NCBI RefSeq assembly: GCF_009765995.1
Contig: NZ_LMUI01000016.1
Coordinates: 248,001 to 312,000, forward strand
Reading direction: 5' to 3'
Origin: Methylocapsa sp. S129
Lineage (GTDB): Bacteria; Pseudomonadota; Alphaproteobacteria; Rhizobiales; Beijerinckiaceae
DNA length: 64,000 nt
A model generated the notes under the pieces. That model was not told where the DNA came from and did not search any database. It worked only from the letters and a program-made list of their open reading frames with translations. Below are positions 1-64,000 of this stretch, piece by piece; within the stretch, counting starts at the first letter, position 1; each line of letters starts with the position of its first letter. The translations under genes were made by a program, and so were the position numbers.

Positions 1-1
1 T

Positions 2-181
2 GGCCTCGTGGTCCAACTCGACGCAAACCTCCGGCCGGTATCGAGTTTCCACAGTCGCGCGGACGGTCGGCGGCATGGCGTCACGAGCTGCGTCGAAGTC
101 GGCGGTCGCCTCATAGCCACAAGCAAGGGCGGTGACGCGATCGTCGCAATAGCGCTCCCTCCGTCAGGAGCCCAGACATGA
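2..181 (+). CDS. SMP-30/gluconolactonase (strictosidine-synthase-like) protein, 3' end only
   Basis: This is the last 59 codons of a gene that begins before the window. The readable frame (…GLVVQLD…RPVSSFHSRADGRRHGVTSC…GGRLIATSKGGDAIVAI…) resembles the final blade of the SMP-30/gluconolactonase/strictosidine-synthase beta-propeller family, including the HSRADG and the SKGGD segments. Its TGA overlaps the ATG of the downstream ATPase as ATGA, so the two are translationally coupled in one operon. Proteins of this family next to ribose-type ABC genes usually hydrolyse sugar lactones. That role is inferred from family and context only. The family call rests on a short tail. Confidence 0.6.
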   Translation, partial: GLVVQLDANLRPVSSFHSRADGRRHGVTSCVEVGGRLIATSKGGDAIVAIALPPSGAQT

Positions 182-1680
182 CGCCAGCTCCCCTCGTTGA
201 GATGCGGTCGGTGACCAAACGCTATGCGGGCGTCGCGGCGGTCGAGGATGTCGACTTCTCGGTGCGCGCGGGCGAAGTCCATGCTCTGCTCGGTGAAAAC
301 GGCGCCGGCAAGTCGACGCTGACCAAAGTGCTCGCCGGCGTCACGGCGCCAACCAGCGGCGAAGTGCTTGTGGACGGGACGGCGGTTTCCTTTGCAACCC
401 CCGCCGACGCGTTGGCGCGCGGCATCAACATGGTCTTTCAGGAGAACAGTCTTGTACCCTCGATGACCGTCGCGCAAAATCTCTTCCTCGGCGACGAGAA
501 ATTTTTCAACCGCCTGCGCAACCTCTACATCGCCGCGCAGCAATTCCTGCAATCGCTCAACTTCAACGTCGACCCCTGGGCGACTGTCGCTTCGCTGGGC
601 GTCGCCAAGAAGCAGATGGTCGAGATCGCCCGCGCAGTCCGCCACAACGCTCGCCTGATTGTTTTCGACGAACCGACGGCCTCGCTCACGCCGGAAGAGA
701 AGCGCCACTTCTTTGCGCTGGTCCGCCGCCTGACGGCCAAAGGCGTCGCGATCGTCTTCATTTCGCATGCGCTCGAGGAGGCGCTGGAGATATCGGAACG
801 GATCACCGTCCTGCGCGACGGTCGTCTGATAGCAACCGGGCCGACGCGAGAGTTCGACCGGAATCGAATCGTGAGCGCCATGGTCGGGCGTTCGCTTGTC
901 AACGAGGGGCTGGACCCCCGGACCCGGCGAAGTGCGCGCGCGCCAGGGCGAAAGCTCCTGAGCGTGCAGAATCTTTCGATGGGCGATGCGGTCCGGAATA
1001 CCTCGTTCAGCGTTTATGCCGGACAGATTACGGGGCTGTTTGGCCTCATCGGCTCCGGGAGGACGGAAACCGCCAAGATCGTCGCCGGCATCGCCAAGCG
1101 CAACATCTTCTACGGCGGTGAAATTCGCCTGGAAGACAGGGCGGTGCGTTATCGAATCCCGCGACAAGCGGTGCGCGACGGCATCGTCTATGTGACGGAG
1201 GATCGGAAGGTCGAAGGATTCTTCGAGACGATGTCGATCGCTGAGAACATTGCGATCGGCGTCCTTTCGGCGCGAAAGAGACCGCCTTTGATTGTCTCGA
1301 TGGCCGACATGGCGGCGCTGGCGCAAGAATGGACGGCCAAGCTCTCCATCAAGGCGATCAGCGCGGAAGCGCGGGTCATTGAACTCTCAGGCGGCAACCA
1401 GCAAAAAGTCGTTATCGCCAAATCGCTGGCGCAGACGCCGGCGGTCGTCATCTTCGATGAGCCGACCCGGGGCGTTGACGTCGGCGCGATCGCCGAGATT
1501 CATCAGATGATCAACGGCCTCGCCGATCAAGGGCTCGGCGTCGTTGTGATCTCCTCCTACCTTCCAGAAATATTGTCGCTCTCCGATCGCATTCTTGTGT
1601 CGCAGAAGGGACGCATCGTCGAGGAGTTCACACCAGGAAACGTAACCGAGGAAGAAATCATGTTCGCAGCGGTACATTGA
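178..1680 (+). CDS. Ribose/galactose-type ABC transporter ATPase (double NBD)
   Basis: This 500-residue protein has two fused nucleotide-binding domains of the RbsA/MglA/XylG type and would energise uptake of a monosaccharide or sugar acid at the inner membrane. The first domain has Walker A GENGAGKS near residues 40-47 and Walker B VFDEPTAS near 162-169. The second has the usual degenerate P-loop, an intact LSGGNQQK signature near 404 and FDEPTRGVD near 426-434. The start ATG overlaps the stop of the lactonase-like gene before it. No permease or binding protein lies downstream, so these partners must be encoded upstream of the window. The next genes encode a thiolase-like enzyme set. The substrate cannot be read from the sequence. 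Confidence 0.9.
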   Translation: MTPAPLVEMRSVTKRYAGVAAVEDVDFSVRAGEVHALLGENGAGKSTLTKVLAGVTAPTSGEVLVDGTAVSFATPADALARGINMVFQENSLVPSMTVAQNLFLGDEKFFNRLRNLYIAAQQFLQSLNFNVDPWATVASLGVAKKQMVEIARAVRHNARLIVFDEPTASLTPEEKRHFFALVRRLTAKGVAIVFISHALEEALEISERITVLRDGRLIATGPTREFDRNRIVSAMVGRSLVNEGLDPRTRRSARAPGRKLLSVQNLSMGDAVRNTSFSVYAGQITGLFGLIGSGRTETAKIVAGIAKRNIFYGGEIRLEDRAVRYRIPRQAVRDGIVYVTEDRKVEGFFETMSIAENIAIGVLSARKRPPLIVSMADMAALAQEWTAKLSIKAISAEARVIELSGGNQQKVVIAKSLAQTPAVVIFDEPTRGVDVGAIAEIHQMINGLADQGLGVVVISSYLPEILSLSDRILVSQKGRIVEEFTPGNVTEEEIMFAAVH

Positions 1681-1770
1681 ATTGATGGACGTTCGGCAGT
1701 TTGGACGGGATGGTTTCTTGAGACGCACGCCGGCGATTTCGACACAGACAGCGATAAGCGAGGGAACATA

Positions 1771-2946
1771 ATGCGAAGAGCGACGGCCGCCGTGGTGGGA
1801 ATAGGGGAAGTGCCATCGGGGCGTTTCCCCGACCGATCTGAACTCGAAGCGGCGGTTTTGGCCTGCAAGGGCGCAATTCTGGATGCGGGCCTTGGTCCGC
1901 GCGACATTGACGTCGTCATGCCGACCGGCGCTCTGGCGTCGCGGCATTTCAACGTCGATCTGATATTCTCAAGGTTGTGCGAAGAGCTCGGCATGCTGCG
2001 CAGCGCCGCCATGAACGTGCAGGTCATGGCCGGAGGAGCTAGCAGCTCCAGCATGCTTGCCCTGGCGGAGGCCCTGGTCTCGACGGGAGCGGCGCGCACC
2101 GTTCTGTGTGTGCATTCGGACGCCGTCGGCTCGCTCCCCCGGCAGATGGGGATCGACCTTTTCGCAACCACGGGCGTCTCGGAAGAATGGGAAGCGCCCT
2201 ATGGGCACAACATGAACGCCGTTGGAGCATTGATCTCGCAACGCTACATGCACGAGACCGGCTCGACCGCGGCGGAACTTTCCTCTGTCTGCGTAGCCTT
2301 GCGCAAATGGGCGCAGCTCAATCCGAACGCGATGTTTCGCTCGCCGCTTTCGCTTGAGGACGTGATGACTTCGAAAATCGTTGCGACTCCGTTACGGGCA
2401 AAACATTGTAACGTGCTCGCGGACGGGGCGAGCGCCTTTGTCGTCGCCCGCGCCAGCGAAGCCGCAGCGATAACGCCGACGCCGGTGTATGTGCGCGCCC
2501 ACGCCTCAAAGGTTACGCATTATTCAGTGTCGCAAGACCGTGATCTCGCCAGGCTCGGCTTCTTCGAGGCCGCAGTCGAAGCCTATGAGCAATCGGGACT
2601 GGAGCCCAAGGATATTCATATTGCGGAACTCTACGACGCCTATCCGGTCTTTCCGCTGATCGCCTTGGACGCGCTCCGCGTATGCCGCGGTGAACGGGCG
2701 GGATCTTTCGTCGCCGCGGGGGAGACTTCGCCTGGCGGCTCCATGCCGATGACCACCAATGGCGGCATGCTCTCTCAGGGCCATACCGGCGCAGGCGGCG
2801 GCGTCGCCGTGCTGGTCGAGGCGTTCCGTCAGTTGATGGGAAAGGCGGGAGAGCGACAGGTTCCTGGCGCCGTAAACGCGGCGGAGACCGCGTCCGGCGG
2901 AACCTGGATGGACTCTCACGTGACAATCTTGTCGAAGGAAGCCTGA
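1771..2946 (+). CDS. Thiolase-superfamily protein lacking the usual nucleophilic Cys
   Basis: The 391-residue protein has the thiolase fold of the SCP-x/lipid-transfer group. The C-terminal GHxGAGGG loop with the catalytic-type histidine is present (His338). At the place where active thiolases carry the nucleophilic cysteine (CxSG), it reads MAGGASSSS around residues 86-94, so the Cys is absent. It is followed 2 bp later by a DUF35 zinc-ribbon/OB-fold protein. That pairing is typical of acyl-CoA thiolase-like enzymes and of Ltp2-type retro-aldolases, which also lack the Cys. I infer a CoA-linked C-C cleaving or forming enzyme, perhaps an aldolase, acting on a product of the transported compound. 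The reaction is not known. Confidence 0.8.
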   Translation: MRRATAAVVGIGEVPSGRFPDRSELEAAVLACKGAILDAGLGPRDIDVVMPTGALASRHFNVDLIFSRLCEELGMLRSAAMNVQVMAGGASSSSMLALAEALVSTGAARTVLCVHSDAVGSLPRQMGIDLFATTGVSEEWEAPYGHNMNAVGALISQRYMHETGSTAAELSSVCVALRKWAQLNPNAMFRSPLSLEDVMTSKIVATPLRAKHCNVLADGASAFVVARASEAAAITPTPVYVRAHASKVTHYSVSQDRDLARLGFFEAAVEAYEQSGLEPKDIHIAELYDAYPVFPLIALDALRVCRGERAGSFVAAGETSPGGSMPMTTNGGMLSQGHTGAGGGVAVLVEAFRQLMGKAGERQVPGAVNAAETASGGTWMDSHVTILSKEA

Positions 2947-2948
2947 CG

Positions 2949-3365
2949 ATGGCGAATACAGCATCCCATCCCAATCCCACCGCCTGGAGCGCGCCATTCT
3001 GGGAGGCGGCCGCTCAGCGCCGCCTCGTGATCCAGCACTGCCGGTCCTGCGACGCCTCCATCATGTATCCCAAGCGGGTCTGTCCCCATTGTCTTGGCGA
3101 GGATCTTGGCTGGCGCGCTTCGAAAGGCGAGGGCGAGATCTATTCGGTGACGGTGCAGAAGGCTGCGCCGCCGACAGGCTTTGAGGATCGGCTGCCCTAT
3201 GTGATCGCCATTGTCCGTTTGGATGAAGACGTTCAGCTCATGACCAATCTGATCGGAAGCGATGCGGAACATGCCGAATGCGGCGATCGGGTGACTGTCG
3301 ACTTTGAAACGCGATCAGACATCGGCGTTACTTTGCCGGTCTTCCGGCTGGTCAATCCCAAATGA
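2949..3365 (+). CDS. DUF35 zinc-ribbon/OB-fold protein, partner of the thiolase-like enzyme
   Basis: This is a 138-residue protein with an N-terminal rubredoxin-like zinc ribbon (Cys31, Cys34, Cys45, Cys48) followed by a beta-rich OB-fold domain. This is the standard layout of the DUF35/ChsH2-type family. Such proteins bind thiolase-like or hydratase partners and form part of the acyl-CoA site. It starts two bases after the thiolase-like stop codon, so the pair is almost certainly co-translated and forms a complex. Nothing is truncated: length and cysteine spacing are normal. Confidence 0.88.
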   Translation: MANTASHPNPTAWSAPFWEAAAQRRLVIQHCRSCDASIMYPKRVCPHCLGEDLGWRASKGEGEIYSVTVQKAAPPTGFEDRLPYVIAIVRLDEDVQLMTNLIGSDAEHAECGDRVTVDFETRSDIGVTLPVFRLVNPK

Positions 3366-3431
3366 CGGCGGACAGCCGCCGGACTCGGCGGCGCTCAGTT
3401 TTTTGCTGAGAGACACGGAAGGAAACATTCT

Positions 3432-4163
3432 TTGCCAAACAATTTCTCACTGGCGGTCGTCACCGGCGGCGCGTCGGGAATCGGGGGGGCAGTCGCGGCG
3501 CTCTTGAGGGATGGCGGCTGGTCGGTGCATGTGATCGATCGGCGGCCGAGTGAACTCGCGGATGTGCATAGTCATATTTGCGACGTCACGGACGAAAGCG
3601 GGCTGGTCGGCGTCGCCTCTGAAATTGGCCCGATCGGCGCCCTCGTGCTCGCCGCAGGCATTAATCTTCGTCCGCAGGATGGACCGGCGGAGAAGCTTTC
3701 CCTTGATGCCTGGCACAAGACGCTCGCCGTCAATCTGACCGGGTGTATGCTCAGCGTGCGCGCCTTTCGTCCGAAGTTGCGCCAGGATGGGTCTATTGTG
3801 ACGTTGGGCAGCGTCGCCGCCATGCGGGCCATGCCTTGGGCGGACGCCTATACGGCGACCAAGGGCGCTATCGTGGCGTTGACGCGCTCCTGGGCGGTTG
3901 ACTACAGCCGCGACGGCATTCGGGTGAACTGCGTTTGCCCCGGCCCTACCGACACCGCGATGATGGCCGGCATGATCGAGCAACATCATTCGAATAGCCA
4001 GCTTCAGCTCCCGCAGCAGCGTATGGCCACGTCGCTGGAAGTGGCCGAAGTGATCGCTTTCCTCGTCTCTCCGAAGGCGTCCTACCTATCTGGCGCCATC
4101 ATTCCGGTGGATGGAGCCGCGACCGCACACAGCGCTGGAATGCCATTCCCTCGGCGCAGATAG
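3432..4163 (+). CDS. SDR-family oxidoreductase
   Basis: A 243-residue short-chain dehydrogenase. It has the classical TGGASGIG cofactor loop (residues 11-18), the catalytic Ser127, and Tyr140-x-x-x-Lys144, so it should be an active NAD(P)-dependent alcohol/ketone oxidoreductase. The start is TTG, chosen because GGAAGG lies 8 bases upstream and the Rossmann strand begins directly after it. It closes the operon of ATPase, thiolase-like and DUF35 genes and is convergent with the GntR gene. An inferred role is oxidation or reduction of the sugar-derived intermediate before or after the thiolase-like step. Confidence 0.85.
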   Translation: MPNNFSLAVVTGGASGIGGAVAALLRDGGWSVHVIDRRPSELADVHSHICDVTDESGLVGVASEIGPIGALVLAAGINLRPQDGPAEKLSLDAWHKTLAVNLTGCMLSVRAFRPKLRQDGSIVTLGSVAAMRAMPWADAYTATKGAIVALTRSWAVDYSRDGIRVNCVCPGPTDTAMMAGMIEQHHSNSQLQLPQQRMATSLEVAEVIAFLVSPKASYLSGAIIPVDGAATAHSAGMPFPRRR

Positions 4164-4233
4164 GACTTATCGAGAGACTGGCGTTTGTTTGGCTCAATCC
4201 AACCGTCGATTGAATAACGATCGCCAATCTCGT

Positions 4234-4953
4234 TCATGCGGACGCCGATCCGTCAAAGTAGTCAGGGAGCTTTCTGACGAGCCGCGGCAGAGACGAGAGG
4301 AGCTCCGACAAATGTTCCCGCATGGCGGTCTGGGCGGAATCGGGATCGCGCGCGTTCAAAGCCCGGATGATGGCTTTGTGCTGTTGGATCAACAATTTTC
4401 CAGGCGTTGCATCGGGGAGGCTGAGATAGCGCACACGATCCATCTGCAATTTGACGTTTTGCAAAGTTCGCCAGACGTCTCCGTGTCCGATCGAGGCGGC
4501 GAAGGTGAAATGAAGCTCGTCGTCGAGCGAGAGGAAGGCGGCATGATCTTCCTGCTTTACTGCACGCTCCTGCGCGCTGACGATCTGTTCCATAGTCTTG
4601 ATCGCCGAAGGTTTGCTCCTCAGCGCGGCTTCCCGGATCACGGCGAGTTCCGCGGCTTCGCGAAGAAAGCGGCCGCTATCGACGCTTTGGAGATCGATGC
4701 GCGTAACCTCCGTTCCGCGCTGCGGAAGCGCGCGCACGAGCCCGGCTTCGCCCAGCCGGATCAAGGCGTCTCTTACGGGCTGACGGCTAACGCCGAGCGA
4801 AGCGGAGAGCTCGTTCTCCGACAGCCGCTCTCCCGGGCGAAGCACGTTCGTCAAGATACGTTGTACGAGTATTCGCTTAATTTGAGGTCCAAGCGCCTCA
4901 TTGGGGTCCAGCGCTTTCTCTGCAATTCCAGGCGTCACGACCGAATCCCCCAT
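4234..4953 (-). CDS. GntR-family transcription regulator, FCD subgroup
   Basis: A 239-residue regulator. It has an N-terminal winged helix of GntR type (about residues 22-88, with LSENELSASLGVSRQPVRDAL) and an all-helical FCD effector domain (about 95-220) that in this subgroup binds small carboxylic acids through a metal site. An AGAGG ribosome site precedes the ATG. It is transcribed away from the ABC genes starting at 5098, and the 16-bp palindrome at 5037-5052 lies in the shared spacer, next to its own promoter region. The same palindrome recurs at 9805-9820. I infer that this protein binds those sites and represses the island until a sugar-acid ligand appears. Confidence 0.9.
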   Translation of the reverse strand: MGDSVVTPGIAEKALDPNEALGPQIKRILVQRILTNVLRPGERLSENELSASLGVSRQPVRDALIRLGEAGLVRALPQRGTEVTRIDLQSVDSGRFLREAAELAVIREAALRSKPSAIKTMEQIVSAQERAVKQEDHAAFLSLDDELHFTFAASIGHGDVWRTLQNVKLQMDRVRYLSLPDATPGKLLIQQHKAIIRALNARDPDSAQTAMREHLSELLSSLPRLVRKLPDYFDGSASA

Positions 4954-5036
4954 TCATACCTCTTGAGAGTATAGCGCGGCCTTCAAGTCAAACTCCATGC
5001 GATAGGAACCGCGACAGTGGCGATTGACAATCGTTA

Positions 5037-5052
5037 TGGATACTAGTATCCA
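5037..5052. promoter_or_regulatory. Probable GntR operator, copy 1
   Basis: TGGATACTAGTATCCA is a perfect 16-bp palindrome in the spacer between the GntR gene and the first ABC operon, 45 bases before the binding-protein start. The core GGATACTAGTATCC recurs exactly at 9805-9820 and half of it at 19655-19665. Short palindromes in the spacer beside the regulator gene are the usual FCD-GntR binding sites. The assignment to this regulator is inferred. Confidence 0.75.
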
Positions 5053-5097
5053 ATAATTGCTCGAACGACAAAAATGGGAAGTGGGGAGGCGGCGCCG

Positions 5098-6195
5098 ATG
5101 AGGGGATTCATGCTAGCAATAAGCGGAAATTTTCGATCGACAATCGGTGCGGCGGTCCGGAGCAGAATCGGCTTGCCTTTCGTAAGTCTGGCGGCGCTCG
5201 CTCTGCTGTTCTTCGTCAGCAGCGCCATCGCGGCGGATGCGAATTCGACGAAAGTGGCGATTGTAGCAGGCGGCCCGCATCCGTATTTCGCGTCGTGGCC
5301 CCAAGCGGGGAAAGACGCGGCGCGCGACTTTCATCTTGGCGCTGCGGATTACAAGGTTCCGCAAAGCTGGTCGCTGAGCCAGCAGAACGATCTGATCGAG
5401 AGTCTAGCCTCTCAGGGTTATAACGCATTCCTGGTCTTTCCCGGCGACCCAGCAGGCAGCCGGAACGTCGTCGGTGAATTGGTCGATCAGGGAATGCCTG
5501 TGATCGCTTTAGCGGGTTGTTTGCAAGATCCTAGCAAGGCCGCCTTTTGCTTCGCGACCGATACCGAGCACTCGGCTTATCTGGGAGCCAAGGAACTGAT
5601 CAAGGCAATGGGCGGGAAAGGCCGCATCGCGCATTTCACGGGTTTTCTCACTGACCCGGGTACGGCGTTACGAATCAATGGCGTTAAGCAGGCGGTCGCC
5701 GAAACCAACGGGTCGGTGGAGCTTGTTCAAACGATTGCCGACATCGACGCCCCGGAACCGGCCCAGGACAAGATCAACGCATTCCTTGCGACGCAGGGCA
5801 AGCAAGTTGAAGGAATCATCGCGACCGCCTGGATACCGGCGACCGTCGCCGCCACCGCTTTGCGGAAAATCGGCGACAAGCGAATTCATATGATCGGCCT
5901 CAATGACGATCCCATCATTTTGGAGGGGATCAAAGACGGCTACGTAACGGGAACGATGCTTCAGAATCCTTACGGACAGGCGTATATTGGATCTTACGCG
6001 CTTGGAAAATTGATGTCCGGCTGCAAGGTCAAGACGGACGCGCCCTGGCTAAAGACTCCCCAGACGACGCATTTTGTCGATAGCGGCACGGCATATGTGG
6101 GGGCGAGCGACCTTGCCAACTATCAAGACAAGATGCAGGGCGTGACAAAGGATATTCTCGCGAGCTTCCAGCAGAAATATCTCGATTGCCCTTGA
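5098..6195 (+). CDS. Periplasmic sugar-binding protein, first ABC system
   Basis: A 365-residue periplasmic binding protein of the ribose/LacI type (Peripla_BP_4). A signal peptide with the hydrophobic stretch LPFVSLAALALLFFVSS ends near the AIAADA cleavage region, and the mature part has two alternating alpha/beta lobes. I chose the ATG at 5098 because GGGGAGG sits 8 bases upstream; the ATG at 5074 has no comparable ribosome site. It captures the ligand for the two permeases and ATPase that follow, and its stop codon overlaps the next start (TGATG). The operator palindrome lies just upstream. The ligand is unknown, but the neighbours suggest a sugar acid. Confidence 0.88.
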   Translation: MRGFMLAISGNFRSTIGAAVRSRIGLPFVSLAALALLFFVSSAIAADANSTKVAIVAGGPHPYFASWPQAGKDAARDFHLGAADYKVPQSWSLSQQNDLIESLASQGYNAFLVFPGDPAGSRNVVGELVDQGMPVIALAGCLQDPSKAAFCFATDTEHSAYLGAKELIKAMGGKGRIAHFTGFLTDPGTALRINGVKQAVAETNGSVELVQTIADIDAPEPAQDKINAFLATQGKQVEGIIATAWIPATVAATALRKIGDKRIHMIGLNDDPIILEGIKDGYVTGTMLQNPYGQAYIGSYALGKLMSGCKVKTDAPWLKTPQTTHFVDSGTAYVGASDLANYQDKMQGVTKDILASFQQKYLDCP

Positions 6196-7244
6196 TGCTG
6201 GAAGGTCTCCCGCCGGCGCAGGGCTCTGACGCAACAGAAACGCAGTATGAGAATGCGGGGCGCCTCGGCGGAAAGCTGGGACGTTTCCTGCTCTCGTCCG
6301 AGTTTGGGTTGCTGCTTCTGGTTGTGCTCGCTTTCGCCGGCTTCTGGTTATCGACTCGCGGCTTCAGTTCGCCGTTCAACCAGTTCGGCTTGAGCCGATC
6401 GGCGGCCGTCAACATCCTCATCAGCCTTTCCATGATGTCGGTGATCGTCTCGGGTGGACTAGATCTGTCCATCGGCGCGATCGGGGTTTGCGCCAGCATC
6501 TTGGCGGGCTGGCTGATGGAGGCCTGTCGATGGCCGGCGCCGGCGAGCGTCGCCGTGGGGTTGGCGCTGGGTGGTCTGCTCGGCTTTGCAAATGGTCAGA
6601 TAATCGTGCGCACGGGCATGCATAGCTTCGTGGTCACGCTTGCGACGATGAGCGTCTTCTTTGGAGGTATGATCATATTGACGACGGCGAAGCCGTTCGA
6701 CAGCCTTCCCGATGATTTCAGCCTTCCTGCGCAACAACATTTATTCGGCGCTGTTTCACCGCTGCTTGTCTACAGCGTTCTGATAGCCTGCATGATGGCT
6801 TATCTTTATCGTCTGACCGCGATAGGCCGTGACATGCTGGCTGTCGGCGCCAACGCTCGAGCGGCCCTACTGTCCGGGATCTCCGCATCGCGGGCGGTCA
6901 CGTTGTGCCACGCGATGGCCGGAATCCTTGCCGCCGTTGCGGGCGTAATGCTGTCAATGCGTAATGGCGCTGCGATCCCCTCAATGGCGGGAAATCTTGG
7001 TCAGGATTGGCTTTTGCCCGCTTTTCTTGGGCCGGTTCTGGGCGGCGCGTCGCTGAGTGGCGGCCGCGTGTCGGTGCTGGGCGCCGTCCTCGGCGCAGTG
7101 CTGATCTCCGTGATCAACAATGGGCTTCTGCTGCTCCATGTCGGGGCGTTCTGGCTGCAGTTTTTCCTCGGCATGCTTCTGCTTGGCGCCGTAATGATCG
7201 ATAAGGCGCGAATGCGCGTCTTCGCCAGCGGCGATCGTCGATGA
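6195..7244 (+). CDS. Ribose-type ABC permease A, first ABC system
   Basis: A 349-residue inner-membrane permease of the RbsC/BPD_transp_2 family. It has around ten hydrophobic segments and the family motif GGLDLSIGAIG near the third segment. The start ATG overlaps the stop of the binding-protein gene, and its own stop overlaps the next permease (ATGA). RbsC-type transporters usually use one permease as a homodimer. Here a second, clearly different permease follows, so a heterodimeric pore is likely. Confidence 0.9.
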   Translation: MLEGLPPAQGSDATETQYENAGRLGGKLGRFLLSSEFGLLLLVVLAFAGFWLSTRGFSSPFNQFGLSRSAAVNILISLSMMSVIVSGGLDLSIGAIGVCASILAGWLMEACRWPAPASVAVGLALGGLLGFANGQIIVRTGMHSFVVTLATMSVFFGGMIILTTAKPFDSLPDDFSLPAQQHLFGAVSPLLVYSVLIACMMAYLYRLTAIGRDMLAVGANARAALLSGISASRAVTLCHAMAGILAAVAGVMLSMRNGAAIPSMAGNLGQDWLLPAFLGPVLGGASLSGGRVSVLGAVLGAVLISVINNGLLLLHVGAFWLQFFLGMLLLGAVMIDKARMRVFASGDRR

Positions 7245-8197
7245 CGGCGACGCTACGGCTCTCCTCTGATTGGTTGGGGCTCGCGATCCTCACTCTGGGG
7301 GGCGCGATTTTTTTAAGCGTTCTGCGGCCGGACTTCTTGTCTTCGTACAATATTTTTGTCCTGCTTGATGCGATTGCCTTGTCGACGATGATCGCGCTTG
7401 GGCAGTTGGCGGTAATCGCGCTCGGCCAGACGAATCTTTCCCTAGGCTCCATCGGCGGTTTGGTCGGCGTCGCATTTGCGGGCGCTATGCAGGCAGGCGG
7501 CGTCGCTCCCTGGCTTGCGGTTTTGCTGGGACTCGCGCTTGGTCTCGCATGCGGCCTCATCAATGGTTTGCTAACGGCTCGGGCAGGCATTTCGGCATTC
7601 GTTATCACGTTAGCGACTCTGGCTGCTTATAAGGGGGTCAACCTTGGCCTCACACAGGCCCAGCCGCTGTACGATATACCGGCTGTTGTAAAAGCGGTCG
7701 GCACGGCCTCAATTTCTGGCCCTGTTCCCGTGCTCCTGATTCCGGCGGCGATTGCCGTGGTCTTCGTGTGGTGCTTGTTCGATCGTATTCCGCTGGGTCG
7801 GCAGATCCTCGCGGTAGGGGCAAATCAGCATGCGGCAAGGCTCGCAGGAATTTCGGTCTCACGCGCCGTCATCGCGACGCACGCTTTATCTGGTCTGCTT
7901 GCCGGCGCGGCGGGCATGATGGCGGTCGCGCGCCTTCAAGTCGGTCAACCGACGATTGGCGATGACTGGCTGATTCCCTCCTTCACGGCTCCAGTTATCG
8001 GCGGGGCGATACTCAGCGGCGGGTATGTCAGCGTAGCTGGCGCGGTTTGGGGGGTTGCGCTCGTCGTCCTGATCACTCAGGCGCTCGTGCTGTTCCAGGT
8101 CGATCCCTATTACGTGCAGTTCCTTCTGGGTTTGCTGATCCTCGCGGCCGTGGGCGTCAATCGTTTCAGGTCCAAACGACAGACCAAGGCGGTGTGA
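7241..8197 (+). CDS. Ribose-type ABC permease B, first ABC system
   Basis: A 318-residue RbsC-type permease with multiple membrane segments. The permease A motif GGLDLSIG is replaced here by GQTNLSLGSIGG. That asymmetry fits the second subunit of a heterodimer. The ATG overlaps the stop of permease A, and the ATPase gene starts one base after its stop. Shared segments such as GRQILAVGANQHAARLAGIS and the GGAILSGGYVSVAGA block near the C-terminus place it firmly in the family. Confidence 0.9.
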   Translation: MTATLRLSSDWLGLAILTLGGAIFLSVLRPDFLSSYNIFVLLDAIALSTMIALGQLAVIALGQTNLSLGSIGGLVGVAFAGAMQAGGVAPWLAVLLGLALGLACGLINGLLTARAGISAFVITLATLAAYKGVNLGLTQAQPLYDIPAVVKAVGTASISGPVPVLLIPAAIAVVFVWCLFDRIPLGRQILAVGANQHAARLAGISVSRAVIATHALSGLLAGAAGMMAVARLQVGQPTIGDDWLIPSFTAPVIGGAILSGGYVSVAGAVWGVALVVLITQALVLFQVDPYYVQFLLGLLILAAVGVNRFRSKRQTKAV

Positions 8198-8198
8198 A

Positions 8199-9758
8199 AT
8201 GTCGCCCGCTCTCGATCTGTCCGAGATCACGAAATCATTCCCTGGCGTGAAGGCGCTGCGCGGCGTCTCTTTGCGCCTTGATCCTGGAAGCATTCACGCG
8301 CTGCTTGGCGAGAACGGCGCCGGCAAGTCGACGCTCATTAAAATCATCACGGGGGCACAATCTCCGGAAGGCGGCGAGATATGTGTGTCTGGCAAGCCTG
8401 TTTGTTTCGCAAATCCTCTCCAAGCGATCGAAGCAGGAATCGGCGTCGTCCATCAAGAACGAAACCTCATCCCACGTTTCTCTGTCGGCGAGAACATCCT
8501 GCTCGATCGAATCGCCAGCGCCTCATTGCGCCCGATAAATTACAGCGCTGTTCATGATGAGGCGACGCATTGGTTGCGTTTGCTGGAACTCGACATCGAT
8601 CCCCGCCGTCTCGTCTCGGAATTGAACGTAGCGACGGCGCAGATGATCGAGATCGCGCGCGCTCTGTCCCAGCAGTCGCGCATATTGCTGATGGACGAGC
8701 CCACCGCGTCGCTGACGCTTAGCGAAACGCAGGCCTTGTTTCGCATGCTGCGTCGCCTTCGCGATCAGGGCGTCGCAATCTTGTTCGTCAGTCATAAACT
8801 TGAAGAAATCCTGGAGCTTTGTGACGCGGTCACCGTTCTGCGCGATGGCGGCAATGCGTGCCTCAGCCGCCCCCTCGCAGGAATGAGCCGAAGCGATATC
8901 GTCTCTCTCATGATCGGCCGTGCCGAGCCTATCCCTGACCTTGGTCGGAACCAGCGGACCGATCTGCCAGTGACGTTGTCGCTTGCTAGCGTCGCAACAT
9001 TGGGCGGCCATCGCGATATCGATCTCGATCTGCGTTCGGGAGAGATCGTCGGGCTCTACGGTCTGGTGGGAGCCGGACGAAGCGAGTTGGCGCGCGCCAT
9101 TATCGGCCTCGACCGGATCACACATGGTGAAATCCGGATCGACGGGGCGCCTGTCTCGATAGGAAGTCCGCGCGAAGCCCTTCACCGATTCGGTATCGGC
9201 TATGTCAGTGAGGATCGCAAGCAGGAAGGCGTGATACTCAGCCATGGCGTTCTGGCCAATGTCGGATCGACTGTCTGGTCACGATTGAGAGGTTGGTTTG
9301 GCTTTCTCCGCGACGCCACGGTCATTCGTCTCGTCGCTCCGGTGCTAAGCGCCCTGGAAGTCAAAGCCTCGTCACTGGATCAACTTGTAGAAAACCTGTC
9401 TGGCGGTAATCAACAGAAAGTGAGCCTCGCGAAATGGCTCGCTGCTGGGACTAGGGTTCTTATCGTCGATGAGCCGACCGTTGGGATCGACGTCAAGACA
9501 AAGGCTTATTTTCATCAGCTTCTTCACAAGCTTGCCCGTGAAGGACGCGCTGTGCTGGTCATATCGAGCGATATGCCCGAGCTGATCACTTTATCCGATC
9601 GCATCGCAGTGATGGACCACTATCGCTTGGTTGGTAAATTTGAGAACAGCGGCGACTATGGAGAGATGTCGCATGCAATTATGGCTTACATTCACGCAGC
9701 CCCGCCGACAGCATCCCTCAAGTCCCAGAACTCGGCTGCGAACGCTGCGGCGACTTAG
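8199..9758 (+). CDS. Ribose-type ABC ATPase (double NBD), first ABC system
   Basis: A 519-residue RbsA-type protein with two nucleotide-binding domains. The first shows GENGAGKST and MDEPTASLT. The second shows a degenerate P-loop (GLVGAGRSE), LSGGNQQK and VDEPTVGID. All expected motifs are present, so it should power the binding protein/permease A/permease B set encoded just upstream. A Ser/Ala-rich tail of about 20 residues follows the last NBD. It is the last gene of the operon; a long spacer with the second operator follows. Confidence 0.93.
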   Translation: MSPALDLSEITKSFPGVKALRGVSLRLDPGSIHALLGENGAGKSTLIKIITGAQSPEGGEICVSGKPVCFANPLQAIEAGIGVVHQERNLIPRFSVGENILLDRIASASLRPINYSAVHDEATHWLRLLELDIDPRRLVSELNVATAQMIEIARALSQQSRILLMDEPTASLTLSETQALFRMLRRLRDQGVAILFVSHKLEEILELCDAVTVLRDGGNACLSRPLAGMSRSDIVSLMIGRAEPIPDLGRNQRTDLPVTLSLASVATLGGHRDIDLDLRSGEIVGLYGLVGAGRSELARAIIGLDRITHGEIRIDGAPVSIGSPREALHRFGIGYVSEDRKQEGVILSHGVLANVGSTVWSRLRGWFGFLRDATVIRLVAPVLSALEVKASSLDQLVENLSGGNQQKVSLAKWLAAGTRVLIVDEPTVGIDVKTKAYFHQLLHKLAREGRAVLVISSDMPELITLSDRIAVMDHYRLVGKFENSGDYGEMSHAIMAYIHAAPPTASLKSQNSAANAAAT

Positions 9759-10168
9759 CCAGCGTTCAACACCTAGCGAAGCCCCTGTTGCTTGACCTTC
9801 ATCTAGGATACTAGTATCCTCACCGAGCGGCTGGCGGAACTAATTATCGGGAGGGCCAAACGCTAATGGGCAGGTCTGAGCGGCGCGTACCTCGCCCCCG
9901 TGGGTCCGCGCCATCAAATCGGCGGCGGTTTGTTTGTAAACTCATAGCGGCTCTGACTGAAGACGGGTCGGATCATGTGCGCCAATCAAGCGCCAGGCCT
10001 GATCAATGAGCCCATCGGTAGCGCTCGAAGCGACGAGGCGAACGAGCCGTCAAATAGCGGCCTCGCATCAATCTAAAATCTTGGGGCGGCTACGCCACGA
10101 GATCGTCGTGCGAGCCCTGCGTCCCGCGAGTCCGACGCGAACTTAATCAAACGACAAAGAAAGTTCCG
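9759..10168. other. Intergenic region with operator and a possible tiny ORF
   Basis: This 410-base spacer separates the two ABC operons. It contains the second palindromic operator at 9805-9820. A 47-codon frame starts at ATG 9866 after a GGGAGGG sequence and reads MGRSERRVPRPRGS… to a TGA near 10007; I do not recognise it and it may be chance. No hairpin with a T-run is visible after the ATPase gene. The long distance from the operator to the dehydratase start suggests a leader or an unseen small gene. Confidence 0.4.
9805..9820. promoter_or_regulatory. Probable GntR operator, copy 2
   Basis: AGGATACTAGTATCCT is a perfect 16-bp palindrome sharing the 14-base core GGATACTAGTATCC with the copy at 5037-5052. 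It lies 364 bases before the dehydratase gene that opens the second operon. A 14-base exact match at two operon fronts is strong evidence for one shared DNA-binding protein, most simply the GntR regulator encoded at 4234-4953. Confidence 0.75.
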
Positions 10169-11416
10169 ATGAAGATAACAGATATTCGGGCGACAACCGT
10201 CACAGTGCCTCTGGAAGCGCCGCTGCGGCACAGCAACGGAACTCACTGGGGTCGCTTCGTCCGAACGATCGTGGAGGTCGAGACCGATGAAGGCGTTACG
10301 GGCCTCGGCGAGATGGGCGGTGGCGGTGAAAGCGCAGAACTGGCGTTCTCCGGACTGAAGCCGTACCTGGTGGGACATGATCCTTTCAACTTAAATCGGA
10401 TGCGCTACGCCATCTGCAATCCGACGGCGTCGCTCTACAACAACCGGACACAATTGCACGCTGCTATCGAATTCGCCTGCCTGGACATTATCGGGAAGAA
10501 GTTAAACGTTCCGGTTTATCAACTCCTCGGTGGGCGTGTGCGCGACGAGGTCGCGTTCGCCAGCTACCTCTTCTATCGGTACGTCAATCCGGAGACGGGC
10601 GAAGGCGAAGTCCGCACCATCGATCAACTAATCGCCCACGCCAAGCTCCTGAAGGCGGAGCATGGGTTCGCGACGCATAAGTTAAAGGCTGGCGTCTTCC
10701 ATCCCGACTATGAACTCGAATGCTACAAGGCGTTGGCCGCCGCCTTTCCAGACGACACGCTTCGTTACGATCCGAACGCCGCCCTTTCGGTCGAGCAGGC
10801 GCTCAGGTTCGGGCAGTCGATAGGGGGCCTGCGAAACGACTATTTCGAGGACCCGACCTGGGGGCTGGCCGGCATGCGGCGTCTTCGCGAGAAACTCGCA
10901 ACGCCGCTCGCCACTAATACGATCGTGATAGACTTCGAGCAACTTGCCACCAACGTGCGCGATCCCGCGGTCGATGTGATCCTGCTTGACACGACATTCT
11001 GGGGCGGCATCCGGGCCTGCATCCGGGCGGGGCAAATCTGCGACACATTCGGTCTTGGAATTGCAGTGCATTCGTCGGGCGAGCTCGGCATCCAGCTCGC
11101 CACCATGTTGCATCTCGGCGCGGTTCTGCCGAACCTCACGTTCGCGGCGGACGCGCATTACCATCATCTCCTCGACGACATCATAGTCGGGGGGAAGATG
11201 CGCTATAAGAACGGGCGCATCGCAGTGCCCGATGGCCCCGGACTCGGCGTTACGCTGGATCGCGACAAGCTCCAAACCTACGCCGATTTGTACCGTTCGC
11301 TTGGGGGATACCCCTACGATCGCGATCCGGGCCGGCCGGGCTGGTACCCGCTGCTCCCCAATTCTGATTTCGCGGATCCAACGGTCAGCGCAACGCCCAG
11401 CCTTCGCACGCGATGA
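10169..11416 (+). CDS. Enolase-superfamily acid-sugar dehydratase, glucarate-dehydratase-like
   Basis: A 415-residue member of the mandelate racemase/muconate lactonising superfamily. The active-site set matches the glucarate dehydratase subgroup: Lys171-x-Lys173 (HKLKAG), Asp201-x-Asn203 (YDPN), Glu227 (YFEDP), Asn250 (LATN), an Asp in LLDTTFWGG and His301 (AVHSSGELG). Enzymes of this group remove water from C4/C5 or C2/C3 of sugar diacids or aldonates to give keto-deoxy acids, using Mg2+ held by the Asp/Glu/Asn ligands. It heads the second transporter operon, which supports catabolism of an imported sugar acid. The exact substrate cannot be decided from sequence. Confidence 0.85.
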
Positions 11417-11465
11417 ACGCGAGCGGTTGCTGGCGCTCAAGAGAACAATAAAGCAGGAGGGAACA

Positions 11466-12554
11466 ATGAGGATAAAACTGTTCAAAAACGCGACGGCCCT
11501 GAGCGCAATGCTCGCCATTTGGGCCGCGACGCAGCCAATGGCGGCGCTGGCCGAAAACGGAATCGCGAAAGGCGACACCAGCGGCAAAAAGATCGCTTTC
11601 AGCAATTCCTATGCAGGTAATTCCTTCCGTCAGGTCATGATCAAGAGCTTCGAGGAGATGGGGGCCCAAGCCAAGAAGGACCACCTGATCGCCGACGTTG
11701 CGGTTGTCAGCTCCAATAATTCGGTGACCGAACAGGCCGCCCAAATGCAAAACCTCGTGCTTCAGGGTTATGACGCCATCATTGTGCTCGCCGGCTCCGA
11801 CACGGCGCTCAACGGCGTCGTCAAGGATGCGTGTAACGCCGGTATTGTGGTTGTGGCCTTCGCGAGCGGCGTGACCGAGCCCTGCGCCTATCGCGTTGAT
11901 TACGACCTCGACACTTATGGGAAGGCGGAGCTGGACTACATAGCGAGCCGACTGGGTAAGCAGGACGCGAACCTCCTGGAGATTCGCGGCATGGCCGGCG
12001 ATGGTTTCGACAAGAGACTTCATGCTGGCGTCGAAAAGGCTGCGCAAGCGCATCAAAACATCAAGATTGTCAACGAGGTCTACGGCCAGTGGACCGCGAC
12101 GGTCGCTCAGAAGGAGGTTTCCGGCGTATTGCCGTCCCTGCCGAAAATCGATGCCGTGCTGACGCAGGGCGGTGATGGCTACGGAGCCGCGATGGCCTTC
12201 AAATCCGCCAGCCGCCCATTGCCGATCATCATCATGGGCAATCGTCAGGACGAACTCGCGCTCTGGAAAAAAGAATACGACGCCGGTGGCTACGAGACCT
12301 TCTCGCTCGGAGCGACCCCGAGTGTGTCTCAGGTGGCGTTCTGGGTCGCTCAACAAGTGCTGGCCGGCAAGAAGATGCCAAAATTCGTCGAGGTTCCATT
12401 GCTGCGCATCGATCAGAAGGATCTGGACGCGTGGCTGAGCAAGGTTCCTAACGGTGGCGTCGTCAACGCAGAATATTCGCAGGCGCTCGTCGCCGAGATC
12501 ATTGACGCGAACGCCAACCATACGCCCTTGCCGGCAGTGCCGGCTCCAAAGTGA
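11466..12554 (+). CDS. Periplasmic sugar-binding protein, second ABC system
   Basis: A 362-residue ribose-type binding protein with a signal peptide (hydrophobic core ALSAMLAIWAAT, likely cut after MAALAE). The start ATG follows a good GGAGGG site. The mature part shows the two-lobe pattern, with NLVLQGYDAIIVLAGSDTALNGVV in the first lobe. It differs strongly from the binding protein at 5098, so the second system probably recognises another, possibly related, compound. The ATPase gene begins four bases after its stop. Confidence 0.88.
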   Translation: MRIKLFKNATALSAMLAIWAATQPMAALAENGIAKGDTSGKKIAFSNSYAGNSFRQVMIKSFEEMGAQAKKDHLIADVAVVSSNNSVTEQAAQMQNLVLQGYDAIIVLAGSDTALNGVVKDACNAGIVVVAFASGVTEPCAYRVDYDLDTYGKAELDYIASRLGKQDANLLEIRGMAGDGFDKRLHAGVEKAAQAHQNIKIVNEVYGQWTATVAQKEVSGVLPSLPKIDAVLTQGGDGYGAAMAFKSASRPLPIIIMGNRQDELALWKKEYDAGGYETFSLGATPSVSQVAFWVAQQVLAGKKMPKFVEVPLLRIDQKDLDAWLSKVPNGGVVNAEYSQALVAEIIDANANHTPLPAVPAPK

Positions 12555-12558
12555 CTTA

Positions 12559-14058
12559 ATGTCCGCGCCCACCGTCGTCGCGCCGACCGTTCCCGCGCTT
12601 GAACCCTCGCCCGCCTTTCTCGATGTGCGCGACGTTCACAAAAACTACGGCGCAGTTCACGCCCTGCGGGGAGTGAATTTCAGGATCGGTCCTGGCGAGG
12701 TGGTGGGCCTGGTGGGCCACAACGGCGCCGGCAAGTCGACGCTGATGAACGTCTTGGCGGGCACGGTGCAGCGATCGAGCGGGACATTCAATCTTGAGGC
12801 TGTCGATGTGACGGCATGGAGTCCTGATCGCGCGCAGGACTACGGTTTGCGCTGTGTCTTTCAGGAACTGTCGCTCTGCGCCAATCTTGATCTCGCCGAA
12901 AACACGCGCATAATTCATCGTCCGCTGCGCGGCCCTGGATGGCGTAAGCGAGCCGGGGCCGTGATTCTCCAGACACTGGACGAAATCTTTCCCAACCACG
13001 GGGTTCCAGTCGGCGTTCGGGTGGGAGATCTGCCAATCGGCGTGCGGCAAATGGTCGAAATCGCGCGCGCCTTTAGCGTGACCGACACATCGGTGCGATG
13101 CGTAATCCTTGACGAGCCGACCTCGGCGCTTGGCCATGAAGCGGCTGAGCAATTGCTCGCTTATATCCGGAGCGCCGCGGAACGGGGGATTGCCTGCATC
13201 TTGATTACGCATCGGCTCGACGAGATCCTGGCGGTCTGCGATCGGGTTGTCGTCATGGTCGACGGTCAGATTGTGGCGGAACGCGACGCCAAGCGCCTCA
13301 GCCGCGCTGCGCTCGTGGCGCTCATGGGCAGCATCGAGGCGCCTCGGGAGCGCACCATCCGGGAAGACGAACCGGCCTCTCGGGGTCCGCTTGTCGTCGA
13401 TTCCCCGGGGCGCGGTGCGGGCGACCTTTCTATTGAAGCGGCTCTTGGCGAGATCATCGGATTTGCAGGGCTGGAAGGCCACGGGCAGAGAGAGCGATTG
13501 CGAGCGCTCTATTCGACCGGTCGAAAAAGAAGCGCGCATGGTCTCGCGCCCCCGGTCGCCTATGTCGCGGGCGATCGCGGCTCCGAAGGCGTCTTCGCGC
13601 TCTGGTCCGTTGCAGACAACCTGACGATCCGTAGCGTCAAGGCGTTGCGCCGGCGCGGACTGATTTCCTCCAAAGCCGAGAGGCGCCTCGCTCAAGCCTG
13701 GTCGGATCGTTTGAACGTCAAGACGCCCTCTATCGACACGCCTATTCTGAGCCTCAGCGGCGGCAATCAGCAAAAAGTCTTGTTCGCGCGTGCGCTCGCC
13801 TCCGACGCCAAGGTGATCTTCCTGGATGATCCGATGCGCGGCGTCGACGTCGGCACGAAACAGGAGGTCTATCAGTTGATCCGGAGCGAAGCCGCGAAGG
13901 GACGCTGTTTCGTATGGTACACGACGGAACTTGAAGAGCTGACCAATTGTGAGCGGCTGTACGTTTTTCGCGAAGGACGCGCCGCGGTTCAGCTCATGGG
14001 GCGGCAAATTGAACCTTCGCGTATTCTCGAATCCTCCTTCGGAGGCGGCAGTGACTGA
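12559..14058 (+). CDS. Ribose-type ABC ATPase (double NBD) with altered Walker B in NBD2
   Basis: A 499-residue double-NBD ATPase. NBD1 has GHNGAGKST and a normal LDEPTSAL Walker B, though the following D-loop reads SALGH instead of SALD. NBD2 has a very degenerate P-loop (GLEGHGQRE), a good LSGGNQQK signature, and FLDDPMRGVD, where the catalytic-type glutamate after Walker B is aspartate. Most relatives have DEPTRGVD there. The change may slow hydrolysis at one site. The start ATG was chosen by its position four bases after the binding-protein stop; the permease GTG start overlaps its 3' end. Confidence 0.9.
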   Translation: MSAPTVVAPTVPALEPSPAFLDVRDVHKNYGAVHALRGVNFRIGPGEVVGLVGHNGAGKSTLMNVLAGTVQRSSGTFNLEAVDVTAWSPDRAQDYGLRCVFQELSLCANLDLAENTRIIHRPLRGPGWRKRAGAVILQTLDEIFPNHGVPVGVRVGDLPIGVRQMVEIARAFSVTDTSVRCVILDEPTSALGHEAAEQLLAYIRSAAERGIACILITHRLDEILAVCDRVVVMVDGQIVAERDAKRLSRAALVALMGSIEAPRERTIREDEPASRGPLVVDSPGRGAGDLSIEAALGEIIGFAGLEGHGQRERLRALYSTGRKRSAHGLAPPVAYVAGDRGSEGVFALWSVADNLTIRSVKALRRRGLISSKAERRLAQAWSDRLNVKTPSIDTPILSLSGGNQQKVLFARALASDAKVIFLDDPMRGVDVGTKQEVYQLIRSEAAKGRCFVWYTTELEELTNCERLYVFREGRAAVQLMGRQIEPSRILESSFGGGSD

Positions 14059-15016
14059 AGCGGCGATGCATCGACGCGTCGCGTCGCGAGTCCCGCGATT
14101 AAGGGATGCCGTTCAGGTGGGCCTGCCCGTAGCGGCGCTGGCGATTATGCTAGCGATTATCTTCTGGATCCGACCTGCGGCGTTCAGCTTTTTCGGCTTC
14201 ACGCTCCTGTTTAGATTCGCGATCCCGCTGGTGTTTGCGTCCCTGTCGCAAATGCTGGTGATCATGCTGGGCGACATCGACCTCTCGAATGGGAGCTTCG
14301 TGGGGCTCACCACTTGCGTGACGGCGCTCTACCTTGAAAATGCGCCAGCCGAGGCGACTCTGATTTATGTCGTCATGATCGTCGCCTATGCGGCATTTGG
14401 CGTCCTGATTTACGTGCAGCGGCTTCCCTCGATCATCGTAACGCTCGGCATGTCCTTTATCTGGCTTGGCGCGTCGATCATCTTATTGCCGTCTCCAGGG
14501 GGATCCGCGCCGGACTGGCTCAGCGAATTCATGAGTTGGCGGCCGCCTTGTTTGCCTTTGCCGATTTGGATCGCGATCCTGGCGGCCGGGGTAGGGCATT
14601 TCTTCATCACCCGCTCGTCCTACGGCGCCGTGCTGCGTGGAGCCGGAGCGAACGCTCGCGCGGTCGAGCGCGCAGGCTGGTCGCTTATCGGGATACGCGC
14701 GGCGACATACGCTGCCGCTGGGCTGCTCGCCTTGCTGGCGGGTCTCACGCTGACCGGTCTTACGACCTCTGGAGATCCAAACGTCGCGCCGGCATATACC
14801 TTGTTGAGCGTCGGCGCCGTGATCCTTGGAGGCGGTTCTTTCACGGGCGGTATGGTGTCGCCGGTCGGCGCGGTGATTGGAGCGCTCACGCTATCGTTGG
14901 CCGGCTCACTGCTGAGTTTCTTGCAAGTGCCGCCAACATGGCAAATCGGCGCGCAGGGCGTGATCTTATTTCTGGTCCTCGCCGGACGAGCCTTGACCGC
15001 GGAGCGAACGCAATGA
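14051..15016 (+). CDS. Ribose-type ABC permease A, second ABC system
   Basis: A permease of about 321 residues from the RbsC family with many hydrophobic segments and the conserved MLGDIDLSNGSFVG motif. I placed the start at GTG 14051, which overlaps the ATPase stop region; an ATG at 14066 is the alternative. It ends with an ATGA overlap into the next permease. As in the first ABC system, two different permeases are encoded in tandem. Confidence 0.87.
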   Translation: MTEAAMHRRVASRVPRLRDAVQVGLPVAALAIMLAIIFWIRPAAFSFFGFTLLFRFAIPLVFASLSQMLVIMLGDIDLSNGSFVGLTTCVTALYLENAPAEATLIYVVMIVAYAAFGVLIYVQRLPSIIVTLGMSFIWLGASIILLPSPGGSAPDWLSEFMSWRPPCLPLPIWIAILAAGVGHFFITRSSYGAVLRGAGANARAVERAGWSLIGIRAATYAAAGLLALLAGLTLTGLTTSGDPNVAPAYTLLSVGAVILGGGSFTGGMVSPVGAVIGALTLSLAGSLLSFLQVPPTWQIGAQGVILFLVLAGRALTAERTQ

Positions 15017-15960
15017 GTCTCGCGCATCCGCGTGTCGTCATAGCGCCGTGGACCTATGGCTTCATTGTCGCCTTGGCGATGTGGATTGCGACTACGGTCT
15101 ATTCTGGACTGGGCAGCGCTGGCTCGACCTTGTCAGCCGCCTTGGCGTTTGGCGCCTTTAGCGTCACCGTCGGAACGGGACAGATGCTGGTGATCGCCTC
15201 CGGTCCGGGCAATATCGATCTTTCCGTGCCGTCGGTCATGGCGCTCGCCGCCTACGTGTCTATGACGATCATGCACGAAAGCAATAGTATGACGGCGCCC
15301 GGTCTGCTGGCCGCACTGGCTGTCGGCGCCGTGGCCGGGGCTCTCAATTTTCTTGCCATCACGGCGCTGCGTCTGCCGCCGATCATAGCCACTCTGGCCT
15401 GGAGCTTCGTTTTTCAATCCTTTACTTTCAATTTCGGCGGAGAGGCGACTCTCAAGCCGCCGGAAATCTTGTCGTGGTTCGCGGTTTGGCGTGTCGGCGG
15501 CGTGCAAGCGATGCCTGTCGCGGTGATGATCCTGACGCTTGTTATGATGATTGTCCTGCGTCGGTCCGTTTTCGGCCGTCAGTTGCTCGCGGCCGGTCAG
15601 AGCGAACGGGCCGCGGATCTCGCTGGCGTCGAAGTGGGCCGCGTTCGTCTGACGGCCTACATGCTGTGCGGGACCGCGGCCGCATTGACGGGCTTTCTGC
15701 TGTCCGGCTTCACGGGCGGCGCGGCGCTGAATATGGGCGACACTTATCTCATGGAGTCCATCGCTGTCGTTGTGTTGGGAGGGACCAGCGTAGCCGGAGG
15801 TCAGGCAAACCCGCTCGGCATCTGGGGAGCGGCGCTGTTTTTCAATCTCATGGCGACGATGCTGAATACGTTTCACTTCGAGGCTGGAGTGCGTTTCTTG
15901 CTCACCGGCGTTCTCATCATTTTGATTGTTGCAATCGCGCCGCGCGCCCGCGGAAGCTGA
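15013..15960 (+). CDS. Ribose-type ABC permease B, second ABC system
   Basis: A 315-residue RbsC-type permease. The ATG overlaps the stop of permease A. It carries ASGPGNIDLSVPSVM in place of the usual GGxDLSxG motif, and the typical C-terminal VVLGGTSVAGG block. It would pair with permease A in a heterodimeric membrane channel powered by the ATPase at 12559. A 15-base gap separates it from the cyclase-family gene. Confidence 0.88.
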   Translation: MSLAHPRVVIAPWTYGFIVALAMWIATTVYSGLGSAGSTLSAALAFGAFSVTVGTGQMLVIASGPGNIDLSVPSVMALAAYVSMTIMHESNSMTAPGLLAALAVGAVAGALNFLAITALRLPPIIATLAWSFVFQSFTFNFGGEATLKPPEILSWFAVWRVGGVQAMPVAVMILTLVMMIVLRRSVFGRQLLAAGQSERAADLAGVEVGRVRLTAYMLCGTAAALTGFLLSGFTGGAALNMGDTYLMESIAVVVLGGTSVAGGQANPLGIWGAALFFNLMATMLNTFHFEAGVRFLLTGVLIILIVAIAPRARGS

Positions 15961-15975
15961 GCCGGGTTAAAGGTC

Positions 15976-16713
15976 ATGACCAATTGGGCTTCTCCTCCAG
16001 ATTCCGTAGACGCGCTTTTAAAAGCGGTTGCGGCCGCAAAGCTCGTCGATCTCACCCATCCGCTCAAGGCCGGAATGCCAGTGTGGCCAAGCCATCCTCT
16101 CTTTTGTCAAGAGGTCGTAGAATCCTTAGAGCGCGGCGACGTCAGTTGCTTCCACGCCCTGTCCATGGGCGAGCACACCGGAACCCATTTCGACGCGCCG
16201 TCCCATTTCATCGGAACGCCAGGCGGCTGGTCTATTTCGGAAGCGCCCCTCGAAAAGTTCTTCGGCCGCATGGCCACAATCCACACGAAAGGTATGGCCC
16301 CCCGCGCGGCTGTAGAGCCAGAAGTCGTCATGGCTTGGGAGGCCAAGAACGGGCCGATCGCCAAGGACGACGCTGTCTTCTTCCATTTCGAGTGGGACCG
16401 GTTCTGGGATGATCATCCGCGCGAGTTCCTAGCGGACTGGCCGGGGCTTTCCTCGGCCACCTGCGAGCTGCTGGCGGCGCGCGGGGTGCGAATCGTTGGC
16501 TCGGACTGCCTATCGATCGACTGCTTTGGCAGCAGCGATTTTCCCGCTCACCATATCCTGCTGGGAGCCGGCATTCTGATAGGGGAAAACTTCGCCCGTC
16601 TCGGCATCCTCCCGCCGATCTGCTACCTGGCGACGCTTCCGTTGCCGATCGTCAATGGATCTGGTTCTCCCCTGCGCGCGATCGCATTCGTACAGTCCGC
16701 ACAATGTGTCTAA
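15976..16713 (+). CDS. Cyclase-family metal hydrolase
   Basis: A 245-residue protein of the cyclase/kynurenine-formamidase family (PF04199). The metal-binding motif HTGTHFDAPSH lies near residues 58-68, preceded by DLTHPLKAGMPVWP, which is the usual N-terminal landmark. Family members hydrolyse amides, lactones or cyclic imides with a bound divalent metal. As the last gene of the dehydratase/transporter operon, it could open a lactone or a related ring of the imported compound. That is inference from context. It is convergent with the mannitol-dehydrogenase-family gene. Confidence 0.82.
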   Translation: MTNWASPPDSVDALLKAVAAAKLVDLTHPLKAGMPVWPSHPLFCQEVVESLERGDVSCFHALSMGEHTGTHFDAPSHFIGTPGGWSISEAPLEKFFGRMATIHTKGMAPRAAVEPEVVMAWEAKNGPIAKDDAVFFHFEWDRFWDDHPREFLADWPGLSSATCELLAARGVRIVGSDCLSIDCFGSSDFPAHHILLGAGILIGENFARLGILPPICYLATLPLPIVNGSGSPLRAIAFVQSAQCV

Positions 16714-16793
16714 AAAATCCAAAACCCCTTGAGGCGGTCCAGCGTTCGCTTCGCATATCCTTGGGGCCGCAAAGTTAGGCGTATAGGCTCTTG

Positions 16794-18305
16794 TCAATGA
16801 GGGCCGATATAATCGCCAACGAGACCCGCCACCGCTCTTTGCGCGCCGTCTCGAATCAATCGACCATATGAATTCGTTACCGCTGTTACAAACTCGGCGC
16901 TGTCCTTCAGGTCGTCGCCAAATACAGCTTCGACCGATATGAGCGCACGCGCCTGATCAGCCGCCGTGTCGCCGGCGGCTTCAATCCGTTCGCGCAACAG
17001 TCGGGCCAGGGGATCCCGAACATCGATGACGCCGCCTTTCTCGTCAACGCCCGTCACGTAACGCATCCAGCCGGCCACGGCGAGCGCCAAATACGGAAAC
17101 GGGCGATTCCGCCTGAGATTATCTCGGATGCTCGAAAGGAGGCGTTGCGGCAGCTTTTGCGAACCGTCCATGGCAATCTGCCAAGTGCGATGCCGGATCG
17201 CCGGATTGCTGTAGCGGGCGAGAAGTTGATCCGCGTAGCGATCCAGATCCATTCCGCGAAGCGCGGGCAGCACGGGGATTACGTCCTCGCTCCAAAATCG
17301 TTTGATATATTTCCGGAAGGTTTCGTCCGACACGACATCGACGATCGTCTCGTGCCCCGCCAGATAACCAAGATAGGCCAGGGCAGAGTGCGAGCCATTC
17401 AGCATCCTGAGCTTTGCGTGTTCGAAGGGTGCGACGTCCGACACGAACTGCGCGCCCGCTCGCTGCCAGGACGGTCGGACATCATTAACGAAACGATCCT
17501 CCAGCACCCATTGACGAAACGGTTCATGCATCACTGGAGCGGCGTCAAGCAGCCCTATCAGCTTCTCGACCTGATCCAGATCGCCCGGCGCCTCCGCAGG
17601 AACAATCCGATCCACCATGCCATTGGGAAATGGGACGTAGCTCTCAATCCAGGACGCAAGCGCGTCGTCGCGCAGCGCTGCGAAATCACCGACCAATCGT
17701 GCTAGCAGCGCGCCATTGCGGGGAAGATTGTCGCAGGTCGCCACAGTGAATGGCTGAAGTCCGGCCGCACGTCGACGCGCCAGGGCTCCAGCGAGGAGAC
17801 CGACGGCCGATTGCGGCGCATCGGGATTAGCCAGATCGCGGCGAATATCCGGATGATCGGCGTTGAGTTGTCCGGAAGCCGGATCATGACAATAGCCCTT
17901 TTCTGTCACCGTCAGCGTGACGATCTCTGTGTCTGGCCCACTGAGCAGCTCGAGAATGGCGCCCGGACTCTCTGGCCCGACCAACACATCCAGCAGACAG
18001 CCCACAAGCCGCGCTTGCTGACCAGCCGGACCCGTCTCGACGGCCGTGTATAGGCAGTTTTGCGGCAACAGCCGGTTTCTTTGCTCGGGGCGCTTCAAGC
18101 TGGCGCCCACGATGCCCCAATCGCCGCCACCTTCTGCGAGCACGTCTTCCGTGAAAAGAGCTCCGTGCGCCCGGAAAAAGGCGCCCAGCCCAAGATGAAC
18201 GATTCGCGGCCGAAGGCGCGATCGATCGTAACCAAACCGAACCGCGCCGCTCCGGGCCGAGTCCATGGTTGTGAGGGAAAGTCGGGGGGCGGAGGGTTGG
18301 TCCAT
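16794..18305 (-). CDS. Mannitol-dehydrogenase-family oxidoreductase (fructuronate reductase-like)
   Basis: A 503-residue member of the polyol-specific long-chain dehydrogenase family, which includes mannitol 2-dehydrogenase and fructuronate reductase (UxuB). It has the N-terminal HLGLGAFFRAH nucleotide-fold strand and the catalytic signature KLRMLNGSHSALAYLG with the invariant Lys, Asn and His. Length is normal. The neighbouring L-galactonate-dehydrogenase-like gene and the uronate-type regulator make a hexuronate/aldonate substrate more likely than mannitol. The start ATG follows a GAGGA site; a second ATG a few bases further upstream is in another frame. Confidence 0.85.
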   Translation of the reverse strand: MDQPSAPRLSLTTMDSARSGAVRFGYDRSRLRPRIVHLGLGAFFRAHGALFTEDVLAEGGGDWGIVGASLKRPEQRNRLLPQNCLYTAVETGPAGQQARLVGCLLDVLVGPESPGAILELLSGPDTEIVTLTVTEKGYCHDPASGQLNADHPDIRRDLANPDAPQSAVGLLAGALARRRAAGLQPFTVATCDNLPRNGALLARLVGDFAALRDDALASWIESYVPFPNGMVDRIVPAEAPGDLDQVEKLIGLLDAAPVMHEPFRQWVLEDRFVNDVRPSWQRAGAQFVSDVAPFEHAKLRMLNGSHSALAYLGYLAGHETIVDVVSDETFRKYIKRFWSEDVIPVLPALRGMDLDRYADQLLARYSNPAIRHRTWQIAMDGSQKLPQRLLSSIRDNLRRNRPFPYLALAVAGWMRYVTGVDEKGGVIDVRDPLARLLRERIEAAGDTAADQARALISVEAVFGDDLKDSAEFVTAVTNSYGRLIRDGAQRAVAGLVGDYIGPH

Positions 18306-18623
18306 ATCGTCATGTTCCTCTGTCTGTCATGCTCGCTGGCGATCGCGCACTTCTAGTGGGAATCGGCGACCAAGCTTCGATGCGACAAAGCGCGGAACCG
18401 AATGAGCGAGAACAGGCGAAGCTCTCTCGACGTTCGCGGTCGGCAAGGCGTAGCCGCTGCGCCATCAAAATCGCGGTGTGGAGATCGGACATCCCGTTCG
18501 CACGCGGCATTGATGGCTAGGGATTCTGGTAAATCTCTCCTGGACACGGGCCGATAGTTGCAACGAGCCCGACAGCGCGCTGTCGCCTTCACAAGAATGA
18601 AGCAGCGGGGCCCAAATCGCTCA
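18306..18623. other. Intergenic region, nothing recognised
   Basis: These 318 bases separate the zinc dehydrogenase stop from the mannitol-dehydrogenase-family start on the same strand. Two short minus-strand frames exist (about 66 and 79 codons) but their products resemble nothing I know and have skewed Arg/Ser/Ala composition, as chance frames do here. No copy of the GGATACTAGTATCC operator was found, so the two genes may share one transcript from the upstream promoter. Confidence 0.4.
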
Positions 18624-19640
18624 TCAAGAAAAATCGAGCTGAACCTTGAGGGTTTTCTGCGGATCTTTTTCTATGAGGTCGAAGGCGGACCGTGCGTCGG
18701 CGGCTGCGAACACCTGCGTAATCATGCTTTCCGGCTTCAAGCGTCCCTCGGCGAGCCACGTGATCACTTGCGGGAGAAGGCGTCGGTTCAGACGCGAACC
18801 CACTATCGTCAACTCCTTTCGCACCATCTCTTGCTGGCTAAGACCTGACGGCGCGGGGGAAAATCCAAGCAGTCCGATCCGACCTGCCGGAGAGGCTATA
18901 CGACAGGCCTCATCGAGCAAGGGTGGTACGCCGGCCCCATCGATTACCACAGTCGGTCCCAGTCCGTTCGTCTCCGGTTTGACCGCTTCTGGGACGGGCT
19001 GCCGTCGCGAATTGATGACGACATCGGCGCCGAAAAGCTTGGCGCGTTCAAGGCGCGCCTCGTCGATGTCGGCGATAATGCAGCGTGCGCCATGGAGCTT
19101 GGCGACCTGCAGAACGGTGATGCCGACTGTGCCTGCTCCATAGATCAGAACTGTATCATCCGGACCACATCCGGTCCGCGCGAGAACGTTCGCTGCGATT
19201 GAATAGGGTTCGGCAAGAGCCGCGCGATCGAACGACATATTGGCGGGAACAGGAATAACATTACCGGCTGGCACAGCAATAAAATCCTGGAACCCGCCGT
19301 CGCGATGAACGCCTATGACCTCAAGATTGGCGCAGACGTTGGCACGGCCAATCCCGCATGGGTAGCAATGTCCGCAAGAAATGACAGGGTCGACCACTGC
19401 GTGCTGGCCTTCTCTGATGCTTGTGACGCCCGAACCGAGGGCTGTCACCACGCCTGCGAACTCGTGGCCAATCACGCGAGGATAGACCGCGAATGGATTG
19501 GAGCCATGCAAGATGTGAACGTCCGATCCGCAGATGCCGGCGCGTTGAACTCGAATCACCACCTCATCCGGCTTCGGCGCTGGCGCGGCGCTTGGCTTCA
19601 CTTCGAGAGCCAAAGGCTTGGAAACTATCACGGCAACCAT
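18624..19640 (-). CDS. Zinc-dependent alcohol dehydrogenase, L-galactonate/idonate 5-dehydrogenase-like
   Basis: A 338-residue medium-chain dehydrogenase. Catalytic zinc ligands are visible as Cys37 (GICGSD) and His59-Glu60 (GHE). The structural zinc loop is complete with Cys89, Cys92, Cys95 and Cys103. The Rossmann domain has GAGTVG. The overall pattern resembles the RspB/YjjN (LgoD) group, which oxidises aldonates such as L-galactonate to keto acids. The start lies 15 bases from a half-preserved copy of the GntR operator, so it probably belongs to the same regulon. A truncated relative sits at 60380-60670. Confidence 0.87.
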   Translation of the reverse strand: MVAVIVSKPLALEVKPSAAPAPKPDEVVIRVQRAGICGSDVHILHGSNPFAVYPRVIGHEFAGVVTALGSGVTSIREGQHAVVDPVISCGHCYPCGIGRANVCANLEVIGVHRDGGFQDFIAVPAGNVIPVPANMSFDRAALAEPYSIAANVLARTGCGPDDTVLIYGAGTVGITVLQVAKLHGARCIIADIDEARLERAKLFGADVVINSRRQPVPEAVKPETNGLGPTVVIDGAGVPPLLDEACRIASPAGRIGLLGFSPAPSGLSQQEMVRKELTIVGSRLNRRLLPQVITWLAEGRLKPESMITQVFAAADARSAFDLIEKDPQKTLKVQLDFS

Positions 19641-19654
19641 TGTTTTCTTTCGCT

Positions 19655-19670
19655 TGGATACTAGTCGACA
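19655..19670. promoter_or_regulatory. Degraded GntR operator, copy 3
   Basis: TGGATACTAGTCGACA keeps the complete left half and centre of the copy-1 operator (TGGATACTAGT), while the right half has diverged. It lies only 15-30 bases before the zinc dehydrogenase start, where a bound repressor would block transcription. With one good half-site it may bind more weakly than the two perfect copies. Confidence 0.55.
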
Positions 19671-19876
19671 ATTGCCCAGTCAGAATCGACAGTCAAGCGG
19701 AGTGCGGGTCGGCTTGCCGAATGGCGCCAGCGGCGTGGATGGCCTGTCGAAACAGGCCGGCCTCGTTTCGCAGCGCGCCTCAGTTTCGAGGGCCTTGTCA
19801 CATTGTAGAATAGGGACCGCGATGAGGGTGCCGGGAGTGACTTGCCAGGCAGTCGCGAAGGCTGCGCGCGACGTGT

Positions 19877-20008
19877 TCATCGCCGCGGCGAGACCGCAAT
19901 CTCACGCTGCGCCAACAAATCATCGCCATCGCGCAAGCTCAAGGCGAACCGGAGATCGAGCCAAATCGCCCGCTGAATGATCTCGGGCGGGAACCGCACC
20001 AATCTGAT
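19877..20008 (-). pseudogene. Remnant of an IS6-type transposase (N-terminal part)
   Basis: Reading the minus strand from about 20008, one frame gives IRLVRFPPEIIQRAIW, then LDLRFALSLRDGDDLLAQRE and a stop at 19877-19879. This matches the start of IS6/IS26/IS240-family transposases (FPPEII..AIWLYLRF.LS.RD.E.LLAERG). Only about 43 codons remain; the DDE catalytic domain is missing and no terminal inverted repeats were found. The relic lies in the spacer between the zinc dehydrogenase and the GH3 gene and marks past mobility at the right edge of the sugar-acid island. Confidence 0.65.
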
Positions 20009-20122
20009 CGTCTATATGGCGACCGCGCTCGGCGCGCCGATTTTCTCGCAACGTCTGCGCGTTTCGCCTGAACGGCCGTCCATCGATTCCAAGTCGATGA
20101 GACGCGATGCATTTTCAAGACT

Positions 20123-22261
20123 TCAGCCGGCCGTAGCTTGAACGCTTACCGTGATGAGGTTCGTCCGGTCAGCGCTTGTCCCGACCGATAGTTCAAAGCG
20201 GCCCGGTTCGATGATTGGTCGAAAATCCAGTCCGAGAAATGAAAAGGCGGACGCGGGAATCGACAGATGGACGGCGCTGCGCTCGCCCGGCGCGAGCTTG
20301 ATCTTGGCGATCCCCTTCAATTCGAGCAAGGGTCGCGCGACGCTCGCCACGACGTCGCGAATGAACAGGAATATTGTCTCCTCGCCGAGGCGCGATCCTT
20401 CGTTGACGACATCCACCGACGCGACGATGTCGTCGCCTGGCCTGAATGTCTCGGCGCTGAGGCGCAGGTTGCTGAGCGCAAACCGGGTGTACGACAGGCC
20501 GTGCCCAAAGGGGAACAGAGGTTCGACCGACATGTCGAGATATTTGCTGGTGAAATGATCCGCAGGATTGGCCGGCCGTCCGGAGGGTCTGGCGGCGAAG
20601 AAGATCGGCGACTGCCCGATGTCGCGTGGCCAGGTGACGGGCAACCGGCCGGTCGGATCAAAGCGGCCGGTCACCACGTCTGCGATCGCGTTTCCTGCCT
20701 CGCAGCCCAAAAACCAGGTCGCCGCCACCGCATCGGCGCGCTCGACCAGCCAGGACGCCATCAACGGGCGTCCGGAAGAGAGCAATGCGACAACGGGCCT
20801 CCCGAGATCAAGCACCGCCTCGGCAAGCTCACGCTGGCGACCCGGCAGGACAGGATCGGCCCGGCTCGCTGCTTCCCCACTCATCGAAGCCGCCTCGCCC
20901 AGGCACATCAGGATGACATCGGCCGAGCGGCACGCGTCAATCGCCTCGCCAATACCGCTGACGTCTTCGCTCTCGATGTCGACGCCTCGCGCATAAGCGA
21001 TCTCGCAATGGGGCAGCGCGGCTCGTAAACCCTCGAGAATGGTCACAGGATCGTTGGCGTCGCCCGCTGCCGACCAAGATCCGCGCATATCGGCGCGAGC
21101 GTCCGCCAAAGGTCCGACGACGGCGATCCGTTGCGCCCCGCTCGCGAGCGGCAGGACGCCGGCGTTGGTCAGGATGACGATGGCGCGGCGCGCCACATCG
21201 CGGGCCAGTTCGCGGCGCGCGCGCTCTGCGGAGGGGTCGATCGTTCCGGCGCCGCCGCGCCGATAGGGATCGTCGAACAGTCCGAGCCGCTGCTTGAGCG
21301 TCAGGACGCGAAAGGCGGCCTCATCGATATCATGGATGCTGATGAGGCCACGATCCAGAGCCATTGGAAGGCCTCGGGAATAGGCATTGCTCATCATATC
21401 GATATCGACGCCGGCTTTGAGCGCCAGCGCGGCCGCCTCGACAAGGTCGCCAGCGACGCCGTGGGGCACAAGCTCGGCGATGGCGTTATAGTCGCTGATC
21501 ACGACGCCGTCGAAGCCGGCCTGTCCGCGCAACCAATCGCGCAGTAGTGCAACATGGGCGGTCATCGGTATGCCCGCGATATCGTTGAAGGCTGGCATGA
21601 TCGCGGCGCAGCCGGCGGCGATGGCGGCCTGAAACGGCGGCAGATAGATCTCATGTAGACTGCGCTCGGACACATCGACCGACGCGTAATCGCGTCCCGC
21701 CGTCGCTGCGCCATAGGCGCAGAAGTGTTTGGCCGTGGCGACCAGGCTATCGGCTGCGGCGAGGTTGCTTCCCTGAAAGCCGCGCACTTTCGCCTCGGCG
21801 AAGCGCGCCGCCACCCAGGGATCTTCTCCAGGCCCCTCGGCGATCCGGCCCCAGCGCGGATCGCGCGCGACGTCGATCATCGGCGCAAAAGTGACGGCCA
21901 GGCCGTCGCGCGTCGCCTCCACAGCCGCCTCGCGGGCCGTGCGCTCCCAAAGAACGGGATCGAACAACGCGGCTTCGGCGAGGGGGATCGGGAAAATCGT
22001 CCTGTGCCCGTGGACGATGTCGAAGCCAAGAAGGAGCGGTATTCCAAGGCGAGATTCCTCCACTGCCATTCGCTGGATCGCATGGGCGTGCTCCGCTCCC
22101 CAGAGGTTTAGCATGCCGCCGATCCGTCCAGCGCGAACGCCCTCCGTAGCGTCGCTCGCGAGCACCGGCCCGGTCACCGCATAGCCGGCGGTCGCCATGA
22201 CGAGTTGTCCGATTTTCTCCTCGCAGGTCATGGCGGCCAAAAGCGTCTCGATACGGCTCAC
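20123..22261 (-). CDS. GH3 beta-glucosidase
   Basis: A 712-residue glycoside hydrolase family 3 enzyme of the BglX layout: an N-terminal TIM barrel, the alpha/beta sandwich, and a C-terminal fibronectin-like domain. It has the substrate-binding KHF at about 178-180 and the nucleophile aspartate in VISDYN (Asp257). No signal peptide is visible, so it is probably cytoplasmic and acts on oligosaccharides after import. It is divergent from an operon with a PF10091 glucanase and a GH15 enzyme, which points to stepwise breakdown of a glucan to glucose. Confidence 0.92.
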   Translation of the reverse strand: MSRIETLLAAMTCEEKIGQLVMATAGYAVTGPVLASDATEGVRAGRIGGMLNLWGAEHAHAIQRMAVEESRLGIPLLLGFDIVHGHRTIFPIPLAEAALFDPVLWERTAREAAVEATRDGLAVTFAPMIDVARDPRWGRIAEGPGEDPWVAARFAEAKVRGFQGSNLAAADSLVATAKHFCAYGAATAGRDYASVDVSERSLHEIYLPPFQAAIAAGCAAIMPAFNDIAGIPMTAHVALLRDWLRGQAGFDGVVISDYNAIAELVPHGVAGDLVEAAALALKAGVDIDMMSNAYSRGLPMALDRGLISIHDIDEAAFRVLTLKQRLGLFDDPYRRGGAGTIDPSAERARRELARDVARRAIVILTNAGVLPLASGAQRIAVVGPLADARADMRGSWSAAGDANDPVTILEGLRAALPHCEIAYARGVDIESEDVSGIGEAIDACRSADVILMCLGEAASMSGEAASRADPVLPGRQRELAEAVLDLGRPVVALLSSGRPLMASWLVERADAVAATWFLGCEAGNAIADVVTGRFDPTGRLPVTWPRDIGQSPIFFAARPSGRPANPADHFTSKYLDMSVEPLFPFGHGLSYTRFALSNLRLSAETFRPGDDIVASVDVVNEGSRLGEETIFLFIRDVVASVARPLLELKGIAKIKLAPGERSAVHLSIPASAFSFLGLDFRPIIEPGRFELSVGTSADRTNLITVSVQATAG

Positions 22262-22405
22262 CGTCGATCCCTCATCTTGTCATCGTTTGACCGACATCCT
22301 ACCACCGGAGGCCTATGCGCCCAATGCCGGAAAGTCGATAATGGCGAAGCCCAACCGTCTCGCGAGGGAAGGGGGCGGGCCAGGAGAGGAAACGGACAGT
22401 TCTTG

Positions 22406-24226
22406 ATGGCGGATCAATCCAGCAAGGCTCTTGCGCCCGATGAGAACGCGGAAGCGGTTGGCGACAGCCTCAAATCCGAGCTGACGATGATGCTTCGCGC
22501 CTTCATGGCTTCGGCCGAGCGGACGAAGCTTTTCATGCTGGGCGGAGCCATCGCGATCGTGATCGGCTTTACGGCTTACGGTCAAATCAAATTGAACGCC
22601 TGGAACAAGCCGTTCTACGACGCTCTCGCCAAAAAGGACTTTGGCGCTTTTCTCGACCAGCTTCTCGTCTTCATTGTTATCGTCGCGGGCTTGCTGATTC
22701 TGAATGTCGCCCAGATCTGGCTCAATCAGATGACGAAGTTGAAGCTGAGAGAAAGTCTCGTGCAGGACCTGCTGGATCAATGGCTTGGGCCCAAGCGCGC
22801 TTTTCGCCTCGCCGAGGCCGGCGAGATCGGCGTCAATCCGGACCAGCGCATCCATGAGGACGCCCGCCATCTGACCGAACTGTCGACCGATCTCGGCATC
22901 GGCCTTTTTCAGGCTTCGCTCCTGCTGATCAGCTTCATCGGCGTTCTGTGGATTCTTTCCGCCAATGTGGTTTTCACCATTCATGAGCGCAGTTTCTCGA
23001 TTCCAGGATATATGGTCTGGTGCGCTCTTTTCTACGCTGCAACCGGTTCCTGGCTGAGTTGGCGGGTCGGTCGTCCGCTGATTCCCCTCAATGCCGAACG
23101 CTACGCCCGCGAGGCCGATCTGCGCTTCGCTTTGGTGCGAATCAACGAGCACACCGATGGCATCGCCCTCTATGGCGGCGAGGCCGACGAAAAACGGCAT
23201 CTTCGTCTCGGTCTCGATCGCGTCCTGGCCGTTATGCGCCGGCTGGTCACCGGCGTGACGCGCCTGACCTGGATCACGGCCGGGTATGGCTGGTTCGCCA
23301 TCGTGGCGCCGATCCTGGTCGCGGCGCCCGGATTTTTCGGCGGAGGCCTGACGCTTGGCGGGCTGATGGTGGTGGTGGGCGCCTTCACCCAGGTGCAGCA
23401 GGCCTTGCGCTGGTTTGTCGACAATTTCAGCACGATCGCCGATTGGCTGGCCACGCTGCGTCGCGTCGCCTCCTTCCGTCGAGCGTTGGTCGACATGGAC
23501 GAATTGGGCGAGGAGGTGGGCCGGATCGAATTCGTGCAGCCTAACGAGGGTAAGATCGTCCTCGATGATTTGAGCGTCGTATCTCCAGCCGGATGCGCCG
23601 CGCTCAGCGACAAGCATGTCGAAATCGGGCCGGGCGAGCATGTTCTGATCGTCGGCGAGGCCGGGACCAACCTGACGACATTGTTCCGCGCGATCGCGGG
23701 CCTGTGGCTGTGGGGATCGGGTCGCATCAGCCTTCCGCTTTCGCAGGGCGTTATGTTCATGCCGCAGCGCCCTTACATGCCGTTGGGCGCTTTGCGGGAT
23801 ACGTTGGTTTATCCCTCCTCGGCCACGACATTTCAGGATAGCGCTCTCGCGGCGGCTTGCAGTCGTGTCGGGCTTGGACATTTGTCGTCGCAGCTTGATC
23901 GCAGCGCCAATTGGGACAATGAGCTGGCGAGCGACGAGTTGCAGCGCCTCGCGTTTGCTCGCCTGTTGCTTCACAAGCCGAGTTGGGTGTGCATCGATGA
24001 AGCATTAGATTCTGTCGACGAGAGCAACCGCGAAGGGATCCTCGCGATATTCGACGCCGAACTTGCGGGGACGGGCGTGATCGTTCTCGGCCACCGCGAT
24101 CTGCGCGAGGGATTCTCCACCCGCGTTCTACATCTGATCAACAATCCCGAAGGGCCGCGATTGACCCCGTATGTTTATCCCGACCGCCCCGCGCAGATCA
24201 CAAAACCCGCCGCTTCTGCAACTTGA
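22406..24226 (+). CDS. SbmA/YddA-like ABC transporter with degenerate ATP-binding site
   Basis: A 606-residue half-transporter: an SbmA/BacA-like membrane domain (about residues 25-340) fused to a C-terminal nucleotide-binding domain, as in YddA/BclA. The NBD is badly altered. The P-loop reads GEAGTNLTT (417-425), where relatives have GxxGxGKS/T, so both the glycine and the lysine are lost (Asn422, Leu423). The signature reads LASDELQR (507-514) instead of LSxGEQQR. The Asp-Glu of Walker B remains (531-532). ATP hydrolysis is unlikely. SbmA/BacA proteins work without any NBD using the proton gradient, so transport may still occur. The start follows a purine-rich stretch and fits the family length. 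Confidence 0.85.
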   Translation: MADQSSKALAPDENAEAVGDSLKSELTMMLRAFMASAERTKLFMLGGAIAIVIGFTAYGQIKLNAWNKPFYDALAKKDFGAFLDQLLVFIVIVAGLLILNVAQIWLNQMTKLKLRESLVQDLLDQWLGPKRAFRLAEAGEIGVNPDQRIHEDARHLTELSTDLGIGLFQASLLLISFIGVLWILSANVVFTIHERSFSIPGYMVWCALFYAATGSWLSWRVGRPLIPLNAERYAREADLRFALVRINEHTDGIALYGGEADEKRHLRLGLDRVLAVMRRLVTGVTRLTWITAGYGWFAIVAPILVAAPGFFGGGLTLGGLMVVVGAFTQVQQALRWFVDNFSTIADWLATLRRVASFRRALVDMDELGEEVGRIEFVQPNEGKIVLDDLSVVSPAGCAALSDKHVEIGPGEHVLIVGEAGTNLTTLFRAIAGLWLWGSGRISLPLSQGVMFMPQRPYMPLGALRDTLVYPSSATTFQDSALAAACSRVGLGHLSSQLDRSANWDNELASDELQRLAFARLLLHKPSWVCIDEALDSVDESNREGILAIFDAELAGTGVIVLGHRDLREGFSTRVLHLINNPEGPRLTPYVYPDRPAQITKPAASAT

Positions 24227-24257
24227 CGGCGTCGGGTCCAACAGGATTCCTCATATC

Positions 24258-25553
24258 ATGACGACTCCAGAAATACGCGCATCCAGGAAGCGGTCGCAGC
24301 ACGCCAGGCATCCTGCTGAATCATCAGACGACGCCTTGATCGATCTCGTTCAGCGGCGAACTTTTGGCTATTTCTGGGAGGGCGCGCATCCCGTCAGCGG
24401 TTTGGCGCTTGACCGCTGCGGACTATCTCCAGATCCGACCAACGATCGCGTCGGCATCGGCGGTTGCGGTTTCGCAATCATGGCGATGCTCGCAGCCGCC
24501 GAACGCGGCTGGATCAAGCGGGACGAGGCCATCGAGCGCCTCACCGCCATGCTTGCGTTTCTGGTGAGAACGCCCTGCTACCACGGCTTGTTCCCTCACT
24601 ATCTGAATGGCCGCACCGGCGCGACTATGCCTTTCGGCCGCAAAGACGACGGCAGCGATCTCGTCGAAAGCGCTTATCTGTTCCAGGGGCTTTTATGCGC
24701 GCGACAATATTTCGATCGCGATATGGCCGCGGAGAAAAACCTGCGGGATCAGATCACCTGGATATGGCGCGACGCCGAGTGGAATTGGCACACGCGCGAC
24801 GGTCGCCATGTGCTCACCTGGCATTGGAGCCCGAACAACGGCTGGAGCGCCGACGCCGAGATTCGCGGCTGGAACGAATGTCTCATCGCCTATGTGCTCG
24901 CCGCGGCCTCGCCGACCTATCCGATCGATCCGGACGTCTATCACAAAGGTTGGGCGCAAAGCCGCGCTTTCGACAACCGCCGTCGCTACTATGACATCGA
25001 ATTGCCGCTCGGCCCCGATTATGGCGGCCCCCTGTTCTTCAGCCAATATTCGTTCTGCGGTCTCGATCCGCGGGGGCTGAAAGATAGATACGCGGATTAC
25101 TGGCGCCAGAACGTGCAGCATACGCTGATCAATTATGAGCATTGCGCGCGCAATCCGCATGGCCACAAAGGCTATGGACCCTCCTGTTGGGGTCTCACGG
25201 CGAGCGACGACCCCGCCGGCTACGCGGCGCATGCGCCCGACAACGACAATGGCGTCATCTCCCCAACAGCGGCGCTGTCGAGCTTCCCCTATGCGCCGGA
25301 ACAGGCGATGCGCGCGCTCCGGTATTTTTATGAAGGCGTCGGCGAGAGGATATGGGGCCGCTTCGGATTCACCGACGCCTTTTGCGAAGGCAAGAATTGG
25401 TACGCCAAGACCTATCTCGCCATCGATCAGGGACCGATCGTATCGATGATCGAAAATTACCGGACGGGGTTGTTGTGGAAGCTGTTCATGAGCGATCCTG
25501 ACGTGCGGATCGGCCTGAAAAGGCTCAGCTTCGAAAGCCCGCATCTGGCTTGA
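24258..25553 (+). CDS. PF10091 glucoamylase-like protein, GH144-type (endo-beta-1,2-glucanase candidate)
   Basis: This 431-residue protein belongs to the Glycoamylase family PF10091, an (alpha/alpha)6 barrel group whose characterised bacterial members include GH144 endo-beta-1,2-glucanases. Landmarks are RRTFGYFWEGAHP, DRVGIGGCGFAIMAM, ESAYLFQGLL, SPTAALSSFPYAPEQA and FTDAFCEGKNWYAKTYLAIDQGPI. No signal peptide is visible, suggesting a cytoplasmic or non-classically located enzyme. It lies 31 bases after the SbmA-like gene and 10 bases before the GH15 gene. The beta-1,2-glucan assignment is inferred from family only. Confidence 0.8.
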   Translation: MTTPEIRASRKRSQHARHPAESSDDALIDLVQRRTFGYFWEGAHPVSGLALDRCGLSPDPTNDRVGIGGCGFAIMAMLAAAERGWIKRDEAIERLTAMLAFLVRTPCYHGLFPHYLNGRTGATMPFGRKDDGSDLVESAYLFQGLLCARQYFDRDMAAEKNLRDQITWIWRDAEWNWHTRDGRHVLTWHWSPNNGWSADAEIRGWNECLIAYVLAAASPTYPIDPDVYHKGWAQSRAFDNRRRYYDIELPLGPDYGGPLFFSQYSFCGLDPRGLKDRYADYWRQNVQHTLINYEHCARNPHGHKGYGPSCWGLTASDDPAGYAAHAPDNDNGVISPTAALSSFPYAPEQAMRALRYFYEGVGERIWGRFGFTDAFCEGKNWYAKTYLAIDQGPIVSMIENYRTGLLWKLFMSDPDVRIGLKRLSFESPHLA

Positions 25554-25563
25554 AGGACGCGCG

Positions 25564-27027
25564 ATGCCGAGAGAAGGTTCAGCCGGCGATGACGCGGCGT
25601 TCCACGACGGCGAGTCGTCGCTCGGCGATTGGATGGACCGGCAATTTCATTTGTCCGCGGCGGCGATGCTGCAAAGCGTTTCGGCCATTCATCTCGTCAA
25701 GGAACGCCCCGGCTTCGGACAGACCATCCGGCCTGTAAAAGGATCGGTGCTGGCTTCGCCAATGATCGCTTCTTACGATCCAGATCCCGATTATTTCTTC
25801 CATTGGCTGCGGGATTCGGCCATCGTGATCGACGCTGTCGGCGTACTCATCGAAGAGAGGGCCTTGGCGCGGGACGCTCTCGACGACATCCGCGATTTTC
25901 TTCGCTTTAGCCTCGCGCTTTGCGATCTGGACGGGCGCGGTGCGTTGCGGAGCGGGGCCTCGCTTCGCGCGGCCAATCCGGCCTTCCAGCAATATATGCG
26001 CTCCGCCCCGGAATTGAGCGGGGTTGTTGGAGACGCCGTATTCGGCGAGACGCGCGTCAATCCCGACGGAACGCTTGATATCACCAAATGGGCGCGGCCG
26101 CAGCACGATGGCCCGGCCCTGCGCGCGCTTACGGTCATGCGTTTGTGGCGGCGAGGCTTCTTCGATGATCCCGATACGCGCGCCGTAGCGCGCGCGCTCG
26201 TCGACGCCGATCTGGCGTTCACCCATCGGCGCTGGACTGCGCCTTCCTTCGACATTTGGGAGGAGGAGCTCGGCCATCACTATTATACGCGTCTGGTCCA
26301 ATACGCGGCGCTGGCGGATGGCGCGGAATGGCTGGATGAGATCGCCGGCGACGACTGCGCTCACGCCTACCGGACCGCGTCGCGCGAAATCGCCCGACGT
26401 CTCGATGGCCACTGGGATGCCGACAGGGGATTCTATCTCAGCCGCCTTGGCGCAACAGCGGATAACATGGCGAAGGAGCTCGACTGCGCGACGATTCTCG
26501 CGGTGATTCACGCCCGGCGCGGAGCGGGTCCGCACAGCGTGACCGACCCGAGGGCGTTGGCGACGTTGGGGCGCCTGGAAAATCTGTTCATCCAGGACTA
26601 TCCCATCAACAAATCTTTGCCTCCCGGTCGTGGCCCGGCGATGGGGCGATATTCGGGCGACCTTTATTACAGCGGCGGCGCTTATTATTTTTCGACGCTG
26701 GCGGCGGCGGAGTTTTTCTTTCGCCTCGCCGGCGCTGTGGCCGGCCGTGCGCAAGTCCCCGCGGCGTTAGACGGCCAAAGCCTATTGGCTGGCGTTATCG
26801 CCGACCCATCTGATGGGCACAGCGGTTTTGACGCGCTCATAAGCCGCGGCGACGGATTCATGGCTACAGTTCGCGCCTATGCGCCGGCCTCTGGGGCGTT
26901 GTCGGAGCAGTTTGATCGTGCGACGGGGCGACAGACATCGGCCAAAAACCTCGCCTGGAGCCATGCCGCTCTCATCACCGCGGTGGCGTCCCGACGGGCC
27001 GCCTTTCGCGCCGTCGACCCACTTTAG
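25564..27027 (+). CDS. GH15 glucoamylase-like enzyme
   Basis: A 487-residue glycoside hydrolase family 15 protein with an (alpha/alpha)6 barrel. The diagnostic segments are present: DYFFHWLRDSA near the N-terminus, WARPQHDGPALRA in the middle and DIWEEELG for the general acid region. Bacterial GH15 enzymes release glucose from alpha-glucans or act on trehalose and similar sugars by inversion. There is no visible signal peptide. It ends an operon with the SbmA-like transporter and the PF10091 glucanase, and it is convergent with the GH25 lysozyme gene, seven bases away. Confidence 0.87.
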   Translation: MPREGSAGDDAAFHDGESSLGDWMDRQFHLSAAAMLQSVSAIHLVKERPGFGQTIRPVKGSVLASPMIASYDPDPDYFFHWLRDSAIVIDAVGVLIEERALARDALDDIRDFLRFSLALCDLDGRGALRSGASLRAANPAFQQYMRSAPELSGVVGDAVFGETRVNPDGTLDITKWARPQHDGPALRALTVMRLWRRGFFDDPDTRAVARALVDADLAFTHRRWTAPSFDIWEEELGHHYYTRLVQYAALADGAEWLDEIAGDDCAHAYRTASREIARRLDGHWDADRGFYLSRLGATADNMAKELDCATILAVIHARRGAGPHSVTDPRALATLGRLENLFIQDYPINKSLPPGRGPAMGRYSGDLYYSGGAYYFSTLAAAEFFFRLAGAVAGRAQVPAALDGQSLLAGVIADPSDGHSGFDALISRGDGFMATVRAYAPASGALSEQFDRATGRQTSAKNLAWSHAALITAVASRRAAFRAVDPL

Positions 27028-27034
27028 GGCGGCG

Positions 27035-27796
27035 CTACTTCGGTCCGTCCAGAAACGCCTGCCATTGCTCGGGCGACCCATAATAGGCGTTCTGGTCGAC
27101 ATGGCCGACGATACCGGGCGTGTAGCCGTCGGCCTGGAATTGCCAGAAGCGCCAGGGGCGCGAGCCGTAGCGCACCGAAGGATGATGCTTGGTCGAGCGC
27201 ACCCAGATCGGATAATCGGCGAAGGCGCCGTCCGACAGGATCGCCTCGAAGAAATCGACGCTGGTGTAGATGACGGGGCGGCGCCCGTAATGGCGCTCCA
27301 TTTCTTCCAGCATCACCTTCATGTCGGCGATCGTGGATTCGCGTTCGAGATGGCGATGGCAGGTCGCCGACGTCGGCGTCGCCTCGACATCGAGCACCGG
27401 GGGCAGGGAATCGTCTTCGACCGGCACGTTCTGTTCGAACCAGGCGACTTCCTCGCCTGGCGGCCGGCACCAATAGACGAAGTGATAGGCGCCATGCGGG
27501 ATTCCCGCCATTTTCGCGCCTGTCCAATTGGCGGTGAATTTCTCATCGGCGTGATCGCCGCCTTCGGTCGCCTTGATCCAGACGAATTTGACGCCGCTGG
27601 CCTTGACCGCGTTCCAGTCGATCTCTCCCTGATATTTGGAGACGTCGATGCCGTGGATCGGATAGTCGCTGGGGTGGGGAAGGCCCTCGTCGAAATCGAA
27701 CGACCCGACGCCCGCGCCACCGCCGCAGCCGGCGAGACTGAGCGTCAGGGCGAGCAAGGCCCCAAGGCGGGCGGAATGGAGTCTGGGAACACACAT
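27035..27796 (-). CDS. GH25 lysozyme-like lipoprotein
   Basis: A 253-residue glycoside hydrolase family 25 (1,4-beta-N-acetylmuramidase) domain behind a lipoprotein signal. The lipobox LAGC ends a hydrophobic stretch LGALLALTLSLAGC near residue 24, so it should be anchored to a membrane. The catalytic region is intact, with HGIDVSKYQGEIDW at the start of the barrel and VLDVEAT in the middle. The domain closes with WQFQADG and VDQNAYYG. It likely trims or remodels peptidoglycan. It is divergent from a polysaccharide deacetylase gene. Confidence 0.9.
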   Translation of the reverse strand: MCVPRLHSARLGALLALTLSLAGCGGGAGVGSFDFDEGLPHPSDYPIHGIDVSKYQGEIDWNAVKASGVKFVWIKATEGGDHADEKFTANWTGAKMAGIPHGAYHFVYWCRPPGEEVAWFEQNVPVEDDSLPPVLDVEATPTSATCHRHLERESTIADMKVMLEEMERHYGRRPVIYTSVDFFEAILSDGAFADYPIWVRSTKHHPSVRYGSRPWRFWQFQADGYTPGIVGHVDQNAYYGSPEQWQAFLDGPK

Positions 27797-27942
27797 GGGA
27801 CAAACCGAGACAACGCAATGAGGTTAGCGCAAATTAGAGCGCCCGATGTAACGTTTCGTTAATGCGCCGATTCGGCCTGGCGCTTGACGCGCCAGCGGCC
27901 GCGGATGCTTCATGTTATTTCAGCTCGTCTAAAGGCGCTCCA

Positions 27943-28827
27943 TTGAAGATATCGGTTGTTTTTCTCATCCTGCCGCTTTTTGCCGGCGCCGCAAAGGCCG
28001 CCGATTGCGGTCCTGACAAGCTGGGAACTTCGCGGATCGTCGAGGTGGGCACGCAGGGCGGCCTGGCGGTCGGCTTCAAGACTTATCCGAAAGAGATTCC
28101 ACTCGCCGATCATGAAGTGATCCTGACCTTCGATGACGGGCCTGAAGTCGCGACCACGCCGCAGATTCTTGAAGCGCTGGCCGCGGAATGCGTGCGCGTC
28201 ACCTTCTTCGACATCGGCCGCAAGGTGGAGGCGACGCCGGAACTCGCGCGTCGCGAGGCTGCCGAGGGCCATAATGTCGCTCATCATACCTTTACCCATC
28301 CGCAGCCGACCCTGCGCTATATGGGCGATCGCGAAGCGCGGGCCGACATCCTGCGCGGGATGATCGCCGTCGAGCGGATCGTCTATGGCGCCGATTTCAG
28401 CGCCGGCGAGCCGAAAGACCTCAGCGGTCTCAAACTGCACGCGCCGTTCTTCCGCTTTCCCGGATTTGCCGACACGGCGGATCTGAAAAGCTGGTTCGCG
28501 GCCAATAATGTCGGCATTTTCAGCACTGATCTTTGGGCGTCCGACTGGATTGAAATGACGCCGCAGGTGGAGCTCAATCTGATCATGGCGCGGCTCGAAG
28601 CGGTCAAGCGCGGCATGATTCTGCTCCACGACAACCACCAGTGGACCGCGGATATGCTTCCCCATTTCCTGCGCGAACTCAAATTGCGCGGTTACCATGT
28701 CGTTCACATGGTCGCCGGTCCCGGCCCCGGCGTAACGGTCGATGCGCCGCCGGGCTGGGTTTCGGAGACCGAGCGGACCATCGACCGCCTGAAGCCCAGG
28801 CTCACCAAGCCGCCGCCACCTGGATAG
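27943..28827 (+). CDS. Secreted polysaccharide deacetylase (NodB domain)
   Basis: A 294-residue NodB-homology protein. I chose the TTG at 27943 because AAAGG lies 8 bases upstream and a clean signal peptide begins there (KISVVFLILPLFAGAAKAA); an in-frame ATG at 27862 would add 27 residues before the signal. The metal-binding and catalytic motifs are present: TFDDGP (Asp64-Asp65), HHTFTHP (His115, His119) and RFPGF. It should remove acetyl groups from N-acetylated polysaccharide in the periplasm, for example peptidoglycan or an exopolymer. The neighbouring GH25 protein supports a cell-wall role. Confidence 0.88.
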   Translation: MKISVVFLILPLFAGAAKAADCGPDKLGTSRIVEVGTQGGLAVGFKTYPKEIPLADHEVILTFDDGPEVATTPQILEALAAECVRVTFFDIGRKVEATPELARREAAEGHNVAHHTFTHPQPTLRYMGDREARADILRGMIAVERIVYGADFSAGEPKDLSGLKLHAPFFRFPGFADTADLKSWFAANNVGIFSTDLWASDWIEMTPQVELNLIMARLEAVKRGMILLHDNHQWTADMLPHFLRELKLRGYHVVHMVAGPGPGVTVDAPPGWVSETERTIDRLKPRLTKPPPPG

Positions 28828-28834
28828 GCCTGCA

Positions 28835-28864
28835 ACAAAAAACGGCGACCCGAAGGCCGCCGTT
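28835..28864 (-). terminator. Rho-independent terminator of the tRNA-Leu gene
   Basis: On the minus strand the sequence forms AACGGCGGCC-TTCG-GGTCGCCGTT followed by a run of T, 7 bases after the tRNA 3' CCA. The stem, UUCG tetraloop and T-run form a classical intrinsic terminator. It also sits in the 3' spacer of the deacetylase gene on the plus strand and may end that transcript too, though it lacks a T-run in that direction. Confidence 0.85.
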
Positions 28865-28870
28865 GAATTC

Positions 28871-28957
28871 TGGTGCGGCCAAGAGGACTCGAACCTCCAC
28901 CCCGGTTAAAGGACTAGCACCTCAAGCTAGCGCGTCTACCAATTCCGCCATGGCCGC
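28871..28957 (-). tRNA. tRNA-Leu (anticodon GAG)
   Basis: An 87-base tRNA with encoded CCA. The acceptor stem pairs GCGGCCA with the 3' strand, the D arm is of class II type, the anticodon arm is CTAGC-TTGAGGT-GCTAG with GAG at the anticodon, a long variable arm follows, and the T arm contains GGTTCGAGTCC. These are all marks of tRNA-Leu. It decodes CTC/CTT. No integrase gene or repeated 3' end was found nearby, so it does not look like a used attachment site. Confidence 0.96.
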
Positions 28958-29429
28958 TGATCTGCGCGCGAACCAGGCCCGCGCGGGCAGGGGCGTCGTC
29001 TAACAAATAGCCCCCCCAATGACAAGGCCAACGGTTTGCTTATCCGTCTTTCCTCAACCGCCGCGTTTTTCTTCATAATATGAAGGCTGGCCGCGGATTA
29101 AGGTTAGGCTGGCGATCGATAGTGGGTGCGAGGAATGCATCCTCGATTTGCAACGGCGGCATCGGATGCCGCCGACGGGCGCAAACGGGCGGAAACCGCG
29201 TGGCGATCGAGTCTCCGCTCGTCGCCCTGACCGAAATAGTTGTAAATTCGCAACATGTTCGGAACAAGTATCGCAAGCCCGAATTCGCGCTTCAACGCGC
29301 CGCGATTGCGCCATAAACCCCGCGCTAATTCGTTTCCTGCAATATGACGAAAGTCATGGCTTCATTTCCGCTTGAATATCGCTGGCGTATGGGCGCGAAG
29401 CGGGATGGGGCGTTAGTTTCGGAGTTGGG
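28958..29429. other. Intergenic region, no gene recognised
   Basis: This 472-base stretch lies upstream of both the tRNA-Leu gene (minus) and the ExoR-like gene (plus) and should hold both promoters. It includes a short palindrome CTTCATAATATGAAG at 29071-29085 after a T-run. Short open frames on either strand give Arg-rich products I cannot assign. Local GC drops near 29050-29100 and 29310-29400, as expected for promoter regions. Confidence 0.4.
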
Positions 29430-30464
29430 ATGAGCGCGTTCGCGTTCGATAGGGGTGGTTGGGGCGCGGTCGGCTTGATGGCCGGGCGCGTCGCGCCGCA
29501 TCGAAGCTTCGCCTTGGCGCTGTTGTTGGCGTTGGCGGGGGGCGCTCCCGCTTTCGCGCTCGACGGTTCGCAGCCCTCGACGATGGACAAGATACCCCTC
29601 AAGGTCTTCAAGAGCGCGCAGCAGGCCCTGCGCGCGGGGATCGACGACTTGCGCGCGGGCGACGCCAAATCGTCGGTCGACGCGCTCAAATACGCCGCGG
29701 CGGGCGGCCAATCGCTCGCCCAATGGAAGCTTGGGCGCATGTACGCCCAAGGGCAGGGCGTGCCTCATGACGATTTCCAGGCCTATCAATATTTCGATCA
29801 GCTCGTTCAGAGCTATAATGAGGACGAGCCGGATCGGCGCGACATTTCGGCCGTGTCCAACGCTTTCGTGGCGGTTGGCGTCTATTGCCTGAACGGCATC
29901 CCCAATACCGAGGTGAAGCCCGACCCCGAGCGCGCGCTCGAAATGTTTCAATATGCGGCGACCAATTTTGGCGATCCCGACGCCCAGTATAACCTCGCCC
30001 GCATGTATATGGACGGTGCGGCCGGCCTGACCAAGAACAACATGCGCGCCGCGCGCTGGCTGGCGCTCGCCGCCGAAAAGCAGCATCGCCCGGCCCAGGC
30101 TGTGCTTGGGCACCTTCTGTTCGAGGGGGTTGGCGGGCAGCGCCAGCGCGCGAAAGGCCTGATGTGGCTGACCATCGCCAAGAGCGCCGCGCAAGGCCCC
30201 AAAGACGACTGGATGAACGATCTCTACGTCAAGGATTTCGCGGCCGCCAGCGACGAGGACCGGCAGATCGCCGCGCTTTATCTGGCCGACCGCGCCAGGG
30301 GCGGAGCGGGATTGCCGCCGCCGCCCGACGCCGTCGCCGCTCAGGGCCTGTTGCCAGCGCTTGGCGCCGCTTTGCCGGCGATGCCGCGCTTGTTCGGCAG
30401 CCCGCCGCCGATGGCCGCGTTTGAAGCGAACGACGAGCCCCCGCCGCCGCCGCCCCAGCAGTAG
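29430..30464 (+). CDS. exoR: ExoR-like periplasmic Sel1-repeat protein
   Basis: A 344-residue exported protein with Sel1/TPR-like repeats (KLGRMYAQGQGV, NLARMYMDGAAG, VLGHLLFEGVGG). The segment MDKIPLKVFKSAQQALRAGIDDLRAGD and the PDPERALEMFQYAATNFGDPDAQYNLARMYMDG block resemble ExoR, the periplasmic inhibitor of the ExoS-ChvI system that controls exopolysaccharide and motility in rhizobia. A signal peptide (SFALALLLALAGGAPAFA) follows a longer N-terminus, so the true start may be ATG 29478. It is longer than rhizobial ExoR because of a Pro-rich C-terminal tail. The exoR name is by resemblance only. Confidence 0.7.
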   Translation: MSAFAFDRGGWGAVGLMAGRVAPHRSFALALLLALAGGAPAFALDGSQPSTMDKIPLKVFKSAQQALRAGIDDLRAGDAKSSVDALKYAAAGGQSLAQWKLGRMYAQGQGVPHDDFQAYQYFDQLVQSYNEDEPDRRDISAVSNAFVAVGVYCLNGIPNTEVKPDPERALEMFQYAATNFGDPDAQYNLARMYMDGAAGLTKNNMRAARWLALAAEKQHRPAQAVLGHLLFEGVGGQRQRAKGLMWLTIAKSAAQGPKDDWMNDLYVKDFAAASDEDRQIAALYLADRARGGAGLPPPPDAVAAQGLLPALGAALPAMPRLFGSPPPMAAFEANDEPPPPPPQQ

Positions 30465-30484
30465 TCCGGTCCGGCCCAATCAGC

Positions 30485-31837
30485 CTATACAGCCGTCCCA
30501 TATAAATCGTAGGCGTCGGCGCGCTCGACTTTAACGCTGACGATATCGCCGGCGCGTAAGGGTCGGCGCGAGACGATATGGACCGTTCCGTCGATCTGCG
30601 GCGCGTCGGCTTTGGAGCGCCCTTTCGCGCTGGTCGCGCCGCCGATGTCGACGATCGCCTGGATGCGCTTGCCCACTTTTGCCGATAGCCGCTTGGCGCT
30701 GACCGCCTGCTGGCGCTCCATGAAGCGGCGGTAACGCGTCTCTTTGACCTCGGCGGGGACCTGCTCCAGCCCAAGGTCGTTGGCGACTGCGCCCGCGACA
30801 GGTTCGTATTTGAAGGCCCCGACACGGTCGAGTCTCGCCTCGTCGAGCCAGTCGAGCAGGAAGGAAAAATCCTCTTCCGTCTCGCCGGGGAAGCCGACGA
30901 TGAACGTGGAGCGGATCGTCAGGTCCGGGCAGATCGCGCGCCAGGCGCGGATGCGCTCCAGCGTCTTTTCCTGATTGCCGGGACGGCGCATGGCTTTCAG
31001 CACGCGCGGCGAGGCGTGCTGGAACGGAATGTCGATATAGGGCAGCACATTGCCGCCATTCATGAGGGCGACGACTTCGTCGACATGCGGATAGGGATAG
31101 ACATATTGCAAACGAATCCAAGCGCCTAGCGTGCCAAGCTCGCGCGTCAGATCGAGGAATTTGGCGCGCACTTCGCGGTTGCCGTCAGGCCGGGTCCATT
31201 GGCTCGCGGCATAGCGGATATCGAGGCCATAGGCGCTGGTGTCCTGCGAAATGACGAGCAATTCCTTGACGCCGGCCTTCACCAGCTTTTCCGCTTCACG
31301 CAACACTTCAGCAGCGGGGCGCGAAACGAGATCGCCGCGCAATTTTGGAATGATGCAGAAGGTGCAGCGGTTGTTGCAACCTTCTGAAATCTTTAAGTAA
31401 GCGTAATGGCGCGGCGTCAGGCGAACGCCGGTGTCGGGGATCAGGTCGACGAACGGGTCATGCGGGGCCGGCGCCGCCAGCCGCACCGCTTCCATCACGC
31501 TCTCATAGGCTTGCGGGCCGGTGATCGCGCTGACATTGGGGAAGGCGTCGCGGATCTGGTCGGGCTCGGCGCCCATGCAGCCCGTGACGATGACCTTGCC
31601 GTTCTCCGCCATCGCCGCGCCGATCGCCTCCAGCGATTCCTTCTTGGCGCTGTCGAGAAAGCCGCAGGTGTTGACGATGACCGCGTCGGCCCCGGCGTGC
31701 TGGCGCGAAAGCTCATAGCCCTCCGCGCGAAGCTGGGTCAGGATGCGCTCGCTGTCGACCAGAGCCTTGGGGCAGCCGAGCGAGACGAAGGATATGCGCG
31801 GCGCGGGCCGAGCGGAGGCGTCGATAAGGTCGTTCAT
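30485..31837 (-). CDS. rimO: Ribosomal protein S12 methylthiotransferase RimO
   Basis: A 450-residue radical-SAM methylthiotransferase that modifies the conserved aspartate of ribosomal protein S12. The N-terminal UPF0004 domain carries the three cluster cysteines (Cys22, Cys58, Cys87). The radical-SAM cluster motif is CNNRCTFC (Cys154, Cys158, Cys161), followed by IPKLRG. A C-terminal TRAM domain is present. The motif [12 protein letters not shown] with NTCGF is typical of RimO rather than MiaB. I chose the inner ATG at 31837, which leaves the usual short N-terminus. Confidence 0.94.
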
Positions 31838-31892
31838 GGCGGTTCGATTGCCACGCCCGCCCCCCGGACGCAATGGTCGGCGCGTCCAGGCT

Positions 31893-32870
31893 TCATGCGA
31901 CGACCGTTCCCGGATCGTCCTCGAACGCCAGTTCCGGCCCGACCGGCACGATGCCGCTCGGGTTGAGTTGCGGATGGCTGCTGTAATAATGGCCTTTAAT
32001 ATGTTGAAAATTAACGGTTTCAGCGATTCCTGGCTGGGCGTAGAGATCGCGTAAATAACGCGTTAGATTGGTATAATCTGCGATGCGGCGGATGTTGCAT
32101 TTGAAATGGCCGACATAGACCGCGTCGAAACGGATCAGCGTCGTGAACAGCCGCCAGTCCGCCTCGGTGATGGCCTCGCCGCACAGCCAATGATGCATGG
32201 CCAGATGCTCTTCGAGCCAGTCGAGCGTCGAGAACAGCGCCCGCACCGCCTCCTCATAGGCGCCCTGGCTTCTGGCGAAACCGGAGCGGTAAACGCCATT
32301 GTTGACATTGGGATAGATGCGCTCGTTCAGTGCGTCGATCTCGCCGCGCAACGCCTCGGGATAATAATCGCCCGGCGCCGCGCCGAGCCCGTCGAACGCC
32401 ACATTGAACATGCGGATGATCTCGGAGGATTCGTTATTGACGATTTTTCCGGTCGCTCGATCCCACAGCACGGGCACCGTGACGCGCCCGGTATAATCGG
32501 GCTGCGAAGCCGTATAGACCTGATGCAGGAAGCGCGCGTGATGGACGGGATCGGCGATGACGCCTGGCCTATCCTCAAAGGTCCAGCCGTTCGCGCCCAT
32601 ATGCCAATGCACCACTGATAGGCCGATCATATCCTCCAGCCCTTTCAGCTTGCGGAAGATCAGCGCGCGATGCGCCCAGGGGCAGGCGAGCGAGATATAG
32701 AGGTGGTAGCGCCCCTTCTCGGCCTTGAAGCCGCCGTCGCCCGACGGGCCCGCCGCGCCATCGGCCGTCACCCAATGGCGGATCGGCGCCGAAGGCCGCA
32801 CGAACCGGCCGTCCGTATCGGTCGGAAAAGCGCTTTCCTGGCTCCAGACGCCGTTCAGAAGAAATCCCAT
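31893..32870 (-). CDS. Glutathionyl-hydroquinone reductase (Xi-class GST)
   Basis: A 325-residue protein of the YqjG/PcpF type. The active-site motif is ACPWAHRAL with Cys63, preceded by the long N-terminal extension typical of the Xi class. [12 protein letters not shown] matches the glutathione-binding loop, and the C-terminal all-helical GST domain ends with [19 protein letters not shown]. These enzymes reduce glutathionyl-hydroquinones with a second glutathione. It stands alone on the minus strand after RimO. Confidence 0.92.
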
Positions 32871-33281
32871 GGGGTGCCTTTCGATTGGTGCGCCGCTTAT
32901 AAGTGGCCTCGCGTCCCCTGATGCAAGCCGTCGCCGCGCCAGGATCGGTTTGCAAAAACGTTGGAATGCGCGCGGAAAAAGCGCGAAAGCGGCGAAAGCT
33001 GATTTTGCGGGCCGAGCAATTTCAAGGGCTTAGGAATCGAAAAAATTTGCATCTCCATATTCAAGCGTGGGAAATCAAAGGCTTAGCGGTGAAAAGTCTG
33101 AATTTTTTTCTGAGAAAGTTTGGATGATGGGCGCGTCGCTTATTCTCCGGTCCGAACGTTCGACGCCAAAAGCATGTGGCGGAAAAGCTGGAATGTCCAG
33201 AGATTGTTCTGGAAAAGAGAAATCCAAGGGGTAGCGCCGCCCCGATCGGGCGCGCCTTGCGCGCCGCCCGCCCGGCCGCCC
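32871..33281. other. Intergenic region, no gene recognised
   Basis: A 411-base spacer between the hydroquinone reductase and an SDR gene, both on the minus strand. The middle part (about 32945-33230) is clearly richer in A and T, with many GAAA and GGAAA runs, and probably holds the reductase promoter. I see no repeat, RNA hairpin or protein I can name. Confidence 0.4.
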
Positions 33282-33983
33282 TCAAAACCGCTCCACCCAC
33301 GGCCGCAGCTCCACCTCCAGCGACCACGCGCTACGCGGCTGGCGCAGCACGTCGATATAGGTCTGGGCGATCGCGTCGGGGTCGAGCAGGCTGTCGGGCC
33401 GATCGGCGGGCTCCGGACGATGCGCGGCGCGCACCCCGCCGTCGATGACGAAATGGGCGACATGGACGCCCTTCGGCCCGAGCTCCCGCGCCGCGCTTTG
33501 CGCGAGGCCGCGCAAGGCGAACTTGCCCATCGCAAACGCTGCCGAATTGGCGAAACCCTTGATGCCGGCGGTGGCGCCGGTCAGCAGGATCGCGCCGCGC
33601 CCGCGGGGCCCCATCCGTTTCGCTGCTTGCTGGACGACGAGGAAAGCGCCGAAGGCGGTCACGCCAAGCGACCGCTCGACCGCGGCCGGATCGAGTTCGG
33701 CGAGCGGGCCGGGGACGCGGGCGCTCGCATTATAAACGACGATATCCGGCTCGCCGATCTGGCGCGTCGCCGCCTCGAACAAAGCGGCGACGGAATCGGC
33801 CTTAGCCGCGTCCGCCTGGAACGCCGCCGCGCCGGTCTCGGCGACGAGGGCGGCCAGCTTGCCGGTATCGCGCGCCGCGAGGCCGACCTTGACGCCGAGC
33901 CCAGATAGAGCGCGCGCCAGCGAAGCGCTGATGCCGGCGCCGACGCCGACGATAAGGGCGGAACGGTAGGGGAAATCGGGCAT
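33282..33983 (-). CDS. Atypical SDR with Phe in place of the catalytic Tyr
   Basis: A 233-residue short-chain dehydrogenase-fold protein. The cofactor loop is GVGAGIS (residues 13-19), a variant of GxxxGIG. At the active site it reads AAFAMGK, so the usual Tyr-x-x-x-Lys is Phe150-x-x-x-Lys154, and the serine position is Thr/Ala-rich (TGATAG). A known SDR subgroup shows this same AFxxxKFALR pattern, so the change is a family property rather than damage. Enzymatic activity is doubtful. The start ATG at 33983 gives the normal N-terminus. Confidence 0.82.
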   Translation of the reverse strand: MPDFPYRSALIVGVGAGISASLARALSGLGVKVGLAARDTGKLAALVAETGAAAFQADAAKADSVAALFEAATRQIGEPDIVVYNASARVPGPLAELDPAAVERSLGVTAFGAFLVVQQAAKRMGPRGRGAILLTGATAGIKGFANSAAFAMGKFALRGLAQSAARELGPKGVHVAHFVIDGGVRAAHRPEPADRPDSLLDPDAIAQTYIDVLRQPRSAWSLEVELRPWVERF

Positions 33984-34030
33984 GGGGTCCTGTGCTTTCA
34001 GAGGGTTGGGGGTCGGTTGCAAATGCTAGC

Positions 34031-34140
34031 CGTCATGGCCGGGCTTGTCCCGGCCATCCACGCGGCGCCGTTGCAAGCGGCTTTCTATTGTTGGCGCTCA
34101 CCGCTCGGCGTGGATGGCCGGGACAAGCCCGGCCATGACG
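34031..34140. repeat. Dispersed ~110-bp palindromic repeat, copy 1
   Basis: Two perfectly complementary 33-base arms (34031-34063 and 34108-34140) flank a 44-base loop, so the RNA or single-stranded DNA would fold into one long hairpin. Each arm holds a smaller hairpin, GGCCGGG-CTTGT-CCCGGCC. The same arms recur at 41481-41589 in the opposite orientation, including the adjoining CGGCGCCGTTGCAA. Such CATGGCCGGG repeats are widespread in alphaproteobacterial spacers. Here it lies upstream of the SDR gene, beyond the 3' end of the next minus-strand gene. Confidence 0.85.
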
Positions 34141-34173
34141 GTGGGGGCCGTTGACGGTCCCGCATCCCCCCAT

Positions 34174-34590
34174 TCACCGCCCCCCATGCGAAGTCGCCGC
34201 GGCAATCAGGAAAACGACGCCGAAAATCGCGGCGACCGCGACGAGCGAGCCGATAATGATCCACAGCGCGAGGCGCGCCTGGCTCATCCCGACCTGGATC
34301 CGATAGGGGTCGAAACGGAGCGTCGAATCATTCGCCCGGGCGCTGGCCGGCCGCTTGACGCGCACGCGGGCATTGTCGAATTTCTCGACCATCGTCCAGC
34401 CGGCGCGGCCCTCTTCCTGCAAGACCGCATGCAGCCAGACGGAATTGCGAAACTTGCCGGTGGCCGAGCGCAGAATCTTGAATTCCCAGTTCTCGGCCAG
34501 GTCGTTCGACGAATAGGGAGTCATGTCCTCCTCCTCCGCCCGCTCCTTCGCTATGGCGGCGGCGGCGATGACGCCAGCGGCGGCGCTCAT
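34174..34590 (-). CDS. Hypothetical single-pass membrane protein
   Basis: A 138-residue protein. The start ATG follows an excellent GGAGG site. The N-terminal two thirds are soluble (ENWEFKILRSATGKFRN, then WTMVEKFDNARVRVKRP). One membrane segment lies at the C-terminus (LALWIIIGSLVAVAAIFGVVFLIAA), leaving a few basic residues at the end. This looks like a tail-anchored inner-membrane protein with a cytoplasmic domain. I do not recognise the family and propose no function. Confidence 0.75.
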   Translation of the reverse strand: MSAAAGVIAAAAIAKERAEEEDMTPYSSNDLAENWEFKILRSATGKFRNSVWLHAVLQEEGRAGWTMVEKFDNARVRVKRPASARANDSTLRFDPYRIQVGMSQARLALWIIIGSLVAVAAIFGVVFLIAAATSHGGR

Positions 34591-34832
34591 GCGAACCTCC
34601 GATCCAGTAATGGACCAAGCTAAGACTTTGTCCGCTCGCCGGCAATAACGCGCACCTCTTCGCCCCGCATAGCGGGGAGGTGCCCGGCGGAGCCGGGCGG
34701 ATAGGGCGGCGCAAGCCTCCGAGAGGGGGTCGACGCCCGACACCCCCGCAGCGAAAAAATCCCTCCCCACGCCCGGAACCCGCCACCCGTCCGCACGTTC
34801 TCGCCGAACCTCTCAACCCCAAGGAGGCGAGC

Positions 34833-35045
34833 ATGAACAAGGACCATGTCAAAGGCGCGGCCGACAAAGCCAAAGGCGCGATCAAGGACGCCGCCGGCAA
34901 GCTGACGGGCGACAAACGCCTGCAAGCCGAAGGCAAGATCGACAAGGCCAAAGGCGCCGCCCACAAGGCGGTCGGCGACGCCAAAGACGCCATCCGCGGC
35001 GCTGCGCATAGCATCGACGACGAGCACAATTTCGACGACGAGTAG
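34833..35045 (+). CDS. CsbD-family stress protein
   Basis: A 70-residue, Lys/Ala/Asp-rich, Cys-free protein of the CsbD/YjbJ family, with imperfect repeats of the type AKGAIKDAAGKLTGDKRLQAEGK. The start has a strong AGGAGG site. These small, abundant proteins are usually induced by stress or in stationary phase; their molecular function is unknown. An intrinsic terminator follows 40 bases after the stop. Confidence 0.93.
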   Translation: MNKDHVKGAADKAKGAIKDAAGKLTGDKRLQAEGKIDKAKGAAHKAVGDAKDAIRGAAHSIDDEHNFDDE

Positions 35046-35402
35046 CGCGCGTTTAACGCGAAAAGGTTCTCCCAGAACGAACTTGGCCGCCCTGTGGGGC
35101 GGCCTTTTTGTGTCCGGCGTCGGCGGCGGTCGCAGCCTGAGGGGAGGCTTTGCGGCTTCTATCGGGACTCCTCTTGTTTACGAAAAAGCGCTCGCGCGGA
35201 TTGCGCGCCGCGAACGCCACGGCCTACCAGCTAGTGACGAAAATCTGACGCTTGGGTCCTGACAGAGAAGTCTGGCGTCGAACCAGGTTGGACCTCCGCC
35301 AACCGCGCCTAAACGACCGGACTTGGCCGAGGGCGGACGGGCAGGTTTCCGGATGAGTGGCGGTCCAAGACGACATTCAATCTGCCGAGACGGAGCGGCC
35401 CG
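35046..35402. other. Intergenic region after the CsbD gene
   Basis: This 357-base spacer starts with the CsbD terminator and then shows nothing I can name up to the convergent AraC-type gene. It is GC-rich with no long frame. It may contain decayed coding sequence, but no protein similarity is visible. Confidence 0.4.
35085..35109 (+). terminator. Intrinsic terminator of the CsbD gene
   Basis: GGCCGCCC-TGTG-GGGCGGCC followed by TTTTT forms an 8-bp perfect GC stem, a 4-base loop and a T-run, the classical rho-independent pattern. It lies 40 bases after the stop codon. Confidence 0.92.
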
Positions 35403-36308
35403 CTACGCAACGGCGGCTAGGCGCGCGTGATGACGAGGCGCGCTACCCATCACTCGCTTGAATGCAAAACTGAACGCGCTCTCAGATTCGTACCCCAGAG
35501 AGCGGGCGACGGCGCCAATGGGTTCGCCGCGCGAGAGTCTGCGGCCGGCGAGCAACATGCGCCAGCGCGTGAGATATTCGATCGGACCATCGCCGACCAA
35601 CTGCCCAAATCGCGCCGCGAAACCGGAGCGCGACATCCCGACTTCGAGGGCCAGCGCCGCCACCGTCCAGCGCCGCCCCGGCTCGCGATGGATGGCTGCG
35701 ATCGCCGCCCCCACCTGTCTGTCGGAGAGCGCGAACAGCCAGCCGACGCCGTTGCGCTCGTCGAGATGGAGGCGGAGCGCCTGGACGAAGATCATGTAGA
35801 CGAGCTGCTGGATAATCAAGAAGCTTCCCGGTTTGGACTCGGTCAGCTCTTGTCCCATCCGGTCGAAGGCCCAGCGCAACGTCTTGCGCTCGCTTTCCCT
35901 TCGCAGATGGACGATCGGCGGCAGCATGCCTAGCAGCATCTCCAACTGCGGCCCGGCGAGCTGAAAATGGCCGCCGAGCACCGTGACCCCGCGGCTGTCA
36001 TTCAGTTTGACCAGTTCGCCGTCGCGGGAGCCAAGAAAATGGCGCTTCCAGTCCTCGGCCGGCAGGGTCAGATCGCTTGCGACCCGGAATGGCCAGCCGC
36101 GCGGCAATAGGAAACAGTCGCCCTCTTCGAGAAGCACCGGCTCCCCGGCGCCCTCAATCGCGAGCCAGCACGCCCCTGCGGTCACGGCATAACATTTGAT
36201 CCCGTTGAAGGGATCAAAGCGGATCGACCAGTCTCCGCCCGCCTCGAAGCCGCCGACGAGATAGCTTCTCGGCTCCAGAAGCGAAATGACATCGGATAGC
36301 GGATCCAT
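35403..36308 (-). CDS. AraC-family regulator with cupin sensor domain
   Basis: A 301-residue regulator with an N-terminal cupin (Cupin_6/AraC_binding_2; EEGDCFLLPRGWPF) and a C-terminal pair of helix-turn-helix motifs ending in SLGYESESAFSFAFKRVMG. The start at ATG 36308 gives the usual N-terminus; an earlier in-frame ATG at 36407 adds a basic stretch unlike the family. It is divergent from a small membrane protein and a quinone-oxidoreductase-like gene. Cupin-AraC regulators of this type often control such neighbours, a link inferred from position. Confidence 0.87.
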   Translation of the reverse strand: MDPLSDVISLLEPRSYLVGGFEAGGDWSIRFDPFNGIKCYAVTAGACWLAIEGAGEPVLLEEGDCFLLPRGWPFRVASDLTLPAEDWKRHFLGSRDGELVKLNDSRGVTVLGGHFQLAGPQLEMLLGMLPPIVHLRRESERKTLRWAFDRMGQELTESKPGSFLIIQQLVYMIFVQALRLHLDERNGVGWLFALSDRQVGAAIAAIHREPGRRWTVAALALEVGMSRSGFAARFGQLVGDGPIEYLTRWRMLLAGRRLSRGEPIGAVARSLGYESESAFSFAFKRVMGSAPRHHARLAAVA

Positions 36309-36435
36309 CTTTGGACAATCTCCAACGAAGAATAGACGCCATCGCATAGATCGTCTGACTGCAATCGTCCATGCTCTTTCTCGACGCAATCGCCATCCGT
36401 CGAACAAACAAGCTGCGGCGTGCGGGAGACCGACA

Positions 36436-36807
36436 ATGACTTTTCAGATCATGGCGCTGATCATGACGTGCGCCGGCTGCCTTCTCGGCCTCCGCTTCAT
36501 CTTCGCCGGAGGTTCCGTGCTCAAGGAATGGGGCGTCGAAACGACCCCGGGGTCGCTTATCCTATTTCGCCGGATCGGCGCGATGTATCTTGCCCTCGCC
36601 CTGATGTTCTTCCTCGGACGAGCCGCGGCCCCCTCGGATATGCGCTCGGCAGTGTGTCTGGTCATGGGCGGAGCAATAACGCTGCTCGCGGGTCTCGGCC
36701 TCTTCGAGTTCCTGGCTCGACGCGTCGGGCCTGGCGTCTTCCGTTCGGTCGTCGGGGAGGCTGTGCTCGCGGCGGGCTTCGTATGGGTGTGGTGGGACGG
36801 TCAGTGA
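36436..36807 (+). CDS. Small integral membrane protein, unknown function
   Basis: A 123-residue hydrophobic protein with about four membrane segments (ALIMTCAGCLLGLRFIFAG; MYLALALMFFLG; VCLVMGGAITLLAGLGLFEF; VGEAVLAAGFVWVWW). The start follows GGGAG. It lies between the divergent AraC-type regulator and the oxidoreductase and is likely co-transcribed with the latter. I do not recognise a named family beyond a general resemblance to small DoxX-like or DUF4345-like membrane proteins. Confidence 0.75.
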   Translation: MTFQIMALIMTCAGCLLGLRFIFAGGSVLKEWGVETTPGSLILFRRIGAMYLALALMFFLGRAAAPSDMRSAVCLVMGGAITLLAGLGLFEFLARRVGPGVFRSVVGEAVLAAGFVWVWWDGQ

Positions 36808-36884
36808 CCGCACGGGCATTTGCCCCGCCTGAAGCCAATCGTCCTGCACACAACCGAAATCAGGACAGACCGAGGTCACTGCCT

Positions 36885-37820
36885 ATGAAACGCATCCAAT
36901 ATCTCCATTTCGGGGCGCCGGACGAACTGCGGCTGGACGAGGTGAAGCTGCCCGACGCCGGGAAGGGCCAAATTCGCGTCGAGGTCTGGGCGGCGGCGGT
37001 CAACCCAATGGACGGTAAGCTTCGGCGGGGCGAGATGAAGGCGATTTCCGGGTCCCGGTTTCCGCGCGGACTGGGCCATGATTTCGCCGGGGTGGTCGAA
37101 GCCGTCGGGCCGGGGCTAAAGCGGCTCAAGGTGGGCGATGAGGTCTTCGGCGTCACCTCCATCCGTCAAGCGGGCGCGTTCGCGGAATATCTTGTCGTGG
37201 ACGAAAAGAACGTTGCGCTCAAGCCGCGATCCTTCTCGTTCGAGCAAGCGGCCGCCTTCACCATAGTGAGTTTGACGGCATGGAATGCGCTGGTGACGAA
37301 GGCAAGGCTGAGAGAAGGCCAGTTAGTCTTTGTCACCGGGTGTCTGGGCGGGGTTGGACGTGCTGCGGTGCAGATAGCGCGCATGCGCGGCGCCAACGTC
37401 GTCGGCAGTTGCAGCGCGTCCGGGCGCGAGGAATCGCTGGCGCTGGGCGTGAGCGAGGTCGTCGACTATCGCGCATTCAACGTCGTTTCGCATCGGCATC
37501 GCTTCGACGTGGTCTTCGATACCGCGGGCGCGCTGTCTTTGAGCCAATGCAGTGCGATGTTGAAACGCGGCGGCTTGTCGCTGCACATCGTCCCCACCTT
37601 CGCCAAGATGATTGGTTGCCTGCTCCCGTCGCGACATCACCTGGTGTTCGGCAATCCCACGCTACGAGCCTTGGCCGGCATCGCCGAGGCGGCCGAGCGA
37701 GGCGAACTCGTTCCGGCGATTGGCCGTGTCGTGCCGCTATCTGAGGCCATCTCGGCTGTCGTCGAACTGGAAAAAACAGGCTCGCCCAAGGGAAAGCTGG
37801 TGATCGCTCCCATGCGATAG
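36885..37820 (+). CDS. Zinc-free medium-chain reductase (quinone oxidoreductase-like)
   Basis: A 311-residue MDR-superfamily protein. It has the GroES-like N-terminus with NPMDGKLRRGEM and LGHDFAGVV, lacks the zinc-ligand cysteines, and has the Rossmann loop TGCLGGVGRAAVQIA in place of GAAGGVG. The C-terminal end SPKGKLVI is standard. It should reduce quinones or enones with NADPH. The gene is probably controlled by the divergent AraC-type regulator. Confidence 0.87.
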   Translation: MKRIQYLHFGAPDELRLDEVKLPDAGKGQIRVEVWAAAVNPMDGKLRRGEMKAISGSRFPRGLGHDFAGVVEAVGPGLKRLKVGDEVFGVTSIRQAGAFAEYLVVDEKNVALKPRSFSFEQAAAFTIVSLTAWNALVTKARLREGQLVFVTGCLGGVGRAAVQIARMRGANVVGSCSASGREESLALGVSEVVDYRAFNVVSHRHRFDVVFDTAGALSLSQCSAMLKRGGLSLHIVPTFAKMIGCLLPSRHHLVFGNPTLRALAGIAEAAERGELVPAIGRVVPLSEAISAVVELEKTGSPKGKLVIAPMR

Positions 37821-38082
37821 CCTCTCGGCGTTCAATTGGGGCATACGCAATTCCCAAAGAAAACTACCCGTCGGCGATCCGCTGGACCGTGCGCCCGCTT
37901 TCGGGCGGTTCATCCGCGCTGAGGAATGACCGCGATGGGCGCAAACTGTCGGTCGCTCCGGGGCGGACGCAAGGCCCGCAACAACCCATAGCTACCCTGC
38001 GTGGCGGCCTTTTTGCTGTGCGCGAAGTATGTGATCCCGGCAGCTTCGTTCCGCCTCGCTTACCCTTTCAAGCGCGCTCCGC

Positions 38083-38856
38083 CTACCAGATCGTATAGCC
38101 GCAATCGACCACCATCAGCGCCCCGGTCATCGCGCTGGAGGCGTCGGCGGCCAGGAACAGGATGGCGGAAGCGATCTCGTCGGCGCGCGCCACCCGCTTC
38201 ATCGGCGTCATCTCCATCCAGACTGGGAACAGCGTGGGCTCGGTGAAGCCGCCGCGCGACATCGGAGTGTCGACATAGGTCGGCGCGACCGTATTGACGC
38301 GCACGCCGCGCTCGGCCCATTCGCCGGCGAGCGAGCGGGTGAGATGATGCACGCCGGCCTTGGCGGCGTTGTAATGCGCCTGGCGTTGCGGCTTGTTGGA
38401 AATCAGGCCCGACATCGAGCCGATGGTGATGATGGAGCCGCGCCCGCGCTGCAGCATCGGCCGGGCGAATTCGCGGCACGACCAGTAGACGCCGTTAAGG
38501 TCGACATCCAAAACCTTGCGCCAGACTTCGTCGGCCATCGATTCGCCCGGCGTGTCGGGCCAGGCGATGCCGGCGTTGGCGACCAGGATGTCGATGGCCC
38601 CATGGCGCTCGTTGGCTTCGCGCGCCGCGCGGCCGACCGCGTCGGCGTCGGTGACGTCGAGCAGGACCGCGTCGACCGCCCGCCCTTTGGCCAAGAGTTC
38701 GGCGCGGCCATTCTCCAGCACTTCGGCGTTGTGGTCGGAGATGACAACCTTGGCGCCCGCCTCCAGCAGGGCTTCGGCCGCGGCGAGGCCGATACCGCGG
38801 CCGCCGCCGGTGATGAAGGCGGTCTGGCCATCCAGTTTGTATTTCTCGAGATACAT
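38083..38856 (-). CDS. SDR-family polyol/sugar dehydrogenase-like protein
   Basis: A 257-residue classical SDR. It has TGGGRGIG (residues 16-23), NAG (94-96), Ser147 and Tyr162-x-x-x-Lys166, all intact. The sequence around MSRGGFTEPTLFPVWMEMTPMKR and the C-terminal VVDCGYTIW resembles SDRs active on sugar alcohols such as arabinitol or sorbitol. I chose ATG 38856 because GGGAA lies just upstream. It stands alone on the minus strand. The substrate is unproven. Confidence 0.85.
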   Translation of the reverse strand: MYLEKYKLDGQTAFITGGGRGIGLAAAEALLEAGAKVVISDHNAEVLENGRAELLAKGRAVDAVLLDVTDADAVGRAAREANERHGAIDILVANAGIAWPDTPGESMADEVWRKVLDVDLNGVYWSCREFARPMLQRGRGSIITIGSMSGLISNKPQRQAHYNAAKAGVHHLTRSLAGEWAERGVRVNTVAPTYVDTPMSRGGFTEPTLFPVWMEMTPMKRVARADEIASAILFLAADASSAMTGALMVVDCGYTIW

Positions 38857-38935
38857 GTTCCGTTTCCCTGCCATTGTTCATCTGCGCGTAGGGCGAAGAG
38901 TCAAGAATGCGATTCAATGTTCAACCGCTTGGCCG

Positions 38936-40213
38936 TCATCGCCGCTCTTCCTCGCGCCCAAAAAAATCAAACGCCGCCAGCGTCAGCGCCTCCGCCAGCC
39001 CCATCAATTCCTCAGCCTCGACGAATTCATCGGCCGCGCCCATAGCGTTGGGCGTCAGGCCGCACACCACGACCGGATGGGCCGCCGCCCGGTAGAGCCG
39101 CGCGTCGGAGGCGCCGACGCGCATGTTGACGACGGGCTCCACGCCCATCGCCTCGCGCACGCAAGCCGCCATAATGCCAACGATCGGGCTTTCCGGGTCC
39201 GTCCAGCTCGGCTCGTAGCTCTGAATCCACTCGACCGCGACGCCCTCGAGGCCGACGATCTGTCGCGCGATCCAATCTTTGATCTCGGATACGTTGACGC
39301 CGAGGGGAAGCCGGATGTCGGCCGTCGCCTCGGCCGCGTCCGGCACGAGATTGGGCAGGCGGCCGCCCTTGATCGTGCCGAAAGTGACGGTGACCTTGCG
39401 CAGCACGTCGCTCTCGCCGACGCCCGACAAAGCTTCGGAAACGGCGGAGGCCGCCGCGATCGTCTCCAGCACTTCCGCCGGCGCCCGCACAGCAAAGTCG
39501 CGCAGCGCGGCGATCCCCGCCATCGCGGCGACCAGCTTGTCGATCGCGCTGTCGCCGCGATGAACATGGGCGGCATGGGCCGAGCGGCCTTTCGCCTTCA
39601 GCCGCAGCCAGATCAGCCCCTTTTCGCCGATCCGCAACACGCGCGGCGAGCCGGCGTCCGCGCAGATCACGGCGTCGCCATGCGCATGCGCGACATGATC
39701 GAGCAGGAATTGCGTGCCGAGCCGCCCCATCGTTTCCTCATCGCCGGCGAAGGTCGCGACGATCTCGCCGCGCCAGTCTGAACGCGCGGCGGCGAGGCTT
39801 TGCAGCGCAAAAAGACTGGCCGCGAGGCCGCCTTTCATGTCCGAGACGCCAAGGCCATAGATCCGGCCGCCGATTTCCGCGCCGGTAGTGGAGGCGGTCC
39901 ATTCCTGGAGGTCGCCGAGCGGAAATGTGTCGAGATGGCCGTTGAAGATGAGGCGCGGGCCGTTGCCGGCCCCTTTCAGCCGCGCGACGACATTATGGAT
40001 GCCCTCGCCGGAGGCGTGCCGTTCCGCCGTCACGCCGGGCATGGCGTTCAGCAAATCCAGCATCGCGGCCGCGATGGCGCGCGTATCGCCGGGTGGGTTT
40101 GGGCTCGGTATGCCCAGCAATTTCAGAGCGATGTCAACGACCCCGCGCCGGTTTGCCCGCGCCTCGGCCGCCAGCGCTTGTCGGTTTGGATTGGGATCTG
40201 CGCGCGTCATCAT
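38936..40213 (-). CDS. M20-family metallopeptidase (ArgE/DapE/ACY1 type)
   Basis: A 425-residue dizinc amidohydrolase. The metal and catalytic motifs are present: NGHLDTFP, GVSDMKGG and FAGDEET, plus the dimerisation/lid domain with KGRSAHAAHVHRG. It probably removes an acyl group from an amino acid or small peptide in the cytoplasm. The specific substrate within ArgE, DapE and related types is not clear. No neighbouring biosynthetic gene helps the assignment. Confidence 0.87.
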   Translation of the reverse strand: MMTRADPNPNRQALAAEARANRRGVVDIALKLLGIPSPNPPGDTRAIAAAMLDLLNAMPGVTAERHASGEGIHNVVARLKGAGNGPRLIFNGHLDTFPLGDLQEWTASTTGAEIGGRIYGLGVSDMKGGLAASLFALQSLAAARSDWRGEIVATFAGDEETMGRLGTQFLLDHVAHAHGDAVICADAGSPRVLRIGEKGLIWLRLKAKGRSAHAAHVHRGDSAIDKLVAAMAGIAALRDFAVRAPAEVLETIAAASAVSEALSGVGESDVLRKVTVTFGTIKGGRLPNLVPDAAEATADIRLPLGVNVSEIKDWIARQIVGLEGVAVEWIQSYEPSWTDPESPIVGIMAACVREAMGVEPVVNMRVGASDARLYRAAAHPVVVCGLTPNAMGAADEFVEAEELMGLAEALTLAAFDFFGREEERR

Positions 40214-40332
40214 CTTTGCATCCTGGCGTGAAATCGTGGGGCAGGGGAGCCCCTATGGCCTTGGTCATCTGCTTGGCATGAAGACATGCAAGCGTGGGGA
40301 TTGATTCACGAATCCCGCATTGAGGGCTAGCA

Positions 40333-40578
40333 ATGACCGATAAATTTAGCTGGGACGAAATGGAAGACGATCTGGCCATCCAGGAACAGCGCGCCGTAGC
40401 GATTTACGAGAATCCGAGGGGCGACACGGTCGTCCGGCAGGCGGCCGAGCAATCGCCGGATGAGGATCATATCGTCATCATCAACCGGAACAATCTCGCC
40501 GCTTTCGTCGGCGCCTTGCAGCGCCATCTCGAAAACCAGCAGCAGCACGATTCCGCCCATCCGCGCAACGCGCATTAG
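40333..40578 (+). CDS. Small hypothetical acidic protein
   Basis: An 81-residue protein with GAGGG six bases before the ATG. It is acidic and polar (FSWDEMEDDLAIQEQRAVAIYENP… DEDHIVIINRNNLAAFVGALQRHLE), without membrane segments or cysteine. The pattern of a bulky conserved-looking centre and a disordered His/Gln tail suggests a real gene. I do not recognise it. Confidence 0.65.
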   Translation: MTDKFSWDEMEDDLAIQEQRAVAIYENPRGDTVVRQAAEQSPDEDHIVIINRNNLAAFVGALQRHLENQQQHDSAHPRNAH

Positions 40579-40882
40579 CGCGGGGCGGTTCAATCAGTCC
40601 GCTGTCATTGCGAGGGAGCGTAGCGACGAAGCAATCCAGACTTTGGCTCCGATAGCCTTCGTCTGGAACGGCTCCCGAAGCGTTCATGCGAGGTGGTAGA
40701 AGTTCCTCCTCTTGCCGTCCGCAAGCTGTGGATCATCGCTGCGCCTGAAAGAAGTGTACGATCGTTAAATGTCGCCGCATTCGCGAACCTGCCGCGATCG
40801 CGCTATTGTCGCCGCAGGCTTCGAATGCGCACAAGCGCGTAAAAAAGCATAGATGGTGGAAGCCCAAGCCATGGAGGTCCTC
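40579..40882. other. Intergenic region with a CATTGCGAG-type repeat
   Basis: This 304-base spacer begins with the dispersed repeat at 40604-40640 and an inverted pair TCCAGAC…GTCTGGA (40634-40666). After that comes plain upstream sequence for the cupin gene. No other gene is visible. Confidence 0.45.
40604..40640. repeat. Short dispersed repeat of the CATTGCGAG…GAAGCAATCCAG type
   Basis: The sequence GTCATTGCGAGGGAGCG, then TAGCGACGAAGCAATCCAGA, is an imperfect palindrome (TTGC…GCAA). Near-identical extragenic elements occur in many proteobacterial genomes. Only one copy is present in this window, so the assignment rests on recognition of the known repeat type. It lies just after the small acidic gene. 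Confidence 0.55.
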
Positions 40883-41392
40883 ATGGAGCATCCTGCAAGC
40901 CGGCGCGATCTTCTGCTGACATCGCTGCTGGCGGCGCTGCCGCTCGGCCTGTCGGGCGCGGCCGCCTCGCCGCTCGATCCGGCGCAGACGATCATCAAAC
41001 TGCCGGCCGATTTGCAGTGGAAATCGAACCCGGCCAATCCCGCGCGCAGCGTCGACATGTGCCCGTTGGTGGGGGACCCGGAAGCGTCGGGTCTCTACTA
41101 CACGCTGGTCCGCTGGTGGCCGGGCTATATGAGCGCGCCGCATAGCTATACCAGCGATCGGCTCTGCGTGATCGTCTCTGGAATCTGGTGGTGCAACAGC
41201 GGCGCCGATTTCGACCCCGCCGCCTGCGTCCCCGTGCCGGCCGGCAGTTTCGTGCGCCGCGTGGCGGGAACGCCGCATTACGACGGGGTGATCCGCAGCC
41301 ACAACGAGCCGGCCGTCATCGCGATCTGCGGCATCGGGCCCGTCAACTACAAGATCATCGATCCGTCGCTACCCTTTGTGCGGCCGGTGTAA
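40883..41392 (+). CDS. Tat-exported cupin-fold protein
   Basis: A 169-residue exported protein. The N-terminus SRRDLLLTSLLAALPLGLSG is a twin-arginine-type signal. The mature part is a small cupin-like beta barrel (YTLVRWWPGYMSAPHSYTSDRLCVIVSG… PVPAGSFVRR… THYDG-like region). I chose ATG 40883 because GGAGG lies five bases upstream; in-frame ATGs at 40853 and 40871 exist. Metal-binding His residues occur as in cupins, so export in folded form makes sense. Function unknown. Confidence 0.75.
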   Translation: MEHPASRRDLLLTSLLAALPLGLSGAAASPLDPAQTIIKLPADLQWKSNPANPARSVDMCPLVGDPEASGLYYTLVRWWPGYMSAPHSYTSDRLCVIVSGIWWCNSGADFDPAACVPVPAGSFVRRVAGTPHYDGVIRSHNEPAVIAICGIGPVNYKIIDPSLPFVRPV

Positions 41393-41480
41393 GCGCTCCG
41401 GCCGTGTCATTTCGGCGGCCGCAAAGGGCTGGAACTATTTCCCGCACGCCAAGTTATAGGTAGATCGATTCAATCCAGAT

Positions 41481-41589
41481 CGTCATGGCCGGGCTTGTCC
41501 CGGCCATCCACGCCGAGCTGCGACCGCTAACCTCGTAGGTTGTTTGCAACGGCGCCGCGTGGATGGCCGGGACAAGCCCGGCCATGACG
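41481..41589. repeat. Dispersed ~110-bp palindromic repeat, copy 2
   Basis: Complementary 33-base arms at 41481-41513 and 41557-41589 repeat the arms at 34031-34063 and 34108-34140. The loop-proximal sequence TTGCAACGGCGCCG is the reverse complement of the same part in copy 1, so the two copies are inverted relative to each other; the rest of the loop differs. It lies just upstream of the YeaQ-type membrane protein gene. Confidence 0.85.
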
Positions 41590-41641
41590 GCAGGGAATTG
41601 AGAATTGAACGGTCCAAGGCGTCTCCCGGGGAAAAACAGGC

Positions 41642-41935
41642 ATGTACCTCTCAAACGAAAGTCTCCTCGTCATTCTGTTCGTCGGCATTGTCGCCGGCTG
41701 GCTGGCGGGCAAGCTCGTGCGCGGCGCCGGATTTGGCCTCATCGGCGATTTGGTCGTCGGCATCATCGGCGCGTTCATCGGCGACTGGCTGCTGCCGCGC
41801 GTCGGCATCCATCTGGGCGTTGGAACCGTCGCTTTGATCATCAACGCGACCATCGGCGCCATCGTGCTGTTGCTCGTCCTCAGACTCGTCTGGGGCGGCG
41901 GCGGATGGGGCGGCCGCCTAGGTCGACGCTGGTAG
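41642..41935 (+). CDS. GlsB/YeaQ/YmgE-family membrane protein
   Basis: A 97-residue protein of the transglycosylase-associated (PF04226) family. It has three membrane segments, and the GxxAGWLAGKLVRG and GLIGDLVVGIIGAFIGDWLL motifs typical of this group. The C-terminus is unusually Gly/Arg-rich. Family members are stress-linked inner-membrane proteins of unknown biochemical role. The palindromic repeat copy 2 ends 52 bases before the start. Confidence 0.92.
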   Translation: MYLSNESLLVILFVGIVAGWLAGKLVRGAGFGLIGDLVVGIIGAFIGDWLLPRVGIHLGVGTVALIINATIGAIVLLLVLRLVWGGGGWGGRLGRRW

Positions 41936-42312
41936 CGGCGCCGATCAGGCGCGCTATCGTCCGATCCCGCGAAACTGACGGTCATAAACGCTGACAATCT
42001 CGTCGCGCGCCTCAGGCGCGCGGCCTCAAGATCGAAGCCCGCGCGTTGCGCCGCCTCGATGGCCTTGAAAAAGCAGCCGCGCGGGCCGGCGACAGCCCTC
42101 TATTCGACCGGCGTGAAGTTTGTCGAAATATCGCGGGCGTGAAACTCCAGATCAGCTCGGGCGAATGCCAAGTCTCGGTACGAGCGTCGCTGACCTCGCC
42201 GTGAACCGTTCCGTACGCTCTGGTTGCGACGCCCGCGTTTATAGCGTGCTTTCCTCAGGGCGCTCTTGGCGCGGCGCTGGAGGCTCGGCAAGCCTTGGCA
42301 ATCCCGTAATCC
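41936..42312. other. Intergenic region, possible decayed coding sequence
   Basis: A 377-base GC-rich spacer. It contains a perfect hairpin GCGCGCC-TCA-GGCGCGC (42005-42021) that could end transcription from the upstream gene, though no T-run follows. On the minus strand one frame reads GCFFKAIEAAQRAGFDLEAARLRRA; it is short and I cannot assign it. No promoter can be called with confidence. Confidence 0.35.
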
Positions 42313-43185
42313 ATGTCCGAAGCCCACGCCGGAGCCTCCTTCGTGAAAGTCGCTGCTCGCTGTCTTGCCTCGCTGCTGTGGCTCGCCGGCGCGCCTGTCG
42401 CGGGGGCCGCGGAGCTCGGCGAAACCATCCCGGGCCATCCTGGCCTGACCTATTTCGACATGGCGAAGCTTCTGGTGACGGACCTTGATCCTTCGGGGGA
42501 CGGCGCGGAGCATGCGATCGTTCCGTTCACCCATATCGAAGGCAAGGACTCGACGGTCGAAGCGCAGCAGGACGTGACATTGGACGCTTCCGACATCGAC
42601 GCCATGGCGATCCCGGGCGATCCGTCGCGCATCGTCGTTCTTGTCGACCTTGGTCACCAGGAAGGTTTTGTCGCCCACGCGGAATTGCTTGCGCTGTTCT
42701 CGCTTGCGCCGGCGCCCAGGCTCCTTGACGTTGTGGAAGTCGGGACGGCCGAGTCCATTGGTTTCGCGCAGAAGGAAAAGCCGGCGATGCTGGCGGCGCG
42801 CGCCCCGCTCATCCTCATCGACAGCGAGCATGACGATGCAGATCTGTCCCTGAGCTCGGTGGAAATGATCTTCATCCGCGGCGACCGGTTTCAGTTCATC
42901 GGCGCCTTTTCCACCTTCGATGAGAAGCTCTGCAGCTACAACCAGATGGAGCCGTGGTCGGTTGGCATTGTTCCGACCTCCGGCGCCTATCCAGCGATCC
43001 ATGTCTCCGTGCAGGAGCGCATCGCCGCCACGGGCGCGGAGGGTTGCGGCGACCAGCAAAAGACGCCGCGATCGCGCGTGACGACCTATCAGGCGAATTA
43101 TCGCTGGGACCCGCGCGCACTGCGCTTCACGACGCCATCGACGCAACTGAAACAGCTCGCCAGGGAAAACGACAAAGCGCCATGA
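42313..43185 (+). CDS. Secreted protein of unknown function, tandem paralogue 1
   Basis: A 290-residue exported protein (signal core CLASLLWLAGAPVAGAAE). A GTG at 42343 with GGAG upstream is an alternative start. The mature protein shares with the next gene the ordered blocks GETIPGHPGLTYFD, VTDL, MAIPGDPSRIVVL, LLALFSLAPAPRLLDVVEVGT, the terminal MFIRRDRFQ-like block and TYQANYRWDPRALRFTT. Apart from a couple of cysteines in the C-terminal half, no catalytic motif or membrane segment is evident. I do not recognise the family. The stop overlaps the next ATG. Confidence 0.78.
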   Translation: MSEAHAGASFVKVAARCLASLLWLAGAPVAGAAELGETIPGHPGLTYFDMAKLLVTDLDPSGDGAEHAIVPFTHIEGKDSTVEAQQDVTLDASDIDAMAIPGDPSRIVVLVDLGHQEGFVAHAELLALFSLAPAPRLLDVVEVGTAESIGFAQKEKPAMLAARAPLILIDSEHDDADLSLSSVEMIFIRGDRFQFIGAFSTFDEKLCSYNQMEPWSVGIVPTSGAYPAIHVSVQERIAATGAEGCGDQQKTPRSRVTTYQANYRWDPRALRFTTPSTQLKQLARENDKAP

Positions 43186-44057
43186 AACGAGGCCACTGCC
43201 TTTTTGCGTCCCGTAATCGGGCCGTCATGAAAGCCTTCGCCTTCTGTCTCGGCGCGCTGTTCTGGCTCTGCGTCGCGCCGGTCGCCGCCGCCGATCTTGG
43301 CGATACGGTCCCAGGCCATCCTGGCCTGACTTATTTCGACCTGATGAGACTTGTCGTCACCGACCTCGCGCCCGGCGGCAAGGACGGCGCCGTCGGACAT
43401 CAAGTCATGCCCTTCGAACATATCGACGGCAAGGAGGCGAAAGGCGATCCGCCCGAGACGATCGCCCTGCAATATATCGAAACGATGGCCATTCCCGGCG
43501 ACGAATCCCGGATCGTCATCCTCGCCGACCTCGGCCCCTCGGAGGGCCAGGTCGCCGACGCCGCATTGCTTGCGCTCTTCGTCCTCTCGCCGGCGCCCAG
43601 ACTGCTCGATGTCGTCGAGGTGGGAACGGACCGCTTCACCAGCTTTTCCGACGCCAAGGTCGGGCTGCTCGCGCCGCGCACGCCGCTCATTCTCATCACC
43701 AGCACGCATAGCAATTCGGAGCAGACCTACCTCTCGACAAAAGTGATGTTCGTCCGGCGCGATCGCTTCCAGTTGATCGACGCCATTTTCACCTTCGGCG
43801 AAAGAAGCTGCGCCTATGACCGCACGCAGGAGCCTTCGTTCACCATGTTCGCCGGTCCGCGTCCCTATAGCGCGGTGCATGTGTCGGTGCTGGAGCGCGT
43901 CACGCTGACCGGCGAGGCCTGCGACGATCAGAAGGCGCCCCGGCCAAGCGTTGCGACCTATCAGGCGAACTACCGCTGGGACGCGCGCCGCCAGCGCTTT
44001 ACGACGCGATCGGGGGAACTGGACCGGCTCGCCGCCGAAGACGCGAAACGGTTCTGA
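43182..44057 (+). CDS. Secreted protein of unknown function, tandem paralogue 2
   Basis: A 291-residue paralogue of the preceding gene, starting in an ATGA overlap with it; ATG 43227 just before the signal peptide (KAFAFCLGALFWLCVAPVAAAD) is also possible. Conserved blocks include GDTVPGHPGLTYFDLMRLVVTDL, LLALFVLSPAPRLLDVVEVGT, KVMFVRRDRFQLIDAIFTF and ATYQANYRWDARRQRFTT. Both proteins keep a Cys near SCAYD/LCSYN and one near CDDQ/CGDQQ, which could form a disulfide in the periplasm. Function unknown; the tandem arrangement implies a pair acting together. Confidence 0.78.
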   Translation: MKRGHCLFASRNRAVMKAFAFCLGALFWLCVAPVAAADLGDTVPGHPGLTYFDLMRLVVTDLAPGGKDGAVGHQVMPFEHIDGKEAKGDPPETIALQYIETMAIPGDESRIVILADLGPSEGQVADAALLALFVLSPAPRLLDVVEVGTDRFTSFSDAKVGLLAPRTPLILITSTHSNSEQTYLSTKVMFVRRDRFQLIDAIFTFGERSCAYDRTQEPSFTMFAGPRPYSAVHVSVLERVTLTGEACDDQKAPRPSVATYQANYRWDARRQRFTTRSGELDRLAAEDAKRF

Positions 44058-44181
44058 GGCGGACCGCCGAAAACCGCCGCGGTCCCGGCGCGGCCGCCCC
44101 ACGCCGTCGACGGCGTTTACGTCATTCTGGAAATGGCTGTATTGCTTGACGACAAGCTTCAGGACAAAGCGCGGATCGCCG

Positions 44182-45108
44182 ATGGATGCGAAAAAGACCG
44201 CCGCCGCCGAGCGGCAAATCGAGCGAACGACCGCCAAGCCTCCGGTCTTCGAACATGTGGAGACGAGCGCAACGGAATCGTTCCTCTGGCGTCTCGACGA
44301 TTATCCCTGGGAGCGGAACGTCTGGAATTTTCACCCGGAATGCGAAATTCATCTCATCCGCTACGCATCGGGCGTCGCCCTGACTGGCGACCATATCGGC
44401 CATTTCGAACCGGGTTATCTCGCCGTCGTCGGCGGTGGGCTGCCGCACGATTGGGTCACCAAGGTCGAGCCGGGAGAATTGCTTCCCGGACGCGACATCG
44501 TGCTGCAGTTCGATCCTGAGCGCCTCACCCGGGCGGCGAAAGAATTGCCCGAACTCAATCTGGTCGAACAATTGCTTTACCGCGCGCGCAGGGGCCTTGC
44601 CTTCCGCGGCGAGGCCCGGCGCCGTGGCGCGGAAATCCTTGAGACCATGGGCAAGACCGAGGGGCTCGCCCGGCTGGCCTTGTTCTTTGAACTGCTGCAT
44701 ACCCTTTCCCTTTCCGACGAATACGAAATCCTGTCGTCGGAATCGTTCGCGCCAAATCTCGACAAGCAGACGCTCGACATCGTCCATCGCGCGTTGTCCT
44801 ATGCTTTGGCGAACTTCAACCGCGACGTCAAAATCACGGAATTATGCGAGATGTTCGGCATGAGCGAGACCGCGTTCTCGCGCTTCTTCAAGAAGAACAG
44901 CGGCAATACCTTCACCGACCACATCACGAAACTCAGGATCGGCGAGGCCTGCAAATTGCTCGCCGGCTCAAAGACACCGATCACCGAGATATGCTTTGAG
45001 GTCGGCTACGCCAATCTATCGAATTTCAATCGCAATTTCCGCAATCAGCGCGGCATGACGCCGGCCGAATATCGACGGCTCGCCGAAGCCCGGCGCGGAC
45101 GGCGTTGA
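44182..45108 (+). CDS. AraC-family regulator, MtlR-like
   Basis: A 308-residue AraC-type regulator. The N-terminal cupin has FHPECEIHLIRYASG and GYLAVVGGGLPHDW. The C-terminal DNA-binding part has ITELCEMFGMSETAFSRFFKKNSG and EVGYANLSNFNRNFRNQRGMTPAEYR. It resembles regulators that activate mannitol/sorbitol uptake operons in Pseudomonas and rhizobia. The polyol transporter operon starts 228 bases downstream in the same direction, and a palindrome at 45145-45159 lies in between. Activation of that operon by this protein is inferred. Confidence 0.87.
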   Translation: MDAKKTAAAERQIERTTAKPPVFEHVETSATESFLWRLDDYPWERNVWNFHPECEIHLIRYASGVALTGDHIGHFEPGYLAVVGGGLPHDWVTKVEPGELLPGRDIVLQFDPERLTRAAKELPELNLVEQLLYRARRGLAFRGEARRRGAEILETMGKTEGLARLALFFELLHTLSLSDEYEILSSESFAPNLDKQTLDIVHRALSYALANFNRDVKITELCEMFGMSETAFSRFFKKNSGNTFTDHITKLRIGEACKLLAGSKTPITEICFEVGYANLSNFNRNFRNQRGMTPAEYRRLAEARRGRR

Positions 45109-45144
45109 TGCAATGCTGCGTTCAAGGGGCTATTTGTAGCCATT

Positions 45145-45159
45145 TTGTGCATCGCACAA
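45145..45159. promoter_or_regulatory. Candidate operator of the polyol operon
   Basis: TTGTGC-ATC-GCACAA is a perfect 6-bp inverted repeat with a 3-base spacer, located 37 bases after the AraC gene and 178 bases before the first gene of the transporter operon. AraC-type proteins often prefer direct repeats, so another regulator could be the binder. It occurs once in this spacer. Confidence 0.45.
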
Positions 45160-45336
45160 CGCAATAAAGTATCAATTGATGACAACATGCGCGCTAGCCC
45201 GCCACGCGCTCGCGCCTATTTTCTCCCCTCAGCGACGGTCCTCGGATCGATCGCTTCCGCGATATGGCGGCAACGGGCGCAGGCCCGGGTTCAACCGGCG
45301 ACGCGGACAACACGAGCCTGAGGGAAGGGAACGACA

Positions 45337-46614
45337 ATGGGCAAGCTCTCAATGCTTTCGGCGAAGTTCGCGGGGGCGCTTCTGCTCTCGACGATCTTGG
45401 CCGGCGCGGCGTCAGCCGAGGGATGCAGCGGAACCATCAAGGTTCTGTCACAGCCGCGCGACGGACTGACGCTTCTGGAAAAATCAAAGGACGAGTTCAC
45501 CAAGCTCAGCGGCGGCGCGACGTTTGAAATCGACAATCTCAACGAAAACGATCGCCGCGCCAAGTCGAAGGCCGACGCCTCGACCATCGGTAAGTACAAT
45601 GTCTACTATGTCGACGAAGCGAATGTGGCGCTCTTCTCCGCGGCAAAGTGGATTGTTCCGCTTCTGGACTATTATCCCAAGGAATATGACTACGCCGATT
45701 TCGACCCGGGCCGTCAGAAGGTCGCGACAGTCAACGGCACAGTCTGGTTCGCGCCGCTGACGGGGGGCGGCGACATGATGGTCTATCGCAAAGACCTGCT
45801 CGAAAAGGCCGGCGTGCAGCCGCCCAAGACGCTTGACGAGTTCATCGCGGCGGTGAAAAAGCTGCATGACCCCGATCATGGCGTCTATGGCGTCGCTCTG
45901 CGCGGGCAGCGCGGATCGGGCGCCAATGTGTGGCGTTGGATGCCCTATTTCCGCGGCTTTGGCGGCAAGTGGTTCGATGGCGATACGCCCGCTTTCGACA
46001 GCGACGCTTTCGTGAAGGCGACTCAGACTTATCTCGATCTGTTCCAATATTCGCCGCCTGGAACCAAGACGGGAAGTTGGGACGAGTCCACCGGCGCCTT
46101 CCTCGCCGGCCAGGTTGCGATCCTGATCGAATCGACGCCGTTGACTGGCGAAGCCCTCGATCCCAAGGTTTCGAAGGTCATAGGCAAAATCGGCTTCTTG
46201 CCGCCGCCTTCCCCCCTCACCGGCGGCGGCTATGGCCACGGCCTGGCGATCGCCGCCAAGGCCAACAAGACTGACGCGGAAAAGAAATGCGCGGGCCTGT
46301 TCATCGCCTGGGCGACTTCGAAAGAGAACGAAATGCGCCGCCTGGCCGACGGCGAGTTCAGCGAACTCAATCGGACCAGCGTCCTGACCAGCCCCGAATT
46401 CGCCAAACAATTCGGCGCGGATTTGGGCCAGGCGCTCGCCGATACCGCGAAAGTCACGGCCGTCAACTTCTGGCAGGATCCCCGCTGGCCCGATCTGGGC
46501 GATCATTGGGGCATCTCGCTGGAAGAACTGATTACCGGCACGCGCACCGACATCAAGGGCGCCGCCGACGAGTTGAACGGGTTCGCCAAGACGCTCGTCG
46601 CCAAGAAACAATAA
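45337..46614 (+). CDS. Periplasmic polyol-binding protein (SBP_bac_1 type)
   Basis: A 425-residue extracellular solute-binding protein of family 1, with a signal peptide (FAGALLLSTILAGAASAE) and GAGGGAAGGG-like ribosome site before the ATG. The mature part shows the two-lobe layout, with WFAPLTGGGDMMVYRKDLLEKAG in the hinge region and WMPYFRGFGGKWF. It is followed by two family-1 permeases, a xylitol-type dehydrogenase and an UgpC-type ATPase. That set matches polyol (sorbitol/mannitol/xylitol) uptake systems such as SmoEFGK of Rhodobacter. Confidence 0.88.
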   Translation: MGKLSMLSAKFAGALLLSTILAGAASAEGCSGTIKVLSQPRDGLTLLEKSKDEFTKLSGGATFEIDNLNENDRRAKSKADASTIGKYNVYYVDEANVALFSAAKWIVPLLDYYPKEYDYADFDPGRQKVATVNGTVWFAPLTGGGDMMVYRKDLLEKAGVQPPKTLDEFIAAVKKLHDPDHGVYGVALRGQRGSGANVWRWMPYFRGFGGKWFDGDTPAFDSDAFVKATQTYLDLFQYSPPGTKTGSWDESTGAFLAGQVAILIESTPLTGEALDPKVSKVIGKIGFLPPPSPLTGGGYGHGLAIAAKANKTDAEKKCAGLFIAWATSKENEMRRLADGEFSELNRTSVLTSPEFAKQFGADLGQALADTAKVTAVNFWQDPRWPDLGDHWGISLEELITGTRTDIKGAADELNGFAKTLVAKKQ

Positions 46615-46777
46615 AGGCGGGAATGTCTCGGCCGGGGGCGTCCTCCTCCCTGTGTCCCCGGCGCGATTTTAAGAAACTGGGCGGCGCGGCCCGCGCCTCG
46701 CCGCCGGCTTTCCAGTGTCTCAGTCCTCGCGCCCTTTTCAGGCAGGGCCGGGCCTCCAAGCGAACAGGGGCGCCTCC

Positions 46778-47644
46778 ATGAGGGCCAAGAACAATTATCT
46801 GGCCGCGACGTTCATCACGCCGACGATGCTCGTCCTCGCCGTTTTGGCCTTCGTGCCGACGATTTACGCGATCAACATTTCGCTTCAGGACCGCGAGCTG
46901 TCCGGTTCGGACGCCAACTACGTCGGGCTGAGCAATTTCATCCAGCTCTTCTCAGACCGGCGGTTTCTCAACGCCGCTTTCGTGTCGCTCAAATGGGAGC
47001 TCGTCACCGTCAGCGCGACGATGATCATCGCCGTTCTGCTGGCCATCATGATGTTCGAAGCGCTCTCGCCCAGGTTGCGCAATGCTTTGTCGCTGGTGTT
47101 TTTGATGCCGGTGCTGTTGCCGCGCGTCTCGGCGGCCTATGTCTGGAAATTCGCGTTCCACCCGCTTTTCGGGTTGGCGACCTACCCCTACAAGGCCCTC
47201 ACGGGACAACCGCTCGATCTGCTCTCGAACCCCAACACGGCGCTGGCCACGGTCGCCCTGGTCGACGCCTGGCAATGGGCGCTGTTCTTTGCCGTCATCA
47301 TCGTGAAATTGCTTGAAACGCTGCCGCCGCAGCCATTTGAAGCCGCCAAGCTCGATCATGCCAGGACCTGGGAGATCTACGCCTATGTGGCGATCCCGAT
47401 GCTGAAGGCGCCGTTGATCAGCCTGACCTTCGTCAAGATGATCGAGTCGCTGCGCGCTTTCGACCTTATTTATGTGATGACGCGCGGCGGGCCGGGAATC
47501 ACGACCGAGACGCTCGACATGTATGCTTTCTCGCAGGGCTTCATTGAATCGGGAAAAATCTCCTACGCCTCCTCGATGGCGGTGCTGATGATGATCGTCA
47601 CGACCGTCGCCTTCACGATCCTTTGGAAGCGGGTGCGCACATGA
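46778..47644 (+). CDS. Polyol ABC permease 1 (MalF type)
   Basis: A 288-residue inner-membrane permease with six predicted membrane segments and the cytoplasmic EAA loop EAAKLDHARTWEIYAYVAIPML, which contacts the ATPase. The start at ATG 46778 gives a normal N-terminus with a basic start (MRAKNNYLA). A 163-base GC-rich gap separates it from the binding-protein gene. Its stop overlaps the next permease start (ATGA). Confidence 0.9.
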   Translation: MRAKNNYLAATFITPTMLVLAVLAFVPTIYAINISLQDRELSGSDANYVGLSNFIQLFSDRRFLNAAFVSLKWELVTVSATMIIAVLLAIMMFEALSPRLRNALSLVFLMPVLLPRVSAAYVWKFAFHPLFGLATYPYKALTGQPLDLLSNPNTALATVALVDAWQWALFFAVIIVKLLETLPPQPFEAAKLDHARTWEIYAYVAIPMLKAPLISLTFVKMIESLRAFDLIYVMTRGGPGITTETLDMYAFSQGFIESGKISYASSMAVLMMIVTTVAFTILWKRVRT

Positions 47645-48462
47645 ATCGCGTCCGGCCGGCCATCTGGATCGCCCGCGTCATTCTCGGCCTGGCGGCGGCG
47701 ATGGCGATCGTCCCCGTGCTCTGGACGTTCCTCAACGCCTTCAAAAACAGAGTCGACATCGTCACGCCCGCGCCCGTCTTCATCTTCACCCCGACGCTCG
47801 ATAATTTCATCTATGTCCTTGGCCGCGAGAGCGTCCTGCAAGGCCTCATCAATTCGGTGATCGTTTCGGGGGCGTCGGTGCTGATCGGCGCCCTATTCGG
47901 CTTGCCTACCGCCTACGCGGTGGCGCGCCATCCCTCGCGCCTCACCGGGGAGATTCAGTTCTTTGTGCTCTCGCTACGCTTCCTGCCGCCCGTCGCCGTC
48001 GCCATTCCGCTCATGGTCATCTGGCTCGACGCGGGCCTCTACGACACGCAGCTGTCGCTGATCACAACCTATTCCCTGTTGACGATCTCGACCACCGTCT
48101 GGCTGGGCATCCCCGCTTTCCAGCGCGTGCCCAAAGAGGTCGAAGAAGCCGCCACGGTCGACGGCTACGGTCCCTACGCGGTGTTCTTTAAGGTCGCCTT
48201 GCCGATCGCCTCGCGCTCGCTCATCGGCGCGCTCGCCTTCAGCTTCGTGCTGGTCTGGAATGAATTCCTGATCGCGCTGATGCTGACGACGTCCGACGCC
48301 AAGACGCTTCCCATTGTCGCTTCCGAATTGACGCAGCTCGGCCGGGACGTCCCCTGGGGCATCCTGAACGCCTCCGTCATTCTGCTGTCCCTGCCGCCAT
48401 TGCTGTTCATCGGCGTGCTCAGTGGTTTCCTGAACAGCATCGTCAAGAAGACCAACGGATAG
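47641..48462 (+). CDS. Polyol ABC permease 2 (MalG type)
   Basis: A 273-residue permease with six membrane segments and the EAA loop EEAATVDGYGPYAVFFKVALPIASR. The ATG overlaps the stop of permease 1. Together they form the heterodimeric channel served by the binding protein at 45337 and the ATPase at 49527. The C-terminus ends in a short Lys-rich tail. Confidence 0.92.
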   Translation: MNRVRPAIWIARVILGLAAAMAIVPVLWTFLNAFKNRVDIVTPAPVFIFTPTLDNFIYVLGRESVLQGLINSVIVSGASVLIGALFGLPTAYAVARHPSRLTGEIQFFVLSLRFLPPVAVAIPLMVIWLDAGLYDTQLSLITTYSLLTISTTVWLGIPAFQRVPKEVEEAATVDGYGPYAVFFKVALPIASRSLIGALAFSFVLVWNEFLIALMLTTSDAKTLPIVASELTQLGRDVPWGILNASVILLSLPPLLFIGVLSGFLNSIVKKTNG

Positions 48463-48468
48463 AAAGCG

Positions 48469-49521
48469 GTGACCATGCGCGCACTGGTGCTCGAAAAAAA
48501 AGGCGAATTGTCGCTTCGCGAGATCGATTTGCCGACCGCGATGGGCCGCGACGATGTGAAAATCGCCATGGACACGGTGGGCGTGTGCGGCAGCGACGTC
48601 CATTATTACACCCATGGCCGCATCGGCCCTTATGTCGTCAATGCGCCGATGGTGTTGGGCCATGAGGCAGCGGGCGTGATTGTCGAAATCGGCGCCGGCG
48701 TCACGTCCCTTAAGGTCGGCGATCGCGTCTGTATGGAGCCGGGCGTGCCCAACCTTTCCTCGCGCGCGTCCAAGCTCGGCATTTACAACGTCGATCCCGC
48801 CGTGACGTTCTGGGCGACGCCGCCGGTGCATGGCGTCCTGACCGCTTACGTCGTTCACCCCGCCGCGTTCACCTACAAGCTGCCCGACAACGTGTCGTTC
48901 GCCGAAGGCGCGATGGTCGAGCCCTTCGCCATCGGGATGCAGGCGGCGGCGCGGGCGCGGATCGTGCCCGGCGATGTCGCCGCGGTGATTGGCGCAGGGC
49001 CGATCGGCATCCTGGTCGCGCTCGCGGCTCTCGCTGGCGGGTGCTCGCGCGTCTTCATCGCCGACCTTGCCGAGGACAAGCTCGCCATAGCAGGGGGCTA
49101 TGCGGGCATAATTCCGGTCGACATTAAACAAGAGACGCTCGCCGCTGCCGTCGCGCGGCATACCGACGCCTGGGGCGCCGACGTCGTATTTGAAGCCAGC
49201 GGCAACCCCCGGCCCTATGCGGACATTTTCCAGATCGTGCGCCCGGGAGGCGCCGTCGTGCTGGTCGGCCTGCCCGTCGAGCCCGTCGCGTTCGACATCG
49301 CCGGCGCCATCTCGCGGGAAGTGCGCATCGAAACGGTGTTCCGATACGCCAATATCTTTGACCGCGCCCTCAACCTGATCGCCTCCGGCAAGGTCGACCT
49401 CAAGCCGTTGATCACCGGCGTGTTCGATTTCGAAGAAAGCATCGCGGCGTTCGAGCGCGCCGCGCGCGGTCTGGCGACCGACGTGAAGCTGCAGATCAAA
49501 ATGCCGCCGGCGAAGGGCTGA
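48469..49521 (+). CDS. Xylitol/sorbitol-type medium-chain dehydrogenase
   Basis: A 350-residue zinc-dependent dehydrogenase. The catalytic zinc site is intact (GVCGSD, GHEAAG, and Glu in VEPFAIG). The structural-zinc loop has lost its cysteines: [21 protein letters not shown]. This matches rhizobial xylitol dehydrogenases. The Rossmann loop is GAGPIG. GTG 48469 starts six bases after the permease stop; ATG 48475 is the alternative. The enzyme sits inside the transporter operon and should convert the imported polyol into the ketose, using NAD. Confidence 0.9.
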
Positions 49522-49526
49522 ATGCG

Positions 49527-50639
49527 ATGGCGAAGATCAGTTGTTCGAACTTGAAGAAGTCCTATGGCTCGGTCGAGATCGTGCGCGACTTCAACCTGGA
49601 GGTCGACGATCACGAATTCGTCGTGTTCCTCGGGCCGTCGGGCTGCGGAAAGTCGACCATTCTGCGCATGATCGCCGGGCTCGAAGACATTTCCGGCGGC
49701 ACAGTGGCCATCGGCGGCGCCGTCGTCAACGATCTGCTTCCCCGCGACCGCAACGTCGCCATGGTGTTCCAGAATTACGCGCTCTATCCGCACATGAGCG
49801 TGTTCGACAACATCGCCTTCGGGCTGCGGCGGATGAAGGTCTCGACGGCCGAAATCGATCGCCGCGTGCAGGACGTGTCGGCGATCCTCGGCCTCGGCCC
49901 CTATTTGCTGCGCCATCCGACGCAATTGTCGGGTGGGCAGCAGCAGCGCGTCGCCATCGCCCGCGCGATGATCAAGACGCCGCAGGTCTTTCTGTTCGAC
50001 GAGCCGCTTTCGAATCTCGACGCGAAACTGCGCAACCACATGCGCGTCGAGATCGCGCGCCTGCACAAGAGACTGGAGACGACGACGATCTATGTCACCC
50101 ATGATCAGCTCGAGGCGATGACTTTGGGCGACCGGATCGTGCTCCTGAACGGCGGCGTCATCGAACAGGTGGGGACCCCTGCCGAAATCTACGAGCGGCC
50201 GCGCACGCTGTTCGTCGCCGGCTTTATCGGCACGCCGAACATGAATTTGATTTCCGTGACGATCTCCGATGGCGGCGATCGTTGGCGCGCGACGTCCGGC
50301 GCGCTGAGCTTCGCATTCGTGCGGGAGCGGTTCGACCTGAAGGATGGGCAGAAGGCGGTCCTCGGCGTGCGTCCATCCAATTTCGTCGAAGCCGCGCCGT
50401 CGGCGACAGACAACGTGGTCGAAGGCACGGTGGATCTCGTCGAATATATGGGCGACGCCGCGCTGCTCGACGTCGCGCCGCGCTCGGGGTCGAGCGACGC
50501 CAGACAGATCGCCGTGCTTGTCGAAGCCCACCGAAGCCCGCGGCCCGGCGCGGCCATTCGCCTGACGTTCGATGAGGGCGACGTTCACCTCTTCGATGAA
50601 AGGACGGGGTTGTCGCTGCTGAAGCCGCGTTCAAATTGA
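49527..50639 (+). CDS. UgpC/MalK-type ABC ATPase of the polyol system
   Basis: A 370-residue single-NBD ATPase with complete Walker A (GPSGCGKST, near 36-44), signature (LSGGQQQR), Walker B (LFDEPLSNLD) and a C-terminal TOBE domain of the UgpC/MalK group. It is the last gene of the operon and starts five bases after the dehydrogenase stop. It energises the polyol uptake through both permeases. Confidence 0.93.
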   Translation: MAKISCSNLKKSYGSVEIVRDFNLEVDDHEFVVFLGPSGCGKSTILRMIAGLEDISGGTVAIGGAVVNDLLPRDRNVAMVFQNYALYPHMSVFDNIAFGLRRMKVSTAEIDRRVQDVSAILGLGPYLLRHPTQLSGGQQQRVAIARAMIKTPQVFLFDEPLSNLDAKLRNHMRVEIARLHKRLETTTIYVTHDQLEAMTLGDRIVLLNGGVIEQVGTPAEIYERPRTLFVAGFIGTPNMNLISVTISDGGDRWRATSGALSFAFVRERFDLKDGQKAVLGVRPSNFVEAAPSATDNVVEGTVDLVEYMGDAALLDVAPRSGSSDARQIAVLVEAHRSPRPGAAIRLTFDEGDVHLFDERTGLSLLKPRSN

Positions 50640-50663
50640 CGACTTGACGCGGGGTCGTTGGCC

Positions 50664-50714
50664 TGGCGTCGAGAACCGCATCCGCCGGCGCGAGATGATT
50701 GAAGAACAGCACAT
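50664..50714 (-). pseudogene. Fragment of a second soxD gene
   Basis: These 51 bases match 51995-52045, inside the intact soxD gene, with only four mismatches. In the soxD frame on the minus strand the fragment reads VLFFNHLAPADAVLDAR, compared with VLFLNHLVPADAILDAK in SoxD. Sequence on both sides no longer matches. The copy lies on the other side of the alpha/beta-hydrolase gene, in the same orientation as soxD, so it looks like the remnant of a duplicated soxD that was mostly deleted. Confidence 0.75.
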
Positions 50715-50867
50715 CGACGGAGAAAGCGCGGCGGCATTCGACCGAGGCGCCGATCTTTTCGGCAACCGCCCTCTCATGCTATTTGAGGCTCAGAATGCGA
50801 TCCCTTCACCTTTGCTGCGCTCTTTGTCGGCCGATGGGGTTGCAATGAGACTCACAGAAGGCGCCGG

Positions 50868-51911
50868 TTGGGAACGCGCAAGGCCGCGACGCTCATCGTC
50901 GGCATTCTGCTCGGGCTTAGCGCCGCGCCAGCGCAGATGCCCCCGGAGGACGCTGCGGTATGGCTGGTCGCCGACCGCCGCCTGACGGTTTACACGCCGG
51001 CAGGCTCTGGGGCTTTGGCGCTTTATGTGTCGCAGGATTGGAACCGGCCGCAGCCCGCGGTCACCCGCGCCATCGTCACCATCCATGGGATCGAGCGCGC
51101 CGCCGATTTCAGCCGCACGATCGCGGAAGCGGCGCGCGCCGCCTCCAAGCTCGATCCCGAATCGGTGCTGTTGATCGAGCCGCAATTCCTCAACGATGGG
51201 GATGTCGCCGCCCAGCATCTGCCGGCTGAGACGCTGCATTGGGCCCATGCGAATTGGGAGGGCGGCGACGACGCTCGTGGGCCCGCGCCCATCAGCAGCT
51301 TCGCCGCGCTCGATGCGATTCTGGCGCGACTGGCCGATCGCGGCTTGTTTCCGGCCCTCAAGGACGTGGTCGTCGCCGGCCACTCCGGCGGCGGCCAGCT
51401 CGTGCAACGCTATGCCGTCGCCAGCCGCGGCGAAGGCGCGCTGGCCAAGGCGGGAATTCATCTGCGCTATATCGTGGCCAACCCGTCCTCCTATGTCTAT
51501 TTCAGCCCGGAGCGGCCGGCCGGCGATGGATTGGCGCCGTTCGACGCCGCCGCGTGCCCAATCTATGATCGTTGGAAATATGGCATGACCGGGTTGCCGC
51601 CCTATCTCGCGGGTCAGGATGCCGCGGCGCTGGAAGCGGCCTATGTCGGACGCGACGTGATCTATCTCCTGGGCGCCGCCGATGACAACCCGAACCATCC
51701 GGAGCTTGATAAGACTTGCATGGCCGAAGCCGAGGGGCCCAATCGTTACGCGCGCGGCCTCGCCTATTTCCGTTACCTGCAACGGCGACATCCAACCTCC
51801 CTCTCGCACCGGCTGCTGCAAGTTCCGGATGTCGGCCACAACGACGATATATTCAATTCCGCGTGCGGTCTTGCCGCGCTCTACGATCTCCGGGGCTGCG
51901 CCGGAGATTGA
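50868..51911 (+). CDS. Secreted alpha/beta-hydrolase
   Basis: A 347-residue exported hydrolase with a signal peptide (AATLIVGILLGLSAAPAQ). The nucleophile elbow is GHSGGG (Ser173), a candidate acid lies in LLGAADDNPNH, and the catalytic His is in VPDVGHND. The start is TTG 50868 with GAAGG upstream; the ATG at 50845 is in another frame. It converges on soxD, 3 bases between the stops, and is flanked on the far side by the soxD fragment. The substrate is unknown; an esterase or lactonase is likely. Confidence 0.8.
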   Translation: MGTRKAATLIVGILLGLSAAPAQMPPEDAAVWLVADRRLTVYTPAGSGALALYVSQDWNRPQPAVTRAIVTIHGIERAADFSRTIAEAARAASKLDPESVLLIEPQFLNDGDVAAQHLPAETLHWAHANWEGGDDARGPAPISSFAALDAILARLADRGLFPALKDVVVAGHSGGGQLVQRYAVASRGEGALAKAGIHLRYIVANPSSYVYFSPERPAGDGLAPFDAAACPIYDRWKYGMTGLPPYLAGQDAAALEAAYVGRDVIYLLGAADDNPNHPELDKTCMAEAEGPNRYARGLAYFRYLQRRHPTSLSHRLLQVPDVGHNDDIFNSACGLAALYDLRGCAGD

Positions 51912-51914
51912 ACG

Positions 51915-52463
51915 CTACGGCGCTTTGCCCGGCGCGGGCGTGAAGGCGCTGACGAAGGCGTCGCGGTTGGGCATCGCCACTTTGGGCAGCGTCTTGGCGT
52001 CGAGAATCGCGTCCGCCGGCACGAGATGATTGAGGAACAGCACATAGGCCGAGACCGCATAGACTTCGTCAGGCGACAAGGATTGCGGCGCGTTGAACGG
52101 CATCGCGCGATGAATGAAATCATAGAGCGTCGTCGCATAGGGCCAATAGCTGCCGACCGTCTTGACGGGCTTTGGCGTTGCGATCGTTCCCGCGCCGCCG
52201 GCGAGCGCGTCCATCGGCTTGCCTTGGCCATGATCGCCGTGGCACGCCGCGCATTTGTCGGCGAAGATTTGCGCGCCTTGCGCGACGCTTCCCTGGCCGG
52301 GCGGCAGTCCGGCGCCATCTGGCGCAACGTCGATGTTCCAGCCCGCGATCTCTTCGGATGTCGCCGGTCGTCCAATGCCATAATCCTCGCCAGCGCGGGC
52401 AGGGGCGGAAATGCTGAGGAGGCTCGCCGCGAGCGCGGCGGCGATGAATGCCTTAGCCCGCAT
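51915..52463 (-). CDS. soxD: SoxD-type c-type cytochrome (short form)
   Basis: A 182-residue periplasmic cytochrome with signal peptide (AFIAAALAASLLSISAPARA). There is one haem-binding motif, CAACH (Cys71, Cys74, His75), and a distal Met in RAMPFNAPQSL. The segments YGIGRPATSEEIAGWNIDV and IGSYWPYA-like TVGSYWPYATTLYDF identify it as SoxD, the electron-accepting subunit of sulfane dehydrogenase. Paracoccus SoxD is diheme and much longer; this is the single-haem short form. Its start overlaps the soxC stop by 11 bases. Confidence 0.87.
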   Translation of the reverse strand: MRAKAFIAAALAASLLSISAPARAGEDYGIGRPATSEEIAGWNIDVAPDGAGLPPGQGSVAQGAQIFADKCAACHGDHGQGKPMDALAGGAGTIATPKPVKTVGSYWPYATTLYDFIHRAMPFNAPQSLSPDEVYAVSAYVLFLNHLVPADAILDAKTLPKVAMPNRDAFVSAFTPAPGKAP

Positions 52464-53724
52464 TTGTCACGGCTCCATCGGCGGCGACCTGCCAGTTCTG
52501 AATGGCGTTGTAGTGGTAGTACGATCTTGCGTCGCGCTGCTTGAGCAGCGCCTCGCGGCTCGGCTGGACGGCGCCGGTCTCGTCGGTGGCGCGGCTCGAC
52601 AACAGAGCAGGGCCGCCTGGCCAACGCCAGGGCAGGCGAAAGCGCGTCAGGCATTTGGGCAGCACCGGCTCCTGCAACGCCGCGTCGCTCCAGGCGCCGC
52701 CGCCGTCCGTGCTGACCTCGACCCGCGTCACCTTGCCATGGCCCGACCAGGCGACGCCGGAGATTTCATGGAAGCCAGGCTCGGCAAGCTTTTGTCCGCC
52801 CGACGGCGAGGTGATGACCGATTTCGCCTCCATCACGAAATTGAACTGGCGCACCGATCCGTCCGGCATGATCCAGCTATATTTTGAAGTCTCCTCGCGC
52901 GTCTGCCATGGCGCTTCGCCCAATTTCAATCGGCGCAGCCATTTCACGCTCGTGTTGCCCTCATAGCCCGGCAGCAGCAGGCGCAGCGGATAGCCCTGTT
53001 CGGGACGCAGCCTTTCGCCATTCTGCGCATAGGCGAGCAGCGCGTCGTCGAAAGCCTTTTCGATCGGAATGCTGCGCGTCATCGCGGCGGAATCGGCGCC
53101 TTCGGCGAGCATCCAGCGCGCCTCGTCCCGCACGCCCACCGCGTCGAGCACGGTCTTGAGCGGAACGCCCGTCCATTCGCAGCAGGAGAGCAGCCCATGC
53201 GTGTCCTGCACGGTCAACGCGGCGTCGGGCTTGCCCCAGTTCTGCGTATTGCCCGAACATTCGAGAAAATGCAGGCGCGACGTCGCGGGAAACCGCAGGA
53301 TGTCCGCCATCGTGAAGATCATCGGTCTGTCGACGAGGCCATGAATGATCAGCCGATGCTGCGCGGGGTCGATGGCGGGCACGCCGCCATGATGGCGCTC
53401 GTAGTGCAGGCCGTTCGGCGTGATGATGCCATGCAGGTCTTGCAGCGGCGTCAGGCTCACCGCCGCCTGCCGCGTCGGATAGGGCGAGCCGCCGGTTCGC
53501 TCGCGCCTGATTACGCCGGCTTCGAAGGGCGAAGGCTGGCCGTAAGGCGGGCTCATCACTTCGGCGCCCGGCTGCTGCTGCCACTCGGGAACGCCGGGCG
53601 GCAGGTTGGACGTCGGCGTCTCGGCCTCAGCCGTCGAAGCGGCGAGGGCCGCGCCGGCGAGGCTTGCGGCGCCGGTCAGGATTTCGCGCCGGGACGCGGA
53701 TTTATTTGTATAGCGGCGGACCAT
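52453..53724 (-). CDS. soxC: SoxC sulfane dehydrogenase molybdenum subunit
   Basis: A 423-residue sulfite-oxidase-family molybdoenzyme. A twin-arginine signal (SASRREILTGAASLAGAALA) exports it folded. The molybdenum-binding cysteine is Cys156 in HFLECSGNTQNWG. The N-terminal segment GVPEWQQQPGAEV…YGQPSPFEAGV and the C-terminal dimerisation domain are SoxC-like. With SoxD it oxidises the sulfane sulfur bound to SoxYZ, feeding electrons to cytochrome c. No soxABXYZ genes lie in this window, so it may act with a distant Sox set or on a free sulfur compound. Confidence 0.88.
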   Translation of the reverse strand: MVRRYTNKSASRREILTGAASLAGAALAASTAEAETPTSNLPPGVPEWQQQPGAEVMSPPYGQPSPFEAGVIRRERTGGSPYPTRQAAVSLTPLQDLHGIITPNGLHYERHHGGVPAIDPAQHRLIIHGLVDRPMIFTMADILRFPATSRLHFLECSGNTQNWGKPDAALTVQDTHGLLSCCEWTGVPLKTVLDAVGVRDEARWMLAEGADSAAMTRSIPIEKAFDDALLAYAQNGERLRPEQGYPLRLLLPGYEGNTSVKWLRRLKLGEAPWQTREETSKYSWIMPDGSVRQFNFVMEAKSVITSPSGGQKLAEPGFHEISGVAWSGHGKVTRVEVSTDGGGAWSDAALQEPVLPKCLTRFRLPWRWPGGPALLSSRATDETGAVQPSREALLKQRDARSYYHYNAIQNWQVAADGAVTNAG

Positions 53725-53900
53725 TCAGTTTTCCCCCTCGAGGGGGCCAGCGACGTTTCAAGCCATTGCAGCGCGGGGGCAAAAAACGAACGCGCGCCGA
53801 GATGACGGCGATGCTGGCGAAAACGAGATCGGCGGTCAAAAGTTCGACGCCAACCATTCATATAGTCGATGCCGCGCGTGGAGGCGACAAGCGCCGACAT

Positions 53901-54905
53901 CTATATCGGTTCGACCATCGCTTCCGATTTCGGCGCGCCTTCCTCTGTTTTGGATATTTCTCTCCCCGTTTTTTTCGCCCAGATCGCTGTCACGATCGGC
54001 ACGAGGACGGCCGTGATCAGGCAAGAGGCGGCGACAAGCGCGGTCGCTGCGGGCGCGACGGCTTTAAACTTGGGAATCATCTCGCCGATGATCGTCGGAT
54101 TGGCGACCGCCGCGCCGGCGGTGCTCGACGCCGCGAGGCCGGCCGTGCCGTTGCCGCCGCCGATATATTTATCCGCCAGCATGAGCGGTATGCCGGTGAC
54201 GACGATGACGCCGAGTCCGAGGATGATGCCGGCCGGTCCGCTCTGGATGACAACGCTGAGGTCAATCCCGCAGCCGAGCGCAAAGCCGAAGAATGGAATG
54301 AGGGGATTGACGCACCGACCAAAAAACTCACGCAATTCCGAATCGAGATTTCCCAGAGCGAAGCCGATCAGGAAAGGCAGAACCGCGCCGATGAACAGGC
54401 GCGGCTCGAAGACGGCGACGCCTGTCGCTCCCAAGATCATCATGCTGATCAGAGGTCCCGATTCAATGGACATCAGGACAAAGGCGCCCGCTTCCTCCTT
54501 CGTGCCATATTGCTGCATGACCGCCGCGTAAAGGCCGCCGTTGGTCATATCCATCGAAGCGGTGACGGCGAGGACCGAAAGCCCCGCGAATAATCCGGTT
54601 TTTATCCCGTCATCGGGGAGGAGTTGGGCGGCGATCACGGTGCAAATCGAGGCTACGGCGATTTTCGTCAGCAACAATGTTCCCGATTTGCGGATCACAA
54701 TGGCGGTGGCGCGCAAATCGATCGTCGCGCCCATGCAGAAAAACCAGACCGCCAGAATGGGCACGGTCCCGACGATCAGGCCGTTGGTGAACGAGCCGAA
54801 ATATTTGCCGGCGTCGGGCGCGAAAGTCTTGCACAACACGCCGAGAATGAGCGGGAACAACATGAGGCCGCCCGGTACTTTTTCGACAAATCTTTTGATC
54901 CTCAT
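53901..54905 (-). CDS. kdgT: 2-keto-3-deoxygluconate permease
   Basis: A 334-residue KdgT-family transporter with about ten membrane segments. It has the family pattern [30 protein letters not shown] at the N-terminus and [12 protein letters not shown] further on. It imports 2-keto-3-deoxygluconate with protons. The final 20 residues are polar and cytoplasmic-like. Its upstream spacer has two AT-rich elements similar to those near the second GntR gene. It lies next to a ribose-type ABC transporter and hexuronate enzymes, giving a uronate theme. Confidence 0.92.
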
Positions 54906-55282
54906 ATTGAATCTCCTCCCCTTTTATCATCCCGTTGGGACGATTATCGACGTAAAATGCGTCAACGGGAAGGAGAGGGGCGATGGCGCCTTTGTCCGCC
55001 GCTCCGCTCTTCGATGCCTGGCTCACTTGATCTTGCGGCTGAGTAGTTCGATGGAGCGGGGCTCCTTCCTATCGGCTTTGGCAATGAGAATGGCGCCGGC
55101 CCGCCGCCACAACAAGGCGCTAAGCAGGCAAGATCAAATCCGCACGATTGCGCCAAGCCCATCCTTGCCGCCAAGCGAAAGCAGGCCAGCCCGCAAAAGG
55201 CGCGCGGTTTGAGTCCGATCGCGGACTCGAAAATGCAGAAATGGAGAAGGGCCGAGGCCCTTCTCCCTGCTTTGGCTTAATC
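54906..55282. other. Spacer upstream of kdgT with operator-like element and hairpins
   Basis: This 377-base stretch holds the kdgT promoter side (54906-54960) and, at the other end, the terminator hairpin of the binding-protein gene. ATTATCGAC-g-TAAAA at 54943-54957 resembles the operator-like site at 61428-61447 (ATTATCGAC-TAAAA). A second hairpin GAGTCCG-ATCG-CGGACTC is at 55211-55228. No coding gene is visible. Confidence 0.45.
55243..55266 (-). terminator. Terminator-like hairpin after the binding-protein gene
   Basis: GGAGAAGGGCC-GA-GGCCCTTCTCC is a perfect 11-bp stem with a two-base centre, 16 bases after the stop of the minus-strand binding-protein gene. On that strand it is followed by ATTTCTGCATTTT, a loose T-rich stretch. 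It probably ends the ABC operon transcript before kdgT. Confidence 0.72.
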
Positions 55283-56224
55283 TCAATCGTAGAGAACCGC
55301 CGCGACTTTCGGGTCGGTAATGTTCGACTTGTCGTACCAATAGAACCCGGTGTCGATGACTTTGGGCAGCTTCTCGCCCTTCAGCGCCTTCAACGCCGAT
55401 TCGACGACGCACTTGCCGATGCCGACCGGGTTCTGCGTAATGGCGCCGGCCATTGCGCCCGAAATGATCGCTTCCTTTTGCTCCTTGCCCGAGTCGTAGC
55501 CAATGAGCACGAGCTTCTTGCCCGATTCCTTGACGCCGATCGCCGCGCCTTCCGCCGACCCTTCATTGGCGCCGAAGATGCCCTTGAGGTTCGGGTTCGC
55601 CTGAATCATCGCCTTGGCGATTTCGGCCGACTTCAAATGGTCGCCGGCGCCGTACTGGACGCTGACGATCTTGACGTTCGGATGCTTGGCTTTCATCTCG
55701 TTGAGGAAGCCGTCGCGCCGATCGATGCCGGTGCGGCTGGTCTGGTCATGCACGATCACGGCGACTTCGCCGGCGTCGCCGATCATTTCCGCCATTTTGT
55801 CCGCGGCGAGGCCCGCGGCTGCGAGATTGTCCGTCGTGCAAGTCGTCAGCGGAATGTCGCTGTCCACGCCGGAGTCGAAGGCGATGACGGGAATATGTTC
55901 CGCCTGCGCCTTCTTGAGAAGGGGAATGGCGGCCTTGCTGTCGAGCGCGGCGAAGCCGATCGCGTTCGGGTGCTTGGCGAGGTCGGCCGAAAGCATATCG
56001 ATCTGCTTGTCGACCATCGCTTCGGTTTCCGGCCCTTCGAAACTGATTTTGGCGTTGCCCTCCTTGGCTGCCTGTTCGGCGCCGGCTTTCACCGCCTGCC
56101 AGAACTGGTGCTGAAAGCCTTTGGAGATCAGCGGAATGTAGATGTCATCCGCGCGCGCGGCGCCGCTCATGACCAGGATAGCGCAGACGCCGACAGCGGC
56201 GCTGAATTGTCGTCGATTCAACAT
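55283..56224 (-). CDS. Periplasmic sugar-binding protein, third ABC system
   Basis: A 313-residue ribose/LacI-type binding protein. The start ATG at 56224 follows GGAGGAAACCC, and a signal peptide (FSAAVGVCAILVMSGAARA) follows. The mature protein begins DDIYIPLISKGFQHQFWQAVKAGAEQAA, a pattern typical of Peripla_BP_4 proteins for monosaccharides. It is the last gene of an operon in the order ATPase, permease, binding protein. The ligand is unknown; neighbours suggest a uronate or aldonate. Confidence 0.9.
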   Translation of the reverse strand: MLNRRQFSAAVGVCAILVMSGAARADDIYIPLISKGFQHQFWQAVKAGAEQAAKEGNAKISFEGPETEAMVDKQIDMLSADLAKHPNAIGFAALDSKAAIPLLKKAQAEHIPVIAFDSGVDSDIPLTTCTTDNLAAAGLAADKMAEMIGDAGEVAVIVHDQTSRTGIDRRDGFLNEMKAKHPNVKIVSVQYGAGDHLKSAEIAKAMIQANPNLKGIFGANEGSAEGAAIGVKESGKKLVLIGYDSGKEQKEAIISGAMAGAITQNPVGIGKCVVESALKALKGEKLPKVIDTGFYWYDKSNITDPKVAAVLYD

Positions 56225-56342
56225 GGGTTTCCTCCGATTTACAATTGCTGTGATTTTAGCTTTCATCGCCCCTTGCTGAGGCGACGACGATCCTAAGCTT
56301 ATGGTTCCCTGCTCCTCCCCTGTTAAAAACGTTTGGCGCGCG

Positions 56343-57368
56343 TCAGACCTTCCTGCGGCGCAAAATGTCAGCGTAAACGGCGAGGATGATGATCACGCCG
56401 GTCACCACGGTCTGCCATTCTTGCGCGACAGACAGAATGCGCAGGCCGTTGGTGAGAACGCTCATGATGAAGGCCCCGATGATCGTTCCCAGAATCGTGC
56501 CCGCGCCGCCGCTGAGCGACGTGCCGCCGATCACAACGGCGGCGATCGCCTCAAGCTCATAGCCTTGGCCGAGCGCCGGCTGCGCCGAATTCAGACGCGA
56601 GGCGATCAGAAGCCCGGCGACGCCGCAGATCGAACCGCCGAGACCGTAGATCGCGATTTTCCAGCGGTCCACGTTCACACCCGATAGCCGCACCGCTTCC
56701 TCATTGCTGCCGAGCGCGAACGTATAGCGGCCGAGCGCGGTGCGGTTGAGGACGACCGACGCCAGGGCCGCCAGGGCGAACAGGATCAGCACGGCGTTGG
56801 GGATCGGCAGATTGGGCAGAGCCAGGCCGATGAGCGAATCCTGGGAGATCATCGGAAAGTTTTCAGTATTGTTGAAATAGATCGGCCGGGTGCCGGAAAC
56901 GACCAGCGAAAGCCCTTTGAGCAACATCATCATGCCCAATGTGGCGATGAAAGGCGGGATCTTCATTTTTGCGATCAGGGTTCCCGAAACCACTCCGCTC
57001 AAAGCCCCGGTCGCGATCGCGGCGACGACGCCGATCCACATCGGCAATTCCCAATAGGTCAGGAAAACGCCCGCCATGACGGCGCAGAACGTCATCAACG
57101 TGCCGACGGAAAGATCGATGCCGCCCGTAATGATGACGAAGGTGCAGGCGATCGCCAGCACGCCGTTGACGGCCGTCGATTGCAATATGCCGAGAATATT
57201 GTCGATCTGCATGAAAACAGGCGAGGCGAAGGAGAAGAAAATCAGCAGCAGCACCAGGCTCGCGAAAGCGAGCAGTTTTTGCCGCGCCGTCGGACCAAAG
57301 AACCGGGCCTTCATCGCCGAAAGCCGCCCGTCTTTTGTCATCGTCAAAGCTTCAGACCGCATCGTCAT
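56343..57368 (-). CDS. Ribose-type ABC permease, third ABC system
   Basis: A 341-residue RbsC-family permease with eight to ten membrane segments, GGIDLSVGTLM near the third segment and VVIGGTSLSGGAGTI near the C-terminus. The N-terminus is basic and cytoplasmic. Unlike the two systems near the window start, this operon encodes only one permease, so it should form the usual homodimer. It is 18 bases after the ATPase gene. Confidence 0.93.
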   Translation of the reverse strand: MTMRSEALTMTKDGRLSAMKARFFGPTARQKLLAFASLVLLLIFFSFASPVFMQIDNILGILQSTAVNGVLAIACTFVIITGGIDLSVGTLMTFCAVMAGVFLTYWELPMWIGVVAAIATGALSGVVSGTLIAKMKIPPFIATLGMMMLLKGLSLVVSGTRPIYFNNTENFPMISQDSLIGLALPNLPIPNAVLILFALAALASVVLNRTALGRYTFALGSNEEAVRLSGVNVDRWKIAIYGLGGSICGVAGLLIASRLNSAQPALGQGYELEAIAAVVIGGTSLSGGAGTILGTIIGAFIMSVLTNGLRILSVAQEWQTVVTGVIIILAVYADILRRRKV

Positions 57369-57386
57369 GTCTTATGATCCTTCGCT

Positions 57387-58895
57387 TCAGGCCGCGTTCA
57401 AGGTTTCGCGCTGGGTCGCCAATTGCATGATCCGTTCCTGCGTCGCATCCTTGGCGAGCAATTCGCCGGTGATGCGCCCCTCGCACATCACCACGATCCG
57501 GTCGCTCATACGCAGGATCTCCGGCAATTCGGATGAAATCATCACGATTGCCTTGCCCCTGTCGGCCAGATTGCGCAGGAGCTTATAGATTTCGTTCTTC
57601 GCGCCGACATCGATGCCGCGCGTCGGTTCATCAAAAAAAAGTATCTCGCAATCGCGAACCAGCCATTTTGCGACGACGATTTTTTGCTGATTGCCGCCCG
57701 AAAGCAGCCGAACCTCCTGCGTGGCGGAAGGGGTTCGGATATCGAGAAGGTTGATGAATTTCGTGACAGTTTCGCGGATCGCGAGCTTGCGCAAAAAGAA
57801 TCTGAGCGACAGAAATTTGCCGAGATCGGACATCACGACATTGGACTCGACGTCCATGCTCGTCGCCAGGCCATAGCGCTTGCGATCTTCGGAGAGATAG
57901 CCGATGCCGCGCGCCACCGCTTGTTGCGGCGACTTGATCGCCGCCTTCGCGCCATCGACGAATATTTCGCCTGAGCGCACTTTGTCCGCGCCAAAGACGG
58001 CGCGCGCCACTTCGGTCCGCCCGGCCCCCATCAGGCCAGCAAAACCCAATATCTCGCCTTTGCGCAAGGTGAAGCTGATATCCCTCACGAGCGGGCCGCA
58101 ATTGAGATTGCTCACTTCGAGCGCCACGTCGCCAAGCGGCGTCGCATTTTCCGCTCGCGGCTTCTCGGTGAGCGTTCGCCCGACCATCATGCTGATGATG
58201 GATTCCATGCTCGTGGTCTGCGTCGGCACGGTCGCGACATATTCGCCGTCGCGCAGGATGGTGACGCGATCGGAAATCTGTTTCAACTCGTCCATCTTAT
58301 GCGAGATGTAGACGATCCCGACGCCGCGCGCCTTGAGCTCGCGGATCATCTTGAACAGCTCGGCGATCTCGGCATTGTTCAGCGCCGCCGTAGGCTCGTC
58401 CATGATCAGCACGCGCGAATTGAAGGACAGCGCCTTGGCGATCTCGACCATCTGCTGCTTGGCGACGGTCAGCGCGCCGACGACCGCGCGCGGGTTGAGC
58501 TGCAAATTCATATGCTCGAGAATGTCCCGCGCCTGGCGATTGAGTTTCTCCTCGTCGAGAAAGACTCCGAGGCGCCGCGGTTCGCGGCCGATAAAAATAT
58601 TCTGGGCGACGGTCAGATGGTTCATCAGTTGCAATTCCTGATGAATGATGCCGACGCCCGCGGCCTGCGCGGCGCGGGGACTGGAGAAGGACACGGGCTC
58701 GCCATCGTAGAGAATTTCGCCAGCGTCTCTGCTGTAGACGCCAGCCAGGATTTTCATCAACGTCGATTTGCCCGCGCCGTTTTCACCCATGAGAGCGTGG
58801 ACTTCGCCAGCCATCAACTCGAACTGGACATCGCTGAGCGCCCGAACCCCGGGAAAGCTCTTGCTGAGGCCTCGAATGGCGATGAGCGGCGTCAT
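57387..58895 (-). CDS. Ribose-type ABC ATPase (double NBD), third ABC system
   Basis: A 502-residue RbsA-type double ATPase. NBD1 has [10 protein letters not shown] and [11 protein letters not shown]2 has [17 protein letters not shown] and [10 protein letters not shown], all as expected. I chose ATG 58895, which has AAGAG upstream, over the TTG 58904 proposed by frame length. It opens the operon that continues with permease and binding protein. No operator matching the first island is found upstream. Confidence 0.93.
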
Positions 58896-59266
58896 GGCGC
58901 GCAATGCTCTTGTTGAGGGTTTGAACGGCGATGGGCGGCGCGATCACGAGCAATACCGCCGGGGTCTCGGCTTCGATCCAAAGATTTTCGAATATAAGGC
59001 GCACGCAAAACGGGTTCGCCACGACGTCTTTGGGACGATCGGCGTCGCGCCGCCCGAGAGTTCTCCTCGATCGCTCCCGTCCCGCTCGCTAGCATGTCGC
59101 TCCCTTCCCAGACAGTCGTCAACCACGATTTCGCGAACTTGATTTCGAAGGCGGGCGGCGGTGAGAAGTTCCGCCATCACGTCTCCAAACAATGCGAACG
59201 GGTTACGCTGGCCTCAAAACATCATTTTCCGGTTGACCGGAATGTGCTTCTTGGGACGACTTCATG
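58896..59266. other. Intergenic region with an inverted repeat
   Basis: A 371-base spacer between the stop of the UxaB-like gene and the ATPase gene, both minus strand. TTCCGGT-TG-ACCGGAA at 59227-59242 is a perfect 7-bp inverted repeat; it may be the terminator of the UxaB-like gene or an operator for the ABC operon. No T-run follows. No open frame of note is seen. Confidence 0.4.
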
Positions 59267-60376
59267 TCATCCGGCGGCGGCCAGGGCAGCCTCCAGACGC
59301 GGTTGCGGCAGCGTGACGCCGCTTGCGAGCTTCAGTTCGATCAGGCCGCCAAAACGGCGGCGTTTCTTGGCCTCGTGATTGGTGAAAATGTCGGCGAGGA
59401 AGTGGTTGAGAAAAGGGTTCATGAACCGCTCCAGCACGGCGCCGCGATAGGCCTGCGCCTCCTCGCCAAGCCCGATCGCCGCGAACAAAGGCAGCACTTC
59501 GCGATCATAGAGATCGTTGAGATCATTTTTGATGACGGCTTCATCGAGCAATTGCCGCACCGTCGCGGATTTGTTGGCGCCGCGCGCCGCCCAGCCTTCC
59601 GCGAGCCACGTGTGGCCGAGGTTGAGGATGAACAGCTTCAGCCTTTCGTAGCGCGCGAGATCGTCGGTGAGGACGATCGCGGAATGAACGCAGGGCATCG
59701 CCAGCCGAGGCTGGCGCGCGATGGCCCACAACGCATAAGGCTCGGCGACGGCGCCGGCCGGCTCCAGCGGCTCCGACACGATGCGGTCGACGAGGGAGTT
59801 GATCCACAAGCAATCTTGCACCGCCCATTGCCGGAACCCATCCTCCAGCGCCCAGGCCTTTGCGAGTTCGAGAACGATAGCTTTGAGCTTGTCGCCATTG
59901 CCGACGATGAGTTCGCACGGCAGCAAGGTCAGCGGCGCGCGCCCGGCCCGATAGCGCGCCAGCAACAGCTTCGTCAGTTTGGCGGGGAAGGAGCGGGGAA
60001 CGGCGCCGTCCGGCCGATCCTGCGCATCAAGCTCGTAGCCGCGATCGCCGGTGTTGGAAATGATCCAACGCGCCTCGTTGACGAACAGATTTTCGACAGC
60101 GTCCCATTCAAGATTGGCGTCGAGGCCGCGGCCGATACTGGAAACTTCGATCCATTTGTCGATAGTGGCGCCGCCCGCCAATCCCTGGACATGTACGCGA
60201 TAGGGACGCCCTTCGTCAAAAAACGCCAGGCGCCGGCGGCTGTCGGGCGAGGAAGTCGTCTGGACGATAGCGATTTTGCCCGCCGCCTCGCCCTTCGCCA
60301 GCGCATCGCTGACGAACAGATCGACATGCGCCTGAAGAAAGCGGCTCGTCCCGAACTGGAGAATGGGAAAGGACAT
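59267..60376 (-). CDS. Mannitol-dehydrogenase-family enzyme, tagaturonate/altronate reductase-like
   Basis: A 369-residue polyol-specific long-chain dehydrogenase, shorter than the one at 16794. The N-terminal strand is ILQFGTSRFLQAHVDLF, the form seen in UxaB (altronate oxidoreductase) and relatives. The catalytic region reads LKLFILNLGHTWLAEGW, in place of KLRMLNGSH. It probably interconverts a hexuronate ketose and the aldonate. It starts three bases after the stop of the damaged zinc dehydrogenase gene and was probably co-transcribed with it. Confidence 0.82.
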   Translation of the reverse strand: MSFPILQFGTSRFLQAHVDLFVSDALAKGEAAGKIAIVQTTSSPDSRRRLAFFDEGRPYRVHVQGLAGGATIDKWIEVSSIGRGLDANLEWDAVENLFVNEARWIISNTGDRGYELDAQDRPDGAVPRSFPAKLTKLLLARYRAGRAPLTLLPCELIVGNGDKLKAIVLELAKAWALEDGFRQWAVQDCLWINSLVDRIVSEPLEPAGAVAEPYALWAIARQPRLAMPCVHSAIVLTDDLARYERLKLFILNLGHTWLAEGWAARGANKSATVRQLLDEAVIKNDLNDLYDREVLPLFAAIGLGEEAQAYRGAVLERFMNPFLNHFLADIFTNHEAKKRRRFGGLIELKLASGVTLPQPRLEAALAAAG

Positions 60377-60379
60377 CGG

Positions 60380-60670
60380 CTAAATCTCGATGATCGCTTT
60401 GATGACGCCGGTCTCCGGCTTGATCCAGACGGGAAACAAGGCCGTCGCCTCGCTCAAAGGCGCCCGGTGCGTATTGAGCGCGCCGGCCAGTTCATGACCG
60501 ATCACGCGAGGATATTCGAAGCAAGGCTGCGCGCCGTCGAAAATATGCAAATCCATCCCGCAGACGCCGGCGCGGCGCGGCCGGCTCCGCGCTTCGCCCG
60601 CTTTGAGCGCGGGCTTTGGCCGCTCGACGATTTCAAGTGCGCCGGGGCTTTTGCAAAGGAGGGCTCTCAC
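60380..60670 (-). pseudogene. Zinc dehydrogenase gene with large internal in-frame deletion
   Basis: The frame from GTG 60670 reads VRALLCKSPGALEIVERPKP, then GVCGMDLHIFDGAQPCFEYPRVIGHELAG, a normal start of a RspB/LgoD-type dehydrogenase. It then jumps to ALNTHRAPLSEATALFPVWIKPETGVIKAIIEI, the normal C-terminal end. About 230 residues are missing: the structural zinc loop and the whole NAD-binding domain. The frame is kept, giving 96 residues that cannot bind cofactor. The full-length relative is at 18624. The downstream UxaB-like gene stays intact. Confidence 0.8.
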
Positions 60671-60775
60671 GGCGTTTGGCCCGGCGTTTCGCCATCGGCG
60701 CGAGCTGGCAACGGACAGGCGGTTCTGCGCCAAAATCGGTCGACCCAACGCGACATTCCAACCCCTGATGACAGC

Positions 60776-60795
60776 TTGTTTATTATGGATAAAAA
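60776..60795. promoter_or_regulatory. Operator-like AT-rich site upstream of the damaged dehydrogenase
   Basis: TTGTTTATTATGGATAAAAA contains TTTAT-TATGG-ATAAA, a 5-bp inverted repeat. The same order of bases, TGTTTATTATnGA…TAAAA, recurs at 61428-61447 before the second GntR gene. It lies 106 bases upstream of the dehydrogenase remnant start. Binding by that GntR protein is inferred. Confidence 0.5.
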
Positions 60796-60903
60796 GGAAA
60801 CTGCGCCAGGCAAGTCAAGCTGTTTCTTATGGGCAAAAAGCGGGGCATGAAAACAGATGCGGCGGTCTGAACCGCAGCGGCGCGCGCCGCGCCGACAAGC
60901 CGA

Positions 60904-61284
60904 TTATGAGGACAGCAGATAGGCCTGTGCTGTAACTTCGACCCGGATTCCCGGCGGCCCAATGAGCTCGCGCACAACGACGGTCGCCCGGCTAGGATAG
61001 GGCTCTTGAGTAAAAAACTCGCTATAGACTTTGTTCAAACCAATGACATCTTTGGAATCGATTAAATAGACGGTAACCTGAGCGACATTGGAGAGATTGC
61101 CGCCGGCTTCTCGCAAAAGAATGTCGAGATTTAATAAAGCCTGTCTGGTCTGCGCTTCTATTGGGCCGCCGACAAAGTGTCCGGTTTGTAGATCGACAGG
61201 AACGACTGTAGCAAAGAACAGGTTTCCCGCGACAACAGCCGGGCTTATAGGAAACGAAACTTTGGGCCCGACGGCCTTTATCAT
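60904..61284 (-). CDS. RidA-family (YjgF/YER057c/UK114) protein
   Basis: A 126-residue Rid-family protein. The arginine of the active-site cleft is kept (YPSRATVVV). The usual glutamate in the C-terminal IEIEAIA segment is replaced: VEVTAQAY. RidA deaminates reactive enamines/imines; this variant may belong to another Rid subgroup. It sits between the dehydrogenase remnant and the GntR regulator, divergent from the latter. In sugar-acid clusters Rid proteins often help tautomerise dehydrated intermediates, an inference. Confidence 0.87.
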   Translation of the reverse strand: MIKAVGPKVSFPISPAVVAGNLFFATVVPVDLQTGHFVGGPIEAQTRQALLNLDILLREAGGNLSNVAQVTVYLIDSKDVIGLNKVYSEFFTQEPYPSRATVVVRELIGPPGIRVEVTAQAYLLSS

Positions 61285-61427
61285 CTTACGCTCCGAAATT
61301 GCGATTATTGATTCTATCGCAAATCATTATGTATGATATTTGACCATTTCATACTCTGACGTGTCAACCCAAATTCAGCCGCGCGGAATCCGCGATCCCG
61401 GGCGTTTCGTCAGCCTCGCCCATTGAC

Positions 61428-61447
61428 TGTTTATTATCGACTAAAAG
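61428..61447. promoter_or_regulatory. Operator-like AT-rich site upstream of the second GntR gene
   Basis: TGTTTATTATCGACTAAAAG repeats the order seen at 60776-60795 (TGTTTATTATnGA…AAAA) and shares ATTATCGAC with the kdgT upstream element at 54943. It lies 46 bases before the GntR start codon and 144 bases before the divergent RidA start. This fits autoregulation, but it has not been shown. Confidence 0.5.
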
Positions 61448-61492
61448 ATGGGAGCCCGCTATGCGAGTCCGATCCGGGTCTGGATCGGCGCC

Positions 61493-62392
61493 ATGAAAAC
61501 CAACGCGATCTTCAAGAGAACGTATAATTCCTGCCTCAAACTTTTGTCGACCGAGCCGATCGGCGACGATCTCGGTTCAGAGCCGCATCTGGCGGCGCGG
61601 CTCGACGTCAGCCGTACGACGATCCGCGCGGCGCTCGCCGCTTTGAGCGCGCGCGACCTGATTCGCGTGAACGGGCGCGAAAAAATCATCCAGCGCCGCC
61701 CCGTTCCCTCCGATTACTATCCCGAGATCGAGACGGAGCCGGTCAGCGACATCGTCGAGAAGCGCTTCATGCAATGGATATTGCATGGCGATTGCAAGCC
61801 GGGCCAGCAGATCAACAGCCTCGAACTCGCCCGCCAGTTTGGCGTATCCACCTCCGCGATCCGCGAATATCTGAACGGCTTCAGTCAATTCGGCCTGTTG
61901 GAGCGCCGCCCGAGCGGAAGCTGGATCGTCAAGGGATTCACCAAGGAATTCGCCCGGGAGCTGTCCGAGGTGCGCGAATTGTTCGAACTGCGTTCGGTGC
62001 AAAGGTTCGTCGAACTTCCCGACAGCGACGCCGTTTGGGGCTCGCTCGACATCATCAACCGCGATCATCTCCGGCTGAAAGAGGACGTCGAAAAACGGCA
62101 CGCGGATTTTCCCGCGCTTGACGAGCGCTTCCACCGCCTGATCAACAATACTTCGCGCAACCGCTTCATGGTCAATTTCTATGCGCTGATATCGATGATC
62201 TTCCATTCCCACTATCAGTTGAGCAGGGTCGACGAGAAGGAGCGCCATTCGGTTGCGATTGGCGAACACCTCGCCTATATCGCGGCGCTGCAGAGCCGCG
62301 ACAAGGAATTGGCGATGGCGCATTGCCGCGCCCATCTGAACACGGCGCGCGCGACGCTGCTTCGCTCGATGGACGTCAATGCGCCGGCCTGA
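61493..62392 (+). CDS. GntR-family regulator with two winged-helix domains and FCD
   Basis: A 299-residue regulator with an unusual order of domains. A first winged helix (about residues 10-68) reads GSEPHLAARLDVSRTTIRAALAALSARDLIRV. A second, more typical GntR domain (about 86-148) reads NSLELARQFGVSTSAIREYLNGFSQFGLLERR. A C-terminal all-helical FCD ligand domain follows (about 150-290, with RSV…FHRLINNTSRNRFM). Common GntR/FCD proteins have only one DNA-binding domain. I chose ATG 61493; the earlier ATG 61448 overlaps the operator-like site. An aldo/keto reductase follows 22 bases later. Confidence 0.87.
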   Translation: MKTNAIFKRTYNSCLKLLSTEPIGDDLGSEPHLAARLDVSRTTIRAALAALSARDLIRVNGREKIIQRRPVPSDYYPEIETEPVSDIVEKRFMQWILHGDCKPGQQINSLELARQFGVSTSAIREYLNGFSQFGLLERRPSGSWIVKGFTKEFARELSEVRELFELRSVQRFVELPDSDAVWGSLDIINRDHLRLKEDVEKRHADFPALDERFHRLINNTSRNRFMVNFYALISMIFHSHYQLSRVDEKERHSVAIGEHLAYIAALQSRDKELAMAHCRAHLNTARATLLRSMDVNAPA

Positions 62393-62414
62393 AGGCCGCT
62401 CTTGGGAGAGAAAC

Positions 62415-63473
62415 ATGGAATATCGCCAGCTTGGCAATTCAGGCCTGAAAGTCTCGGCCATAGCTCTGGGGACGATGACGATCGGCGGCGCGGGTGGATT
62501 CTCCAAGGTCGGCAATGTTGGGCTCGCCGACGCTAGGCGCATGGTCGATGTGGCGATCGAGGCCGGCGTCAATCTGATCGACACCGCCAATGTCTATTCC
62601 GCCGGCGGCTCGGAGGAAGTGATCGGCGAGGTGCTGGCCGGCAAGCGCAAAGGCGGCATGCTGCTGGCGACCAAGGCGCGCTTTCCGATGGGCGAGGGCC
62701 CCAACGATCGCGGCCTCTCGCGCTGGCATCTCATCCGCGAATGCGAAGCGAGCCTGAAGCGGCTGCAGACCGACGTGATCGACCTCTATCAGGTGCATCA
62801 ATGGGACGGTCTGACGCCGCTCGATGAGACGATGGAGGCGCTCGATTCTTTGGTGCGGCATGGCAAGGTCCGCTATGTCGGCTGCTCGAATTATTCGGGC
62901 TGGCACATCATGAAGGCGATGGAAATCGCGCGGCGCGATGGGCGCATTCCCTTCGTCTCGCAGCAGATCCACTACACCTTGCAGGCGCGCGAAGCCGAAT
63001 ATGAACTGATCCCGATTGCGATCGACCAAAAGCTCGGCGTGCTCGTCTGGAGTCCGATCGCGGGCGGCCTCTTGTCGGGCAAGCATCGGCGCAATCAGAA
63101 GACGCCGGAGGGGACGCGTCAGTTCGCCGGCTGGAGGGAGCCGCCGATCCGCGACGAAGGCAAGCTCTGGGATATTGTCGACGCTTTGGTCGCGATCGCC
63201 GACGAGCGCGGCGTGTCGGGTGCGCAGATCGCGCTGGCCTGGCTGCTGGGGCGCCCTGGCGTTACATCGGTGATCATCGGCGGACGCACCGAGGCGCAGA
63301 TCAAAGACAACCTCGGCGCCGCCGCTGTCAAGCTGACGCCGGACGAGCGTGCGCGCCTCGACAAGGTCAGCCAGCCGCCGCTGCTCTATCCCTACTGGCA
63401 TCAGGCCTGGACGGCGAAGGACCGGCTGGGCGCGGCGGATCTCGCGTTTCTGGCGCCCTATCTCGAGGGTTGA
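62415..63473 (+). CDS. Aldo/keto reductase
   Basis: A 352-residue AKR with the TIM-barrel landmarks: MEYRQLGNSGLKVSAIALGT start, Asp and Tyr in LIDTANVYSAGGSEE, Lys in LATKARFP and His in LYQVHQWDG, giving the complete catalytic tetrad. It resembles YghZ/YajO-type members that act on sugars or reactive aldehydes with NADPH. The ATG follows GAGAGAAAC and lies 22 bases after the GntR stop, so the two are likely one operon. It overlaps the end of a gene on the other strand. Confidence 0.92.
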   Translation: MEYRQLGNSGLKVSAIALGTMTIGGAGGFSKVGNVGLADARRMVDVAIEAGVNLIDTANVYSAGGSEEVIGEVLAGKRKGGMLLATKARFPMGEGPNDRGLSRWHLIRECEASLKRLQTDVIDLYQVHQWDGLTPLDETMEALDSLVRHGKVRYVGCSNYSGWHIMKAMEIARRDGRIPFVSQQIHYTLQAREAEYELIPIAIDQKLGVLVWSPIAGGLLSGKHRRNQKTPEGTRQFAGWREPPIRDEGKLWDIVDALVAIADERGVSGAQIALAWLLGRPGVTSVIIGGRTEAQIKDNLGAAAVKLTPDERARLDKVSQPPLLYPYWHQAWTAKDRLGAADLAFLAPYLEG

Positions 63474-64000
63474 CGCGGCGGGCGACTTTCGCGAATGGGC
63501 CGAGAAGGCTGCCGGACATCGTGTGGAACTCGGCGCTTTCCGCGCCGATTCCGAAAACGACGCGCTCGTCTTCGCGCGGAATCCACAACGTGCCGAACAG
63601 CCAATCCCAGATCGACAAGGCGAAGCCGAGATTCTTGTCGAAATGCTTCGGATCGGTCGAGTGATGGATCTGGTGATGCGCCGGACTATGGACGAGGCGG
63701 CCGAGAAATCCGGTGAATGGCAGCCAGACGTGCGAATGGCGCAGATGCGAGATGGTCAGGAAAAATACCGCCAGCAGGACATTGGTCCGCCACAGCGTCA
63801 GCGGTTGGGCCACGCCGAACAGATAGGTCAGGCCGCCATAGGTCAGGCCATTGGCGATGGCGAGCGCGTTGGGCATCAGCATCATCTCGAGGGGATGTTG
63901 CCGCCATTCGGTCAGCGGGGTCATGACCTCGGCGGAATGATGGACCTTGTGAAACTCCCAGAGCGCGGGAATGCGGTGCAACAGGTAATGGCCCGCCCAA
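63367..64000 (-). CDS. Sterol-desaturase/fatty-acid-hydroxylase family protein, 5' end outside window
   Basis: The visible 211 codons of an integral membrane di-iron oxygenase-like protein. The His motifs HKVHH and HSPAHHQIHH (HxxHH type) are typical of family PF04116, and WAGHYLLHRIPALWEFHKVHHSAEVM carries the upstream HxxxH element. Membrane segments are visible between them. The final 35 residues are Pro/Arg-rich and overlap the 3' end of the aldo/keto reductase by 107 bases. The start lies beyond 64000. Substrate unknown. Confidence 0.85.
   Translation of the reverse strand, partial: WAGHYLLHRIPALWEFHKVHHSAEVMTPLTEWRQHPLEMMLMPNALAIANGLTYGGLTYLFGVAQPLTLWRTNVLLAVFFLTISHLRHSHVWLPFTGFLGRLVHSPAHHQIHHSTDPKHFDKNLGFALSIWDWLFGTLWIPREDERVVFGIGAESAEFHTMSGSLLGPFAKVARRVNPRDRAPETRDPPRPAGPSPSRPDASRDRAAAAG

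Follow-up and report, generated by a model that had tools for sequence, protein, structure and literature searches.

A candidate FCD-type GntR regulon for sugar-acid uptake and oxidation, with putative ACTAGT-centred operators, in Methylocapsa sp. S129

A regulon of the GntR-family protein UxuR that includes an ABC transporter has been predicted in Rhodobacteraceae, and the L-gulonate locus described for Halomonas and C. salexigens includes a GntR regulator and a TRAP transporter (PMC5507952). In H. influenzae, the L-gulonate pathway comprises the TRAP transporter GulPQM, GulD, UxuB, UxuA and UxuR (PMC5788505). For operators of the FadR subfamily, a consensus TKGT/ACMA with 2-3 nt from GT to AC is given as typical but not required, and NanR, whose boxes are TGGTATAW repeats, is named with BioR among the exceptions (PMC4494728). 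The NanR operator, (GGTATA)3, is reported as an array of direct repeats, bound by three dimers through a 32-residue N-terminal extension of the protein (PMC8012715).

Here we analysed a 64,000-nucleotide stretch of the Methylocapsa sp. S129 genome (the window), which carries a gene for an FCD-domain GntR protein alongside genes for transport and oxidation. We consider it highly probable that this protein is a local repressor that binds an ACTAGT operator at three promoters of a sugar-acid uptake and oxidation regulon. The positions of the three sites, their rarity, their common promoter geometry and their co-occurrence with related genes in relatives were all observed directly.

The regulator gene and its candidate targets

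The regulator gene gntR (4234..4953, minus strand) encodes 239 aa, and its product scores 66.8 bits for the Pfam GntR domain (cut-off 27) and 83.4 bits for FCD (cut-off 24.3). Both values lie above the cut-offs, in agreement with the FCD-type assignment of the first-pass annotation, and place the protein in the FadR subfamily by domain. The best homologue found, from Acidisoma sp. L85, shares 62% identity.

On the plus strand, SBP1 (5074..6195; Pfam Peripla_BP_4) is a sugar ABC substrate-binding protein whose start, judging from the preceding GGGGAGG, more likely lies at 5098 than at 5074. The rest of transporter 1 (6186..9758, plus strand) consists of two permeases (6186-7244 and 7241-8197) and an ATPase (8199-9758), ORFs assigned by sequence reading and position. 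The next gene (10169..11416, plus strand) encodes a dehydratase of the enolase superfamily, similar to the glucarate dehydratase group, with Pfam MR_MLE domains; its nearest solved chain is 4it1 (E 1.1e-79), and it reaches 162 bits against the glucarate dehydratase model, which has a cut-off of 828.7. It is followed on the same strand by the transporter 2 substrate-binding protein SBP2 (11469..12554; Pfam Peripla_BP_4), the ATPase and two permeases of transporter 2 (12556..15960, ORF limits approximate; assigned without a family-library scan) and a cyclase-family protein (15976..16713; Pfam Cyclase). Identity to the counterparts in the related locus L138 is 79% for SBP2, 75-81% for the ATPase and permeases, and 69% for the cyclase; the ATPase and permeases are 58-65% identical to those of the Acidisoma locus L004.

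Two further genes lie on the minus strand. ADH (18624..19640), an RspB-like Zn-dependent dehydrogenase, scores 397.8 bits against the model for RspB-like Zn-dependent oxidoreductases (NF007489, PRK10083), above the cut-off of 376, and its nearest solved chain, 4ilk, is named RspB. Located 318 bp behind ADH, uxuB (16794..18305) encodes a fructuronate-reductase-like member of the mannitol dehydrogenase family, which scores 496 bits against fructuronate reductase (NF011611), below the cut-off of 603, with D-arabinitol 4-dehydrogenase as the next model at 274.6. The uxuB genes of nine mapped related loci share 52-61% identity with it, and that of L137 shares 40%. The gene may belong to the same unit as ADH.

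Three sites around an ACTAGT core

The first-pass annotation had described a 14-base exact palindrome present in two perfect copies and one half copy. The two perfect copies of GGATACTAGTATCC are real, at 5038-5051 and 9806-9819, each of the spans originally assigned to them (5037-5052 and 9805-9820) extending one base too far on either side; they lie 4.8 kb apart and are the only exact copies in the 6.87-Mb genome. The half copy placed at 19655-19665 had to be abandoned, as GGATACTAGT corresponds to 19656-19665 and GGATACTAGTCGAC combines two operator forms, with three mismatches to the palindrome at the 14-mer position 19656-19669. Judged by its letters, this third site is a hybrid operator with a GGATAC half and a GTCGAC half. 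Since the second half matches the operator of relatives, we ruled out a degenerate half-site, and the mark of the regulon would therefore be the ACTAGT core with variable flanks rather than the exact 14-base palindrome.

All three putative operators precede units of sugar-acid transport or oxidation, as had been proposed. Site 1 (ATGGATACTAGTATCCAA, 5036..5053) occupies the divergent spacer between gntR and SBP1, which upholds the claim that one site lies in the regulator's own spacer. Site 2 (TAGGATACTAGTATCCTC, 9804..9821) falls in the interval that separates the first ABC operon from the dehydratase gene, whose ATG is 349 bp downstream, and site 3 (TTGGATACTAGTCGACAA, 19654..19671) lies 15 bp before the ATG of the dehydrogenase. 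The leader at site 2 also contains a 47-aa ORF, and a search of window positions 1-26000 for RNA families gave no match at the gathering threshold.

With up to three mismatches, the 14-mer matched three places in the window, compared with 0.51 on average over 100 shuffles. Genome-wide, up to two mismatches gave three places (two exact, none with one mismatch and one with two), while the reversed-pattern control gave eight, none of them exact; this control includes TGATCA, which is commoner in the genome than ACTAGT (2038 places vs 43). The two-mismatch place, on contig C51, is intergenic, next to one LysR-like gene and one transporter-like gene (both named by sequence reading), and was set aside. 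Only three of the 43 ACTAGT copies are in the window, each being one of the three sites, and GGAT before or ATCC after the core is absent from the other 40. Scatter of the motif over random genomic positions, the outcome that the first-pass annotation had named as speaking against a regulon, was looked for in this genome and not found. The 18-bp pattern at up to three mismatches counts against the regulon reading, with 22 places in the genome vs 33 for the control.

A promoter-like arrangement, (T/C)TGAC(A/C/T)-N17-TATCC, is present at all three sites. It reads TTGACA-N17-TATCCA at 5024..5052 (plus strand, toward SBP1, with the second hexamer within site 1), TTGACC-N17-TATCCT at 9792..9820 (plus strand, overlapping site 2) and CTGACT-N17-TATCCA at 19655..19683 (minus strand, toward ADH, overlapping site 3). 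A generic promoter scan listed the second of these, with 9/12 consensus matches, and neither of the others; TATCC(A/T) is a poor -10, matching at 3 or 4 of 6 positions. No element of this geometry is directed at gntR. Because a TTGAC-like hexamer stands 17 bp before TATCC at each site, the -10 element probably lies within the operator, and a protein bound there would block RNA polymerase.

Most likely, the FCD GntR protein would recognise an 18-22 bp operator with ACTAGT at its centre. One of the three target promoters would serve transporter 1 from the spacer shared with gntR itself, where autoregulation may occur; the second would drive the dehydratase-transporter 2-cyclase unit, and the third the dehydrogenase gene and perhaps also uxuB. 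Repression would be relieved by a pathway metabolite, for which D-fructuronate, D-mannonate and the imported acid are the most likely candidates. The pathway itself would take up and oxidise an acid of the hexuronate or L-gulonate type, with ADH converting the imported acid to fructuronate and UxuB reducing fructuronate to mannonate.

The core in related genomes

The first-pass annotation had suggested a count in related genomes, and there the same core is tied to FCD GntR homologues and the same gene set. Among 51 loci chosen by homology to the window regulator (L004-L012 and L025-L066), 27 contain exactly one ACTAGT and 24 none, compared with 126 copies of TGATCA in the same 294,609 bases. 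Two of the searches behind this set supplied loci for their best matches only (30 and 13, new or repeated), and the count therefore covers closer homologues only; of the 20 loci from a further search, L013-L023, comprising ten Pseudomonas loci and one clostridial MAG at <=30% identity, were left out. The single ACTAGT of L013 is about 6 kb away from its gntR. In the 27 loci, the core lies at most 45 bp from the estimated gntR start, except in L004, where it is located between gntR and uxuB, and in L009-L012, where it heads an ADH or dctP unit belonging to the same cluster. Mapped sites in relatives head regulator, uxuA/uxuB, dehydrogenase or transporter units. In L138, a single ACTAGT site precedes ADH-gntR-uxuA-transporter 2-cyclase, and in Acidisoma L004, which holds the closest regulator homologue found, the sole ACTAGT is in the gntR/uxuB spacer.

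Searches that started from the motif or the dehydrogenase gave related results. The pattern TKGKMKACTAGTMKMCMA occurs in five of 298 family genomes, once in each (three sites for the reversed control), at about 120-130 bp from a regulator homologue in G128, G209 and G029 and at 4 kb in G288; the S129 match is site 3, which lies 14.7 kb from gntR. Dehydrogenase orthologues at E<=1e-80 were also found in five of the 298 genomes, four of which have ACTAGT <=60 bp upstream, the fifth (G020) having the core at the operon head.

Other results pull the other way. A weight matrix built from ten relatives' loci with uxu or ADH context and ACTAGT, and no window sites, puts site 3 at the top of the window's hits, with site 1 in second and site 2 in sixth place; at 11.8 bits for site 1 and 8.9 bits for site 2, however, neither reaches the top ten among 30 Markov maxima (12.6-16.2). 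By flanks only, sites 3, 1 and 2 rank 6, 2356 and 6371 among 63,979. In a tree of the window regulator and 41 hand-picked loci, the former falls outside the clade of regulators from the closest dehydrogenase clusters. Regulator homologues (E<=1e-30) are found in 112 of the 298 family genomes and the strict pattern in five, ACTAGT is missing from eight (L007, L135 and L143-L148) of the 24 mapped loci in which a regulator homologue is encoded, and TTGTATACAA replaces it beside some homologues. The exact 14-mer is absent from ten other genomes of the genus. A class-wide scan of 385 genomes found the pattern only in the S129 genome and G558 (control, two sites), with no window-gene homologues within about 9 kb of the G558 match, and did not replicate the link. 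In addition, the S129 uxuA, on contig C34, has no ACTAGT in the 19.5 kb examined, which argues against the regulon reading.

Alternative readings and known systems

A chance repeat of a short palindrome is barely credible. Although one of the 100 shuffles gives three matches at up to three mismatches, two exact copies stand close together in a 6.87-Mb genome and the core accompanies regulator homologues and pathway genes in relatives; we rejected chance on the shuffles and on the genome-wide counts of the 14-mer and of ACTAGT. A reading of the common sequence as chiefly a promoter element (a -10 and its flanks, copied among promoters) with an incidental palindrome is also very unlikely. The shared TGAC-N17-TATCC geometry and the TATCC half kept by site 3 fit such copying, but a -10 element leaves the upstream GGATAC half and the GTCGAC half of site 3 unexplained, and the symmetric ACTAGT-centred sites of relatives lack this -35 geometry.

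We regard it as unlikely that the sites serve another regulator of the genome, with gntR nearby only by coincidence, or that they are common to paralogues. The genome encodes four further FCD-type homologues (31-36% identity), one of which, on contig C59 (407160-407813), has an operator-like site, TTGTATACTAGGGTACTA, with three mismatches about 126 bp upstream, and the clade of the window regulator differs from that of ADH-linked clusters. However, none of the four lies on the window's contig, and the core in relatives adjoins homologues of the window regulator, including the closest, in Acidisoma.

Within the preferred reading of a local GntR repressor, we tentatively raise a regulator swap, which we think doubtful: the dehydrogenase, transporter 2 and cyclase would derive from a lineage under regulators of a clade with GTCGACTAGTCGAC as its operator, and would now be controlled by an Acidisoma-like regulator reading GGATACTAGTATCC. 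Site 3 would then be half-converted, each of its halves representing a different type. In full, the operator would consist of three 6-bp boxes with an 8-bp period (ACTTGT-CG-ACTAGT-CG-ACAAGT in L008), on which two dimers would share the middle box, making it intermediate between the palindromic FadR operator and the repeat array of NanR. Should the hybrid reading hold, the locus offers a natural example of operator change when one regulator replaces another. More generally, an operator, three target promoters, a probable pathway and a few candidate ligands can now be proposed for a previously anonymous FCD GntR protein.

A literature search with ATACTAGTAT returned nothing on this operator by title among the matches listed, one with ACTAGTCGACAA returned no match, and the operator was not found in the accessible text of work on such regulons, including that cited here. 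As far as that text goes, the locus resembles the systems in PMC5507952 in having a GntR regulator predicted over glucuronate- or L-gulonate-pathway genes and a transporter, a comparison of genes, not of operator motifs. The regulator itself scores far below the cut-off of the model for the E. coli-type Uxu operon regulator (NF007588; 30.1 bits vs 442). As in the H. influenzae pathway described in PMC5788505, the window has a dehydrogenase and a putative fructuronate reductase, and relatives' clusters add uxuA and a TRAP transporter; unlike that pathway, the window cluster lacks uxuA and includes, besides two ABC transporters, a glucarate-dehydratase-like enzyme and a cyclase.

Relatives' symmetric sites hold GTCGAC, which fits GTM-KAC of the FadR consensus as given in PMC4494728, but their two boxes overlap around ACTAGT, 8 bp apart. 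The window departs from TKGT/ACMA, with GTATCC at sites 1 and 2 and GTCGACAA in one half only of site 3; since the source of the consensus names NanR and BioR as exceptions, we keep the FadR-subfamily assignment by domain. Like NanR in the accounts above, the regulator is an FCD GntR protein with a putative operator of 6-bp boxes, and its C-terminal part matches the NanR model (NF003011; E 5.5e-17), with a full score of 62.2 bits, below the cut-off of 260; unlike the direct repeats of NanR, the window sites are palindromic. Taken together, the type of regulon is already known, and the regulon proposed here is probably new, with the comparison with relatives lending it support.

The palindrome, its core and the predicted promoters

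The regulator gene gntR (4234-4953) encodes a protein with GntR and FCD domains that scores below the cut-off of every curated regulator model, the best being a phosphonate-associated regulator (108.8 bits vs 271.5). The exact palindrome GGATACTAGTATCC occurs at 5038-5051 (site 1), between gntR and transporter 1 (SBP1 to 9758), and at 9806-9819 (site 2), before the gene for a glucarate-dehydratase-like enolase-superfamily protein, which is followed by transporter 2 (SBP2; nearest solved chain 4pe6) and a cyclase-family protein. GGATACTAGT recurs at 19656-19665 (site 3), before the RspB-like dehydrogenase (ADH) gene; the window also encodes a fructuronate-reductase-like UxuB. SBP1 probably begins at 5098, behind GGGGAGG, rather than at the listed 5074. 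The 349-bp leader between site 2 and the dehydratase ATG (9820-10168) contains an Arg-rich 47-aa ORF (9866-10009) preceded by GGGAGGG, and had no RNA family match at the gathering threshold.

The first-pass annotation had proposed a single GntR regulon marked by this palindrome, and the genome-wide count agrees with it: across the 6.87-Mb genome the 14-mer was found twice exactly, never with one mismatch and once with two, compared with eight places at up to two mismatches, none exact, for the reversed control. The exact 14-mer was absent from all ten other genomes of the genus. Its core, ACTAGT, occurs at 43 places in the whole genome vs 2038 for the reversed control TGATCA. The window holds 3 of the 43, exactly sites 1-3, and GGAT 5' or ATCC 3' of the core is absent at all 40 others. 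Over all contigs ACTAGT is approximately 47-fold rarer than TGATCA. The sole two-mismatch 14-mer (L003 1501-1514, contig C51) falls within, or on the margin of, the spacer separating a LysR-like gene from a transporter-like gene.

In the direction of the transport and oxidation genes, sites 1, 2 and 3 show the hexamers TTGACA, TTGACC and CTGACT, separated by a 17-base spacer from TATCCA, TATCCT and TATCCA, respectively. TGAC-N17/18-TATCC was found at four places on both strands of the window, three of them sites 1-3, and no promoter of the TGAC-N17-TATCC type is directed at gntR. A generic scan of 4940-20140 listed four promoters vs 4.3 in shuffles, and of the three site promoters included the site-2 one alone. 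The predicted operator would overlie the -10 element, a position that fits simple repression. The relatives' sites compared lack the TGAC-N17-TATCC geometry.

Regulator homologues and the motif in related genomes

The closest gntR homologue among those found is in Acidisoma sp. L85 (62%), where gntR is divergent from uxuB, which precedes uxuA and transporter genes 58-65% identical to those of transporter 2; the gntR/uxuB spacer holds the single ACTAGT of the 16.7 kb covered. Among 51 loci picked by regulator homology (9 of 20 from one homologue search and 42 from two others), 27 contained exactly one ACTAGT and 24 none, many of the 27 being near-copies from one group and not independent cases. 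Of 25 gene-mapped loci, of which L131-L134 were chosen by motif (L133 being the same place as L008) and the remainder by regulator homology, 16 had the core and nine lacked it; eight of these nine have a regulator homologue, and the remaining one (L141) is the S129 uxuA region without one. In L010, L011, L131, L136 and L138 the core precedes the gene of a dehydrogenase sharing 68-69% identity with the window ADH; it is paired with dctP in L009, L139 and also L012, in the last near the ORF start. The closest parallel is L138, with ADH, gntR, uxuA, SBP2, ATPase, two permeases and cyclase in a row and one site ahead (identity to the window: SBP2 79%, ATPase 75%, permeases 79% and 81%, cyclase 69%). 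No counterpart of the window dehydratase or SBP1 was found in the 25 mapped loci at the thresholds used.

Five of 298 family genomes each have a single TKGKMKACTAGTMKMCMA match (reversed pattern, three places), which lies approximately 120-130 bp from a homologue of the window regulator in G128, G209 and G029 and approximately 4 kb from one in G288; the S129 match is site 3, 14.7 kb from gntR. As the pattern was composed after inspection of the S129 genome and the homologue loci, and G209 is the record of L008, only G128, G288 and G029 are fresh cases. Regulator homologues are far more widespread, with 112 of the 298 genomes having one at E<=1e-30, and most of these regulators therefore do without the strict operator form. 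Among 385 genomes of the class, TKGKMKACTAGTMKMCMA occurred in S129 and G558 only (control, two places), and the G558 match has no window-gene homologue within approximately 9 kb. The proposed tie between motif and regulator thus holds well inside the family and, by the strict pattern, is not replicated beyond it. Dehydrogenase orthologues were present in 5 of the 298 genomes, with the core at most 60 bp upstream in four and, in the fifth (G020), at the head of the operon containing the dehydrogenase.

Site scores and regulator ancestry

A weight matrix built from ten relatives' sites, admitted for having ACTAGT, placed site 3 first in the window (22.2 bits vs 16.2 for the top of 30 Markov maxima), while site 1 (11.8 bits, second) and site 2 (8.9 bits, sixth) were not exceptional. 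Because the matrix sites were selected for ACTAGT, the fair figures are the flank-only ranks among 63,979: 6 for site 3, 2356 for site 1 and 6371 for site 2. The case for sites 1 and 2 is therefore built on their mutual identity, on ten bases that they have in common with site 3, and on position.

In a 42-row tree the window regulator pairs with that of Acidisoma (100/99) within a 21-row group (98/90). The regulators of the close dehydrogenase clusters belong to a separate 16-row group (98/98), which also includes those whose promoters bear TTGTATACAA. Among the loci compared, the window ADH, transporter 2 and cyclase are nearest to L138 or its like, that is, to the other regulator group. Both the regulator's clade and the L138-like genes would be accounted for if regulators had been swapped and the site-3 operator were half-converted, which we offer as a reading rather than a result. 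A related regulator group (L028, L033, L142 and similar) carries TACTAGTATGGTAGT immediately before the start of gntR; its TNGT boxes recur every 8 bp, in a manner reminiscent of a repeat array.

Pathway and comparison with known systems

UxuA models in the relatives, UxuB and the RspB-like dehydrogenase, together with UxuB and UxuA chemistry (in part of PMC6353982) and the characterised H. influenzae L-gulonate pathway (from an excerpt of PMC5788505), point to a hexuronate/L-gulonate-type pathway. The S129 uxuA sits on contig C34 with no core in the surrounding 19.5 kb, and a uronate isomerase gene, uxaC, directly follows another FCD-type GntR gene on contig C17 (L150, 1103491-1105575), whose product is 35-37% identical to the window regulator. 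Other branches of the pathway may thus be governed by other regulators, and L150 is possibly a second hexuronate regulon. Cross-talk is also possible with a GntR paralogue on contig C59 (region 407160-407956; 36% identity to the window regulator), since operator-like TTGTATACTAGGGTACTA, three mismatches from the pattern, lies approximately 126 bp upstream of it.

The FadR-subfamily consensus, as given in part of PMC4494728, is TKGT/ACMA with a GT-AC gap of 2 or 3 nt, UxuR being in the 2-nt group. The symmetric relatives' sites (L008, L010, L011, L131, L132 and L134) hold two GTCGAC boxes 8 bp apart. Passages of PMC5507952 describe a predicted UxuR together with an ABC transporter in Rhodobacteraceae. 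For Halomonas and C. salexigens they describe L-gulonate loci that include a regulator of the GntR family. These systems resemble the window in regulator family and genes. Taken together, the published consensus and these loci place the proposed window regulon within an already known kind of system, of which it appears to be a new example.
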